Positions 1 through 64,000 of a stretch of DNA of 64,000 nucleotides are shown here, piece by piece. The DNA is taken from the NCBI GenBank assembly GCA_015501585.1, contig JADNRY010000276.1:1-64000 (forward strand), given 5' to 3'. Origin of the DNA: Rhodocollybia butyracea. Lineage: Eukaryota; Basidiomycota; Agaricomycetes; Agaricales; Omphalotaceae. The position numbers and the translations under genes were made by a program. Positions within the stretch are counted from its first letter, which is position 1; each line of letters begins with the position of its first letter. The notes under the pieces were generated by a model, which did not search any database, was not told where the DNA came from, and saw only the letters and a list, made by a program, of their open reading frames with translations.

Positions 1-192
1 TGAGCGATGGAACCGTCAAGGTAGCCATCGGCACCCTTGTGAGAGACTAAGAATTGTCTCGACATGAGATGACCATTCCTGCCAGTTGTCGGAGTTCTTA
101 TCGAGTGGTTTTTCATCAAAGAGGGATGTATTAATGGCAATAGGGCTGATGGAGGGTTTACTTGCATCAGTTTCTAGAACTGTAACAGTCAT
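1..192 (-). pseudogene. Gag-like fragment (copia type), 5' end only
   Basis: Reading leftward from the ATG at 192, about 58 residues are open. They include the patch NSDNWQEWSSHVETILS, which resembles the start of fungal copia Gag proteins, where a short N-terminus precedes a 'NW..W' motif. The frame then stops, but a second frame encodes ADGYLDGSIA, the expected next piece, so there is probably a one-base insertion near position 31. The fragment continues off the left edge. No LTR is visible beside it. It could be the start of a domesticated gag-like gene rather than a retroelement; I infer the family from the short motif only. Confidence 0.4.
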
Positions 193-413
193 GGTGACAT
201 GTTGTGTATGGAAAACTGATAGGTGGGAAGAGATGTGTGAGTGGTGTTTTTGATAGAGTTCGAGGTCGACAGATAGGTACAGAGATCCACGTTGCTTCTT
301 AGAGCATAAGGAAAAGGCCCTTAACCTGTAGAAAATCTGAACCTAAACATTGTACCGTAAGTTACTATGAGGTATCGTTAGCGTTTAGGTGTGGTAATTG
401 GATAAATAAGAAA
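193..413. other. Left flank, no gene seen
   Basis: I see no coding frame or repeat here. It is the region upstream of the gag-like start, between that start and the hairpin next to the foldback element. Confidence 0.4.
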
Positions 414-450
414 CTCACCTCAGTCGTTGTAGTATTCCGACTGAGGTGAG
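414..450. repeat. Perfect 13-bp hairpin
   Basis: CTCACCTCAGTCG (414-426) is exactly complemented by CGACTGAGGTGAG (438-450) across an 11-nt loop. It lies 30 bp outside the left end of the foldback element, so it belongs to the flank. Its role is unknown; it may be a remnant of another inverted-repeat element. Confidence 0.7.
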
Positions 451-480
451 CTGGCGGCGCCTAAGTAATATATATAGTAA

Positions 481-540
481 CACAGGGGGCAAGGACCGTG
501 GCAGTTGATTTGCAACTGCGTTCAACGCAGTTGAAAGGTG
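481..540. repeat. Left terminus with alternating GCAGTTG motifs
   Basis: Within the terminal 60 bp, GCAGTTG occurs three times in alternating orientation, including the near-perfect palindrome CAACTGCGTT-C-AACGCAGTTG (512-532). The right terminus (36761-36818) keeps the same arrangement with a few substitutions. Alternating subterminal motifs are typical transposase-binding sites; that function is inferred. Confidence 0.55.
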
Positions 541-3267
541 ACACTGGATGCAGGTTCACGTGATTTGCCATGATATATGTTGAACAAATGTGAAAATCTC
601 ACCAAGTGGGATTCACATATTTTCTAATGCTTTCATTGAAAACATTGTAAAATCATGTTAAAGCTGAGACATATAGATTTACAATTAAATATGTATAAGG
701 GGCAAAAGTGATCCTGAACATATGGTGGAAACATAGTGCTTCCAGTCAATATATAATGCTTATATATCCCTCATTCCTGGTGCGACATACAAAAGACATA
801 CAGAAACATTATTCAAAACATCTGCTATAATTTTGCTGAACTTATGAGAAGCCGCTTTTTGGTTTCTTCTTTATAAGGAGCAAGAAGTATGAAATATGTA
901 TGCTGAGCAAACATATATAAATAATGCATATATGTTTTCTATTAATTGTAAGATGTATGGAAAAGTTATGCAAAATGTCTGCTATAAATTTTGCTGAACT
1001 TATGAGAAGTAGATTTTTGATTTTTTACATATAATGTGCCATAATTGTGAGATATATATGTTTAGCAAATGTAGATATCTAGCTCCTATATGTCATTCAT
1101 TGCTTGTAATATATATATAAGCAACATGCAAAAAAGTAATGGTATATATATGCTATAATTTTGCTCAAGTTATACTCCAGTTTTTTACCTATAATGAGCC
1201 ATAATCATGCAAACACATCTTCATTATTAATTGCAGAACATGGAGAATATATGCTGGAATTACACTAAAGATAAATAATGTTTAACATAATTTTATGAAT
1301 CTTCAGTAATGCAATGCTGATACTACGGAATGCTGGTTTATGTAAGTTATGCTATGAATAATAAAACTATAATGAGTATATGAAAAGTGAATGTCCCTGT
1401 TTATCCATTGTAGATGTTGCAGGTTTTAGTAAAGATATATAGAAAGTATGAGGTATGTCATTAGCATAATATGAATGTCATGATTACTGACATACAGTGA
1501 ATAAATGTATGAACTATTGTACCTATTTGGTGCCTCTAAGTTTCTTATCTGTTTGGAATGAAGATGCACCATTATTGAAAAAACATGCAGCTCAAACACT
1601 AGAAATAGTGAAAGAGTTATGTTAAGCTATGGTATAGGGCAGCACAAAGGCATCAAGATGATTTTGATGGATTATGACAACTGCACTTTCAGGTGTATTG
1701 ATCATTATCTCATGACATTTGAATGAACAGACAGAAAACATACAAAGAGCAAATGTGGATGTTATGAGAAGTTTGAATAGCTAATGATGTCAAGATTGTT
1801 CACCTGGGGTCTAATATTGGAGAAGTAAGACTTATGGAAACAAGAGGGATATATCATGGAGAATATTTAAAGGCATATCAAAATAATAAGAAAGAGCATG
1901 TATAGAAAATGGGAAATGAATGTGAAAAGTTTGAGAAGATAAATAGAAATAGGATGGTTATAAGATTGAAGTGAAACAAGAATATTATGTTGAAGTAAAA
2001 TATAGTCAAGACTACAAAGAGGGTACAGATAGTCTATGGATAGGCTACACAAAGGGCACAGATAGGCAATGCTGAGGCTACAAATAGGCTACAGCCTATA
2101 GTAAGGCTATGAGTAGGGTATGGATAGGCTACATGAAGGGTACAGATAGGCTACAAATAGAGTACAAGTAGGCAACATCAGGGGTACAGATCATAGGCCA
2201 TGGAAGGGATACAGATAGACTACTCTGAGGCTACAGATAGGTTACATCAAGGGCACAGGTAGGCTACAGATAGGCTACAGATAGATTACAAGTAGGCAAC
2301 ACCAGGGCTACACATAAGCTATGGATGAGTGACAGATAGGCTACTCAAAGGCAACAAATATGCAACAGATAGGTGACACCAAGGCTATAAATAGACTATA
2401 GATAGGCTACAGATAGGTTACAAGTAGGCATCACCAAGGCTACAAGTAGGCAAGACCAGGGGTACATTGAAGTGTGCCATGAAAGCTACTCCAAGGCCAC
2501 AAATAAGCAATAAATAGGTTACACCAAGGCTAGAAATAGACTATAGATAGGCTACAGATAGATTGCAAGGAGGCAACACCAAGGGTACAAATAGTCTATG
2601 GAAGGTCTACAGATAGGCTACTCTAAGGCTACAATAGGCTGCAGATAGACTACAGATAGATTACAAGAAGGCAACCCCAAAGCTACAAATAGGCAAGTAG
2701 GCAACACCAGGGCTACACATAATCTATGGATAGGTTTCAGATAGGCTACTCCAAGGCTTCAAATATGCAACAGACAGGTGACACCAAGGCTACAAATAGA
2801 CTATAGATAGGCAAGGCTATGAGTAGGGTATAAATAGGCTACATGAAGGGTACAGATAGGCTAAAAATATGATATGGATGGTCTACAGATAGGCTACTCT
2901 GAGGCTACAAATATGTTACAGATAGACTACAGATTGATTACCCCCAGGCAATACCAAGGCAACGACTAGACTATAGATAGGCTGCAGATAGATTACAAGT
3001 GGGCAACACCAGGGGTATAAATAGGCTATGGATGGTCTACAGATAGGCTACAACAAGGCTACAGATGGACTATAGATAGACCGCAGATAGATTACAAGTA
3101 GGCAGCACCAGGGGTGCAGATAGGGTATGGAGGGGCTACAGAGAGGCTACTGATAAAGGGTTCAAAGACTACAAATAGATTACATGCAGGAAACACAAGG
3201 AGGATGGTCTACAAATAGGCAACAGATAGGTTACACCAAGGCTACAGATAGACTACAGATAGGCTAC

Positions 3268-3604
3268 TAGGGATGGACACAAGTCCAGATCCCAGTAAAC
3301 CCGGACCCACTGCACAGGTGCCTGCACCCAAAAAAACACAACCTGTGACCTGACCCGGACCCGTGGGAAACGGGTATCTGGATCCGCCGGATCCGGGCCA
3401 TGCAGGTCAACCTGCAGGTATTTGTAGGTATTTGTACTTAAAATATACTTTATAGGTCTGAAAATCCCCAAGGGCTGACCTGTGACCTGACCTGCACCTG
3501 TGGGAACAGGTACCTGGATCAACTGGATCCAGGTCAGGCGGGTATTTTTCACAGGTTAAACCAAGTGGGTCACCTGTAAAGAGCTGGACTTGTGTCCATC
3601 TTTA
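3268..3604. mobile_element. hAT-like MITE in left arm (337 bp)
   Basis: Ends are TAGGGATGGACACAAGTCCA and the inverse of TAAAGATGGACACAAGTCCA. TAGGCTAC flanks both sides (3260-3267, 3605-3612), an 8-bp duplication as expected for hAT elements, although the surrounding minisatellite also contains this word. The interior is rich in ACCTGCAGG- and GGATCC-like palindromic words. The same insertion sits at the mirrored site of the right arm. Confidence 0.75.
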
Positions 3605-4180
3605 TAGGCTACAGATAGATTAAAAGTAGGCAACACCCGGGGCACAGATAGGCTATGGATGGGCTACAGATATGCTACTTGGAGGCTACAAATAGGCTAC
3701 AGATAGATTACGTCAAGGGTACAGCTAGGCTACAGATAGATTACAAGCTGCCGCAACAAGCAGGCAACACAAAGGCTACAGATAGGTTACAAGTAGGCAA
3801 CTCCAAGGCTACAAATAGATAGATTACAAGCAGGCAACACCAAGGCTCTAAATATGCTATAGATAGGCTACAGATGAATTACAAGTAGGCAACACCAAAG
3901 GTACATATAGGCTATGCATGGTCTACAGATATGCTACTCCAAAGTGACAAATAAGCAACAAATAGGTTGCACCAAGGCTGAAAATATACTACAGATAGGC
4001 TACAGCTAGATTACAAGTAGGCAACACCAGGGGCACAGATAGGCTATAGATGGGCTACAGATAGGCTACTCCAAGGCTACAAATAGGCTACAGATAGACT
4101 ACAGATAGATTACAAGCAGGCAACACAAAAGCTACAGATAGGTTACAAGTAGGCAACATCAGGGCTACAAATAGGCTAGG

Positions 4181-4647
4181 TGTCTGGGATGGTGGCGTCA
4201 ATGGTTAGGCTCGGGGCCCATAACCTATTAGAGGTTGATCGATAAGGCAGACAGTGTACTCTACACTGTTAGTAGGCTCTGGTCACACAGACACAGAGGA
4301 GACGAAGGTCCAGACACAGACACAAACAGAGAAAACACAACTTGATATTTCACAAGTACATACAGTCTTAAATACGAGTCCAGCGAGTTAATAATAAGTA
4401 CAACGCGTGAAGCGTTCACAGACGGAGTGAGAGTAATAAGACGAGAGTGGAATGGAGCACAAGGTAAGTAAGTAAGAATAGACAAGAGCACGATAATAAA
4501 GCAATGGCGAGTGGGCAGGATAAAGATAGTACAACTAGCTCACATACCAGTAGTTACAGCAAGAGAGAATGTTCCATAGATAGTAACGAAGTGAGAAGAC
4601 TGTTCCATAGTAAGTATAATGAAGTTGATAGATGACGAAGTCCAACA
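4181..4647 (-). repeat. Copia 3' LTR (467 bp)
   Basis: It starts TGTCTGGG and ends CCAACA. In transcriptional sense it is the downstream LTR. It differs from the other copy by one extra base near 4308, a G/C change near 4457 and a C/T change near 4538, which points to a fairly recent insertion. Confidence 0.9.
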
Positions 4648-7600
4648 CTCCTCCTCAAACCTTTGCAAGTCCCATAGACGATGCGAAGTGTTTGGCTTTT
4701 GCTGAAGTCAAAGCCTTGGTGAAAATGTCTGCTGTCCTCGGTTGGACAGTAAGTAAGTCGAATGTTACCTTCTTCAATAGCATACCGAATGAAATGATAC
4801 CGTATGTCGATGTGTTTGGTCCATGCATGAAACCTGTCATCTTTCGCTAAAGCAATGGCTGATTGGTTGTCCGAGTGAAGTGTGATAGGTCCGGCGATTG
4901 GAGTGAACCACTTGGAGATGAGGTTTCGAAGCCAAATTGCTTCCTTGGCTGCATGTGTGAGAGCGACGTACTCTGCTTCCTTGGCTGCATGTGTGAGAGC
5001 GACGTACTCTGCTTCTGTAGTGGATAGAGAGATGGTGTCCTGTCGCTTTGATGACCATGATACTGCTCCGCCATTAAGCATAAAAACGTATCCTGATATG
5101 GCATGTCTGTCCTCTTGGGACATTCCATTGGCGTCCGTAAATCCCTCGACAGGATGTTTCTGCACTCCTCCTGAAGTTAGCCAATAATCCCGGGTATATT
5201 TCAGATAAGCGTATACACGCCTAAGTCCGTTCCAATGAGCAATGCCTGGATTCTGCGTGAATCGGGCAAGAATGGCAACCGTATAGGTGATATCAGGTCG
5301 TGTGGCACTGGAAAGATATTGGAGAGCACCAAGTGCTTCTCGGTAAGGCTTATCCCGCATAGCGGCGATATCCTCCACAGTCTGTGGCATCTGGTCTTTG
5401 GTGAGATGAATATGGGGGTCGAAAGGAATGGAGAGTGGCTTTATGTCAGAGAATCCGTAGTGGCTAAGAATAGCATCAATGTATGATCGCTGTGATAAAC
5501 GGATAGATCTGCTGTGAAGTGATCTCTGAATCTCGATTCCAAGTAGCCAATGAATTTCGCCCTGATCTGTGACCTCGATAATCGCGCTGATAGATTTCTT
5601 CAGCTGTGCCATAATTTCCAGAGTTTTGGTAACCAATGTCATATCATCCACATGGATGAAAATGATTGTGAATGGGTCGGTGCGATAAAATACGGCATGA
5701 TCAAAATCTGACCGTTTGAAGCCTAGTTTTGTCATGATTTCCCTGAATCGCAAATACCATCTTCAACCTGCTTGTTTGAGTCCATACAATGCAAGTTTGA
5801 GTCGAAGTACTTGTCCGGGTTTTACACCTAGATTAATGCCGGTTGGTGCCTTCATGTAGATCTTTTTGCTGTCATCGAGTTTGCCATAGAGATATGCTGA
5901 TTTGACATCCATCTGATGAATGATCCAGCTGTGTTCAGCTGCGATGCTGAGAATAGTTCTGGCTGATGCAAGTTTGGCAACTGATGCGAAAGTTTCATCT
6001 GGAAAATAATCAATGTCTGGGATTTGATTAAATCCTCGCACCACAAGTCTGGCTCTGTGACTAGTAAGCCGTCCTTGTTCATCTTTCTTGGTCCGATAAA
6101 CCCATTTGGATGTGAGAATGTTTGCATCCGATGGTGCCGTGACTATATCGTAAGTTTCACGCTGGTTGAGTCTGGATATCTCCTCGTTCATGGCTTCTTG
6201 CCATTTCGGCCAATCAGGTCGGCGCATAGCTTCTGCAACTGATAAAGGATCTGATTCGATTTCAGATGTGACTTGTGCAAGCGATGCTGTAAGGTATCGG
6301 AGTTCCGTGTTACCCTCTGCTGATCCTTCAATGATATCCCTGATTTTCTGAGTGGGTCGCCTGACACGTTTTCCGGTAAGTTGTTCCGGCGGGATGGGCT
6401 CTGCAATTTCGTCAGGTACAGGAATAATAGGCTGTTCCAACTCAGTGACTGATGTTTCCAAATTTTCCAAATTTCCATCCTCCTCCTCAATGAGTTGGAT
6501 CTGCCTGTTGGAAATTGTTATGTTCTGTTCCGTGGTAACTGTTCGTCGCTGTGGCCAATAGATAAAATATCTGTTAGATTCCGTGTCTATACCTATCCAT
6601 CTTCCTTCTTGTGCCTGTGGTTCGAATTTTCCAGGCTCTTTCTCCTTCTTTACATACACTATGCTCCCGAATATTTGAAAGTTAGAAATGTCGGGTTTTT
6701 GATTGAACCGTTTTTCGTATGGTGTCGCCATATTTATTCCCTTCTTTGGTGTCCTGTTCCAAATATAAACCACGTACTTCATCATAAATCCCCATAGCCA
6801 TTTAGGGAGTCCTGATGAAATGATTAGACTTTGTATTGCATTCAGTAGAGTCCAATGAGTGCGTTCCGCTATGCCGTTATGTTCCGGAGTGTCATGCACC
6901 GTTAATCTCCGCTGGGTGCCAAGTCGTTCCAGGTACTGATTAAATTCTCGGCTAAGAAACTCTCCCCATCGATCAGAGTGAAGAATTTTAACAGTGATGC
7001 CATATTGAGTCTGGAGATTGGTTTGAATAATGACGTACTGGGTGAATGCTTCATCCTTGCTTTTCAGCAATGGTTCCTCTAGCCATAGAGTCGCCTCGTC
7101 GACTATGGTGAGGGCATAAGTGCAACGGTTGATAGTCTGCACTGATGCGGGTCCCCAGACGTCCATGTGAAAAACATCTCCGTAATTCTCCGCTCGTGGA
7201 GAAGACCGTAATTTGGCAATTGGAAATCTTGCTGCCTTAGCTAGCAAGCATGTACGGCATTCCGGCTCATCCATGTGAGATTTATCCAATCTCATCCCAT
7301 TGATCTGGTTGTGTGCGAATAAATGCTTAATATAAGCATAGTTCTGATGGCCTAAGATGCAGTGGGCGTCATAGAGTGATACCAGTCGATCTTTGGCAAC
7401 ATAAGCATATTCCTCCATGGGAATCTGGTAGAGTCCATGGATCTTCGGAATACATGCAATGATCCTGTTGTTGGGGTCAGTCATGGTGAGTAAACCATTC
7501 CCAATGTGGATATTGTATCCATCATCATCGAGTTTTCCCAAGGAAATAAGAGTGTTGGGAATGTTGAGACATAGGAGGGCGTTATGGAGCGGGACGTTTC

Positions 7601-7739
7601 GAGTATTGCCGTGGTTATCAATTGGAAAATCCAAATGAAGCGTACCTGCCATGCTAGAATTAAAAGTTCCGGCATTGGCTGCTTGAATGACTTTAGATCT
7701 TGGAGGCTGTCCTCCATAGGAGTCATGTGGCTCGAACAT
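4554..7739 (-). pseudogene. Copia Pol: integrase, reverse transcriptase, RNase H (one TGA, end frameshift)
   Basis: The reading runs leftward. It carries the integrase zinc-binding region (HCILGH ... CRTC), the D,D,E core (FHMDVWG; HSDRWGEF; PEHNGIAER), reverse transcriptase (KWVYRTK; HQMDVKSAYLYG; FIHVDDM, the active-site pair) and RNase H (GFTDANG; SLSTTEAEYVAL; IDIRYHF). The frame is continuous from 7739 to 4554 except for a TGA at 5763-5765, inside the conserved 'KQAG-R-RWY' stretch, where arginine is expected. The integrase second-Asp motif has W where a glycine is usual. Near 4738 the frame shifts, so the natural end (TADIFTKAL) lies in another frame that stops at 4655. It is inactive as it stands. 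Confidence 0.9.
4939..5010 (-). repeat. 36-bp tandem duplication in copia RNase H
   Basis: The 36 bp at 4939-4974 are repeated exactly at 4975-5010. This duplicates the residues EAEYVALTHAAK in frame, next to a conserved RNase H motif. It adds 12 residues without shifting the frame and probably damages the fold. Confidence 0.9.
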
Positions 7740-9232
7740 CCGGAATCAAATAGTATAGCCCCTCGGCTATGTGCTCCCATCATTGCTGTTTCGTGTTCAT
7801 CAGCAATATCATTGAAATCAAATGTGAGATATGTTTCTGCTGTATTTGGGGACATCTGGAAAGATGCCATCGAGTTTCCAAGCTCGGTGTAGGATTTGGC
7901 AGGAGGAAAGACGAAGCTGGTGTCCGATGACAACTCAATGGCTGCCCAAGATAATTCTGGGACTTCTTCAATCTGTGATGAAGATGCGGTTTCCTTCCCC
8001 TTTGGCCTAGATCTCCAATTTCCATCTGATTTCTTCCCCTCTTTCGGCTCGTGAGTTTCCCTACTCTCTTTGGCTTGATTAGCCTGTGGCCATTTAGGCG
8101 ATGGACATGTGCTCGCAAAATGTCCTTTCCCTCCACAATTAAAACATGCGGAAGTAGACCTGTTGAATCCGCTTGGTTTCGAGTTTCCTCAGCCCCTAGA
8201 AAATCCCCTCTGAGAAAATCCTCGACCTCGGGAATTTCCCGCATAGTTAGCCGATTCCTTCTTCCCCTTGTTGTGATGACTAGCACTACGTACGTGTCCC
8301 TGTGCTTCTGCACGAATGGTGGCAATCAATACCTGTGTTGCAGTTTCTTGTCGGTTCGAGATGTGACTACAACAAGTGCATTTATGGTGGGTCTGAATTG
8401 ATTGGGGATAGAGGATATGATGGTGTTGTTGAACATTTCATCGCTAAATTCGATGCCGCGGGTTTCAAGACTGTCTCGGATTTCCAACATAGTGTCTAGG
8501 TGTTTGTTAACCCTAGATGGTTCATAGCAACGCATGGTGTGAAGCTGTCTCTGCAGATGTGATTCCGTGAGCGCATTTTTGGAGTCAAAATCAGCGATTA
8601 AATTTGTCCACACATCACAAGTGTTGGTATAATTTCTATACCTTCGAAAAATGCCATCCGATAATCTGCCAATTAAAGCATTTAGCAAATCTGTATCAGA
8701 TGATTTATCTCCTGTATTTCCGGCTTCTCGTGTGTCTGTTGCTTCATGGGAGTTCCATGTGAGGTACTTGCCATAATTTATGGACTTTGCAGCTAATTCT
8801 ACTCGACTTTTCCATGTGTCCCAGTTCGATCCATCCGGTTTAAGGGTGGTGACCTTGTCAAATGCTTTCAGTGCTTTGGACATCTCGTCGTCAGATGAGT
8901 AGCTATCTGATTCTTCTTTGTCTGATGATCCTGGATCGCCTCCGTCAGATGGTGGTGAGCTGTGAGGTAAGTCTGATTTTGGGATCAAAGGAGTATCGTG
9001 ATCTGATGGTACAGGTGATGGAGCTGGTGGGGGCGGCGGTGGTGGCTGCGGCTTTGGCTGTGTTGGTTGTGATTGAGAGGCCTGTGATGCTGTTGTAACA
9101 ATCTTGGTATTTTGTTGGAATCCAAAGATGTGGTCTTAGGGCACAAGGAAGCTCTGGGTTGTTGGCGGCAACTGGCTTAGTTGTGGCTGAAGCTTGTGTG
9201 GATGGTTTCGATGAGCTGGGTTGTTGTGACAT
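7481..9232 (-). pseudogene. Copia Gag and protease, with frameshifts and one TGA
   Basis: The start ATG at 9232 (MSQQPSSSKPST) is only about 10 bp inside the LTR, leaving almost no room for a separate primer site. After a shift near 9100, the Gag body follows at 8326-8988 (SNWDTWKSRVELAAKS; DVWTNLIADF), the UBN2-like Gag of copia elements. Another shift near 8350 leads to the zinc knuckle CFNCGGKGHFASTC at about 8130. A TGA at 8189-8191 lies in a Gly/Arg-rich linker. The protease motif LFDSGCSSHMT reads at about 7765, followed by a one-base shift near 7677 into the Pol frame. Ancestrally this and Pol were probably one long frame. Confidence 0.85.
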
Positions 9233-9241
9233 CAACAATGG

Positions 9242-9707
9242 TGTCTGGGATGGTGGCGTCAATGGTTAGGCTCGGGGCCCATAACCTATTAGAGGTTGAT
9301 CGATAAGGCAGACAGTGTACTCTACACTGTTAGTAGGCTCTGGTCACCAGACACAGAGGAGACGAAGGTCCAGACACAGACACAAACAGAGAAAACACAA
9401 CTTGATATTTCACAAGTACATACAGTCTTAAATACGAGTCCAGCGAGTTAATAATAAGTACAACGCGTGAAGCGTTCACAGACGGAGTGAGAGTAATAAG
9501 ACGAGAGTGGAATGGACCACAAGGTAAGTAAGTAAGAATAGACAAGAGCACGATAATAAAGCAATGGCGAGTGGGCAGGATAAAGATAGTACAACTAGTT
9601 CACATACCAGTAGTTACAGCAAGAGAGAATGTTCCATAGATAGTAACGAAGTGAGAAGACTGTTCCATAGTAAGTATAATGAAGTTGATAGATGACGAAG
9701 TCCAACA
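9242..9707 (-). repeat. Copia 5' LTR (466 bp)
   Basis: Upstream LTR in transcriptional sense, TGTCTGGG...CCAACA on the plus strand. It is nearly identical to 4181-4647. Confidence 0.9.
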
Positions 9708-10478
9708 GAACCCATTGTTCCGACCTAGTGACAGACAACCCTTCACCTGCCACAACTGTGGCAAGCCAGGGGATATGGCAAGGAAGTGGCCAAGGGCAGT
9801 GGTATGGAAGGAAAAGGGCAAAAACAGGGCTAACAGAACCAGAACTTGCACAGCCTCCTTACATCAATGACTCAATATCAATCATTGCACAGCATTCTGC
9901 AGTCAGGCTGACTGATCCACAGCATTTCCGCAGTTATGACTCAAAACTATAGTACATATTAAACAGTATATAAGAAGGCTTGATTTACCAATGTAAGGTA
10001 GATGTATTATTTCTTTGAATCCAACCCCCGCTTGTTTGCTGTTATCACTTGTGTGAATCACCAGACCAACTCATTGTATCTTGTTGAGCTATCTCCAAGT
10101 TGTATCTACTAATATTTACCTGTTGAGCTATCTCCTAGTGAATACCTCTTTAATTGCCACTTCTTGAGCTATCTCCAAGCTGTGACTTCCTATTACTTGT
10201 TGAGCTATCTCTGAGTATTAGACACCACACTGTAACGCCTACGGCACGTTCATTGCCGTTATTTGTCAAGCTATCTCCAAATAATAACTTCTGTGATTAC
10301 AAACTAGTTACTGACTGTCCTTGAGCCTAGTTGTTTGAGTATATATTCTTTGCCTAGTGGTTTTAACAAACAGAAAGGCTTGCTCTATAGTCTCTATTAA
10401 TTTATCATTGTTACCACTGAGTTATGTACTGTGAGATACAGTCAGTGGTGATTATGGAGAGGCGGAGGTGTTACAAGA
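9708..10478 (+). mobile_element. Deleted retroelement: gag zinc knuckle joined to partial LTR
   Basis: Positions 9708-9857 encode TCHNCGKPGDMARKW, a CCHC Gag knuckle in which the last Cys has become Trp. From about 9858 the sequence switches abruptly to LTR sequence that aligns with 60180-61100 (TACATCAATGACTCAATATC; repeated TTGAGCTATCTCCAAGT). Everything between the gag knuckle and the middle of the LTR is missing, so this is an internally deleted element in plus orientation. Its 5' part ends exactly at the copia LTR. The junction with the minisatellite is near 10478 (TGTTACA/AGACTATAG). Confidence 0.7.
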
Positions 10479-10633
10479 CTATAGATATGGACAGGCTACA
10501 GATAGGCTACTCTATGATTATGACCATACACTTGCGGGGGTCAAGGTGTTATGCATTGTTTTTCTTGAGCATTATGCTCAGAGGCCGCCATTATGCATTA
10601 ACCATAGCGCTATATGTGTAAATGAATAAGCGG
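10479..10633. repeat. Foldback left arm, segment 2, with MITE-like piece
   Basis: About 25 bp of minisatellite lead into a small inverted-repeat insertion (ATGATTATGACC...) that continues at 12464-12600 after the 1.8 kb element. The mirrored copy is in the right arm at 16375-16532 plus 24118-24222, there split by the hAT element. Confidence 0.75.
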
Positions 10634-11290
10634 TATTAGGCCTAAAATTGGCCTAAGGCATGTAACCGTACATTTTGACACTTTGTACGTGTTATACAAT
10701 GCAATAAGAGAGTTATACGGAGCCCGAGCATGATAGCTGTTGCCGAGGCAAAGAACTTAACAATGATACTCAGCGAGCCGTGAAGGTACGCCCACAAGCG
10801 TAGCCTAGAGCCAAGTTAGCGAGGATACCTGGGCTGCCCGGAGATGTAACGCTACATCGTCAATCTAGTTATACCCAAGAGTGTAGACTCTCTAAACTAC
10901 AGGACATCTCGAAGCGGGATACGAGTTGTGCCGATGTCCGGAAGTGGTTGAAATACGGAGATCTTGCTATAACTCCGAAATTAGGTCACTATTTGTTTAA
11001 GCCGATATTAGGCCTAAAATCGGCCTAAGGCGTGTAACCGTACATTTTGACACTTTGTATGTGTGATACAATGCAATAAGAGAGTTATACGGAGCCCGAG
11101 CGTGATAGCTGTTGCCAAGGCAAAGAACTTAACAATAATACTCAGCTAGCCGTGAAGGTATGCCCACAAGCGTAGCCTAGAGCCAAGCTAGCGAGGATAC
11201 CTGGGCTGCCCGGAGATGTAACGCTAGATTGTCAATCTAGTTATAACCAAGAGTCCATACTCTCTAAACTACAGGACATCTCGAAGCAGG
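10634..11290 (+). repeat. Internal tandem duplication, about 371-bp period
   Basis: TATTAGGCCTAAAAT starts at 10634 and again at 11005. The following about 280 bp repeat with scattered substitutions (for example GAGTTATACGGAGCCCGAG in both). The 40 kb copy has only one unit, so the duplication arose in this copy. Confidence 0.85.
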
Positions 11291-12458
11291 ATAAGTACTA
11301 TGCCAATGCGTTACTTGAGGGAAGGAATTATGAGGGAAGGCATCCCTTGCACTACAACCCCCAACAAGCTATGTTAAGATGTGGACTTTACAGTCTGTAA
11401 CAATGGACCAGAACAATCCCGAGGAAACCGTAGAGGTCTATTCGCGGCACCGGTTGTAACCGTGAGGACGGTAGAAACATGCTTAGCGGTCCTGCGGAAA
11501 GCTACGTACCGGGATAGCCTTGGCAAATCAAAACATTTGATCTTAGAAATCATACACGGAAGGTCTTATCCGTTAAAGCCGACTATCGGGAATCACTTGT
11601 ACATACTCAGCGCAGTTGCTCGAGACTATCATAAGTGGTGTCGTTGGAAAGCTAGACAACAGGCCTTCTTGAGAGAATGTTAATCACACTCAGGATGGAC
11701 AGAACTATCTGAGGAATAGAATGAAACTCACCCAAGGGAAACCGGGCAGCGAGTGATCATGAAGCGTAAAGGTACTCCTGACCCCGGAGAATTGTGGAGT
11801 AATCAGAGAAACCTCGCTCGGATCAAAACACTCTAAAACTATGTTAATCCTCACGAAATCATATTTTACCTCTGATATATACCCAAGAATGGACTATTTC
11901 TTTACTGTGTGTACCATATATAGGCTGGAGTTTCCTTTCCGGGCCAGATTCCTCTGTTCCACTCTCTTTCCGTCTCTCTCCGTATCTGTTTCATCTATTT
12001 TTTGTATTAAACTCTCTCTACTCAGTATATAAGCCAGACATATTTATTCAATAAGACAAGTTACTTGCCACCTCCCCTGTACGAGATTGGTTGTGTTCCT
12101 TCACCTCAGAGGATCTTTCCCTTGATTTGTATGTTAGGAAGTGAGCTCTGTAGAACATCCTCGGGACTAGTAGCGTGATGCTTCTCTACTTAACTACGAG
12201 TTGGTTGTTAGTTTCTTCACCTAGTAAGTAGCTGGTCACCTCTAAGAGTTGTCCAAGCTTAGTTACCCATGTTAACGCAACGGTCTTGAACCTGGAGCAA
12301 CCGCGTGCATACCTCCGATACTATCAAACTTTCCCTCGGGGAATCTCTGACAACCCGCCCTCGCTCCCTTACATATCGATAGTCTGGTTAGGTGCGGTAA
12401 TGTTTTTGTTAGGTTATTTTATAGCACCTTTCACACACCTACATGTAAATACCCAAAT
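10634..12458 (+). mobile_element. Solo-LTR-like element, 1.8 kb, copy 1
   Basis: AGCGG flanks both ends (10629-10633, 12459-12463), and the mirrored right arm lacks this insertion, so the borders are firm. The 5-bp duplication fits an LTR retroelement. A TATA-like CAGTATATAAGC lies near 12023, where an LTR promoter would be. A diverged second copy lies at about 40052-41852 in the same orientation. The ends read TATTAGGCCT...CCCAAAT, not the usual TG...CA, which is odd. The frame at 11381-11683 is open for 100 residues but resembles nothing I know. Confidence 0.7.
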
Positions 12459-13208
12459 AGCGGGCCGAAGGCCCGCCAGCAAGATTTGCAATGTTTCAAT
12501 GCTTGGAGCCTCCTGTTATGTGTTACGCATTGCAAAATCCCCATGCTTGGGGGTCCTGTTACACATTATGGGAGCATCTGGTCATAATTATACAGTACTC
12601 TGAGCATACAGATAGGCTACAGATAGGTTACATCAAGTGTACAGATAGGCTATAGATAGTCTAGTAGGCAAAACCAGGGATACAAATAGGCTATGAATGG
12701 TCTGCAGATAGGCTACAGATTGGTCACATCAAGGGTACAGACAGGCTACAGATAGATTACAAGTAGGCAACACTAGGGGTACAGATAGGTTACACCAAGG
12801 TTACAAATAGACTATAGATATGGATGGGCTACAGATAGGCCACTCTGAGGCTACAAATAGGCCACAGATAGGTTACATTAAGGGTACAGATAGGCTATAG
12901 ATATGCTACAGATGGATGGCATGTAGGCAACACCAGGGGTACAAATTAAAGATTGCCACAACTCCAGGATGCCGGCAGGTACTTCCAAGTATATCAAATG
13001 GGCTATGGATGGTCTAAAGATAACCTACTCTGAGGATACAAATAGGCTACAGATATGTTATATCAAGCATCCAGATAGGCTATAGGTAGGCTACAGATAG
13101 ATTACAAGTACGCAACGCCCAGGCTACAAATAGGCTATAGATGGGCTACAGGTAGGCTACTCCAAGGCTACAAAAAAGCTACAGATTGGTTACATTAAGA
13201 GTACAAAT
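12459..13208. repeat. Foldback left arm, segment 3
   Basis: It begins with the rest of the MITE-like insertion (GCGGGCCGAAGGCCCGCC palindrome, to about 12600), then minisatellite. The reverse complement occurs at 15756-16532. Confidence 0.85.
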
Positions 13209-13728
13209 TAGTGATGTGCGGGGCTGGGCTGGGCCTCAAGCCCACAGGCCAGGCCAGGCTTTAGCGGGCTGGCAGGGCCTCCTGAAAGTAAGGCCCATGC
13301 CCAGAGCCCAAGCCCAGGCAATGAAGGTGCAATAATTTTACTTGTTCTGTGAACTTTTTGGCCCTCTATATACATTAATCCCAGTACATATTCAACTACC
13401 TTCACCCCCATGCATCCTTAATGACTGTATATCTAAGTACTAGAATACACCAAGATTGTGTAACTTTGTGTCAGCAGATAGACATGTCTCCACATTTCCA
13501 GAGCTTTAGTGAAAAAATTGTGAAAAGTTTGGGGGTTATGAGCAGTTGTAGATTTGGTAGTAATGAGACTCTGACACTTAGTATGGTTCTATAGTCATGC
13601 TAAAGGTAAAATTCTCGATATCATTGGAAAAATAATGACTGGGAAAAGCCCAGGCCTTGGGGATTCAAGCCTGAGCCCAAGGCCCATTAAGGCCTGCTAT
13701 AACCTGCCATGCTCCAACACCGCTCTGG
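13209..13728. mobile_element. hAT-MITE relic at the arm/loop border
   Basis: It begins TAGTGATGTGCGGGGCTGGG, the terminus of the 50198 and 57719 MITE family. The first about 120 bp are mirrored at 15660-15755, so the inverted arms extend into this element. The inner end near 13728 is degenerate (GCCATGCTCCAACACCGCT) and no target duplication is left. Confidence 0.6.
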
Positions 13729-14714
13729 ACCCCATCTGTAGACCATCCATAGTCTATTTGTACCCTTGGTGTTACCTTGTAATCTATCTGTAGCCTATCT
13801 ATAGTCTATTTCTAGCCTTGGTGTAACCTATCTATTGCGTATTTGTAGCCTTAGCGTAGCTTACCTGTGGCCCATCCATAGCCTATTTGTTCCCTTGGTG
13901 TTGCCTACTTGTGATCTATATGTAACCTTTCTATAGCCTATTTGTCGTTGTAATAGGCACCTGAGGGTAAACTGACAGCAATGAGTGTATTTCTGGTTGT
14001 CCTCTCCATGACAGTCAGAAGAGAGAGACAAACGGATGCAGAAGCATCTGCTGACTACAGCTTTATACCTATGTTAGATTACAAGGTGATAATGACAAAT
14101 CCTAATCCAAAATTTGTAGCCTTGGTGTTGCCTCCTTGTAATCTATCTGTAGTCTATCTGTACCCTTGATGTAACCTATCTGTGGCCTATTTGTAGCCTT
14201 TGAGTAGCCTATCTGTAGACCACCCATAGCCTATTTGTAGCCTTGGTGCTGCCTCCTTGTAATCTATCTCTAGTATATCTGTAGCTTATCTGTACCATTG
14301 ATGCAGCCTATATATCTGTATATCTGTAGCCCCAGAGTAACCATCCATAGTCTATTTGCACCCTTGGTGTTACCCCGTAATCTATCTGTAGCCTATCTAT
14401 ACTCTATTTCTAGCCTTGGCGTAGCCTATCTACTTCATATTTGTAGCCTTGGAGTAGCTTATATGTATCCCTTCCATAGCCTATCTGTACCCCTGGTGTT
14501 GCCTACTTGTAATCTATCTGCAGCCTATCCATACCCTACTTGTAGCCTTAGTGTTGCCTATCTGTAGCCTTGGAGTAGTCTATTTGTAGCCTAGGCATTG
14601 CCTATGTTAGGTTTGGTTTAGCGCCCTGGTAATGCCTCCTTGTAATCTATCCTGTAGCCTATCTATAGTCTATTTGTAGCCCTGGTGTTGCCTACTTGTA
14701 TCATGGAACTAGAC
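13729..14714 (+). repeat. Loop minisatellite in opposite orientation
   Basis: The same minisatellite appears here as GTAGCCTATCTGTAG, that is, in the right-arm orientation, interrupted at about 13945-14112 by about 170 bp of unrelated sequence. No gene is evident. Confidence 0.75.
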
Positions 14715-14719
14715 AATTA

Positions 14720-15239
14720 TGTCAAGAAGTGAACCATTTATATAGTCTGGGAAGCATATCAGGTCAGACCTGATATTGTGGCCTTTTGGTCCGATTGAAG
14801 CGCATGGCTGTCTTTCCAGAGTCATGTGACTTTTACAGGATATCAGGTCTGCCCGGTCACCGGTTCAATCCTGCGAGAGGTCAAGCAGGCTCTTGCCCAT
14901 GTGGCTGAGGGATCAGTGATGGTCCCGGGGCCAGCTATATAAATGGTTTATGTCATCAACCCAGTAGTATGGGTACCAATAGGAGCTTGATGGCTGGCTT
15001 TGGGGGTTGCATATCACATGGCTGGGCGGATTAAATGACAACTAAGTCCATCTAATTGACTGACGGGTGTGTAGCTGCATGTCAAGCATCTCAAGGGCTT
15101 GATGCACTGAAGGGGGATGTACTGTCAAGAAGTGAACCATTTATATAGTCTGGGAAGCATATCAGGTCAGACCAGATATTGTGGCCTTTTGGTCCAGTTG
15201 GAGCGCATGGCTGTCTTTCCAGAGTCATGTGACTTTACA
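14720..15239 (+). mobile_element. TRIM: miniature LTR retrotransposon (520 bp)
   Basis: LTRs at 14720-14837 and 15123-15239 both start TGTCAAGAAGTGAACC and end TTTACA. The 5-bp target duplication AATTA is exact (14715-14719, 15240-15244). A purine-rich GAAGGGGGA lies just before the second LTR, as a polypurine tract should, which sets plus orientation. The interior of about 285 bp has no coding capacity. Full structure, size and duplication fit a terminal-repeat retrotransposon in miniature, which depends on another element for movement. Confidence 0.92.
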
Positions 15240-15659
15240 AATTATATCCGGGAATGGACATTTAAATCCACCATCAGAGTTAGATGCCCCTTCCCTCACA
15301 TTATGGTGAATTTCTTTCATAATGCATATTACATGTGTTGCTTTCAAAATTAGAGAGCTTCTGTCTGAACAAAATGCTCATATATGTCTTGGTCAGGCTT
15401 GAAAACATGCCAGTGTACAAATTGAGACATACACAGGATTTGATCTACTAGGCCCAGATTCAGTTGTGCAGCAGATAGAAACTGGGGTTGAAGGAGATAG
15501 AAGTCATGTGTGCAACAGGTGCATACATATCAAAATAGTTGACTGCAGGAACCTGAGAAAACCCTTGAGCAATTCCGCCACATCTTTTCTGCCTTGAAAA
15601 TATATTCAACCTACAAAGAGGGTACAGATAGTCAATAATAGACTATGGATAGGCCTACA
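15240..15659. other. Rest of the loop, no gene seen
   Basis: Unique sequence with no convincing coding frame. A short minisatellite patch, TACAAAGAGGGTACAGATAG, occurs at about 15611 and matches the left arm near 2016. Confidence 0.5.
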
Positions 15660-16532
15660 AACTGCCTAGGGCTTGGGCCTTACTTTCAGGAGGCCCTGCC
15701 AGCCCGCTAAAGCCTGGCCTGGCCTGTGGGCTTGAGGCCCAGCCCAGCCCCGCACATCACTAATTTGTACTCTTAATGTAACCAATCTGTAGCTTTTTTG
15801 TAGCCTTGGAGTAGCCTACCTGTAGCCCATCTATAGCCTATTTGTAGCCTGGGCGTTGCGTACTTGTAATCTATCTGTAGCCTACCTATAGCCTATCTGG
15901 ATGCTTGATATAACATATCTGTAGCCTATTTGTATCCTCAGAGTAGGTTATCTTTAGACCATCCATAGCCCATTTGATATACTTGGAAGTACCTGCCGGC
16001 ATCCTGGAGTTGTGGCAATCTTTAATTTGTACCCCTGGTGTTGCCTACATGCCATCCATCTGTAGCATATCTATAGCCTATCTGTACCCTTAATGTAACC
16101 TATCTGTGGCCTATTTGTAGCCACAGAGTGGCCTATCTGTAGCCCATCCATATCTATAGTCTATTTGTAACCTTGGTGTAACCTATCTGTACCCCTAGTG
16201 TTGCCTACTTGTAATCTATCTGTAGCCTGTCTGTACCCTTGATGTGACCAATCTGTAGCCTATCTGCAGACCATTCATAGCCTATTTGTATCCCTGGTTT
16301 TGCCTACTAGACTATCTATAGCCTATCTGTACACTTGATGTAACCTATCTGTAGCCTATTTGTATGCTCAGAGTACTGTATAATTATGACCGGATGCTCC
16401 CATAATGTGTAACAGGACCCCCAAGCATGGGGATTTTGCAATGCGTAACACATAACAGGAGGCTCCAAGCATTGAAACATTGCAAATCGTGCTGGCGGGC
16501 CTTTGGCCCGCTTATTCATTTACACATATAGC
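15660..16532. repeat. Foldback right arm, segment 1
   Basis: Inverted copy of 12459-13330. It starts with the mirrored MITE end (GCCCCGCACATCACTA, ending 15755), then minisatellite, then the MITE-like piece from about 16375. It is cut at 16532 by the hAT element, whose target duplication CATATAGC is 16525-16532. Confidence 0.85.
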
Positions 16533-16879
16533 TAGAGATGTCCAGGAGTCCGGGTCTTCCCAGGTACTCGCAGGTAAGATCCGTGGGAAAACCCGCAAGT
16601 ATATGACTCGCGGATCCCAAGATCCGTTTCCCACGGGTCAGCGGCAAGTCGCAGGTCAGACTTTACAAAATTTTGACTGACTTGCGGGTACTTGCAGGTA
16701 CTTGCGAGTGGAACAAGTCAACATATAATACTTGTATGTAAGGTGAGAATTACAATAAAATATTTAAAGCTACGGAGAAATTTTGATCACTACAGTAAAA
16801 CGGAACGACTACCAAGGGCCCAAAGGCTCCAACTCAGGCATGTCATCAAAAGTTTTGACATCTTCTGCAATCAAATGAT

Positions 16880-17860
16880 TCAAATCTGATGAGATAAAGA
16901 TGTTAGTGTTGAATAGAGAATCGAGATCAGTTGAAGGTACATACCAAGACCAAACTTTATCTTATGGGATACAGACCTGGCAACCTGGCCCAACGGTGTC
17001 AACGGACCTTCAGCATCAAGGATTGTGGCCCAAAAAGCAAGATGGACACTGTCAGGCTCAGACGGCTTGACTGCATTCACTGCTAGGTTAATAACATGAG
17101 CAAGGCAGGGTTTTCCCTGGAAAAAATAACAGTTACAGTGATATTATTCATGAAGACTGGAGAGAAGAAGAAAGAATCTCACGGAAAATGAAGTAGGTTT
17201 CAGCCCGTAAGCGAGGTCAGATGGTAGGTAGAGAATATCACTGGATAACTGGAGAATAAAGGGAAGTGGATGAAATAGGAGGTGGGGGAACAAAAGAACA
17301 GTATCCTGTTCAAGATGAGCAACAGCAACGGCGGCGGATATCATCTTAAGAGAATGTAGTGGAAGAAAATGAGAGCAAATGTTTAAGATAACGTGACTCG
17401 TAACTAGTATATTGACAATAGGAAGTGCACAAGTTAAGGCAAAGCTATCAGGAAGACTAAGAAAGATGAGACACATATTCACAGCTTAAGAGAACAATGC
17501 TAGGTAACACGACGAAAGGAATCAAAGGCAGATATCCTGAAAACAAAATCAGTATTCAAAAATTACCAACCAAAGGGATGGATTCACCGGGGGAGGGCCA
17601 ATGACATGGCGCATAGCTTCGGAACGTCCAGGATCGTACCATGGAATATGAAGCCGGTAGCAGCGCAGAAGTGATGGCGGGAACAATGTTCTCGACGGGA
17701 GGCATAGAGGCGGCTGAAGACTTTTGAGCATTTTCGGCAAATAAATACATGGCAAGCGTGGCCATGAACATCGTTGGAGACAATGGAGTCTGTGCTAAAA
17801 AAATCATGCATCGGCGTGGACATGGTGGAACGAGAGAAAGATAGTAAAGGAGTGAACAAA
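16880..17860 (-). pseudogene. Second hAT transposase-like fragment
   Basis: A BED-finger-like stretch (about 17820-17600: HACHVFICRKCSKVF ... REHCSRHHFC) is followed, after a clear intron acceptor TTTTTTCCAG, by an exon at about 16952-17118 with CLAHVINLAV, the 'C.AH.LNL' motif of hAT transposases. Both are minus strand, opposite to the main transposase. Between them the reading is fragmentary and the C-terminal dimerisation region was not found here. I read it as the N-terminal part of a diverged transposase relic; it could also be a poorly resolved gene with several introns. Confidence 0.45.
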
Positions 17861-17943
17861 CAAACAATAATGTTTCATAATATTAGTTCATGACCAGTAA
17901 ACAAAGCAAAAAAATACTTCTATATACAACTCTGGCAGGATAG

Positions 17944-20190
17944 CTAAGCAATGTTAGGCATAGCAGGTAAAGCAATGTGGGGGATGGAAGCAGGACAACG
18001 ATATGTTTTAACAAACATACGCACATAGTAATTAACCAGCACCTTCTCAACCGATTCTAGAGCACTCTGATTGACTTCAAGGGGAAAAGGCTGGCGCAGG
18101 AGAGCTGGCTTGGGACCGGGCCAAGACTGTACTACCTGATAGAATGCTTTAATGAATGGAATCCTCGAGGGAGGGCTGTGCATTGACGACGGGCCAGGAT
18201 AACTGTACTGGGGACGATACGGAAGGCCAGGCCAGCAAAGGAGTATCTCAGCTTCCCTCTGCAACCAAATCTCCCTTGCCATGGCGTCCTCTTCAGTCTC
18301 TCCTTGGGGCTCAGGAACAAGGTGCGCATCAAGCGTAATAAATTCCATGCGATAATTGATCTCTCAGATGACCTCGCGAAACAACCTGATGAATTACCAA
18401 ACCAGCAGCACTGAGAGAGACAGGAGCATTGTTCCACCAAGCCTTTGCATCCTCGAGATTGGTCACATCGATGGTAATGCCTATAGACTGCGAGTCAGAT
18501 ACAAGTTTTGTAAGTTCTTTAAGCATTCAAGCGCACCGCACGGAATTCGACAACTTGTAGCCACCGATGACTGTCTCAAACAGAGCTTTCCAGTCCTTGT
18601 TTCGATAGAATTTCCGGTTTGAGAGACTGAGCCGCCAGAGAAATGCGGGTTGGACACGAAGCCAAGCGAGAATGCGGTTGTTACGAATCACATTGGATGG
18701 GGTAAGGAACAACGAAGGATCAGGAACGGGACTAGGGAGCAAGGAGGGGCCGGTATGATTATAGAGATCGGCAAGCTTCTTGTTAGCCTCAGCCCACCAA
18801 GGAAGGCAATGAGGAAAGCTCAAATGGACAAGGACTTCAAAGCGATTGCGTGTCTCTGGATCCCCTGCAAAACGAAAATGTAATTAGCACAGTAGGACCC
18901 ACAGGATACACAGAACGCACCAAGTTTAGCCTTCTTTGAAGGCGGCGGAGCTGTCACCCACGACAAACTCGTAACATCAACAGAATCTAACACCGGTGTT
19001 TTTGCCGCCCTAGCCTCCGCAGCACCTAACGTTGAGGCGACACTGGAACAAGAGGAAACGGGACCCCTGAAGCGCATGGATGTTGATGAGTCCAAGTCCT
19101 CGAAACTGCCAATTAAGGAGATGGAAAATTGCTGGTGAACAAAGGTCGCCATCCGTATGTAACGCTTGTACCTGCCAGGAAGGCTACTGTAGATGATTGG
19201 ATGCGGTGGATTACAATCAGAGATGTCCAACTTCATGTCTGAGTCGCGAATCGGAAGTAAGTTGCCAGTAAAATCAACATCGAGGGGAGGGACAACACAA
19301 CCAATCTCAACGCTCGCGTGGTCTGCCCATGGATGAACAAACCAAACAGGGATGCCAATGCAAAACAGGTCCGCGACGGAATCAACAATGTCTGTGAATG
19401 CACCAATCACCGACGAATCAAGAGGAAAGCTCTCGTCAATGTTTTCTAGTCGCGGTAGCCAGTCCTTTAGCCATTTTGCGCATGCATGCGTCTCTAAAAA
19501 AACACGCTGAAGACAGGCGAGCTGCAAAGAAACAATGTTGGGAGCACCGGGGGGCGAGAGTCGAGCCATCAGTTTGTTCAATTGGTCTCTTCCTCGCACA
19601 AGATAAGGGTCATTCCTAATGTCATTAGGAAGCTTCGACAACGTATCACGAAGGTCCATGCACATGTCATGCACATTGTGGGCGAGAGCATCAGAGATAT
19701 GGACAACCCCCACCAAACCAGGCACCTCAACAGGAAGATAATCCCAAGCATCTAGTTGGTACCAGGCAAAACGAAGAGGATGACTGCTGGAGTCGTTAGG
19801 AGCTGGAATGATTGCCAGGTGGCCAATGCTTCTGTGAAAGGGCCGAGGCCACCAGCACGGGTCGTCTTTGCCAAAGTTATTGAGATGACGCAGACGTGTT
19901 TCGCACAGGGCGATTGGAGCAGGGATGAACATCATATTGGGAGTGGTTACAATAAGCCCATAGGATCGGATAGCTTGCCCCCTTCAGGATCTTTGATCTC
20001 GAGAACTGCTTTCAGTGTTGGCCGCCATTTCAAGTCATCGTAAGGTATAGTGGTACCACGATAAACATCTCTGAGCTGCTGTTCTACGACAGGAAAGGAC
20101 AAGTCGGTTGTGGCGTAAGTAAGTAGAAGGTTCCAGCATTCCAGTTCTAATTCAGCTGGAGACAAGGGGTTCGATGGAATATCAAACATC
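17944..20190 (-). pseudogene. Companion gene of the hAT element, unknown function
   Basis: Likely start MFDIPSNPLSPAELELECW at 20190. A shift or an unrecognised splice near 19947 leads to the long exon 18923-19935 (CETRLRHLNNFG; WWPRPFHRSIGHL; FCIGIPVWFVHPW). An intron of about 55 bp (18868-18922, GTGCGT...TTGCAG) follows, then 18527-18867. A TGA at 18527-18529 sits in an otherwise unbroken frame that continues to 18380, and the C-terminal part (EFITLDAHLVPEPQGE) runs to a stop at 17944. The protein would be about 700 residues, with no motif I recognise. It diverges from the transposase across about 640 bp, so both may share a promoter region. A role in transposition is conjecture. Confidence 0.55.
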
Positions 20191-20836
20191 GCGAGTGATG
20201 GATGTAGAGAACGACAGAGAAGTTGGATGTATGCAAGTGAAGCAACCAGAAGTCCTAAAGGCTGACACCAATAAAACAACGAGCACAAAAGGATGAATCC
20301 AATTGTGCGGTGAAGGGATGACTCCAATCACCGTTGGAGGCAACGACGAGCGCGAAATGGAGTGGGCGATGAACGACGATGGTGGGGGAAGAAGGACAAG
20401 TACGATAAGCGCTCAAACAGGTCACGCAAAACTTGCGAGTCAAGTCTCTGCTGGCATCTCGGCACTAGTGAAATCTGGGCGCTAACAGACTTGACAATTT
20501 TTCTAGTCGGGCGCTAACCCAGTCGCTCTTGTATTGCTACCGTCACTTGGTCTTGGTTGTCACCGCTGTTGACATCGTGGAAGACTCCTCTACACCCCAG
20601 AATTGGCGTCAGCCTTTTCGACGCCTTGACAATTGGCTTCAGCCTTTTGTCATGCACTTGGAGCCATCCTTGTGCGCGGCGCAGTCGTTTTTGAGATGGA
20701 GACTGTGTTGATAGCTGTTTGGGAATATTTCGGGAAGTCTCCACAATGGATTGGACCACTTCGGTCATTGGTTTTTGCTATATAAGGTGCGGTTAATTCT
20801 TGTCTTTTCTTTTGTTCCTTTCTTACTTTCCTTATC
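20191..20836. promoter_or_regulatory. Divergent intergenic region with TATA box and repeated motif
   Basis: TATATAAGG at 20778-20786 lies about 50 bp before the transposase ATG and is a good TATA box. A word close to AATTGGMKTCAKCCTTTT recurs in both directions (minus at about 20279-20298; plus at about 20602 and 20630) and again inside a transposase intron (about 21342, 21369). It could be an element-specific binding site. Confidence 0.5.
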
Positions 20837-23778
20837 ATGGGCACCTCTAAATGTACTCAAAAGAAGAAAGCTGTCCCTGCTCGTGCTTCTTCTCATTCTT
20901 CCATCTCGGTGGCCTCCTCTCCCGCACCTGCTACCACTGCTGTCTCTCGTCGCTCATCACAATCGAAACATCCTCGTGGGAGCTTGCCTGGTCAGCAGGC
21001 CTTGATGAAGGAAGTCAGTCAGATGGAGGGACTCCTTCTTGTACAAAGAGGATTCGCATTGGAACGATCGTCGATAAGGCCTCTCATTTCACGGAAGGCT
21101 TCACTGAAGGCGCAACAAATGAGGAGATTCTTAGTACGTCCGTTAACACATCTTTTATTACTTTCACACTAACTTCTTTAGAGCTGCAGATGGCTGGTTG
21201 GAGTTCTCCGTGTTACAAGCACTATTTCATGCCCCCTTCCATCGACGACGCTAATCCGGCTATTGTTTGATACAAGTTTGTCTGCAAAAGGTGCTAATCT
21301 ATTTCAAATTATATTGCATTGGTGTCTACCTTTGTTTTCACAATTGGAGTCATCCTTTTGTGCCTTTCTAATTGGATTCTTCCTTTTGTGAATTCAGTTT
21401 CCTTGCCTCGCACACACCCTAATTGAGGGCATCACAGCAATCCTAAGAAGTTTGTTGTCCGCGCTCGCCACGATGATGCAACAAGCAATCTTGCTTGTCA
21501 TGTCAGAGTTTGTAATGCTCGTCATGCTGCCGCCCCTCCTGGTCAGCTCACTGTCCCAATGTTTGCTGGAGGATCGACGTATACGGACCAGAAGCTTTGC
21601 CTTCTGATCGTTAAGTGGTGCGCTTGTAATAGCCGTCCAATGCTTATTGTGGACGACGAGGCGTTTGTGGAAATTCTCCACATGATGTACTGTAATGTTA
21701 TTATTCCAAGTTGCCAGACTGTCTCGCGCGACATCAAATCTGTATTTGACATCGCACAGAAACATGTGAAGACTTTCCTAGCAGATACTCCCAGTTGTAA
21801 GCATAGCATGTTGGATGTCTGGTCATCCCCCAATGTTATTTCTGTCCTTGGATTTGCTATCACGCTTCTTGACGAGAACAACAAAATGGCAAGTATTGTA
21901 CTTGATTGTATTAGGTGAGGTTTCTATCTTTGTATATAGCTATGAACTGATCTTATGTTGCCTTAGGTTAACAAAATTGCACACAGGGAAATACTTGGCC
22001 AAAAAGGTAGCTGAAGTTTTTGAAGAGTACGGTTTGGTCAACTCGATGCTTGGCATGACCATGGACAATGCTTCCAACAATGATACCTTGCTCTATGAAA
22101 TCCCCTCCCTTCTTCCTTCTACTGCAACTGTTGGGAACAAGTATCATATCTGTTGCTTCGCCCACATCCTGAATCTTTGTTGGAAAGCCTTCCTCTCTCT
22201 TTATGATTCATCAAAAAAGGCCCTTCGCACGGATGGAGTAGCTCAACCAGCCGGTCCCACAAGTGGGAGTGACGGACACAGTGATGATGAGGAAGATGAG
22301 GAGATGAGTGACGGGGAGGATGGCACTGGCCTTGTTGAGGATCAGGCTGCTGACAGGGATGATGGCGACTGGGAGCAAATTGAGGACCTTTGTTGCTCAT
22401 TAACGGAGGTTTCCTGGCTCAGTGCGGCTGATAAGGAATTTGGGCGTACCACAATCAAGAAGGTATTAAACCACTTAATTCTCTGGTTTGTTTCCTATGT
22501 TTAACCCTTTGTAGTTATGTTGTATAGGCACTAAGTTTCGCAATTCCTCCACTCTTCAAGATGAACTCAAGCAAGCTTGTGACTTTCTCAAGATTCCTCA
22601 AAAGAAGATGATCCGCCCAGTTGATACTCAATGGAATACCTTTGCAGATGTCATTCCCCGTGCGCTTGAACTCCGTCCAGCGCTGGATTGTCTCATGAGC
22701 CAGCCCAAGCATAATAAGGGTAAGGGTTGCCTTGGACACTTGAAGCTTTCTATCGCAGAGTGGGGTTTAATGGCTGAACTGAAGCCAATGTTAAAAGTTT
22801 GTTGTTCTATTTCTTATATTTCCTTTTGCTGACTTGATACAGATTTTTCAAGATATTACTACACGGATGTCTTTCTCAGCTCGGCCACTCGTGGCTGATG
22901 CCATTCCGCTCATTGATCTTCTTGAAGAACGACTCCAACAACTTGTACAGGACCCTTCTAAGTTGCTCATTCTACATGCATCCGCTGCCAAAGGTCGTGC
23001 TATCTTAAACAAGTATTACTCAAAAACCGATGATTCTAAGATGTATTACATGTGCATGAGTAAGTGATCCTTGCTCATTTGTTTTGCTTCTCACATTACT
23101 TGCAGTGTTACATCCTAAATACAAGCTTGCTTATTTCCGCAAAGCCCAATGGGAGCCTGATTGGATAGAAACTGCACGTAACTTGCTCCGTGATGAGTGG
23201 GAGACACAATACAAGCCTACCATCGATGCTTTCTTTCTCGAACCTCCATCTGATGTTCCTGCAGCTGATATAGTAAGTGTTGTTTACATCTAGGTGATAT
23301 GTGTTAACTTTGTGTTTAGGATGTTGATGGCCTTTTCAAGGAGCTTGACAGTTTTGGTCGCTCCAGTGCTGCAGATGTAGTCGATTCTTTTCTCAACACT
23401 CCCCCGGATGCCAAAACTGATCCTATCAAGTATCATGTTTCTCGATTGGACAATATTGGAGCCCGAGTTTCTCCCCATGGTGCTTTTGCTCGCATGGCTT
23501 TGGATTTTCTTACTGCCCCAGGTATAGTTCTAGATTATCTTAGTGATTTTTCTTCTGATTCACTTTGTTAGCTACTTCTACTGATGTTGAACGACTTGTT
23601 TCACATGGTGGTCTCCAAGTGCCCAAACGTCGTCACAATCTTGCCTTTGAAACTTTGCGCTGCCTCATGGTCCTGCGCTCATGGTGAAGCTGGCTTAGTT
23701 CCTCTTGATGTTGTTTTGGAGTACTTTCGTAATTTGAAGAGTCGTCGTAAAGGCAAGGGTAAACAAACAATTGTCTGA
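20837..23778 (+). pseudogene. hAT transposase with BED zinc finger, decayed
   Basis: A basic, Ser-rich start (MGTSKCTQKKK) is followed by the BED-type finger (SPCYKHYF ... YKFVC ... ATSNLACHVRVC, about 21195-21515). The RNase H-like core has the first Asp in MLDVWSS (about 21810), the second in GMTMDNASNND (about 22055) and CFAHILNLCWKAF (about 22155), then an acidic insert and DTQWNTF (about 22620). The C-terminal dimerisation motif is TSTDVERLVSHGGL (about 23578). Short GT-AG introns fit at about 21914-21965, 22463-22528, 22796-22842, 23060-23105, 23273-23319 and 23521-23572. In-frame TGA codons at 21268 and 21424 and a shift near 23690 suggest it no longer makes active protein, unless my splicing is wrong in the finger. 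Confidence 0.85.
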
Positions 23779-24244
23779 TACTGAGATTGAGGTTGTTTAA
23801 TTGTGTTTGCACACCCTTGCTAATTTGGTTTATCTCGTCATTTCCTATCTTGTCATCTCGTTGTATCCCCGCTATTGCCTGCTAACTTTGCTAACTTGTT
23901 AATCTGATCACTTTTAATATATTGTTTATACATAATTTGTTCTTGAAATAGACAAGTACTTGCAAGTGTATACTTGTGTGACCCGTTAGGCAAGTACTTG
24001 TGAGTTTACTTGCGGTGGGACCTGCGAGTCAGGGATCCGTTTCCCACGAGTCAGGCCTTTTAGACCACAAGTACTTGCGCTCTTGGATCCGGACTCGTGG
24101 ACATCTCTACATATAGCGCTATGGTTAATGCATAATGGCGGCCTCTGAGCATAATGCTCAAGAAAAACAATGCATAACACCTTGACCCCCGCAAGTGTAT
24201 GGTCATAATCATAGAGTAGCCTATCTGTAGCCTGTGGATTCAAC

Positions 24245-24300
24245 ACATGGGAATGCCTGTCTGACCTGGATCCACAGGATCCAGGTACCCATTCCCATGT
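24245..24300. repeat. 56-bp near-perfect palindrome
   Basis: ACATGGGAATG opens and CATTCCCATGT closes, with ACCTGGATCC-ACA-GGATCCAGGT at the centre. The mirrored site of the left arm is where the copia/retro-fragment block now stands, so presence there cannot be checked. It may be a tiny MITE or the residue of one. Confidence 0.6.
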
Positions 24301-24873
24301 AGCCTATTTGTAGCCCTGATGTTGCCTACTTGTAACCTATCTGTAGCTTTTGTGTTGCCTGCTTGTAATCTATCTGTAGTCTATCTGTAGCCTATTTGTA
24401 GCCTTGGAGTAGCCTATCTGTAGCCCATCCATAGCCTATCTGTGCCCCTGGTGTTGCCTACTTGTAATCTATCTGTAGCCTATCTGTAGTATATTTTCAG
24501 CCTTGGTGCAACCTATTTGTTGCTTATTTGTCACTTTGGAGTAGCATATCTGTAGACCATGCATAGCCTATATGTACCTTTGGTGTTGCCTACTTGTAAT
24601 TCATCTGTAGCCTATCTATAGCATATTTAGAGCCTTGGTGTTGCCTGCTTGTAATCTATCTATTTGTAGCCTTGGAGTTGCCTACTTGTAACCTATCTGT
24701 AGCCTTTGTGTTGCCTGCTTGTTGCGGCAGCTTGTAATCTATCTGTAGCCTAGCTGTACCCTTGACGTAATCTATCTGTAGCCTATTTGTAGCCTCCAAG
24801 TAGCATATCTGTAGCCCATCCATAGCCTATCTGTGCCCCGGGTGTTGCCTACTTTTAATCTATCTGTAGCCTA

Positions 24874-25210
24874 TAAAGATGGACACAAGTCCAGCTCTTT
24901 ACAGGTGACCCACTTGGTTTAACCTGTGAAAAATACCCGCCTGACCTGGATCCAGTTGATCCAGGTACCTGTTCCCACAGGTGCAGGTCAGGTCACAGGT
25001 CAGCCCTTGGGGATTTTCAGACCTATAAAGTATATTTTAAGTACAAATACCTACAAATACCTGCAGGTTGACCTGCATGGCCCGGATCCGGCGGATCCAG
25101 ATACCCGTTTCCCACGGGTCCGGGTCAGGTCACAGGTTGTGTTTTTTTGGGTGCAGGCACCTGTGCAGTGGGTCCGGGTTTACTGGGATCTGGACTTGTG
25201 TCCATCCCTA
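24874..25210. mobile_element. hAT-like MITE in right arm (337 bp)
   Basis: Inverted, apparently identical copy of 3268-3604 at the mirrored arm position, flanked by GTAGCCTA on both sides. Its identity with the left copy shows that the arms were duplicated or homogenised after this insertion. Confidence 0.75.
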
Positions 25211-26264
25211 GTAGCCTATCTGTAGTCTATCTGTAGCCTTGGTGTAACCTATCTGTTGCCTATTTGTAGACCATCCTCCTTGTGTTTCCTGCATGTAATC
25301 TATTTGTAGTCTTTGAACCCTTTATCAGTAGCCTCTCTGTAGCCCCTCCATACCCTATCTGCACCCCTGGTGCTGCCTACTTGTAATCTATCTGCGGTCT
25401 ATCTATAGTCCATCTGTAGCCTTGTTGTAGCCTATCTGTAGACCATCCATAGCCTATTTATACCCCTGGTGTTGCCCACTTGTAATCTATCTGCAGCCTA
25501 TCTATAGTCTAGTCGTTGCCTTGGTATTGCCTGGGGGTAATCAATCTGTAGTCTATCTGTAACATATTTGTAGCCTCAGAGTAGCCTATCTGTAGACCAT
25601 CCATATCATATTTTTAGCCTATCTGTACCCTTCATGTAGCCTATTTATACCCTACTCATAGCCTTGCCTATCTATAGTCTATTTGTAGCCTTGGTGTCAC
25701 CTGTCTGTTGCATATTTGAAGCCTTGGAGTAGCCTATCTGAAACCTATCCATAGATTATGTGTAGCCCTGGTGTTGCCTACTTGCCTATTTGTAGCTTTG
25801 GGGTTGCCTTCTTGTAATCTATCTGTAGTCTATCTGCAGCCTATTGTAGCCTTAGAGTAGCCTATCTGTAGACCTTCCATAGACTATTTGTACCCTTGGT
25901 GTTGCCTCCTTGCAATCTATCTGTAGCCTATCTATAGTCTATTTCTAGCCTTGGTGTAACCTATTTATTGCTTATTTGTGGCCTTGGAGTAGCTTTCATG
26001 GCACACTTCAATGTACCCCTGGTCTTGCCTACTTGTAGCCTTGGTGATGCCTACTTGTAACCTATCTGTAGCCTATCTATAGTCTATTTATAGCCTTGGT
26101 GTCACCTATCTGTTGCATATTTGTTGCCTTTGAGTAGCCTATCTGTCACTCATCCATAGCTTATGTGTAGCCCTGGTGTTGCCTACTTGTAATCTATCTG
26201 TAGCCTATCTGTAGCCTACCTGTGCCCTTGATGTAACCTATCTGTAGCCTCAGAGTAGTCTATC

Positions 26265-26701
26265 TATCACAAATCTAAGCTCACCTGCTTAATGTGTTGA
26301 TAGGGGAAGTAAGAAGCTAAGTGTGAGAGAGAGATGCTTGTATGAAGACAATAAGATGTTCTTGAGTCTGGGGACTGTAGGAGCAGACCCCACTACTTAT
26401 ATACATGTGTAACTAAATAGGACCCAGAGTACTTTACTCTGGGTAGTTCCAGAAGGTTCTATCTACTCTGGGTAGTTCTAGAAGGTTCTACTGTCAAGGT
26501 GAAACTATCTGTCAAAAGATGTCACCATCTGTCAAAGGTGACACTGTCTGTCAAGGTTAGACAGTAATACATCTGGTATCTATCTACTTTAAGTAATAAA
26601 TAAGATATAGATCTAATGTAATGATAAGCCCATGGCACAGATAAGATATTGATAGATAAGATAAAATATAAGATAAAGCAAATGAATAGAAATCTGTGAC
26701 A
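26265..26701 (-). repeat. Chromovirus 3' LTR
   Basis: Downstream LTR in element sense, identical by eye to 32637-33073. The adjoining ATCACCCCCCCTTTAG (26701-26716) gives a G-rich polypurine tract on the minus strand, confirming orientation. Confidence 0.95.
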
Positions 26702-26716
26702 TCACCCCCCCTTTAG
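26702..26716 (-). promoter_or_regulatory. Polypurine tract
   Basis: On the minus strand it reads CTAAAGGGGGGGTGA directly before the 3' LTR, where plus-strand DNA synthesis is primed in LTR retroelements. Confidence 0.7.
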
Positions 26717-26743
26717 ATTTGAGCTCCGTTGAGAAATCAGAGT

Positions 26744-29068
26744 TTAATCTTCAAATTCCATCATCCTCACAGCTTTGAGGCCTTTTGCTTTGTACTTTCT
26801 TATCATCTCCTGAGCATTCCTTAAATTTCCTTCAGGTTCCCAGGTATCGTGATCACGAGTGAATCCTTTCCATCGTACAAGGTATTGGGTGGTTTTTCCA
26901 CGAACTCTGTGTTGGAGAATTTCTTCCACAACCCACTCCTCTTGTCCACCAATTGTAACTGGTTGAGGTGTGGGACTCTTTTGCCCAACAATAGTTGGTT
27001 CATTATAGGTGGCTAGTTTGCTGGCATGAAATACAGGGTGTATTGCACGGTACTTTTCTGGCAACTCCAGTTTGAATGTTACTTCAGACAACTTTTCAAT
27101 AATTTTGAATGGTCCTTCATATCTAGGCCGGAGTGCTCGTTCTGTAGTTTGGTAGTCCTTGAGATTTAGTAATACAAGGTCTCCAACTTTGAATGGAATG
27201 TTCTGTACACCCAGGTCATAGTACCATTTCATCCGCTCAGCTGCTAACTTTAGAGCTGCTTTTGCCTGCTCTTGGGCTTCAAATCTTCTTTGCATCATGT
27301 CATTTAGGTCAATTGGAAGACCCTCCTTTAATAATGTTGGACCTGCACGGAGATGACGTCCATATTCCAAGAAGAATGGACTCTCCTTTGTGCCCTCATG
27401 TGCTAAGTTGTTGTAGGCAAATTCTGCTGTACTTAACAGTTTTGCCCAATCACTGAGATTATAATCAACATAGCACCTAAGGTACTGTTCCAGAATCTGA
27501 TTAACACGTTCAGTTTGACCATCTGTCTGTGGGTGGTATGCAGTAGACATTGTGGATTGAATTCCAAGTAGTTTGCACCATTCTTGGAAAATCTCCCCTG
27601 CAAACTGTGGTCCTCGGTCAGAGATGATCTGTAATGGTAGTCCATGCAATGGATAGATCCTGTCATAGAGTAGTTGTGCCAGATCTTTGGCCGAAAATTT
27701 CACTGTAATGGGATAGAAGTGTGCTCTTTTTAATAGGCGGTCCACCACTACACATATTGCATTGTACCCATTAGATTCTGGTATCTGAGTGATCAGATCA
27801 ATGGTAATGATCTCCCATGGTCCATTAGGCACCATGTTTGGTTGTAAGGTCCCAAAAGGCTTTTGTGGGCGGTTTTTCATCCGCTGACATGTGTCACAAC
27901 CTGTGACATAATGTTTTACAAAGATTGACATCCCTGGCCACCAGTAATTTCTAGAGATGAGTTCATATGTTTTCCATCTGCCAGGATGTCCTGCAGAGGT
28001 TATGTCATGGTGGATTTCAACAATTCGTCGTCGCAAGTGATCATTTGTGCTCTTTGGTATGTAAACTTTTCCACGGTAAAGTAATAGACCATTTTCATAG
28101 TTCCATTCTTCTAGAGATTTCTTAAACTCTCGTGGTCCTGACTTGAGCAGTGACTTGTAATCCTTTGTCACTTCATCAGAAAGTAGTGCTTCCTTGACCT
28201 CTCTTAGGATTTGATCGTCATTGACAGGCGATGCATGAGATGCCTCGATAGCCTGAATGGCAAAAAATTCAGGTTTGAGCAAAATTTGGTCATTGTTATC
28301 AAGGTCTATCCCCTTCTCATGATCTGGCCTCCTGGACAGAGGGTCTTCGGCTTGCATTGATTTCCCTGGTTTGTGGTGTAGGGAGTAATTGAACCTTGTG
28401 AGGTACAGAGCCCATCGTGCTTGTCTCCGAGTTAACTTTTGAGCTGATTTAAAGTAAGTCAAATTCTGATGATCTGACCATATTTCAAATTTCTCTGGAT
28501 GCCCTTCCAAATAATGTCTATACTCTTCTAGTGCTCTAATAATTGCTAGGAGCTCCTTGTCATATATCTCATAGTTCCTTTCATGGACACTGAGTGACTT
28601 GGAATAGAAGGCTACTGGATGCCAGAGATTTTCATCTGGGTCCAGTTGAGACAAAACTGCTCCAACTGCGAAGTCACTTGCATCAGTTGATAGTCGGAAT
28701 GGGTTAGAGTCATCCGGGATCCTTAAGATTGGGGCAGAGGTAAAAGCTTGTTTCAGTGCTTCAAATGTCTGTTGCTGTTCCTCTTCCCAGATCCAAGGTT
28801 GATCCTTCTTGGTGAGATTGGTGAGTGGTTGAGCAAGTTTAGCAAAATCTTTGATAAATCTGCGATAAAAATTTGCAAAACCTAAGAAAGCTTGAACATG
28901 CTTGACCTTTTCAGGTACAGGCCACTCTAGAACTCCAGACAGCTTCTTTGAGTCCATTGCAACATAACCTTGAGAGATGATCATGCCAAGGTACTCTATA
29001 CTATCTTGTTCAAAGAAACATTTTTCAGCTTTTGCATACAAGTCATTGTCTTGAAGCCTTTTCAGCAC
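26744..29068 (-). pseudogene. Chromovirus Pol, second part: RNase H, integrase, chromodomain
   Basis: It continues reverse transcriptase just after the active site (NDLYAKAEKCFF), then RNase H (RLSTDASDFAVGAVL; YDKELLAIIRAL), the integrase HHCC finger (HHDITSAGHPG ... CDTCQRMK), and catalytic D-D-E (ITIDLITQIP; ISDRGPQF; HPQTDGQTERVNQ). A chromodomain closes the protein (VVEEILQHRVRG; YLVRWKGFTRDHDTWEP), which in this clade can direct integration to marked chromatin. The VDRLLKRAHF segment is usually VDRLTK.AHF. It is separated from the upstream part only by the 23-bp duplication at 29095-29140, so the pieces were one polyprotein. Confidence 0.93.
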
Positions 29069-29094
29069 TTCTTTGACAATTTCCCTGTGTTCCT

Positions 29095-29140
29095 TCTTGT
29101 CATTTCCAAAAATTAGGTCTTGTCATTTCCAAAAATTAGG
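29095..29140 (-). repeat. 23-bp tandem duplication breaking Pol
   Basis: Positions 29095-29117 and 29118-29140 are exact copies. 23 is not a multiple of three, so the frame is lost directly after YLDDILIFGND, the catalytic motif of reverse transcriptase. Removing one copy would rejoin the two frames. Confidence 0.95.
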
Positions 29141-30510
29141 ATATCATCCAAATACACCATAACTTGCCCTTTCCTGATGAGATCACCTAATAAGTCATTC
29201 ATCATAGACTGGAATGTGGCAGGTGCATTAGAGAACCCAAAATACATGACAGTTGCCTCAAAAAGACCCCTTTTAGTAATGAATGCTGTCTTCCATTCAT
29301 CCCCTTCATGAATGCGGACATTATTGTATCCCCATCTTAAATCAATTTTTGTGAAGATTGATGCCTGGCTTAGTGCATCAACCAGATCAGAGATCCGGGG
29401 AATTGGATAGCGATTTTTTACTGTTACATCATTCAGTGCACGGTAGTCCATACATGGGCGAAGTGATCCATCATGTTTTTTGACAAAGAAGAAAGGTGCT
29501 GCAACTGGGCTTTGAGAAGGTCTGATATAGCCCTTCCGGAGTTCTTCATCAATCCATTCATCCAATGAGTTCCTTTCTTTTGGAGATAGCGGGTAGACTT
29601 TTGCCGGTTTGGGAAGGGCAGAACCCTCCACAAAATCAATAGGATGATCATACGGTTTACGTTCTGGCATTCGCTCTGATTTTTGTTTAGAAAAGATGTT
29701 GCCATATTCATGTAACCATGGTGGCACAAGGGACTTCCACTTAGTGGTGTCCTCATCCTCCTCACTGAGTTCCTCATCCATGTCCTTTTCATCAAACATG
29801 GATGCAATCACAGCAGCTTGTGTGTGTTCAGTTGGACTGTTGAGGTCAATCCAATTTAAATAAGGATTATCTGGATCCTCCTCTCCTAATGTGTCCAGTG
29901 AAGATTCCCAGGGTAAATCCTGTTCATTGAGCTCATCAGCTTCAGCTTCAATGATTTGTGTTTTACGGGTTCTTGCCTCACATGTCTCTGGGCACCTGGT
30001 GAACACCCATTCCCCTGATTTCCAGTTAATTTCTGGATTATGTTTATACAGGTAGGAGTAACCAATCATCATATCCTTATCACCAAGTTGTGTGACAAAC
30101 AGGATTTGACGGGTTTTATGTGTGCCAATCTCAAGGTAGGCACTGACATATTCACTCACTTCTCCTGCTACATTAGGTGTTCCATCTGCATTCAATACTG
30201 GATACGGTTTTGCCAATTTATCAGTTACCAGGTGATTTCTTTCAACAAATGCTTTGTCAATGAAGTTTGTTGTGGCCCCAGAGTCAACAAGAGCCTCGGC
30301 CTGCGCTTTTGTACCATATACCCAAAGTGTTACTGGAAGTCTAAATGACATTTTCTTGTTACGAGCTATACTATTTACACAAGATTCCAGAACTACTTCA
30401 TTATTATTAAGGCTGATATTAGGTATATAATTTCCAGACTGTAGATCACAGACATTCTCCTCTACAGTCCTTGTGGAAAATCCACTTCGTATTGTCGACT
30501 TCTGACCCAC
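29113..30510 (-). pseudogene. Chromovirus Pol, first part: protease and reverse transcriptase
   Basis: The protease motif EALVDSGATTNFID is near residues 90-105, followed by an acidic linker. Reverse transcriptase follows, with the usual blocks (SPVAAPFFFVKKHDGSLRPC; DYRALNDVTVKNRYPIPRI; FTKIDLRWGYNNVRI; FGFSNAPATFQ) and the YLDD active site at the end. It overlaps Gag by about 49 bp in another frame, suggesting expression by programmed frameshift. It is truncated by the 23-bp duplication, so no full polymerase can be made. Confidence 0.93.
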
Positions 30511-31937
30511 TTGGGCTGATTTTTCAGTTTTGAAGTTCCCTCCTGCACATCATTGACTTGTGCAGTTGCCCTCTTTTCAGATGGCATGGGTTCGACAATT
30601 TCGGTGATGCTCGCATGATTGACATTGAGAGTTTCAGTTGGGGTTGCTGACTCATCATTGTCAAGTTCATCAAATAATTCCAACAGCCGTGCTTTGAATG
30701 ATTTTTTATCTCCATGCACAGGCTGCTTTCCTTTATGTCCCTGTCCACTGGTTGATGGAGTTGAATTAGAGGGTTTAGGAGCAGGGCGTTTATTCTCATT
30801 CCCAGGTTTGTCATAGCAGTCATTGGTATTATGACTTTTTGCTTTGAATTTCAAACCCTTTGCAGAGCATATTTGGCAAAGTTTGCCTTTTGTCTCCTGG
30901 GAATTTATTTGTTCTGGTGTTTTACCCTTCCCTCTTTTTGCCATATCAATCTCCATAGGTTGTGGATCATTGTTGCCATTGCCATTGCCTTTACTGTTTC
31001 CAGTGCCAAAAATAGAGCCTTTAGTTTTCTCAGGATGTAAGCTTTTGTAGGCCAACAGGAGAAGCTCTAAGTACTCCTCCCATTTGGTAGGTGATTTTCC
31101 TACAACTTCAAGTAGCACAAGTGCATTACGCAATTCTTGTGAGATGACATTCCGCAGCTTGTCAATATGGATATTGTCCTGGTATTCAACCAGGCGTGCC
31201 AAAGTGCGGTATTGTTCAGCATATTTAATGAAGTCCTTATTGGCCAAAGTTTTATTGGTCCAAAGCTGAGTGAGCTCATCCTTTGCTCCTTCTTTGTCAT
31301 CACGGCGGCCATAAATAGTGGTTAACTCCTCTACAAATTTATCCCAAAGTCCCAAGTCTTTTCCAAGACGGTTGTCATCAAAGTAGCGCTTCATGTATGT
31401 TGTGGCAGGTGAACGTAAGCGAGTCAGTGCAGTCACAATTTTTTGGTGATCTGTCACAATGCCAGATGATGAACAATACAGAGTGACTTGATTTAACCAA
31501 TCCTCCAGTGACATTTTGTTATCTGTCCCAGAGAATGTTGGTGGTTCAGGGACTTTAAGTCTAGTGATGGAGCCAGCACCAGTTCCAGCAGGGATTCTAT
31601 CCAACTGGGTTTTATAGGCCTGAAGAAGTTGGGCCTGTGTGTCAACTAGTTGCCTGAGGTTTTTAATTTCCTCCTTGAGAGCATCCTGGGTATGAGCAGC
31701 CATACTAAAAGCTTCATTCATCCAATCAGAAAGCTCATCAATATGTTGGTCAACATAATTTTTAACAGTGCTACTAGTTGTCAAGTGGGCATTTCGGAAT
31801 AACCGTCCAACCTCATTACGTTGGGCTTCAGAACCAAAGCCAATAGTAGTCATATCCACATTTTGAGCTACACTTTCAGCCCAGTTCTCTACATCAACCA
31901 TCGAGATGTTAGGTTGGTAAGGTGTGAAAGATGACAT
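30462..31937 (-). CDS. Chromovirus Gag, 491 residues
   Basis: Complete frame starting MSSFTPYQPNIS. A coiled-coil-like stretch (about residues 70-115) precedes the retroviral-type Gag core (LEDWLNQVTLYCSSSG ... WDKFVEELTTIYG ... LTQLWTNKTLANKDFIKYAEQYRTLARL). A zinc knuckle follows with unusual spacing, CQICSAKGLKFKAKSHNTNDC (C-x2-C-x11-H-x4-C), then a Lys-rich tail. Gag would package the RNA into virus-like particles inside the cell. Start chosen because it is the first ATG downstream of the 700-bp leader. Confidence 0.9.
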   Translation of the reverse strand: MSSFTPYQPNISMVDVENWAESVAQNVDMTTIGFGSEAQRNEVGRLFRNAHLTTSSTVKNYVDQHIDELSDWMNEAFSMAAHTQDALKEEIKNLRQLVDTQAQLLQAYKTQLDRIPAGTGAGSITRLKVPEPPTFSGTDNKMSLEDWLNQVTLYCSSSGIVTDHQKIVTALTRLRSPATTYMKRYFDDNRLGKDLGLWDKFVEELTTIYGRRDDKEGAKDELTQLWTNKTLANKDFIKYAEQYRTLARLVEYQDNIHIDKLRNVISQELRNALVLLEVVGKSPTKWEEYLELLLLAYKSLHPEKTKGSIFGTGNSKGNGNGNNDPQPMEIDMAKRGKGKTPEQINSQETKGKLCQICSAKGLKFKAKSHNTNDCYDKPGNENKRPAPKPSNSTPSTSGQGHKGKQPVHGDKKSFKARLLELFDELDNDESATPTETLNVNHASITEIVEPMPSEKRATAQVNDVQEGTSKLKNQPKWVRSRQYEVDFPQGL

Positions 31938-32636
31938 TTCTGCTTAATGGTAATTAGCCAATGTGTTTGTGATAAAAAACAAAGTTAGGATTGAGAAAAT
32001 AAAGTGCCAATTAATTTTATGCCAAGTACAATTTATAGTGGGAGTTGAATATCTAACAGTGCAATAGTACTTCTAGGCATAGTGGCATAGTGGCATTATG
32101 TGGCATAGGTACTACAATGTTGCTTTTCAGCAGACAGAGTACAAAGGAAAAAATGTGGTGTCCAGTGTTGTGGTTGTCCAGGTCTTGATGTCTTCTTCGT
32201 CAAAGTGGCAAGTCTCTATGTGTGCACTTTCACATAGCAAATGGGTTTTGGCCCTTGTATAACACAAGCGACTCAATCTGCCCAAACTGGTTTAGCCGTC
32301 GATACCCGAAGGCTCATGGCATGCTGAGTGACAAGAGCAGTGACCAGTCTGTTGCATCCTTCAACAATAAAGTTAAAATGCAGCAAATACCCCTTATGCC
32401 TAGGGCCCGGCAAATAGGTCAGCATGCAGCTCTCAGAGTTGAGCCACCCTTCAAGGAGAAGGTGCATCCCATAGAAGACACAGTCCTTTTCAGGAACAGC
32501 ATCAAAGATCCCCCAGAACTGACAGTAATCCCCCAGGACCCAAAGATGACAGAAGAAAGACTGGACAACCTGCAACAAAGGAACCTACCACCTGATGCAG
32601 TAGCAACAGGCAGCAAAGCAGCAAGACTCAAGAAAC
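31938..32636 (-). other. Chromovirus leader between 5' LTR and Gag
   Basis: About 700 bp with no sense-strand gene. On the opposite strand 32222-32650 is open for 142 residues (PPELTVIPQDPKMTEERLDN ...) and ends inside the LTR. Its composition looks protein-like, so it may be a captured host fragment or chance. No known family recognised. Confidence 0.5.
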
Positions 32637-33073
32637 TATCACAAATCTAAGCTCACCTGCTTAATGTGTTGATAGGGGAAGTAAGAAGCTAAGTGTGAGA
32701 GAGAGATGCTTGTATGAAGACAATAAGATGTTCTTGAGTCTGGGGACTGTAGGAGCAGACCCCACTACTTATATACATGTGTAACTAAATAGGACCCAGA
32801 GTACTTTACTCTGGGTAGTTCCAGAAGGTTCTATCTACTCTGGGTAGTTCTAGAAGGTTCTACTGTCAAGGTGAAACTATCTGTCAAAAGATGTCACCAT
32901 CTGTCAAAGGTGACACTGTCTGTCAAGGTTAGACAGTAATACATCTGGTATCTATCTACTTTAAGTAATAAATAAGATATAGATCTAATGTAATGATAAG
33001 CCCATGGCACAGATAAGATATTGATAGATAAGATAAAATATAAGATAAAGCAAATGAATAGAAATCTGTGACA
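32637..33073 (-). repeat. Chromovirus 5' LTR
   Basis: Upstream LTR in element sense, identical by eye to 26265-26701. It contains duplicated CTCTGGGTAGTTC(C/T)AGAAGGTTCTA blocks and repeated CTGTCAAGGT/ CTGTCAAAGGTGAC words that may be promoter elements. Confidence 0.95.
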
Positions 33074-34749
33074 CTATCTGTATCCCTTCCATGGCCTATG
33101 ATCTGTACCCCTGATGTTGCCTACTTGTACTCTATTTGTAGCCTATCTGTACCCTTCATGTAGCCTATCCATACCCTACTCATAGCCTTACTATAGGCTG
33201 TAGCCTATTTGTAGCCTCAGCATTGCCTATCTGTGCCCTTTGTGTAGCCTATCCATAGACTATCTGTACCCTCTTTGTAGTCTTGACTATATTTTACTTC
33301 AACATAATATTCTTGTTTCACTTCAATCTTATAACCATCCTATTTCTATTTATCTTCTCAAACTTTTCACATTCATTTCCCATTTTCTATACATGCTCTT
33401 TCTTATTATTTTGATATGCCTTTAAATATTCTCCATGATATATCCCTCTTGTTTCCATAAGTCTTACTTCTCCAATATTAGACCCCAGGTGAACAATCTT
33501 GACATCATTAGCTATTCAAACTTCTCATAACATCCACATTTGCTCTTTGTATGTTTTCTGTCTGTTCATTCAAATGTCATGAGATAATGATCAATACACC
33601 TGAAAGTGCAGTTGTCATAATCCATCAAAATCATCTTGATGCCTTTGTGCTGCCCTATACCATAGCTTAACATAACTCTTTCACTATTTCTAGTGTTTGA
33701 GCTGCATGTTTTTTCAATAATGGTGCATCTTCATTCCAAACAGATAAGAAACTTAGAGGCACCAAATAGGTACAATAGTTCATACATTTATTCACTGTAT
33801 GTCAGTAATCATGACATTCATATTATGCTAATGACATACCTCATACTTTCTATATATCTTTACTAAAACCTGCAACATCTACAATGGATAAACAGGGACA
33901 TTCACTTTTCATATACTCATTATAGTTTTATTATTCATAGCATAACTTACATAAACCAGCATTCCGTAGTATCAGCATTGCATTACTGAAGATTCATAAA
34001 ATTATGTTAAACATTATTTATCTTTAGTGTAATTCCAGCATATATTCTCCATGTTCTGCAATTAATAATGAAGATGTGTTTGCATGATTATGGCTCATTA
34101 TAGGTAAAAAACTGGAGTATAACTTGAGCAAAATTATAGCATATATATACCATTACTTTTTTGCATGTTGCTTATATATATATTACAAGCAATGAATGAC
34201 ATATAGGAGCTAGATATCTACATTTGCTAAACATATATATCTCACAATTATGGCACATTATATGTAAAAAATCAAAAATCTACTTCTCATAAGTTCAGCA
34301 AAATTTATAGCAGACATTTTGCATAACTTTTCCATACATCTTACAATTAATAGAAAACATATATGCATTATTTATATATGTTTGCTCAGCATACATATTT
34401 CATACTTCTTGCTCCTTATAAAGAAGAAACCAAAAAGCGGCTTCTCATAAGTTCAGCAAAATTATAGCAGATGTTTTGAATAATGTTTCTGTATGTCTTT
34501 TGTATGTCGCACCAGGAATGAGGGATATATAAGCATTATATATTGACTGGAAGCACTATGTTTCCACCATATGTTCAGGATCACTTTTGCCCCTTATACA
34601 TATTTAATTGTAAATCTATATGTCTCAGCTTTAACATGATTTTACAATGTTTTCAATGAAAGCATTAGAAAATATGTGAATCCCACTTGGTGAGATTTTC
34701 ACATTTGTTCAACATATATCATGGCAAATCACGTGAACCTGCATCCAGT
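33074..34749. repeat. Foldback right arm, segment 3
   Basis: Inverted copy of about 541-2220: a short minisatellite part, then the AT-rich unique part. In the stretches I compared directly, the match to the left arm was complete. Confidence 0.9.
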
Positions 34750-36760
34750 GTGTTGCCCCAGGCAGTTGCCGGCAAAGCAATAACCGTTGAATTCTTTTCA
34801 TGTCCCTTGTAATATAAATTAGGTTAGGCCCTTGCACATGCCCATCTTGGCATCATAGCCTGCGTCTGTAACGATGTCTCCCACTCATGCGCTTGCGCTT
34901 ATCCTGCTGCCGTCGTTCCTCGAGGACAGCCAGCTGGGGGTCATTTTATATATGCTTATGCGGTTGGATCTTGTCTGCTGCTCTCATTCTTCCTGCCTTG
35001 TAAATGAATCTAGTAATTAATTTATACTTCGTTGCTGAGCTTGCCCGAGAAATGTATATGTTCATTTCTTCTATGCTTAAAATCTTCACCTGTGATGTTG
35101 TTGCACTCATAATATGGCTCATACTACTGCTACTATAATCCTTTCACATCAATGGTGCCAAAATGGTGCCTTGAACATAGGATCTCTCACTCAAACCTGT
35201 CACTGGCCAGGACTAGCAAGAGAACTGGAAGGGGCTGGAAGGGAGTCCCACGCCAGGTCCCACACCATATTACTTACTATACTCCTGCCATACATAGGAC
35301 CATAACATGCATGTAATGAGTCTTCCCCTGATATGCTGACTCAGGGCTGCACATGAAAGTGGTGTAAGAACAAGTCCAAACACATACCAACACACACACT
35401 CAAAATCAAACACAAGTTCGGAGGGTGCACAAAAAGATATAAAATTCAAAGTACAAATGCTTTTTAGGGGTTTAGAATACAAGGGATAGGTCTTATCTGT
35501 TAAGTTCCACTGAACTTGGGTGCAATAACTTTACTTTCTGCAGAATAACTTTACTATGCTGAACTGAATAACTTTACTTGAGCTGCACAAATAACTTTAC
35601 TTTCTTTTGTTGTTACAAGTACAATCTTTCAAATGCTATTCTGTTTCTGCTCTGCTATTCTTGCAATATAAATACAAGTTCTCTGCTAGGTGCCGAAGCG
35701 AACCCTTCACACTACTCTGGCAATGAGTGGTATAACCTGGGGAGGTGGGTGCTTGCCTTCTTTGTAGACTTCTTATGTCTTTTATTATACCTGTGCAATG
35801 TAATTAAACACTTGTTCGGCATGTTTTTGTGCTTCATAATGCAATACATATGGATAAATCCAATGTTACAGTAGTTCCAGGTCTAGCTTAGACGTGGGTT
35901 TGAATTGTTTTTACTAGTGGCACTATATTGTGCCACACGGAACCACCACAACACTTCAACGGCGTCTATCATCATTGGTGGCACAATCCTCCATGGAGCC
36001 GAATATAGTATTCAATGCCGCCACATGGAGCGGAGTTATCTCTCATTGGTGGCATTGCGTATGTATGTCAAATTGTACTTCATTGAACCAAACTTGGACT
36101 GTATAATGCAACACGAAGCTTGGGTTTTAATATTCTGAGGTATGGAACATGTGCAACTGTGTTGTACTAACAAGAATCCATTAGGAATCATTGTCAGTTG
36201 GTGTCTGTGCTCAGTTCTCTATTGATAATATCAGAATACAACATACTGCACATAATCTGACTGTATCAGTGATACTGAAACATGGCCAATTAGGCATTTT
36301 GAGTCCAAATTATTATGGGGCGTATCACCCCATTCCCCAATATGAATGCCTTTTGGCAGAATTGTAGAGACCACACTTTCAAAGGTAGTAGTACTGTAGG
36401 CATCAAAAAACTCTTAGCTATAAATTCCTTTCAGACAATGTATCCTCAAGACCCTCAGTTGTTGTCAGCCTCTGATTGCTAGTATGATACTTGTTTGATA
36501 CTCGTGCTCCGAATCTTCCGATGCCTGACAGTGCAGCTTGAAAATGTTAATTGTTCATTCCTACAAATGACTCTCTGTCTCCTGAGACACACCAGCAGTC
36601 CACAAGGAGAAGTGAGCCTGAGCCTCGGAGAGATACCTCAGAAACGCTAAGATCATATTGAAGGAGCGCGTATGGGCGCTCCGTATCGGAGCTTACATTA
36701 CAACAACAACTCAATTCAAGAACCGGCTATATGCTTTGCCGGCAACTGCCTGGGGCAACA
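34750..36760. mobile_element. 2-kb terminal-inverted-repeat element, no transposase
   Basis: The termini GTGTTGCCCCAGGCAGTTGC... (34750-34779) and their exact inverse (ending about 36761) share about 30 bp, with a weaker match for 10 bp more. It splits a GTGTCAC word of the foldback terminus, as seen by comparison with 537-547, without a clear target duplication. No transposase frame is present; 35578-35874 is open but hydrophobic and unremarkable. GGCAGTTG is shared with the foldback terminus, hinting at related transposases. Confidence 0.75.
35320..35790 (+). repeat. Diverged LTR-like repeat, copy A
   Basis: Blocks such as CAAGTTCGGAGGGTGCACAA, CAAAAAGATATA, TTCAAAGTACAA and AATAACTTTACTTT recur in the same order at 37245-37690. 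This copy lies inside the 2-kb inverted-repeat element. The type of element is unknown. Confidence 0.6.
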
Positions 36761-36818
36761 CCTTTCAACTGCGTTAAATGCAGTTGCAATTCAACTGCCA
36801 CGGTCCCTGCCCGCTGTG
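36761..36818. repeat. Foldback right terminus
   Basis: Inverse of 481-537 with several substitutions (GCGTTAAATGCAGTTG against GCGTTGAACGCAGTTG). The target word TAA follows at 36819-36821. Confidence 0.75.
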
Positions 36819-36876
36819 TAAGTGTGTTGGTAACGTGACCATACGTGAGATGCGTGTTCTCGGTGCTTTATACATA

Positions 36877-37190
36877 CTAACACATTATGGTCCCGGTCAT
36901 GAAATGTTCTGACAAATGATTATTAAGCCTAAACAAGGAGGCCTCCAACAGTCGTGACTGTTCACCTGCATCTTTTACTGTTTTCTCAAAACCTGAAAAT
37001 GTCAATTGCTGGTTTGCATTTGAAATTATTTCATCATCATCAAGCAAAACCATTTGTGGTGAAGTACTTCTTCTTGCGTCTGGGGAAGCCACCTGCGGTG
37101 AACTACTCTTTCTTGCATCCGGGGAAGCTACCTGGAATGAGGCTGTAAACGCACCAACACTAGGTGGGGCAGCACTTCCACCTGCTAAAT
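36877..37190 (-). CDS. 3' end of an unrecognised gene
   Basis: About 104 residues are open up to a stop at 36877. Two adjacent 13-residue repeats (VASPDARKSSSPQ, VASPDARRSTSPQ; 39-bp unit) precede LLDDDEIISNANQQLTF and a helical-looking end (SRLLEASLFRLNNHLSEHF). The 5' side is lost in the repeat that begins near 37230. It lies 56 bp from the foldback right end and is transcribed toward it. Function unknown. Confidence 0.45.
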
Positions 37191-37229
37191 AATGTTTGAG
37201 GCTGAATGTGGAGCCAGAAAGAACAACTC

Positions 37230-37690
37230 ACTTGCTTCCAGTATGGCGACATGCCGACACGGGGCTGCACACGAAAGTGAATGAAAGTCTAAGTCTAACA
37301 CACACCAACACACACACACACACTAAAAATCAAGCACAAGTTCGGAGGGGTACACAAAAAGATATATAATTCAAAGTACAACTGTAATAGATTTTCTTTC
37401 ACAAGTTCTATTGAGCTTCGGCGTGTTCTGTTCTTTGGACCTAATAACTTTACTTTGAAAGACTCCTAATAGCTTTAGTTATATTACTTCTTTCTTTAAT
37501 ACAAGTCTAATTGCCTAATACTGTCTTTCTTTTTCTGTTACTAAATCTGACTTCAAAACAAAACACTAGAAGCACCCTGAGCGCTACTAGTTGAGACTGG
37601 GAGCCAAAGCCAGAAGTGGGGGGTAAGAATGCTTGCTTCATTTTGTGGGGTATCCTTCCTTATATTCTAAATTTGATCAATTACAATTAT
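37230..37690 (+). repeat. Diverged LTR-like repeat, copy B
   Basis: Second copy of the repeat at 35320-35790, same orientation, outside the foldback element. It includes a short CA run near 37308. Confidence 0.6.
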
Positions 37691-38376
37691 CAAACAAGTA
37701 CAGCGGAAATACATGTGCTATTGTTATTCAATAGAAGCTCATGAAATAGTTATTTCACGCGCTGTCTTAAATCTGCGGGACGCCGCGGCATGATCTCGGA
37801 ATGATCGCGGAACCTCGGCACATCAATCTCCTCGCGCGGTATCATTAAAGCACACGGATGTTAATTGCTGATGACATCAAAACTGAGTCTCGGCAACAGA
37901 ACACAGTTGTAATCAATGATAGTACAAGAATAGTGAAACCCACCACAAATAAAGACTAATACTCAGACTGTTGAAGCGATCCTAAGATATCTTATTGCAA
38001 CTAGAAGACTTACAAATGAATTTATAGAAGAAAGAACAAGTATCAACGTTAAACAGTCCAAGCGGGACTTCCCATCAGAAATTGATGTGAGGAGATTAAT
38101 GTATCGCCGACCCCGAGGAGATTGATGTGGTAACGGCGGATTTCTAGAATACTTCCCCGACTCTGACCAAAGGGAAGGGAGGGTCTTGTAGGTGTCAAAT
38201 GAGTGTTGGATTCTTCCAAAACCGCCAGATCGGGTATTTCTTTCCCACCTGATGTTGAACCGACATGCCGGCTAATTTTGTGATCCCTATTTGATACAGT
38301 CATCGGCTCCTATTGAATCCTATAGCACCAACTGCCGTGCCTGTGGTGTTCATGACCACAAGGCCCGCCCCGAGCG
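37691..38376. other. No gene recognised
   Basis: Unique sequence. The last 8 bases (38369-38376) are the CCCGAGCG target duplication of the following MITE. Confidence 0.4.
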
Positions 38377-39008
38377 TAGGGCTCTGCACCGGAACCGTAT
38401 TTACGGTTTATACGGACGGTTTATACGGTTACGGAACCGTACCGTATAGACCTCTGAAGCATCTTGATACGGTACGGCCTATGGTAAGGTAAATAGCCGT
38501 ATTCACCGTATTTTGACGGCCGTTACGGCCGTAAATACGGTATACAAGATAAACTGAGCAAACACGGAGCCTGTTCACTAAAAGAATTATCTCTTAGGGA
38601 ACTAGTTTATAACTAGTTTATCATATCTTTCAGCTGTATATATATATTTTTATTAGGTGGTGAGACTTTGAGATGAGCCTGGACCGTCGGCATCTCCGGA
38701 ACTCCTCATCAACCCCATATTCTTGCCATATTCTGTCTTGGAAGCAGGAATAATTGATTAAACCTACACCTAAGAGTATCTTCCGCTGATATAAACTTGA
38801 TTGTAACTATTTTATGGACCCATGGTACCCAAATTTTTTCTATCTAGTACCATACGCTGTATTGCCGTATTACGGCCGTACTTTTACGGTACCGTAACCG
38901 TCAGACACATGGAACTACAGTTGTACGGTATGGTCACGGCCCAATTGTAGCCGTATGGCACCGTAAAATATACGGCCGTAACCGTATACGGTACGGTGCA
39001 GAGCCCTA
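38377..39008. mobile_element. hAT MITE with TACGG subterminal repeats (632 bp)
   Basis: The ends TAGGGCTCTGCACCG and their inverse (ending 39008) are flanked by exact CCCGAGCG duplications (38369-38376, 39009-39016). More than ten copies of CCGTA/TACGG words in both directions crowd the first and last 150 bp. There is no coding capacity. End type and 8-bp duplication place it with hAT elements. Confidence 0.92.
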
Positions 39009-39016
39009 CCCGAGCG

Positions 39017-40050
39017 GCGCATGCGCTTTGGATTTTGCAGCACTTGAGGACCCTTGCCCTCCACTGGGACTTCTTTTGAGACAATAACAAACAATAATCA
39101 TGGTGAAGATATGCTTTTTGATTCTTCAAATGATGGTTCAACTATTCCAAGGCCTTTGATCACCTCAAGAATATTGTGGTGCACCTTCCACACAGTAGAG
39201 TTGTAGACTCCATTATTATACTCATGCTATGCCAGCCTGAGATTGCATTCGCTGGTGAAAACACCTCCTGAGTCCTCATTTACCCTCCATGGTGTTGGGG
39301 AGCCATACAGTAACCAGTTCGGCTTGGATAATAGAAGTCCCGCCACCGTGTTTGACTTCGGGATAAGTATCATGTATGCGGGTATTGCTTGATCCCATCG
39401 TTTGTTTTATTCCTCGATCTTCTTTGGTCCATTATTTTCACATCTTATCTCTCATCCGAGCTTGCATATTTAACTTGTTACAAAGAAGCACCCCAGTTGT
39501 TGCACCCGATGTGTTCCTGGGTGCATATTTATTCTTTTTACTTTACCTACTATATCCAGTTGTGTCATGGCTTTGGCAAGTGCGCCGTTTGTCTGGAATT
39601 ATCTCACTGTGAGAGATGATGTTAGTGTGGTTAGGGCGTTTCCGGATCTGGCGGTTGGTTCAAGTCGGTTTTTTCAGGTATTTGTTCACATGAAGTGCCC
39701 ATTACTTATTTATATTCAACCCGGATTTTTTTTGTTGATTGATATTTGGTTCTAGCGACTTGTCGGTCAGCACAGTACATCATCGGGACCAAATACTGGA
39801 CCTTGCAACTGGCTGGTTTTAGATTTTATCTAGGGATTATTGACTATGCAATTCTCCAGACCACCATCATCCCCTTTGTTCTCCGGGTATCTTTCTGATG
39901 CCTGTGAAGTGCCAGGACGTGGCGCTTCTAAAGGGCTTCATGAAATGAGCGAAGATCAAGAAGGAGAGAGTAGAGAAGAAAGGAGGGAAAGAGAGGGCAG
40001 GAAATAAAGAATGGAAATAGACAAAAAAGCAAAAGAAACCATTGTATCCG
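39017..40050. other. No gene recognised
   Basis: An open stretch at 39376-39612 is strongly hydrophobic but shows no family features. A short word, AGTTGTTGCACCCGATGTGT (about 39493), recurs with changes at about 41964. Confidence 0.4.
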
Positions 40051-40051
40051 C

Positions 40052-41852
40052 TAATACGCAGATTTTGCGCTTAGGTTTGTAGCCATATATATTGACAATG
40101 TATATGTGCTACACATACAATAAGAGGGTTATACGGAGCCCGAACGTGATAACTGTAGCTAACGCTTAGTATCTCAGCGATAATACTCAGTTAGTCATGA
40201 CAATACACCCACAAGCGTAGTCTGATACTAAACTAGCGAGGATAGTTGAGGTGCCCAGAGACATCAACACTAGATTGTCAGTCTAGTTCTACCCACCCCA
40301 ATGCATACACGAATCCGCATACTTGGATGTCTCAAAGTGGGATGAGTACTGGCGGCGGCATTACCCAGGGAAGGCATCAGAAGGCGAATGCAATCCTCGT
40401 ACTGCGCTAGCGGAAAGATGGACACCGGAGGATAAGATCTACAATCGCCTTACAGACCGGAAGGAAGATCTTAACATGTTACGATGACTAGTCAGGTTGC
40501 GATGCGGCACAGCTGCTAGATGATTAAGCTAGGCGAATTTGATATTTGATTATCGGCTGACTATTGACTATGAAAGTCCTACTGCAATAAACCCGATGAT
40601 CTTACGGTGGATAGGCTATCGCCAAGCCACAGCTCTGAGCATTGTGCTAGCACACATATCTCTGGGGTTCTTGGTATCTACTCAAAGCTAGCGAAGTGAA
40701 TTATCACTGGGAAATGTTATTATCTTAAAGGGATTGAGCTGGACTTGCTCAAACCTACCAGACAACTTTGAGGATAAACATGCAGACACATACCTGTGTG
40801 GAGCCATGAAACATCCGATGGAAGGAATGGTTATTTACGGTACGAGATTCCGCAAGAACCAGAATATGTTAACACATTTTAATTTCTTTTACTTTGATAC
40901 CCAAATCAGGACCGTACCTAAATTGGGACGACTTTCTAGATAAATGTACAATATGTCCGGGCTAGAGTTTCCTTTCTTAGCTAAATTCCTCTCTTTCTTG
41001 AATTTCCATCTTACTCCATTTCTATCCGACTCTGTTTCATCTCTTTTCATATTAAACTAGTAAAGACCCAGTATATAAGCGTGATGTATTTATCTTATAA
41101 ATCAAGTTATCTTGCCACCTCTCATAACCACCCGTTGTGATGAAGTCGAAGGTCTCTTCACTGCCGGAGTCTGCTAGTCCTCTTAATTCCCCCTGGTTTA
41201 AAAGTACCGAGTCAATCAAACACCGTAACTGGGCGTTTGTTTAGGGCATGTACGGAGTCTAGCTTTCACTTCGAAGTTAATATTATATTCTATCTTATAA
41301 AGTTTGGATTGGTGTAATAGAAGCTTCGTAACAGCTTTTGCGCCCGCTTGAGATTGAGTTAGATCTTTTGCGTGAATCTAGTTGCTTCCTTAGAGGGGAT
41401 GGCTTCTAGTAAGGAATTATTTGGCTCCAGAGTGAGGGTTCCTTAGCTAGCTCTTAACGAGTATTAGCGAGCCACTAAGATTGTGGTATGAGTTCCTAGT
41501 GATTAAGGTCACTCACAGTTTTGTAGCTTGACCCAGAGTTTGGTCAGGGACGTTACGGCATTACGCTAGCTGGAGCCAGAGTTTGCCCAGGAGTGTCCTA
41601 GTAGTGTTGTATTGGTTTTGGTTTTGGTTATTGTTGGACACACACACACACACGGTTATTTGGTTATTTGGGTTTTTGGTTGGACATATGCACACAACTT
41701 AGACAATAGTCTAGGTTGGTGTATCATCTTACATTTGATATCTTAACCTTCTTTGGGGAATCTTTGACAACCCAGCCTTGCTCCCTTTAAATAAATTGAT
41801 AGTCTGGTTAGGCACGGTCTTGTATTTGTTAGGTTGTTTTCTAGCACCTTTC
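40052..41852 (+). mobile_element. Solo-LTR-like element, 1.8 kb, copy 2
   Basis: Shares with 10634-12458, in order, the GGTTATACGGAGCCCGA block, the ACCCACAAGCGTAG and CTAGCGAGGAT blocks, the CAGTATATAAGC TATA-like box and the closing GATAGTCTGGTTAGG...TAGCACCTTTCA. Divergence is substantial and the borders are approximate; no target duplication was identified. Only one unit of the internal repeat is present. The open stretch at 40734-40943 resembles nothing known. Confidence 0.65.
41639..41654. repeat. CA microsatellite
   Basis: ACACACACACACACAC inside the second 1.8 kb LTR-like copy. Confidence 0.8.
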
Positions 41853-43348
41853 AATTCCAGTACAAACCAAGCCAATTACCTCATTGGCAATATCCCTTGT
41901 CCCTACTGACTACTGTACCAATCTAGATATACCAAGTAGTTCTACAGTCTTTATCAATATACAAGTTGTTGCACTCTATGTGTTCCTGGGATATTATACT
42001 GAGTAGGTCTACACATGGGATGAACATCATTTCTCATACTTGGAGGCTTATTTTTATCTGCAGCACAGGTTGTTCCAACACCTGAGTTGATTTGCAATGT
42101 GACAGTGTGACGCTGGTGCAGGTTCACTGAGGGCAGCTCTAAAGTCAGTGGCAAGACAGCAGTGGTAGTTGCCAACTTGCTCTTCTCTGTTCAGTGTCAT
42201 TACCCTTGAAATCAACTTGAAAATTCTTGATTTTTTCCTACTTTGTCTCACTTATTAAGTAATGTGAGAGCTAGGGCCAGAGCCGTTGGGCAGCCTAGGC
42301 TATTTGAGCTAGGTCTGGCCAGACTACTTATGTACTTAGAAGTTAGTGAAGCAAAATTTTCATGAAAAATTTGAGGGTCAGTATTAAGCTGCAGTAGGAC
42401 TATAGGATACAATCAAATGTATGTGCTGATGCTGCTGAGCAGTGCTAGGACATAGGATGATTTATATGTATACTCAGAGAGACATGTCATCAAATAGTGG
42501 AGCCTGGAAAGTTGTAGACAGGTGAAAAAGATACAAGTCCCTGAAGTCAACTGTCAAACTCAGTACATTGCCAGAAACTGCCCACAACCCGCTGCAGGTG
42601 TAGCGTTTGAGTAGAACAATAAAGTCACCTATTAAAGTGTATACCTGTGGGTGCAGGAAGAGACCCTGAAGTTACGAGAGGCTATGAGGACCATCCAAGT
42701 TGGCAGTTTACAATTTTCTGAGATGGTATTGGCTGGGCTTGCTAGAGCTTACTTACTAGGTGAACTGAGGCATTAGGCTGCACTGTCTTGTAGGTGGGCA
42801 GCGCTAAAAGCGAGTTCCAGGTGTGCTGAACAATGAAACAATGAAATCAGTAATCAATTTCTATTGTTTTGTTGCAGGAAGACCTGAGAAAGTGAGCAGC
42901 TTACATCCTCAGATCAGCAAAGCGTGGGTGAACTGGAGCCGCTGTCAAGGCACCATACAGCCGGTTCAAGGGGCCCCCAGCACTGTACAGTGTCAGAAAG
43001 TGGCTTTCCGTTCATACATTTTGCTGATCAGCGGCAGCCTCTGGATATAAAGAAAGCGGCTGGTCCATAGCCAGTAGATTGTTGACACTTGCAAGTTCAA
43101 CATCAACTCCCAAAGCAAAGCTATGGTACAACTTGGCTGAAGCCTTTGACCAAGTTGTAATTGGGTGAGCGAAGCGAAACCCATTGATGGAGGTGCCGCT
43201 GTAAACAAGCACAGCCTCAATCTGCAGAGGCTGGAATGCTTTGACCGGCCAAAGCTAGTATGCGCAGCGCCCGAGCTGCCTGTTGACATGGATGTACTTC
43301 GCTCACCCACTCTGCATTACCTGGAGCCATAGGCTCGTAATGCAAAAT
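41853..43348. other. No gene recognised
   Basis: Several short open stretches on both strands lack coding features. This is the intergenic region downstream of the SNF2-type relic. Confidence 0.35.
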
Positions 43349-45770
43349 TCATATTCTAACTTGACTCAGACCGCTTAACAGAAGGAAGTGACAATGACTC
43401 ATTTGTCCTGTAGTCGGGGATTGCTGCGCAGCAGCGTTAAGGATTGTATAGCACATGAGCTCAATGCAGTCTGATTTGATGCCGAAAACGCGTATACATT
43501 GCGTGTTTATGCCCAAATAATTCTGGGTCGTATCAATGGATTCATTGCTGGTTCTAGACTGTGACTCTTCAACGGTCCCACAGGAGATTTGCGATAATGG
43601 CGACCCCTTTGTTGTGCGTAATTTGGACGGAGTAGGTGGGAAAGTCTGATGATGTGAAGTCATTATACCTCTGGAGCTTCCAATCATTTCAGTAGGAGGC
43701 GGAGCCAGTTTTCCAGCTCCAGCCTTGTGCTTCTTCTTTGGCAAGCAAACCCCTCCATCTCTATCACCAATTCTTCTCGTTGACATCTTTCTCTTGTTGG
43801 GTGCACTGGTATGTAGTAGCTTAAGAGCTTTGCCTACATTGGACTTGGGATTGATGAGATGTTGAGCGATTTCGGCTCCAACATCATGAGGAACATTTAA
43901 TCCAGTAACAAAAGCATGTAGCTCCTCTTCAGACACAGACCCGGCGAGAAGAGATAATGTGGCTATATGTGCATTAAAAGAGAGCGGTAAATTTTAACTA
44001 GATTTGCTTACTTTCATTTTGGGGAATGAAAATGCAGCTTTTTCTTGCCCAAACCATTTGCTATCAACAGGACTTCCACTGTAGCAGATGCAATCAACTG
44101 GAAAATAAATGTTTCTCTTGTCTGTCCTCTTCTAAAAACACGACCATAAACTTGATGGGCCATTACAGCTGACCAGCTAGGCTCCTGGAAAATATTTGAG
44201 TGCGTTGTTAAGATATCAATAATCAAGGAATACTCACAAATAAAACCAATGTCCTTGCAATGGTCAGGTTCAACCCTTGCATCCCAACATTGGACATCAT
44301 GAGTACTTTGATGGTGGGATCACTTTTGAACTGGTTGATATATGATGTTCTCTGTGCCATTGGTATGGCTGAGCTAATGGAGAGTGCTTTAATTCCAATG
44401 ATAGCAAAGGCTTATTGAACAATTAGGGGCCTTATATCCCTAGAATGGTCATAGCACGTACCTCAACCATATATTGATGGTATTTTGCATACATTGTGTA
44501 CACCACAATTTCCTCATTGGCGGTGATTTTGGTTGGCTCAATTGTATTAGCAATGTAGTTTTGAGAGATGTCCGGAACGCCTAGCTCGGATACATTGACA
44601 ATGTGGTCCCTGGCATGATGATGCTCCTGGGGAACCACCTTAACAGGACCTTGAATGAGAAGGACTCTGCAAAATTCAACAAAATTTTTCAATTTTGAGC
44701 AGCGGTCGGCAAGAAACATCGTGCGAGAGTATGGATGTGGTGTCTGTTCATCGGGGAAGAAAGAGAGCCGCTGTCTGGCGTCATTGAAGAATTTCTTGTC
44801 AGTAAAGCACCCCTGGCCTTCCAAAAATTTACACCATGGGTTTTTGTGTCAAAAATTTTGGCCTGCACAGAGTCAGCCAGGTCTGCATCTGGTGCCCTCG
44901 ATTCCTCCTCTGTAACTTCCACCAATGCATGTAGAACAGTACAGGGAGGCAACTCCTGGAGAATTGCCCTCCACCACATGGTGGCAGCAGGAAGAGGTGT
45001 TTGTTCCACTAGCACCTGGTATCCGAGAAGGGCAGGATGAATTGTAGCCAGGTTGGGGTCCCAACTATTCAAGCCAACAAAACCACCTTCACCCGTGAGC
45101 CTCGGGTTAAGGTAAAGGTGTCGTATGTCGAGTCCCTGTTCGGCGAGATGATGACGGATCTAGATCATGTTGAAAATGATGTCACAAATATTAATGGCTA
45201 TCTTACCTCTGAATCCATTGTTGTGTCCCATCTTTTTGCCTTGGCAATATCCCGTACATTCTTCAATTCTGACCAGTCGAACTTATCCACGTCGCCAATG
45301 TGCGTAAAATTTGCCATTTTTAGGAGCTTATCGTGAATCTCCTTCCACTCTTGTCCCCACGCCGAGACCAGATAGGCTGGGCGGTCATGCTCCCAGAAAG
45401 GTACAACACCGTTGACGCTCAGAGCCGTGAGCAAGGGCCCGGGAGCCACTATCTGTGTTGAGTGTCCAATAAGCTCTTCGGCCTCATCTAGTAGTTCTGG
45501 ACAGTTAAAGCAGAGTCAGAAAAGATGGGAGAGTTTTTTTGAGGTTTGTTTGCCAGCCGCCATCGCGGCAAAGGCTGCTCTAGTATACACCTTTAGTTTG
45601 CGCAGTCGAGTCAGGAGTGACTTACAGCGTAGATCTTCCTTGTCACAGAAGACAGAGAGTGATACTGGTTGTTGAGGGTCTAGAAAAATCCGCGACAGTA
45701 GAAAAGCATCCAATTGAAGCAATGCATTCGTGGTACCGTTCGAGGCAAGTTTCCATACTGCCCGAAATAG
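43349..45770 (-). pseudogene. SNF2-type helicase, C-terminal half, decayed
   Basis: The helicase C domain is clear: NEEIVVYTMYAKYHQYMVE (about 44480), then MAQRTSYINQF and LMMSNVGMQGLNLTIARTLVLF (motif V, about 44265), a 53-bp GT-AG intron (44185-44237), then AHQVYGRVFRRGQTRET (motif VI, about 44130). Upstream exons run through 44823-45072, 45213-45515 and 45519-45770 (PAYLVSAWGQEWKEIHDKLL). A TGA at 45516-45518 interrupts a continuous frame and a one-base shift lies near 44823. A Lys/Pro-rich tail is at 43349-43936. The N-terminal ATPase motifs (Walker A, DEAH) were not found before 46100, so the gene also seems truncated. Intact relatives remodel chromatin or act in repair; this copy looks dead. 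Confidence 0.7.
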
Positions 45771-47053
45771 TGGTTGTATATGTGAGATAATGAGCTAGCC
45801 ACGTATCCCAAATTGGAAGGAAGGAGATCTTATGAAGGGCATTGCGTGATTGCGAGTGCGTGGAAGGATGAGCCCAAATTCGTGGAAATCGGGCTTATCC
45901 TCCGACACTCACGCTCACTTATGATAAATCAAACTGTTAATGTGTTCTGAGTGACTTTCATTCCTGTGAAAGCACTCTACACATGCATGTATGAAATCGG
46001 CCCTATCACTAGTATGGGACTTATTGAGACCGAGAAGGGTCTGCTCTCTTAAGTAATGATCCGTTAGTTTGGGCAGGAAGATGTCGTAGCCTGACACATG
46101 AGTGTGGTATTTTAGTAAATACCTCGAGAATCGACCTGTTCAGCTTCCAGTATATTTGTTATCTTTTCTTTTTTCGTTGCTAGACTTTGGTACCATGAGG
46201 TCAAGCATTCGCCGGTTCCGTGCGCACAATCGCTCCTATCCCTTCACTTGCTGGCAAAATCATAGGGTTGCTGCCCCATCTCAACCTTCAAACGCTGGAT
46301 GCGCCGTCCGGTTTTGCCTTTATCTGGTGAGTTCCATTAATCAAGTTATGCCGTCATTAAAGTATTTATTTGTTGCTCTCACTTACGGTAAATATCGAGA
46401 TTGCAGCTAACGTTCTTTTCGTCAGATGATCCCACCCTCCATTTTTGGACCTTACGTCGCCAACCTCGGAAAGCGAAGAAAATTTGTTATTTACACAATG
46501 TTTCTGAGTAAGTAGCATTATACACCGTGGCAAGAAAAATACACCCCACGATCCTTTGGCCTGTCAAATATCTTTGAAATTAATTTCAATTCTTACATAC
46601 TTATTGTAGACGTATTGTTTATCATATGGATCTAGACAGAACTCATGACGGAACTTACATTTCTATAAATATAAACTTCACATGTGTGTGGCATAAATAC
46701 ACAGCAATTGATTGTCACTGGGTGTTCCTAACCAATCATACCAGCTCACTGCAAAACCATAGGCGTCATTTGAGACAAATTTAGATGACAAATAAAAGGT
46801 CAACCACCTATATTTTCCTTCAAATGAATGCTCTTAGGCAACAGCCCCGCAAACAAAATCTTTCCATTTTAAGGGTTATATACTCGGGCCCCCAGAAAGT
46901 AACGGTCCGAGTATCTTTTGGCAAAATCTCAGCAACTGCGGTAGGCGGCATGGGCAAGGTTCAATATTTTTTGGAACCTTTGCAAAATTAATGCAAAATC
47001 TAGGGTCGGACTGATATGCCGTTTTTGATGAGTGTTCTGCACTGGTCCGCATT
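45771..47053. other. No gene recognised
   Basis: Region where the missing N-terminal half of the helicase would be expected; no ATPase motifs seen. Short open stretches only. Confidence 0.35.
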
Positions 47054-49354
47054 CGTTCCGGACTGTATAATTCCAAGTCTTACACCCAAGTCTCAAGTCT
47101 AAGTAAATTACAAGTCTTATTCAAGTCTCAAATGAATGAACTCAAGTCTTGAAAATGGTCAAGTCGTAAAACGCAAGTCTTGTGCAAACGAGTGCACCCC
47201 TCAATGTTTGCCAAAACCGTTATCATCGGTTGCCGATGACAACGGGAATAGTCCATTCATTTAGGGCTAGTCCTGCCAATTTTTCAGGGCGAAATTTTCG
47301 GGTATAAAAATATTTTAAGCCGGCGCTACAAGGCACTACGATCATATGATGGCGTAATGCAATCACCCTTTGTCACCTTTTGTCACGTAGAGAATTCCAC
47401 ACGATGAGGGATGCAGGAGGGATGTCCTTCCGGAAGTACCATTACCATTGTAAAATTGTAAAGGGCACAGAAGAGTAAAAAATGAGGAGATCATCTACTT
47501 ATGTCACAGCCACTCTTTTGTGCTATACATTCCCCTAGTATCGGCCCCATATGTCCCTCCTCATGTGTACAACCTTAATATGCCTTGAAGGACACAGATT
47601 ACAGTGGAGCTGATACATAGGCATCTTGATCACATTCACACTGAGCTTAGAGTTCAAAACAAGCAAAACAAGTGGAAAGAGGATGAAAACAGCCACAGAC
47701 GAGCACTAATTACAAGAAATAAGAAAAGAGATGACGGTTGGTCACATACAATCACTCGTTACTGTAATATCATGTGTTCCGTTCCGGGCGCTCCGCTCAT
47801 CCGAAATATTTTGACACCCGAAAATTTCGCACTGAAAAATTGGCAGGACTAGCCCTTACCGTTGTGCGCTATATTTGAATTCAATGTGAGCTAATCAATG
47901 CCATCAATTAGCTACCCATTGTGTCCAATGGATTGCCCAAGTCGATACTCAACGGTTTCAAGTCCCGACCTTCTGTAATACATAATAGACTAATGTTACG
48001 CTGTTCCATCTTCACGAGAAGAAGGATGCATGTTTGTTCTTTATTGTTGCATGAGGCGCATGTTCCGTAATAAAATGCTGTGATGCGCCTCCAGTCGGAC
48101 TTCAAAATTTGAGACTTGTGGTGTAGGGTCACCTCTCCGAAACGGAATGATCACTATCAATTGGTATAAGGGCTTGACTAGTGTTCTGGATGAAATCCCC
48201 GTTCCTATCCTTGACTATCTTTCTGTTATCAAGTCTTTCAGCATGCAGCACGTTGTGAGTTTCCTCAATTTGTTGAACAAGAGGAGGAACGCCATAAAGC
48301 AAAGAACCCGCCACCGCCTCTCTTGAAGCAGGCAAGGCCACAGCCAAAACTCCGGAAAAGAGTATTTGATGAAGATTTTGCCGAGGAATTGAGTACCAAT
48401 GTTCCAAAAAAGGTAAAAATAGTGCATACAGCACCCAGGTCAAAGAAGGGCTCTGGGTCAAGAAAGTAAAGATGATATTGTATGTATGTATTTGAAACTA
48501 GAGCTACCAATTGTCTGTAGGTAGGCAACTGGTTTCTACATCTACCTACGGACTTTAATATTATAATACTCATGTAACTCCACTATTTATATCAAGCTGT
48601 AAAGTACTTAGGAATGTTTTAAGCAAGATTTGTACTAGTTCAGGTTTTCAAACCCACAATGATATGGAGAAGGCATATACTCCACCTGTTGAAAACCACT
48701 GTATAGAACCGAGTGTGCACTCATGCATCACCTTGGCTTGTGACCAATGTGACAGCCAAGGTGAAGAATGACAGTAGTGCAAGACTTGAGTGAGACTTGA
48801 GCACAACGTGAGAAGACTTGAGAGATAGTTTGACCAAGACTTGGGTGAGACTTGACCAAGACTTGACTTAGACTTGACTTAGACTTGACTTAGACTCAAA
48901 GACTTGACCAAGACTTGAGTCGAGCTCAAGCCAGACTTGAGTTGAGTGAATTAGACTTGAGTTGGCTAAATCCCAAGTCTAGCTAGACTTGACCAGATTT
49001 GTATGAAGTTTCCCAATATATATCCTTAGTTCAACATTAAAGTAGTATAGGTAAGATATTTTCATGGTGGTGTGTTGACTTAGACTTGTTTTTGATTGCC
49101 ATCACTGTCCAACACCAATAATGTCAATTCGTTGTAAGAACAACATCATTATAGGAGCTCTAGTGTATGTTAGTGTATGGTAGTATCATATTCAAGTCTT
49201 ACTGAGCCATATCTCAGCCATATATACCGTGCGAACTGCAATCAAACTCACATCAGTCACTTAGATGATCGATGTAAATGACAGCATTTACATTGATCAA
49301 TACATTAGACTTGAGTCTCGAGTCTAGACTTGGGCTAGACTTGGAATTCTATGT
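47054..49354. mobile_element. Inverted-repeat element with CAAGTCT subterminal repeats
   Basis: The left end (TATAATTCCAAGTC, about 47066) and right end (GACTTGGAATTCTA, about 49354) are inverted. CAAGTCT/AGACTTG occurs many times near both ends (47080-47185; 48780-48990; 49305-49342). Dense subterminal repeats suggest a hAT-like element of about 2.3 kb, but no transposase or target duplication was found. It carries the 592-bp MITE at 47264. A near-perfect hairpin (GATCGATGTAAATG / CATTTACATTGATC) lies at 49267-49298. Confidence 0.55.
47264..47855. mobile_element. Tourist-like MITE (592 bp)
   Basis: Inverted ends begin GGGCTAGTCCTGCCAATTTT and match for about 40 bp with few changes. TTA flanks both sides (47261-47263, 47856-47858). 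A 3-bp TTA/TAA duplication with GGG-starting ends is typical of PIF/Harbinger-derived MITEs. It has no coding capacity. Confidence 0.85.
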
Positions 49355-50197
49355 GCCGCATTAGTTCCCACCAGCTCTCGTTAATAAACATGGGGGCGTA
49401 AAAGTGTAAAAGACCGTGTACTGTCTTTGGGAATACTTAGTGGAAGTTCTTTGCTTGTGCTGTAACTTGTAAGCCATATTTGAATGAAAAAATGCGTAAG
49501 ATAGGTGCATCACCGATACGGTCATGTCACATGTGTATGTATTTTGCTACATAAACGAGCTGCCTCGACGTGGCAGCCATGTGAATCTGGTATTGAACCT
49601 TTGAGAACCGAGTTAACATATTGTGCCATTACTAGCACTTTGAGTGAGATAGCTTGTTATTTATAATAAAGTCTACCTGTAAGGTAAGTAAACAAGCAAA
49701 TATTGAAGGATAATCACTTATTTCAAGTTGGTAAGTAATACATATGGGTCAAGGATAAGTAGAGAAAGGGAGAAATATCACCCATGGGTGGACAGACTCA
49801 ACTTCCCTGACCCGGACTATACAGATAGTTGACAACCTCCCCTTGCGCTCTTTTGCGCTCTTCGTTGAGAATTAGCAAAAAATGAGACCGTGACTAGATC
49901 AGGAATGGATATTAAGATGAACAGGGTGCAAGATGACAAGTATTCTCTTCACAAGAGACAGCTAGCTGCTAGCTAGGCTAACATGAATACGACATCCTAT
50001 CCACTTCGAAGCATGTACTTTTCACAGTGAAGAACTCGGGACTTAGAGGTCCTAGTCTAACTCCGATTTGAATCTTCAACTTGAAATTTAGTGTAACAAA
50101 GTGATTTTTTTTACCAATAGTATCTATATCATGCCATAGGTGATTCTTATTGGTCGAGAAGCCCTCTAGGAGCCTCGAGCTTGTTGTTCAAACCGAC
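49355..50197. other. No gene recognised
   Basis: Unique AT-rich sequence. Its last 8 bases (50190-50197, AAACCGAC) are the target duplication of the next MITE. Confidence 0.4.
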
Positions 50198-50775
50198 TAG
50201 TGATGTGCGGGCTGGGGCCGGGTTCAGGAGCCGCGGCCAAGGCCCACTCAGCCGCGGCCAAGGCTGACAAAAATCCTGAGCCCGGCCTTCCCCCAGGGCC
50301 AAGGCCGGCCAGGGCTGGGCTGAGGCTCAGGCCGCGGCTCAATGCCTTGTCCTTTTTGTTGGTGTATTGGTGAAAAACAAGTACATTGCGGTGAGTATTA
50401 GTAAGTAATTCACTCACAAACATATAATTAGAGTCATACACCTCACAATTATGCCAGTATAAGCTCATGGGTAGTCACATAAAGTGACATCTGTTCCATC
50501 AAAACCCAATATACACTTGTGATTATATAGTTTGAGCCCATGTATAGAGGGAATAGTCAAATAGACCGAGATTTAATGGAACATAGAAGGTTTGTATCCT
50601 ATCTAGGCCACGATAATCCTTGAATTCACTCATTAATCCCAGTGCTGATGGCCCCGGCTGAAGGCTCAGAGAAATCTTCAGCCCGGCCTTGAGCCCTGCT
50701 TGAGCCTTGCCAAGGTCAGGTCGGGCTGGGGCTCAGAGGGCTCGAGGGCTCAGAGCCCTGGCCCGCACATCACTA
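50198..50775. mobile_element. hAT MITE (578 bp), TAGTGATGTGC family
   Basis: Ends TAGTGATGTGCGGGCTGGGG and GCCCGCACATCACTA; exact 8-bp duplication AAACCGAC (50190-50197, 50776-50783). Both ends are very rich in GGCC/GGGCTGAGG-type words, the middle is AT-rich. It is the same family as 57719-58333, 13209 and 59272. Confidence 0.95.
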
Positions 50776-50837
50776 AAACCGACAAGCTTGAGCGGAGCGC
50801 CCACTAAGCGCCCATCAGACGACCTTTCAGTACTCGT

Positions 50838-51070
50838 AAAATGTTTTGAAGTTTCAATTTTTTTTCAACGCTGACAGATTGATTGACATATTGATTGGAT
50901 TGATTGGTGCCTTCTAAAGATCCAAGTCGGCATCACTGCTGTGGTCAAAAGTAAAACTGTCAATCAGCGTTGAAACTTCAAAACATAATGCAAACGGCTG
51001 TAACGGAAATAATTTTCAATAATATGTCAAATAATCTGTCGATAAATACGTCATCATTCTGACATATTAT
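50838..51070. repeat. Two inverted repeats
   Basis: TGTTTTGAAGTTTCAA with TCAACGCTGA (about 50841-50875) is mirrored at about 50958-50988. TTTCAATAATATGTCA (about 51017) is perfectly mirrored by TGACATATTATTGAAA about 30 bp later. These may be small nested MITE remnants. Confidence 0.65.
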
Positions 51071-51299
51071 TGAAACATTATCTTCGTTACCTGTTACTAA
51101 TTTCAGGTAGTTTTAATTAATTCCCGGATATTACTCGGCGACCGATTTCCTGTTGTGGAGTTGAGAGGTTCTAATTATTATATCTGCAGCGGCCGTAATG
51201 ACAATGGAACTGTATGTTTCGGAGTTTGGTCTATGTTCAGGCTTGGATGAATTGGAGGCTGTCATAGGTAGCAGCGGCCTGTTATTCAAGCATTAAGTA

Positions 51300-51770
51300 A
51301 TAACTCGGCATAGTGCTCCGTGCGCTGCTAGAGTGAATGGGAAGGAGTCTGGTATTATTATCAATGCCATACATGTCGATGACATGACCAGCTTCGCGTC
51401 AGATGATGCCCTCACAGAGCAAGCCAAACTCGAAGTTCACTCAAAGTTTGATGTTCAGGAGTTAGGACCAGTCAGACAAATCTTAGGCATGGAAGGCACT
51501 AGAGACCCCGCATCCGGCTCTATCGCGCTCACACAGACTCAGTATCTGAAGAAAATACTTGAGAGATTTGGCATGACTAACAGTCACCCCGTTACTACAC
51601 CACTCGATCCTAATGTCAAACTGGAAAGGACTCCAGATCGCGGAGTTATGGAGTGAATACTCCCCCGCTGTTGGATCATTCAATTTTGTCGCCACCGCTA
51701 CTCGACCTGACATGCAGCACACTGTCCACGAATTAGCTCAGTACTTGAGTAATCCCTCACCGACTCACTA
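51300..51770 (+). pseudogene. Copia reverse-transcriptase relic
   Basis: AIHVDDMTSFASDD carries the copia active-site pair DD, followed by GPVRQILGMEGTRDP and TQTQYLKKILERFGM, the usual downstream segment. After a shift near 51655 the reading continues with FNFVATATRPDMQHTVHELAQYL. The relic has no LTRs, nothing upstream of the active site, and ends near 51770. It differs in sequence from the copia element at 4181-9707. Confidence 0.8.
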
Positions 51771-52033
51771 GACATTATGAAATTTTCCAGGAAAAAATGA
51801 ACGTTTTCAAGTTTCCGGGCCAAAAAAACGAATGTTTACCTGGGACATTAAGCTTTACAGTGGGTAATTTTTGTGCAATTTAAACAGGATAAAGAAGGGC
51901 TTCAATATTTATGACAACAACTGTACTCCCGAGAACACAAGGTGATATGTAATAAAACTTTTTCACGCCGCTTAAGCTCAACACTGAGCTTCATGAGGTA
52001 CTTACATTGAAGAAATAGACAAACATCAGGCCT

Positions 52034-53700
52034 TCACCTTCCTCTGTTCTGTTCTTGGAGGAATATAAACAACTGCAAAATCTCTTGTACCTGACCCCAG
52101 CCAGGGCCAATGCCTACAACTTGCACAATATCTGGGAAGATCTGAAACAGCCCTAGCGCAATGGCTGGGGCATGGGCGATTTCAGCCATCACATTACAAT
52201 AGAATCTGTTTAATGGGTGCAGAGAGATCGTAGGGGGTATCTGAATCATGGATTGGAGAGCTGTGCAAGTTTGGATAGGATAGGAAAGGTCCTTCAAGTT
52301 GGCAGAATTTCTAGCGAAATGCATCAGAGATTCAAGAGATGGTAAGTCATCAGTTGCAGTGAGAAATAACTCTTCCAGATGAGGCCACGCGCAGCTGATT
52401 CGCGCTGTGTTCTGGTCTGATAAGGGTAGTGGGATATCAAAATGAAGGTACACGAGACTTTTCAGTCCCAACAGTGGTTCAAATATCAACCAAAGGTGGA
52501 CCTCATCGAGGTCCTGAAACGACGTAGAACTCTTGGTAATTGTCAAACTCCGCAGGAAGGGAAATGAGGTAAAGAGTGGGGTAATGGCAGCAAAAGCTGC
52601 TAGAGGTGGGTTGCCAACATCCTGATACTCCCATTCAATGGTCAACTCCTGGAGTTCTTTGGGTCTGGTAGCATCAAAAAATTTGTTCAAATCCAAAGCT
52701 GACCCCTCGATTATCAATTCTTTCAATGATGGGAATCCACTCTCAACACCTCCATAATCAAGAACTCCTCCGCGTAACGACAGTGCAAGGTTGATTAACT
52801 TTGGTAATGCGGCAATAGCTCGAATGAAACCCTTCTCAAGACGAGACAGGCTCAACACATCGAGGCCTTCCAAAGCAAGGAGGCAGCTTAGTGAAACCGA
52901 TAGTCCAGAATAATTATAATCCTGGAGAGTCAAAGACTTCAAAGCGGGAACATTTGAGACTAGAGCGGCCAAGGAATCCCCTAGATCATGCATCGGGTCG
53001 TCTTCTGGAAGCCATTCCAAATACCTTGGCCATGAAACCTCCCACAACGTGGTTGCCAAAAAGAGGGCAAATGAATCTGAGCTCCGTAAATGACTCGTAC
53101 TAATTCGAAGCGTTCTTAGATTTCGGAATATGGGTTTTTGGGTGCCAAGGTATGAGTATACAGAGCAGTGTACAGCCTCCTTGCTGCCCTCGCGAGGTTC
53201 CCAATCATCAAATTCGCGGACACGGGAAGTGTAGAAATTTAGACGGTCCCAAGAAGATGGATCAATTGGTTGTAGAAACATCTAATATCATGATTGGCAA
53301 AGCATTGACCCAAAGAGAGGTCTGCTACACACCTTCTGCCCATTGACCATCGTGGTTTCCGGTAGAACTGATAACACTGGGCCTATACCGTTTATCCTCT
53401 TCCATAAAATGTCCAAAGCAGGGTGAAGGAAAATCTTTGAAACAAGGCCCAGGGATAGAAGGTCTTGTTTTCTTGAGGTTTCTGCACATATAGTGACAAT
53501 AATATCATAGTTCAGCTGTAGATATTAGACTCAGTGTATATTCAAATCACAAACATACTTTTAACAAGGCCTACCTCTAATGCAGCACGGACGTACCATC
53601 GTGGATGAGAAGGGAAATTTCCAATCTGTTGGTTGCCTGACGGAGCGGACCTCACAAATGCCGAAGACACATGGACACTAATGAAAAAGAAGAAGAGGGA
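52034..53700 (-). CDS. F-box / leucine-rich repeat protein
   Basis: Three exons are supported: 52034-53281, 53333-53515 and from 53575 upward, joined across GT-AG introns of 51 bp and 59 bp that keep one frame. The F-box lies in the middle exon (LNYDIIVTICAE ... DLLSLGLVSKIF ... ALDILWKRI), typical of fungal F-box proteins that link targets to SCF ubiquitin ligases. The long last exon has leucine-rich segments (LKSLTLQDYNYSGLSV; LEGLDVLSLSRLEKGF; LKELIIEGSALDLNKFF). About 500 residues in all. No in-frame ATG is clear in the first exon, so the start, between 53660 and 53790, is uncertain. It looks intact and is the best host-gene candidate here. Confidence 0.8.
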
Positions 53701-53799
53701 GCAAAATGGCGATTCAGAGTCAGAATGGTAAGGAAATGGGCGTACGTCGGGTCAAGCTCGATTTCACTACGCCTAATCTCACTTGACATTTGAAAAGAA

Positions 53800-55690
53800 G
53801 AAGAAAACAAGGGGTATGAGATGATTCGTTCGTTTTAAGTGAAAACAGGACCAGTAAGCCAGGTGGCTCTCAAGAAGACTGATAATTGCCGAGACTAGGG
53901 AGTTTCGCTAAAATCGAAGCCAGCATGCCACCATGCGGTATGTCAGTTACTGTACCATTTCGAACACTTTGTAAGGGGTCTGACGTGTGACCCCACATCC
54001 CGAAATAAAATTTTGTAAGATCCCAATTGTATGTGTGACCACTACGAAATTTTAGTGCGCCCCACCGGAAGAAAATTGGTACATGTAGCGCCAATGACTC
54101 AATTTTGTATTCATAAGGTCACTCCAATACCTTGACTAGGTGTGACCTTTCGGATGATCCAGGTCCCTTGAGACCCGTGACTTAGGAACTGCTCGAAATG
54201 GAACAGTAATAGAAGACTGAATGATAATAGTGTTGACTTTTTGTTATTTAGTTAAGAAGTTAAAGCGTCTCGCAGCACGAACACCAGAGGTTCAAGCAAA
54301 TTCCGGAGGTACGCTCTTCTTCTCCTTCGCATCTCTCCGTCAAACTCTCTCAAATTTACTGCACCAAGGGAATAATATACTGACATCACTCAACTCCCGG
54401 CAACGGCCTCGAATCTGAAGCTTGATAGCTCGCAATGTCACACCAACATATATGTATTTCCGAGACTAAACTTACATTCCGTGCATACTCGAATAAAATC
54501 TATATGCCTTGACAGCCATTTGTTCGGTCCTAGGAAGTGGAATACATACATTAAATGAAAGCCTGTCGTTCAGTTTCGAATGACATTTTTGCCTTGACAA
54601 ACCGATTGATTTGGTGGGCGCCTATGAAGTGGAAAACGTTAGGTAATGAAGAGCTGTCAAAGTATGAGCCATGGAAGCCAAGCTAGGCTTCACGCCACGC
54701 CGCGACAGGATCTTGATAGCTCTACTTATTTACATTACACTTACTTTATTGTGAGTTATCCTCCCTTATCAGAGTAATTGTTGGCCAAAGCGTGGAAAAG
54801 TTCTTGACTGTACAAATAGCTATGCCACCTGCTTGTACAGCATACAAATACGAGAAGTATGTAGTAGATGTACTCCCCAGCTCCAGATATGCAATATAAA
54901 TTACGGGATTTATAAAGTGTCCCTACCCCATCTGCAAAACCTGGGATGAACTTTGGAACTTTGGAATGCACTGGAATGCTCTGGAGTGTTCTGGGCCTTA
55001 ACAAAGTACCATAAACCAAAAGACATTCACCGTCGCCCGCCGTCGCCTGCCGTCACCCAACCCTGACCGTTACGGCGGACTATGGCAAACGCTCCACTTT
55101 GCAAAGGGGCCCGCACCCTGTTGATTCTTCTCTTGCCCGTAATACTTACGTATCTGGATTCTGGACCAGGGACCTGATTCATTAATTGATACCCACCTTA
55201 CATGATCCTGGAAATTGATTTCAGGTTTATTAAATCTGCAGGGAATCTACAGCCCCTTTCGGGAATACAGCTGTTTATGCCACTCATTCTAGGGGCTCCA
55301 TATTATGGGACTTCTGTTAGGAGATCCAATCAGTGTCCAATCGGGCGGTCAGTCCAGTGATCTAACACAAGTAGTAAGTGCGGTTGAACAATTTATCAGC
55401 TACATCGGAAACGTATGAGTACTATGGTACTACATGCCAGTATATACTGCACATCCCGTATAATATTTTGAATACAATGAGTAAGTATACGGACTCACAA
55501 ACATACGGTTTCAGCTACCTAAACACCGGAGTTGCCTTATGGGCAAATCTACAACACAGATGTTGCGCGACATATGTTCTGATGCAGTGTTTGTACTCAA
55601 TGACAGGGGTTAAAACGAACGAAACACGGCAAAAAAATGGTCATCACGACCACCAAGCCTCGATGTTATGATATGAAATGTTCAATTTGC
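53800..55690. other. No gene recognised
   Basis: Short open stretches only, for example 54756-55019 minus. CGTCGCCCGCC/CGTCGCCTGCC short repeats occur near 55031. Part may belong to the upstream exons of the following gene. Confidence 0.35.
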
Positions 55691-55691
55691 A

Positions 55692-57446
55692 GATGCGTTG
55701 GCACAGTTTGACAATGCCCGGGATACGATGCTAGACGGAAGATCACCAGATGCCACATTTGAAGAGTTTCCCAAGGAGAGGGTTGAAGAATACATCAATT
55801 TGGTCCTTTGTGGTGGTTGCAGATATTACACTCTAGATCCACCTGAAAATTGTGAGGACGGCTATAGAGGTGCCCAGTGCTTTACAGATATCGATTCTGC
55901 GCTCATTTTTGGAGACGATCATTTTCCGTGGGAGGACACGTACGACATTTTTACGACTTATGCTCTCCGTAAGTCCCACGCCGGCAGCCTTCATATCCGT
56001 CTGAACTTTGTGGTACGCTCTTACCCTTTTCTGAGAGAGAGCTTTCTGATCCCTGGTTCTGTTGTTAGTCAAATAACGAAGACGGGATCCAATCACAAGA
56101 TCCTGGTAGTCACGCCAAGGTTTTGTGGGGGATATGTGGCAACAGGCATCGGATCTATCTAATGCTGCCCAATATTCCAAAAGAGCAGAATTTAAAGACC
56201 CTGCTCCCCTTGATATACAGTTCAACCCGGTCAGCAGCAGGTGATATCCTTCCTCGTACATCGAGCCCGACATACAGACAGAACTCATCATTTTACAACC
56301 AGTACCCAGGATACAGAATCAAGAAAGACAATTCCGGCCCAAGGTCTTGGGGTTGCATTTGCAAATGAAGCTCTGCATAACATCCAGAGATACCAATGGG
56401 GAAAACATGCGTACTGGTTTGTTCAGATGAGAGGAATCAAGGATAAATCGCGTCACTTAATCTTTTAGACTGAAACAATTGTGGACGATATTCTCCGTGA
56501 TATTAACAGACAAACAAGCACAGTCATCCTTGATGTAGGGCTGGAGGTACATTTGGGAGCCAACTACGCAGGCCTACCAGCCCGTGGGCCTCATGTGCAT
56601 CAGCTATTGGCTAACGACATCTGGGGTCTTACGACGGAGGAATGGCAAGATAGCCTGCCCACCTACCAGCCTGATGTATGGGCTTCAAATGCACATGTAG
56701 CGGGCTTCAGATGCAACTTCTCCCGCCATCCAGTCACAGAGAATCAAATTTATTATGCTCAGGTCTATGCATCAGATAAATTTCAGACCTACAATGCAGG
56801 GTCTTCCTCTGGTCTTCTCCTTCTTGCCTCCCAGGTGAGGTCCTGAAAATGAAGGGTCCAGATGATGCTCCGGTGCAGCTACAAAAATATATCAGGCAAT
56901 CTCGGAAAATCAAATTGACCAAACGCCACAGTTGTTTGTCTTGAAGTACGGGTCCCTTCCCACAGAGCAGCACTTGTTTATGATGAAGAGCTTGATGCTG
57001 TGGATTTAAGTGACTACATCTACGCCATTCCTGTGGAATGTGTCTGGTAAAGCCTAGTGTTCTTTTTTGTATATTCAATGTTTTAACGGGAACAACCTTT
57101 CAATAGGGCATGGTGTCTGCACCGCATTACAGCTTGTTTCATGCTACTCCGGTACTCTGCCTCACTGATGACAAGTAGCCGGAAAGACATCCAAAACCTT
57201 ACTCTTGTTGCTACCACTGTCCATTCTTTCAACTCTATTCATTACCGGCCTGGAACAATGATCTGGGACCGGCAATTGGCCGAAGCAATATTTTCAACTG
57301 CCAAACTTGCAGACGATCCTACCCAGAGGGATCTCATGCTATGGTCTCCTATGAGCAATCAGGAATTGGTGCCGGTTTTATATCATGGGGCTCTATGGCT
57401 ACCATCGATAGTTTATCCGGCTCAAACCAAGCCAGCGTGCTATTGA
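55692..57446 (+). CDS. Unrecognised multi-exon gene, possibly decayed
   Basis: An acceptor TTTGCAG at about 55686-55692 opens a 155-residue frame (FDNARDTMLDGRSPDATFEEFPKER; CGGCRYYTLDPP). A second part in another frame holds GVAFANEALHNIQRYQWGKHAYWF (about 56345-56430). The third, 56481-56846, reads VILDVGLEVHLGANYAGL and HQLLANDIWGLTTEEW, and the last, about 57085-57446, reads SFNSIHYRPGTMIWDRQ. The pieces read like one soluble protein of about 500 residues, but not all joints show clean splice sites, and a TAG follows HLIF near 56466. I cannot assign a family or function. Confidence 0.45.
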
Positions 57447-57450
57447 AACT

Positions 57451-57606
57451 ATTGAAATAAAAGAGAGTTCTCAGCGACAGTGGTAGAACGACGCTTTATT
57501 ATGTACCTATTGAAATAAAAGAGAGTTCTAGGTACATAGTCAGTAATAAGTACAAGAAATAAAGAATGTGAGTACTAACCTCAGCGACAGTGGTAGAACG
57601 ACGCTG
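57451..57606. repeat. Duplicated short blocks
   Basis: ATTGAAATAAAAGAGAGTTC occurs at 57451 and 57510; CAGCGACAGTGGTAGAACGA occurs at 57473 and 57582, the second inside a CCTCAGCG...CGCTGAGG inverted repeat. This looks like a local rearrangement or the ends of a small insertion. Confidence 0.7.
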
Positions 57607-57718
57607 AGGTGCCAATATATGTAAAATACAATTAAAAGAATGTGTCACATGGACGTATGTAAGTAACGTAATGAAAGCAGAAAATATTCTGGTTTCGTTA
57701 TGGCATGAATCCACGAAC

Positions 57719-58333
57719 TAGTGATGTGCGGGCCAGGGCTCGGAGCCTTTGAGCCTCTGAGCCCGGCCCTACTGAGCCCCAGCCGTCCTGACCTTGGTAA
57801 GGGCTCAAGAAGGCTCAAGGCCAGGCTGAGATTTTTCTGAGCCTTCAGCCCGGGCTTGAGCCGCGGCCTTCAGCACTGCAAATCATTTGTTAGTTGAGAG
57901 ATTATTGAAGGTCAAATTGGACATATTTCTTCTAATTTTACTAGTCTTAGGCCACTTTGACGGCACCAGTCATACATGGGCTTAATATAGACAATCAGCA
58001 GTGTATATTGAGTTTCAATAGAACTGATATCACTCTGTGTGACCATCCTATGAACCTCTATTTGCATGTTTGTGGGGTGTTTGACTGTTATATTGTTTAG
58101 TACTGAGAGGATTACTCACTAAAGGGTGACTAATATACCCCATAAGGAAGGTTTTTTTGCGCTCTATGCTAATATAAATCACAGAGCGCTGAGCCGCGGC
58201 TTGAGCCTCAGCCCAGCCCTGGCCGGCCTTGGCCCTGTGGTAGGGCCGGGCTCAGAATTTTTGTCAGCCCTGGCCGGGGCTAAGTGGGCCTTGGCCGGGG
58301 CTCCTGAGCCCGGCCCCAGCCCGCACATCACTA
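57719..58333. mobile_element. hAT MITE (615 bp), TAGTGATGTGC family
   Basis: Ends TAGTGATGTGCGGGCCAGGG and CCCGCACATCACTA; exact duplication CCACGAAC (57711-57718, 58334-58341). Same GC-rich ends and AT-rich centre as 50198-50775. Confidence 0.95.
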
Positions 58334-58341
58334 CCACGAAC

Positions 58342-59271
58342 GTATAGATGACATAACAAGATAAGATCATTGAATTTTAACACGTGCTCCGTTTGAATGC
58401 AAAGGGTCCAGTGTCGAGAAAAGTCTCCTTGAGAGACTATTCCTGATGGATTGGGCCAGTATAGAGAAGAAATTCTCTTTGAATCTTCTGCTTAATTGTT
58501 TTGCTTCTGGGCATCTTCACCATAGGAAATGTGCTGCTTCAAGTGAGCCTATCAAACGGAAAATCAACCTTCCTGCTACAGTGACAGATCTCTCAGTAAA
58601 ACGCCCAATGCTCCTCTATCATGATAATGCTCCTGATATCCAAGAGAGGCCTCAATTAGAGTTGTCCCATCTAATATCAACCGTAGGAATGCATCAGAGT
58701 ATTTTCTAGGGCTACTGTGCCAGATTCTGGAAAGGGTTGGGTGCACTAAAGCCGGTCAAGCCTACTGGAAGCTGACTGCTATGGAAAGAAGAGTAGTCAG
58801 CTTGGACACCTTTTGTGACATGAACCTTGGAACGTACTTTTACGTCATACCAATACACAAAAACCCCAAGTGACTGGGCATCATTGAAAACAATCCTCTT
58901 CCCTGGACCACATGACACTCCCCCCTCAATTAGTGATCCAAATGTTCAGGGATGGAGAGGTGTGCCTTATTACTGCAAACTTCTGGAACTTTGAAAAATA
59001 AACCCCGTAGAGTTCGACTATGTTCGCAGGACCTGTCTGGCACTATTTGACACCTTGAAATGGTTTATCAAAGTGCAGAGTCATAAAATGATTGAATATA
59101 AACTGCGATCAAGTTGGACCTTATGTTTGCTGGTTCATTGCAGACCGGAGTTCCAATTACCATCAATCCAACCATTACAACTCGTGTTACATCCAAGGCA
59201 AAAAAATCCCCTGTTCTTGACCAGGATGCTCTTCATACACTGAGCAATATGTGATGCCTTGAAATCACAAT
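58342..59271. other. No gene recognised
   Basis: 58446-58709 is open for 87 residues on the plus strand without family features. Nothing else seen. Confidence 0.35.
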
Positions 59272-59339
59272 TAGTGATGTGCCGGCTAGTGCTCAGAGCC
59301 GTTGGGCCCTACTTAAGTGGGCCTGGCCCCAGCCGTCTC
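59272..59339. mobile_element. Single end of a TAGTGATGTGC-family MITE
   Basis: TAGTGATGTGCCGGCTAGTG is followed by about 50 bp of typical GC-rich subterminal sequence, then a sudden switch to GAGCCTGTTTGGATCATTCC. The partner end is missing, so the MITE is truncated or interrupted. Confidence 0.6.
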
Positions 59340-59480
59340 TAAGAGCCTGTTTGGATCATTCCACAAAAATTTTGGAATGGTCCGCTTAGCGCCTAGGTAT
59401 TACTTATTGTTCAAATGGGTTATACGACAAAGTTAACGAGTGTACTAGTAAACGAAAGTATGATATTGTAAGATTAGTCC

Positions 59481-59760
59481 TCATTCAACATCACTCAATG
59501 AATTGAGCCCGAGTTCAGCAGCTACCCATGTCTTATGGTCAGGAGAACCAAGATCAGAATAGTAAATGTACGTATCAGCTTTTCTGCAGTCCATAAAATT
59601 GCTACCCAGTTCAATCCTCTGTCGACGTGTCAACCATGATATCTCCTGCATAATACTCTGAGCCTTCTGCAACCTGGCCGCATCCTCAGGGCTAACATTG
59701 ATAGCTGCAGCTAGCCTAGCTTCTTGGTTCCACCTTCAAACTTTGTACCAAAATTATTGA
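59481..59760 (-). pseudogene. Short coding relic of unknown origin
   Basis: Reads RLQKAQSIMQEISWLTRRQR and ELGSNFMDCRKADTYIYYSD to a stop at 59481. It looks protein-like but is too short to place. Confidence 0.25.
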
Positions 59761-59819
59761 GTCCAGCACTCAAAGTATGAGCCGATTTGAAACTTTTTGA
59801 TACCATTTTCGAGGAGGGA

Positions 59820-61137
59820 TGTCATGATATGACCTCGCCCCTATACGGCGTCTACTTACGCTATATACGTAGCTAGTCCCTGTTATGACCCGGATCTAAA
59901 TCCTATACACCCAATCTTTTTTCTTCTGTAACCAACTATGAACACTATCATTAATACTTCTACTTAACATTTTACATTCATTAGTTATTCAACACCATTT
60001 GGGTTAATGCTGCACACATTCTTCCAGAACACCAGAATGATCTTTAACAGTCACTGCACAGTCTGCACAGTCATGACATCATTCTAGCTCCACAACTATG
60101 ATGTCATCTTGCTACTCCACAATCATGATGTCATTCCATTGCTCCGCAGTTATGATATCACATCACTGCTCCACAGCTATGACATCATTGCATAGCCTCT
60201 TTACATCAATGACTCAATATCAGTCATTGCACAGCCAGATATCTGAGTCAACTACGGTTCCGCATACATGACTCAATATTAGTCATTGCACAGCATTACA
60301 TAGTCAGACTGACTCATCCGCAGTATTTCCGCAGTTATGACTCAAATCTAGTCATTCCGCAGCATTTCCTAACTAGTACACATTGCACAGTATATAAGTA
60401 GTCTAGATTTACCAATGTACGTTAGACGTATTATTTTTCTTAAATCCAAACCCCCACTTGTTTGCTGTTATCACTTGTGTGAATCACCAGACCAACTCAT
60501 TGTATATTGTTGAGCTATCTCCAAGTTACAATACACATTTATACATCTTGTTGAGCTAACTCCAAGTTGTATCCACTAACATTCACCTGTTGAGCTATCT
60601 CCTAGTGAATACTTCTTTAATTGCCACTTGTTGAGCTATCTCCGAGTTGCAACTTCCTATTACTTGTTGAGCTATCTCCAAGTATTAGACATCACACTCA
60701 CTATTACTTGTTGAGCTATCTCCGAGTACTAGACACCACACTCACTATTACTTGTTGAGCTATCTCCAAGTACTAGACACCACACTCACTATTACTTGTT
60801 GAGCTATCTCCGAGTACTAGACACCACACTCACTACTACTTGTTGAGCCATCTCCGAGTATTAGTTCTGATTCATATTACTGCTTGTCGAGCCATCTCCA
60901 AGGGTAATCTTATTATTATTTGTCGAGCTATCTCCAAATAATAACTTCTGTGAGTTTCGTATTACAAACTAGTTACTAACTTTACTTGAGCCTAGTTGTT
61001 TGAGTATATATTTTTTGCCTAGCGGTTTCAACGAACGGAAAGGCTTGCTCTATAATCTCATTAATTTCTCTTATCATTTTTACTGCCGAGTTACGTACTG
61101 TGAAGGTTTGGACGAGACTATTGATCGAGTCATAACA
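59820..61137 (+). repeat. LTR of a retroelement, about 1.3 kb
   Basis: Starts TGTCATGATATG after a purine tract GAGGAGGGA (59811-59819) and ends near CATAACA (61137). The second half aligns with 9858-10478. A TATA-like CACAGTATATAAGTAG lies at about 60387. After it comes a gag start (61310). A preceding purine tract would suit a 3' LTR while the following gag suits a 5' LTR; tandem or recombined elements could explain both. Borders are approximate. Confidence 0.65.
60500..60930 (+). repeat. Tandem repeats in the LTR (TTGTTGAGCTATCTCC)
   Basis: About ten copies of TTGTTGAGCTATCTCC(A/G)AGT, spaced about 40 bp. Four of them (about 60684-60862) form a near-exact 44-bp array containing TAGACACCACACTCACTA. 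The older partial copy at 10060-10290 has fewer units, so the array expanded here. Confidence 0.85.
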
Positions 61138-61309
61138 GTCCCGTACTTACATTCTTCTTATTGTTGTTGTCTTCGTCGTCTAGGTATGATACCTTACAGT
61201 ACAATAGACACACTACTAATACAAGAACTTCGTCGTCTAGGACATCTTCCACGCTTTGCGCTGCATTCAGGTCTGAACCTGACACTACAACAACAATCCA
61301 AAAGCCAGG

Positions 61310-61537
61310 ATGGCAGACCCTTTGGACCCATGGAGCCAAAACCCAAATCCACAATCCTCCACTCCCTCTTCATCCAGATCCTGGACACCAGTGTCATCGG
61401 TAGGCTCGGACTCTCAATTCACAGCGCGCTTGCAAGCAATTCAGTCTGTTCAAGCAGAGGTTGCAACAGTGGGATCTGAGATGTCGAAGTTGCCAGGTGG
61501 AAGTAAGTGGACTGAAGGACAGGATGGGGATAGTTGA
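61310..61537 (+). pseudogene. Gag N-terminus, truncated
   Basis: MADPLDPWSQNPNPQSSTPS then a helical stretch ARLQAIQSVQAEVATVGSEM; stop at 61537. Position just after the LTR and the composition suggest the start of a Gag protein. The body of Gag and Pol is absent before 62199. It could belong to the LTR at 59820-61137. Confidence 0.45.
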
Positions 61538-62198
61538 GCAACAATCCCAAGAGCTCTACAGGGATCAACAGCAATACGCAGAGGACATTTGAAGCATACA
61601 CCATCAAATGACCATCCTTGAAACTTCTCGCCGAGCCCCACAACCCTCCCCTGACGTGGCCGAATTATGATGCGAATTGGTTGACCTCAATTTTGCTTTA
61701 GGTACCTACTGTACATCTATAAACACTGTGTAGACTGCTATTAGGTAGAATACCCAAGCATAAACAATCTTTTAGGCCGCTTTGCTGGCATTCTAAATAT
61801 GGTAATAAAGCAGCTTTGACCGCAGCTATCACTGTAATCTCGCTTCAGGGACCTCTTATATATATAAAGATCCTATCTGCACTCTTACTCGACATGAAGG
61901 CGGATTCCAAGGGTAGGGAGACTTTCTGAAGGCCTCTGCAAACAACAGATCTATCTTGACAAGTAGAGAGCACAGTTCATCACCTTGGTGCACATGAACT
62001 CTCTCTGCTTTGTCCGCACTACAGCATGCTTCGGTGTCTCTCTTCTGCCTTACAGACTATTTGAACAAGCTGAACCCCAGCATCAAAACACCTTTTATCT
62101 CTTGTTAATATCATCCTTTGCTGTTGAGCTATTCACAGTTCAAGTTGTGTAACACTAGAGCGACAAGTCACTGTAGGATCACACGAAGAGTGGGGGAT
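61538..62198. other. No gene; ends in a purine tract
   Basis: No coding frame. CGAAGAGTGGGGGAT at about 62184-62198 is a good polypurine tract in plus orientation immediately before the next LTR. Confidence 0.5.
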
Positions 62199-62433
62199 TG
62201 TTAGTAGGTGCTAAAGAACCGGTGTAACTGGGGGAGTTATGATTCTGAGAACCTGTTGTACTTACAGTTAACAGCAAGCTTATATACCTATCCAAAGACT
62301 ATTACTATAAGTAGATACTATTCAAAAGGAAACGAGTAAGTAACAAGCGAGGAGACTATGATAAGATAAGTAAATGATAAGGAAAGTGTAGGCGCCGATG
62401 GGCGCTAGAGTCAAGAATAACCGTTCCGTTACA
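62199..62433 (-). repeat. LTR (235 bp), 3' LTR of the minus-strand gypsy element
   Basis: TGTTAGTAGG...CCGTTACA has TG...CA ends on either strand. Pol remains read leftward into it, which makes it their 3' LTR; the GGAGGGCG on the minus strand just inside (about 62436) may be the polypurine tract. However, a purine tract also precedes it on the plus side (62184-62198), so an element in the other orientation may have used it too. Confidence 0.6.
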
Positions 62434-62499
62434 TACGCCCTCCAGAGATCGTCCACGGGGATCTCTCTTCCTCTCTTACCACCATCCATGGCTAACAGG

Positions 62500-64000
62500 T
62501 CAAATATTCTTCATTGACATGTCGCTATTATCAATGCTGGCCGGAGTTTTGGGATTGTTAGGCAGTGAGGGCGGTTCCGGGTAGAAACCGAAGTCGTCGG
62601 TGACTTTCGGGTTCATGGACTGGATCATCGCGTCCAAATGCGATTCGTTGGCAGGCGTGAGTCTTCCTGACAAAGACCCGGAATTCTGAACTGAATTTGT
62701 CAAGGAGGAAGTCGAGGCGATATTAGGAATTGAATGGATTCCAAAGGGTGGCAAAGGAGCGTTGGGAATGGATCCAAAGGATAGGATGGTATTGGTTTCG
62801 GGAGTAGATATGTTAGGTGAGTGATCTCTCGAAATGTAATGACCTTTCTGACGAGTGTTCTTTCCCTTTTCCATTCTAGTGTTTCTGTTGTTTACAGTAA
62901 AACCTTGTTCCGCCCCTGTAGTAGCAAGCGACCATATAAAGTTTGTTTCTTTTCATCAACCCTTGATAATCCCAGAGGGCGCAGGATGGGAGGCTGGCCA
63001 TTGCCTCCGCAAAGGAATACCGCGAACATTTCGCGTTTACGGTTGGCACTGGAGTGTAAATGACGCCGGTTTCAAGATTGAACATGGCAAGTTTTCCTTG
63101 AACTAACGGATCGCTATTCACTTGTTCGGCAAAAAACGGATATACGGCGGGGATGTCCAACCTGGTGAGGCTGGTCTCCGGTTTTCGCAGCTGCGTATCA
63201 AGGTCAAGACAGCTCCAAACTTCCCGAGCATCAAGGAAGAAGGTACATCCGTGGTATTGGAGTAGGATTTTGTTGTTCCGGCCTTGCTGAAGCCAGTCAA
63301 GAGGGCGAGGTGATGATGAGTTTGATGATGTGTTGTTGGTGCTGGCCATGAAGGGGATTCCTAGAGAAGATGTGAGCGTTGAAAGTCCGTACTTATGGGT
63401 TTTCTCTGTTTCTGACCCTGAATCTTTCAGGTTAATTTGCATGAAACTAACGAGTAGCGCAGATGCAGCCACTGTATCATCATTCGGATCCAAATTCGGA
63501 TCTGCGACGTCGATGCGCCCTCCATCCGTAAGCTCACTAATGTCCAAAATTCCGATTACCTGGAAATAATTGCTGAGCGCATCTAGATGGTCAATTTTTT
63601 TCATAGGGTAACCAGGTAAGATCACCAGATTTCCACTTTATCTGGAATAGTGCATTTGCCCTGGTTCCGGAGTGGGCAACGATGTGATCCACAGCCCACT
63701 CCCCTTCGGATTCGCCAAAGTCCGCTATTTGTGTCTCGAGTCGCCCTGGGAAGAGACGGTCATCATTTGGGATATGGATTCGCAACAGCGACGCGTGAAA
63801 CGCGTTGTGAACACCTCGTTGCTTCAGCCTAGAAGGTAGGTCCATCTTAAAGGTAGAATTTCCGAAGTCCTTTAGTATTCTGTATGGCCCGGTAAACTTC
63901 GGTACTAATTTCCTCCCGTATCCTTTAATAAATGATATATTTTTAGTGGAAATGTAAGCCAGATCTCCTTCCACAAATGGAACAGCTCTACGGCGCCGAT
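62500..64000 (-). pseudogene. Gypsy Pol C-terminal region, runs off the right edge
   Basis: From the edge: EGDLAYISTKNISF ... GRKLVPKFTGPYRI is the region after the integrase core, then HNAFHASLLRIHIPNDDRLF and the chromodomain-like FQIKWKSGDLTWLPYE. At about 63595-63601 a run of seven A (minus strand) has one base too many; the other frame continues with KIDHLDALSNYFQV, the usual follow-on in basidiomycete gypsy elements. A long extension runs to 62876, then another shift leads to 62500-62874. Two shifts mean this copy is not functional. The rest of the element lies beyond 64000. Confidence 0.8.

Follow-up and report, generated by a model that had tools for sequence, protein, structure and literature searches.

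A probable non-autonomous foldback family with EnSpm/CACTA-type ends in the genome of Rhodocollybia butyracea

The DNA analysed here is a 64,000-nucleotide stretch of Rhodocollybia butyracea (assembly GCA_015501585.1, contig JADNRY010000276.1, positions 1 to 64,000), which we call the window. It contains a long palindromic element at 542–34750 with the termini CACTGGATGCAGG...CCTGCATCCAGTG (Table 1). We think it probable that this is one copy of a non-autonomous, foldback-form family of cut-and-paste elements of the EnSpm/CACTA type, the arms of which have been homogenised by arm-to-arm copying.

Inverted alignment of the arms in the window showed no substitutions in 1678 bases between 541–2218 and 33074–34751, two in 1966 bases between 2213–4178 and 24300–26265, and six in 844 bases between 12459–13302 and 15669–16512. 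Repeats with an 11-bp period occur in these arms and also in the divergent C992 member of the family. A sequence-only reading of this DNA had described inverted minisatellite arms broken by later insertions around a loop with no recognisable transposase. The minisatellite and the mapped insertions bear this out, and no stop-to-stop frame in the loop (13303–15668) reaches 150 residues, which agrees with the last point. The same reading took 481–13330 and 15660–36818 as the two arms; the inverted arms are real, but positions 481 and 36818 are not the ends of the large element. Window frames were scanned against Pfam in overlapping sets of 9 and 4. The insertion at 16533–24109, which we take to be hAT-like from its ends, the length of its duplication and known motifs, gave no Pfam match for the frames scanned.

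Table 1. Parts of the foldback element, its later insertions and the host element in the window.
Feature	Position	Strand	Details
Left TAA target duplication of host CACAG element	478–480		right copy at 36819–36821
Left piece of host inverted-repeat element (CACAG...)	481–540	+	separate from the foldback element
TGA, left 3-bp target duplication of foldback element	539–541		paired with TGT on the right; AAAGGTGTTGCC in uninterrupted host copies
Outer left arm	542–4178	+	opens with terminus CACTGGATGCAGG, then 11-bp-period repeats
Copia-type LTR retrotransposon	4179–9707 (edges approximate)	-	left arm only; terminal repeats 4179–4647 and 9240–9707, 99.36%
Left arm, further stretch	9708–10633	+	matches other family members
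Further repeat in left arm	10634–12455		limits inferred from the C938 member
Inner left arm	12456–13302	+	inverted-arm alignment
Centre (loop)	13303–15668		repeats partly those of the arms; no frame of 150 residues
Inner right arm	15669–16532	-	inverted-arm alignment
Insertion in right arm, presumably hAT-like	16533–24109		ends TAGAGATGTCC...GGACATCTCTA; 8-bp duplication CATATAGC on both sides
Right arm, middle	24110–26264	-	lacks ~0.7 kb that the left arm has
Gypsy-type LTR retrotransposon with chromodomain	26265–33073	-	confined to the right arm; no differences between terminal repeats in 438 bp; flanked on each side by CTATC
Outer right arm	33074–34750	-	closes with CCTGCATCCAGTG
TGT, right 3-bp target duplication of foldback element	34751–34753		left copy TGA
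Right piece of host CACAG element	34752–36818	+	interrupted by an insertion at ~35328–36328

The CACTGG terminus occurs at 74 places in the genome (up to three mismatches to the 22-base end), and a reversed control at none. Fifteen inverted pairs of termini lie 7–37 kb apart, and all 15 have the ends CACTGG...CCAGTG; a further 44 loci are unpaired. Neighbouring termini within 40 kb are convergent in 15 of 20 pairs, where chance predicts 1/4 (p=4e-6). A 3-bp target duplication is perfect in nine of the 15 inverted pairs (TAT, TGG, ACA, TAC, TAG, TGA, ATA, ATA and TTC), compared with a mean of 0.99 in shuffles, none of which reached nine in 20000. Duplications of other lengths were seen in 4/15 pairs at 1 bp, in 2/15 at 2 bp and in none at each length from 4 to 12 bp. 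Among the six imperfect duplications, those of C579, C910, C938 and C1227 share two of three bases and those of C587 and C1316 share none. Uninterrupted counterparts, seen as genomic matches spanning the joined junction, were found for 7 of the 11 insertion sites tested; six of these matches extend over all 117 bases at 97–100% and that for C992 over 76. In addition, a passenger LTR element sits at nearly equal depth in the arms of C938, C335, C401 and C1266, the flanks of which differ; for C335 the unbroken alignment was checked. The termini, inverted pairs, duplications and empty sites support the earlier proposal that the element is foldback-type and mobile.

Arms are near-identical within most elements and divergent between elements. 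The two 300-bp ends of one element are at least 99% alike in 13 of 15 elements, whereas ends of different elements are on average 87.4% alike (range 75.4–100), and 27 of the 30 ends match no other end better than the partner in their own element. We aligned whole arms in seven of the 15 elements (aligned lengths 2.5–12.6 kb) and compared seven others by their ends; as this is a draft assembly in which palindromes are difficult to assemble, polishing could have made arms falsely even. Long inverted repeats holding short tandem repeats form the bulk of the elements. The exception is C1316, with ends 97.7% alike and a single inverted block longer than 100 bases (269 bases at 97.8%).

The near-identity of arms in most copies points to occasional copying of one arm onto the other. 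C938 carries an LTR retrotransposon in both arms. Within an arm, its two LTRs agree at 375/386 positions (left) or 374/385 (right), and corresponding LTRs across the arms agree at 384/384 and 385/387. The LTRs thus differ by 2.8% and the arms, with 45 substitutions in 12572 bases, by 0.36% (Fisher p=6e-7), which indicates that the retrotransposon was already old when one arm was copied. Comparison with the allelic copy C245 gave a star, with 15 substitutions between left and right arms, 12 between left arm and allele and 10 between right arm and allele over ~5085 bases, a pattern that gives no sign of conversion since the two alleles separated. Beyond the termini, the two flanks of C1227 match each other in inverted orientation for 2.1 kb, and in C587 an inverted alignment of 1–5531 with 8693–14221 is 99.95% identical, although both could be misassemblies.

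From these sequence comparisons we propose that an element body was turned into two very long inverted arms, largely of 11-bp-periodic repeats, and that an EnSpm/CACTA-like transposase supplied in trans would recognise the ends and probably the repeats too. After insertion, gene conversion would homogenise the arms, probably in response to breakage within the element or close to it, and copying past an end may have produced the inverted flanks of C1227 and C587. A bolder version, which we hold tentatively and consider rather doubtful, is a self-maintaining transposable palindrome in which transposase breaks at the ends trigger arm copying, passengers are spread or erased, and overruns write inverted host duplications beside the element.

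Alternatively, the palindrome could be made afresh at each transposition, with an arm excised or copied and then duplicated in inverted form (by a hairpin or fold-back synthesis), after which identical arms age. Near-identical arms within elements and the aged LTR passenger in both arms of C938 would be expected from this. We nevertheless consider it unlikely. After a single event, substitutions should be spread evenly along the arms; in the window element (2/3644 outer versus 6/844 inner; p=0.0009) and in C910 (0/3169 versus 4/538; p=0.0004) they are not, which speaks for uneven homogenisation. The LTRs in the left arm of the window are also more diverged (3/469) than the outer arms (2/3644), a weak difference (p=0.012). 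Against our own reading, the gradient from outer to inner arm is not general: the outer half has 13/19 substitutions in C1067, 19/45 in C938 and 1/1 in C1127; pooled over seven elements there were 34 outer and 51 inner substitutions.

An assembly artefact, such as a missed adapter or a collapsed palindrome, is very improbable. In its favour, palindromes seem to break contigs: of 28 unpaired minus-strand termini, 22 lie no more than 20 kb from the start of their contig, measured on the inner side. C587 also starts 390 bases outside its element. However, the two arms in the window differ in their nested insertions and in which part of the host element they carry, and the folding of a single read cannot give such a palindrome. 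A plain chromosomal inverted duplication deserves almost no credence for the family as a whole despite the inverted flanks of C1227 and C587 and the near-inverted ones of C1316, being already refuted by the defined ends, by termini at 74 places, and by the 3-bp duplications, the uninterrupted insertion sites and the passenger common to four loci, a pattern that is not that of a single locus lacking a target duplication.

The sequence-only reading had placed the foldback element at 481–36818, with a TAA duplication and movement by a PIF/Harbinger-like enzyme. Matching CACAG...CTGTG ends with TAA on both outer sides are indeed present, but they belong to a separate inverted-repeat host of ~1.1 kb made up of 481–540 and 34752–36818. 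When 481–780 was used as query and 40 of 204 candidates were scored, 39 non-self matches began at query bases 49–62 (window 529–542) and none of them reached the CACAG end. In C721, C1267, C528, C853, C234 and C519, base 60 of the left-part query and base 1 of the right-part query fall on the same genomic base, and all six host copies read AAAGGTGTTGCC across the junction. These uninterrupted copies, with no foldback inside, are natural empty sites for the foldback insertion in the window and refute the earlier boundaries. Other CACAG-element copies are flanked on both sides by TCA, TCC, TCA, TGA or ACA, not TAA (C528 repeats the flanks of C721 and is counted once with it). PIF/Harbinger elements are expected to make TWA (TAA/TTA) target duplications; the large CACTGG-ended family has varied 3-bp targets, and its nine perfect duplications do not follow TWA. 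We therefore give the earlier version practically no chance. Further copies were found both of the CACAG ends and of the corrected CACTGG ends; a lack of other copies, which the earlier reading had named as a refuting result, was not observed for either. Searches with the flanks revealed no empty allele for the insertion in the window; C676 aligns to the left flank as two separate blocks, but the initial 414 bases of the right flank match the window alone.

Pfam profiles for KDZ, Transposase_21 and Plavaka were searched genome-wide. Between the 15 paired termini there were none of the 22 Transposase_21 matches listed, none of the 144 KDZ matches listed, and none of the Plavaka matches listed, of which there were at least 138 with 123 of 237 candidates scored. 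Ten frames of at least 110 residues in other members were scanned with Pfam, one being a copia-type gag fragment (C1127) and nine giving no match; the remaining frames of this size were judged by eye. No transposase was recognised in the 2-kb centres of C14, C677, C1094 and C1227, where one open reading frame of C14 was scanned and gave a sub-threshold DUF6532 match. Since we recognised no transposase belonging to it, the family looks non-autonomous, as had been proposed, as far as the sequence was read.

Two other observations came from these searches. KDZ fragments lie 8–17 kb inward of three unpaired termini (C1216, C1338 and C1272), about one coincidence being expected by a rough estimate. 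A CACTA-like locus in C452 and C475 has no sequence similarity to the family members read, and the ends of its element were not found. The two contigs are collinear at ~99.9% over long stretches, so we rejected two independent insertions; they look like two haplotypes.

The family may explain where a number of contigs in this assembly end. Its dozens of copies in one genome, some on allelic contigs and with aged passengers as clocks, would let arm-to-arm gene conversion be tested directly in mobile palindromes.

The CAC..GTG ends and 3-bp duplications fit EnSpm/CACTA rather than PIF/Harbinger. Both features are common to the EnSpm/CACTA group (CMC/CMCT clade), fungal families included; EnSpm families from a rust have CAC..GTG ends and 3-bp duplications (PMC12730594), and CACTA anatomy includes subterminal repeats (PMC8978399). 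By contrast, the family described here has no transposase or partner element that we found, its repeat region covers kilobases instead of several hundred bases, and its arms are fully inverted. Plavaka elements, fungal relatives of EnSpm transposases that are common in this genome, are described with TGT..ACA ends (2-bp duplication) or CATCA..TGATG ends (2–3-bp duplication) (PMC12730594), not CACTGG.

The foldbacks we compared are from animals. In Galileo of Drosophila (P superfamily), the mean length of the inverted repeats is 668 bp and the maximum ~1.26 kb, and the duplications are 7 bp long; its copies, like those here, are non-autonomous and almost wholly long inverted repeats, some with internal tandem repeats (PMC3573991). 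Our arms are longer (2.5–12.6 kb in seven elements) and the duplications are 3 bp. Tetris of Drosophila virilis, probably a Mutator element, has 220-bp units, 8–10-bp duplications and the same ends as a smaller element (PMC4079207). It resembles our family as a non-autonomous foldback with tandem repeats in its arms, for which homogenisation has also been suggested (PMC4079207), and differs in superfamily, unit length and duplication length. The authors of that work consider that most foldbacks seem to be Mutator (PMC4079207); the ~8–10-bp duplication of Mutator and Drosophila FB foldbacks was absent from our 15 pairs. We found no fungal foldback of CACTA type in the open-licence papers searched. 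A fungal family with CACTA ends and arms of several kilobases thus extends the foldback form to another superfamily and another size class.

The sequence-only reading picked out an unusual object that does exist and was right about its foldback shape, but took CACAG...CTGTG as its ends and TAA as its target duplication; both belong to a host element that encloses the foldback. When the genome was searched with window positions 481-780, 39 places besides the query itself started at query base 49-62 (40 of 204 candidates scored), and among these listed matches none of the 39 had the CACAG end. The pieces on either side of the foldback form an element distinct from it. They adjoin without a large insert on six other contigs of the assembly (C721, C1267, C528, C853, C234, and C519), and AAAGGTGTTGCC reads across the junction in all six copies. 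This host element, with CACAG ends, carries a 3-bp duplication of its own, which is TAA in the window and TCA (C721, C519), TCC (C1267), TGA (C853), or ACA (C234) elsewhere; the C528 copy has the same flanks as the C721 copy. Because these duplications vary, the host element too looks EnSpm-like rather than PIF/Harbinger. The foldback itself is flanked in the window by TGA on one side and TGT on the other. The site reads GGTGTTGCC in the uninterrupted host, so the duplication was probably TGT, with a single base since altered in one copy.

Features of the window (arm blocks located by self-comparison)
Feature	Position	Observation
Host CACAG element	481-540 and 34752-36818
Foldback element	542-34750	CACTGG to CCAGTG
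Inverted block	541-2218 and 33074-34751	0 substitutions in 1678
Inverted block	2213-4178 and 24300-26265	2 substitutions in 1966
Inverted block	12459-13302 and 15669-16512	6 substitutions in 844
Copia-type LTR element	4179-9707	one arm only
Additional repeat insertion	~10634-12455	one arm only
Insertion with hAT-like ends	16533-24109	one arm only; 8-bp duplication
Gypsy-type element with chromodomain	26265-33073	one arm only
Second inverted pair, right part	50198-50755 and 57755-58333	diverged (74.6%)
Open frame, 415 residues	52034-53281, - strand	leucine-rich-repeat match under curated cut-off
44-bp tandem repeat	60504-60902	consensus unit resembles repeat within C910 arm (bases 5205-5324)

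The CACTGG-ended foldback is a mobile family. Its 22-base end occurs 74 times genome-wide at three or fewer mismatches (31 forward, 43 reverse), and a reversed-pattern control gave 0 occurrences. Neighboring termini no more than 40 kb apart were convergent in 15 of 20 pairs, against 1/4 by chance (p=4e-6), and these pairs define elements 7.2-36.7 kb long. A contig start lay within 20 kb of 22 of 28 unpaired reverse termini on their inner side; for unpaired forward termini, with the distance taken on the outer side, this held for 3 of 16 (p=0.0007). Many unpaired termini are therefore probably palindromes where the assembly broke. The flanking 3 bases are identical in 9 of the 15 pairs, where shuffling expects 0.99 and none of 20000 shuffles reached that number. 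Two of three bases agree at C579, C910, C938, and C1227, and none at C587 and C1316; at lengths of 4-12 bp, no pair agreed (0/15). The C1227 flanks are inverted copies, and this element is not countable as evidence of duplication. We then joined the flanks of 11 elements with a full or two-of-three duplication, omitting the window copy and the three elements whose flanks are inverted or nearly so. Seven of these junctions are bridged by element-free genomic sequence, over all 117 bases for C14, C136, C677, C788, C1094, and C1067 and over 76 bases for C992. For C552, C910, C938, and C1127 there was no spanning sequence among the matches listed (40 of 405 candidates scored). Because some uninterrupted sites lie within other repeats, they show target structure rather than allelic absence.

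Plavaka and KDZ transposase matches lie just outside two members (C788 right flank, 30068-30834; C587:15594-15908); other transposons may therefore serve as targets for the family. One member, C992:12446-19611, represents a subfamily that shares the termini and has different arm repeats with the 11-bp period kept (11, 22, and 33 bp). Separately, C452:109001-124000 and C475:100701-115700 are collinear at ~99.9% over long stretches, so both haplotypes seem to be partly represented in the assembly.

There is good evidence that the two arms of an element are homogenized. The window arms contain degenerate repeats with 11-bp periodicity and multiples thereof, and the insertions between their inverted blocks are each confined to one arm. 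The 300-bp left and right ends of one element are at least 99% identical in 13 of 15 elements, the exceptions being C1316 (293/300), whose sole inverted block found is 269 bases at 97.8%, and C1127 (253/285), whose left end is interrupted by an insertion. Ends of different elements agree at 87.4% on average (range 75.4-100), and an end's own partner is its best or joint best match in 27 of 30 cases. In the seven elements whose whole arms were compared, the substitutions number 1 to 45 over alignments of 2526-12571 columns.

The most informative element is C938, whose 12.6-kb arms both contain the same LTR retrotransposon. The two LTRs of this insertion differ at 11/386 sites, the corresponding LTRs agree across arms at 384/384 and 385/387, and the arms overall differ at 45/12572 sites (p=6e-7 against the LTR divergence). 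The LTRs differ more than the opposite arms do, so the retrotransposon had already aged when one arm was copied from the other. Four loci (C938, C335, C401, and C1266; C72 looks like an allele of C1266) have this LTR element at a distance of ~5.05-5.2 kb from the end. The flanks differ among the four, and at C335 a single alignment continues through the insertion; therefore, the loaded foldback has probably moved.

Evidence for how the arms become homogenized is weaker. The palindrome extends past the element ends at C1227, where the inverted flanks are still 99.8% identical at ~1.6-2.1 kb outside with no match at the mirrored place ~4.6-5.0 kb outside, and at C587, where the inverted flank reaches the contig start. 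Copying that overran an element end would give such flanks; misassembly would too. A single duplication event making both arms does not predict the unevenness of the window element (outer arm 2/3644, inner arm 6/844, p=0.0009) or of C910 (0/3169 and 4/538, p=0.0004). The gradient is not general: C1067 is reversed (13 of 19 substitutions in the outer half), 19 of the 45 in C938 lie there, and seven elements pooled have 34 outer and 51 inner. Comparison of the C938 arms with the allelic contig C245 gave no clear order.

No transposase of their own was recognizable in the members read, whose open frames were listed and in part scanned against Pfam. Genome matches listed were 22 for Transposase_21, 144 for KDZ, and 138 for Plavaka (123 of 237 Plavaka candidates scored), and none of those listed lay between the 15 paired termini. 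The family is for this reason assigned from its ends and duplication alone, and these appear EnSpm/CACTA-like instead of PIF/Harbinger-like as first proposed. At the center of the C14 member (C14:181501-182400), a reading frame that is interrupted and matches DUF6532 below threshold is perhaps a captured gene fragment. Together, the element is foldback in form, EnSpm/CACTA-like in its ends, and unusual in size. Fungal EnSpm families from a rust, described in PMC12730594, have CAC..GTG ends and 3-bp duplications, and the Plavaka ends published there are unlike the ends of the foldback family.
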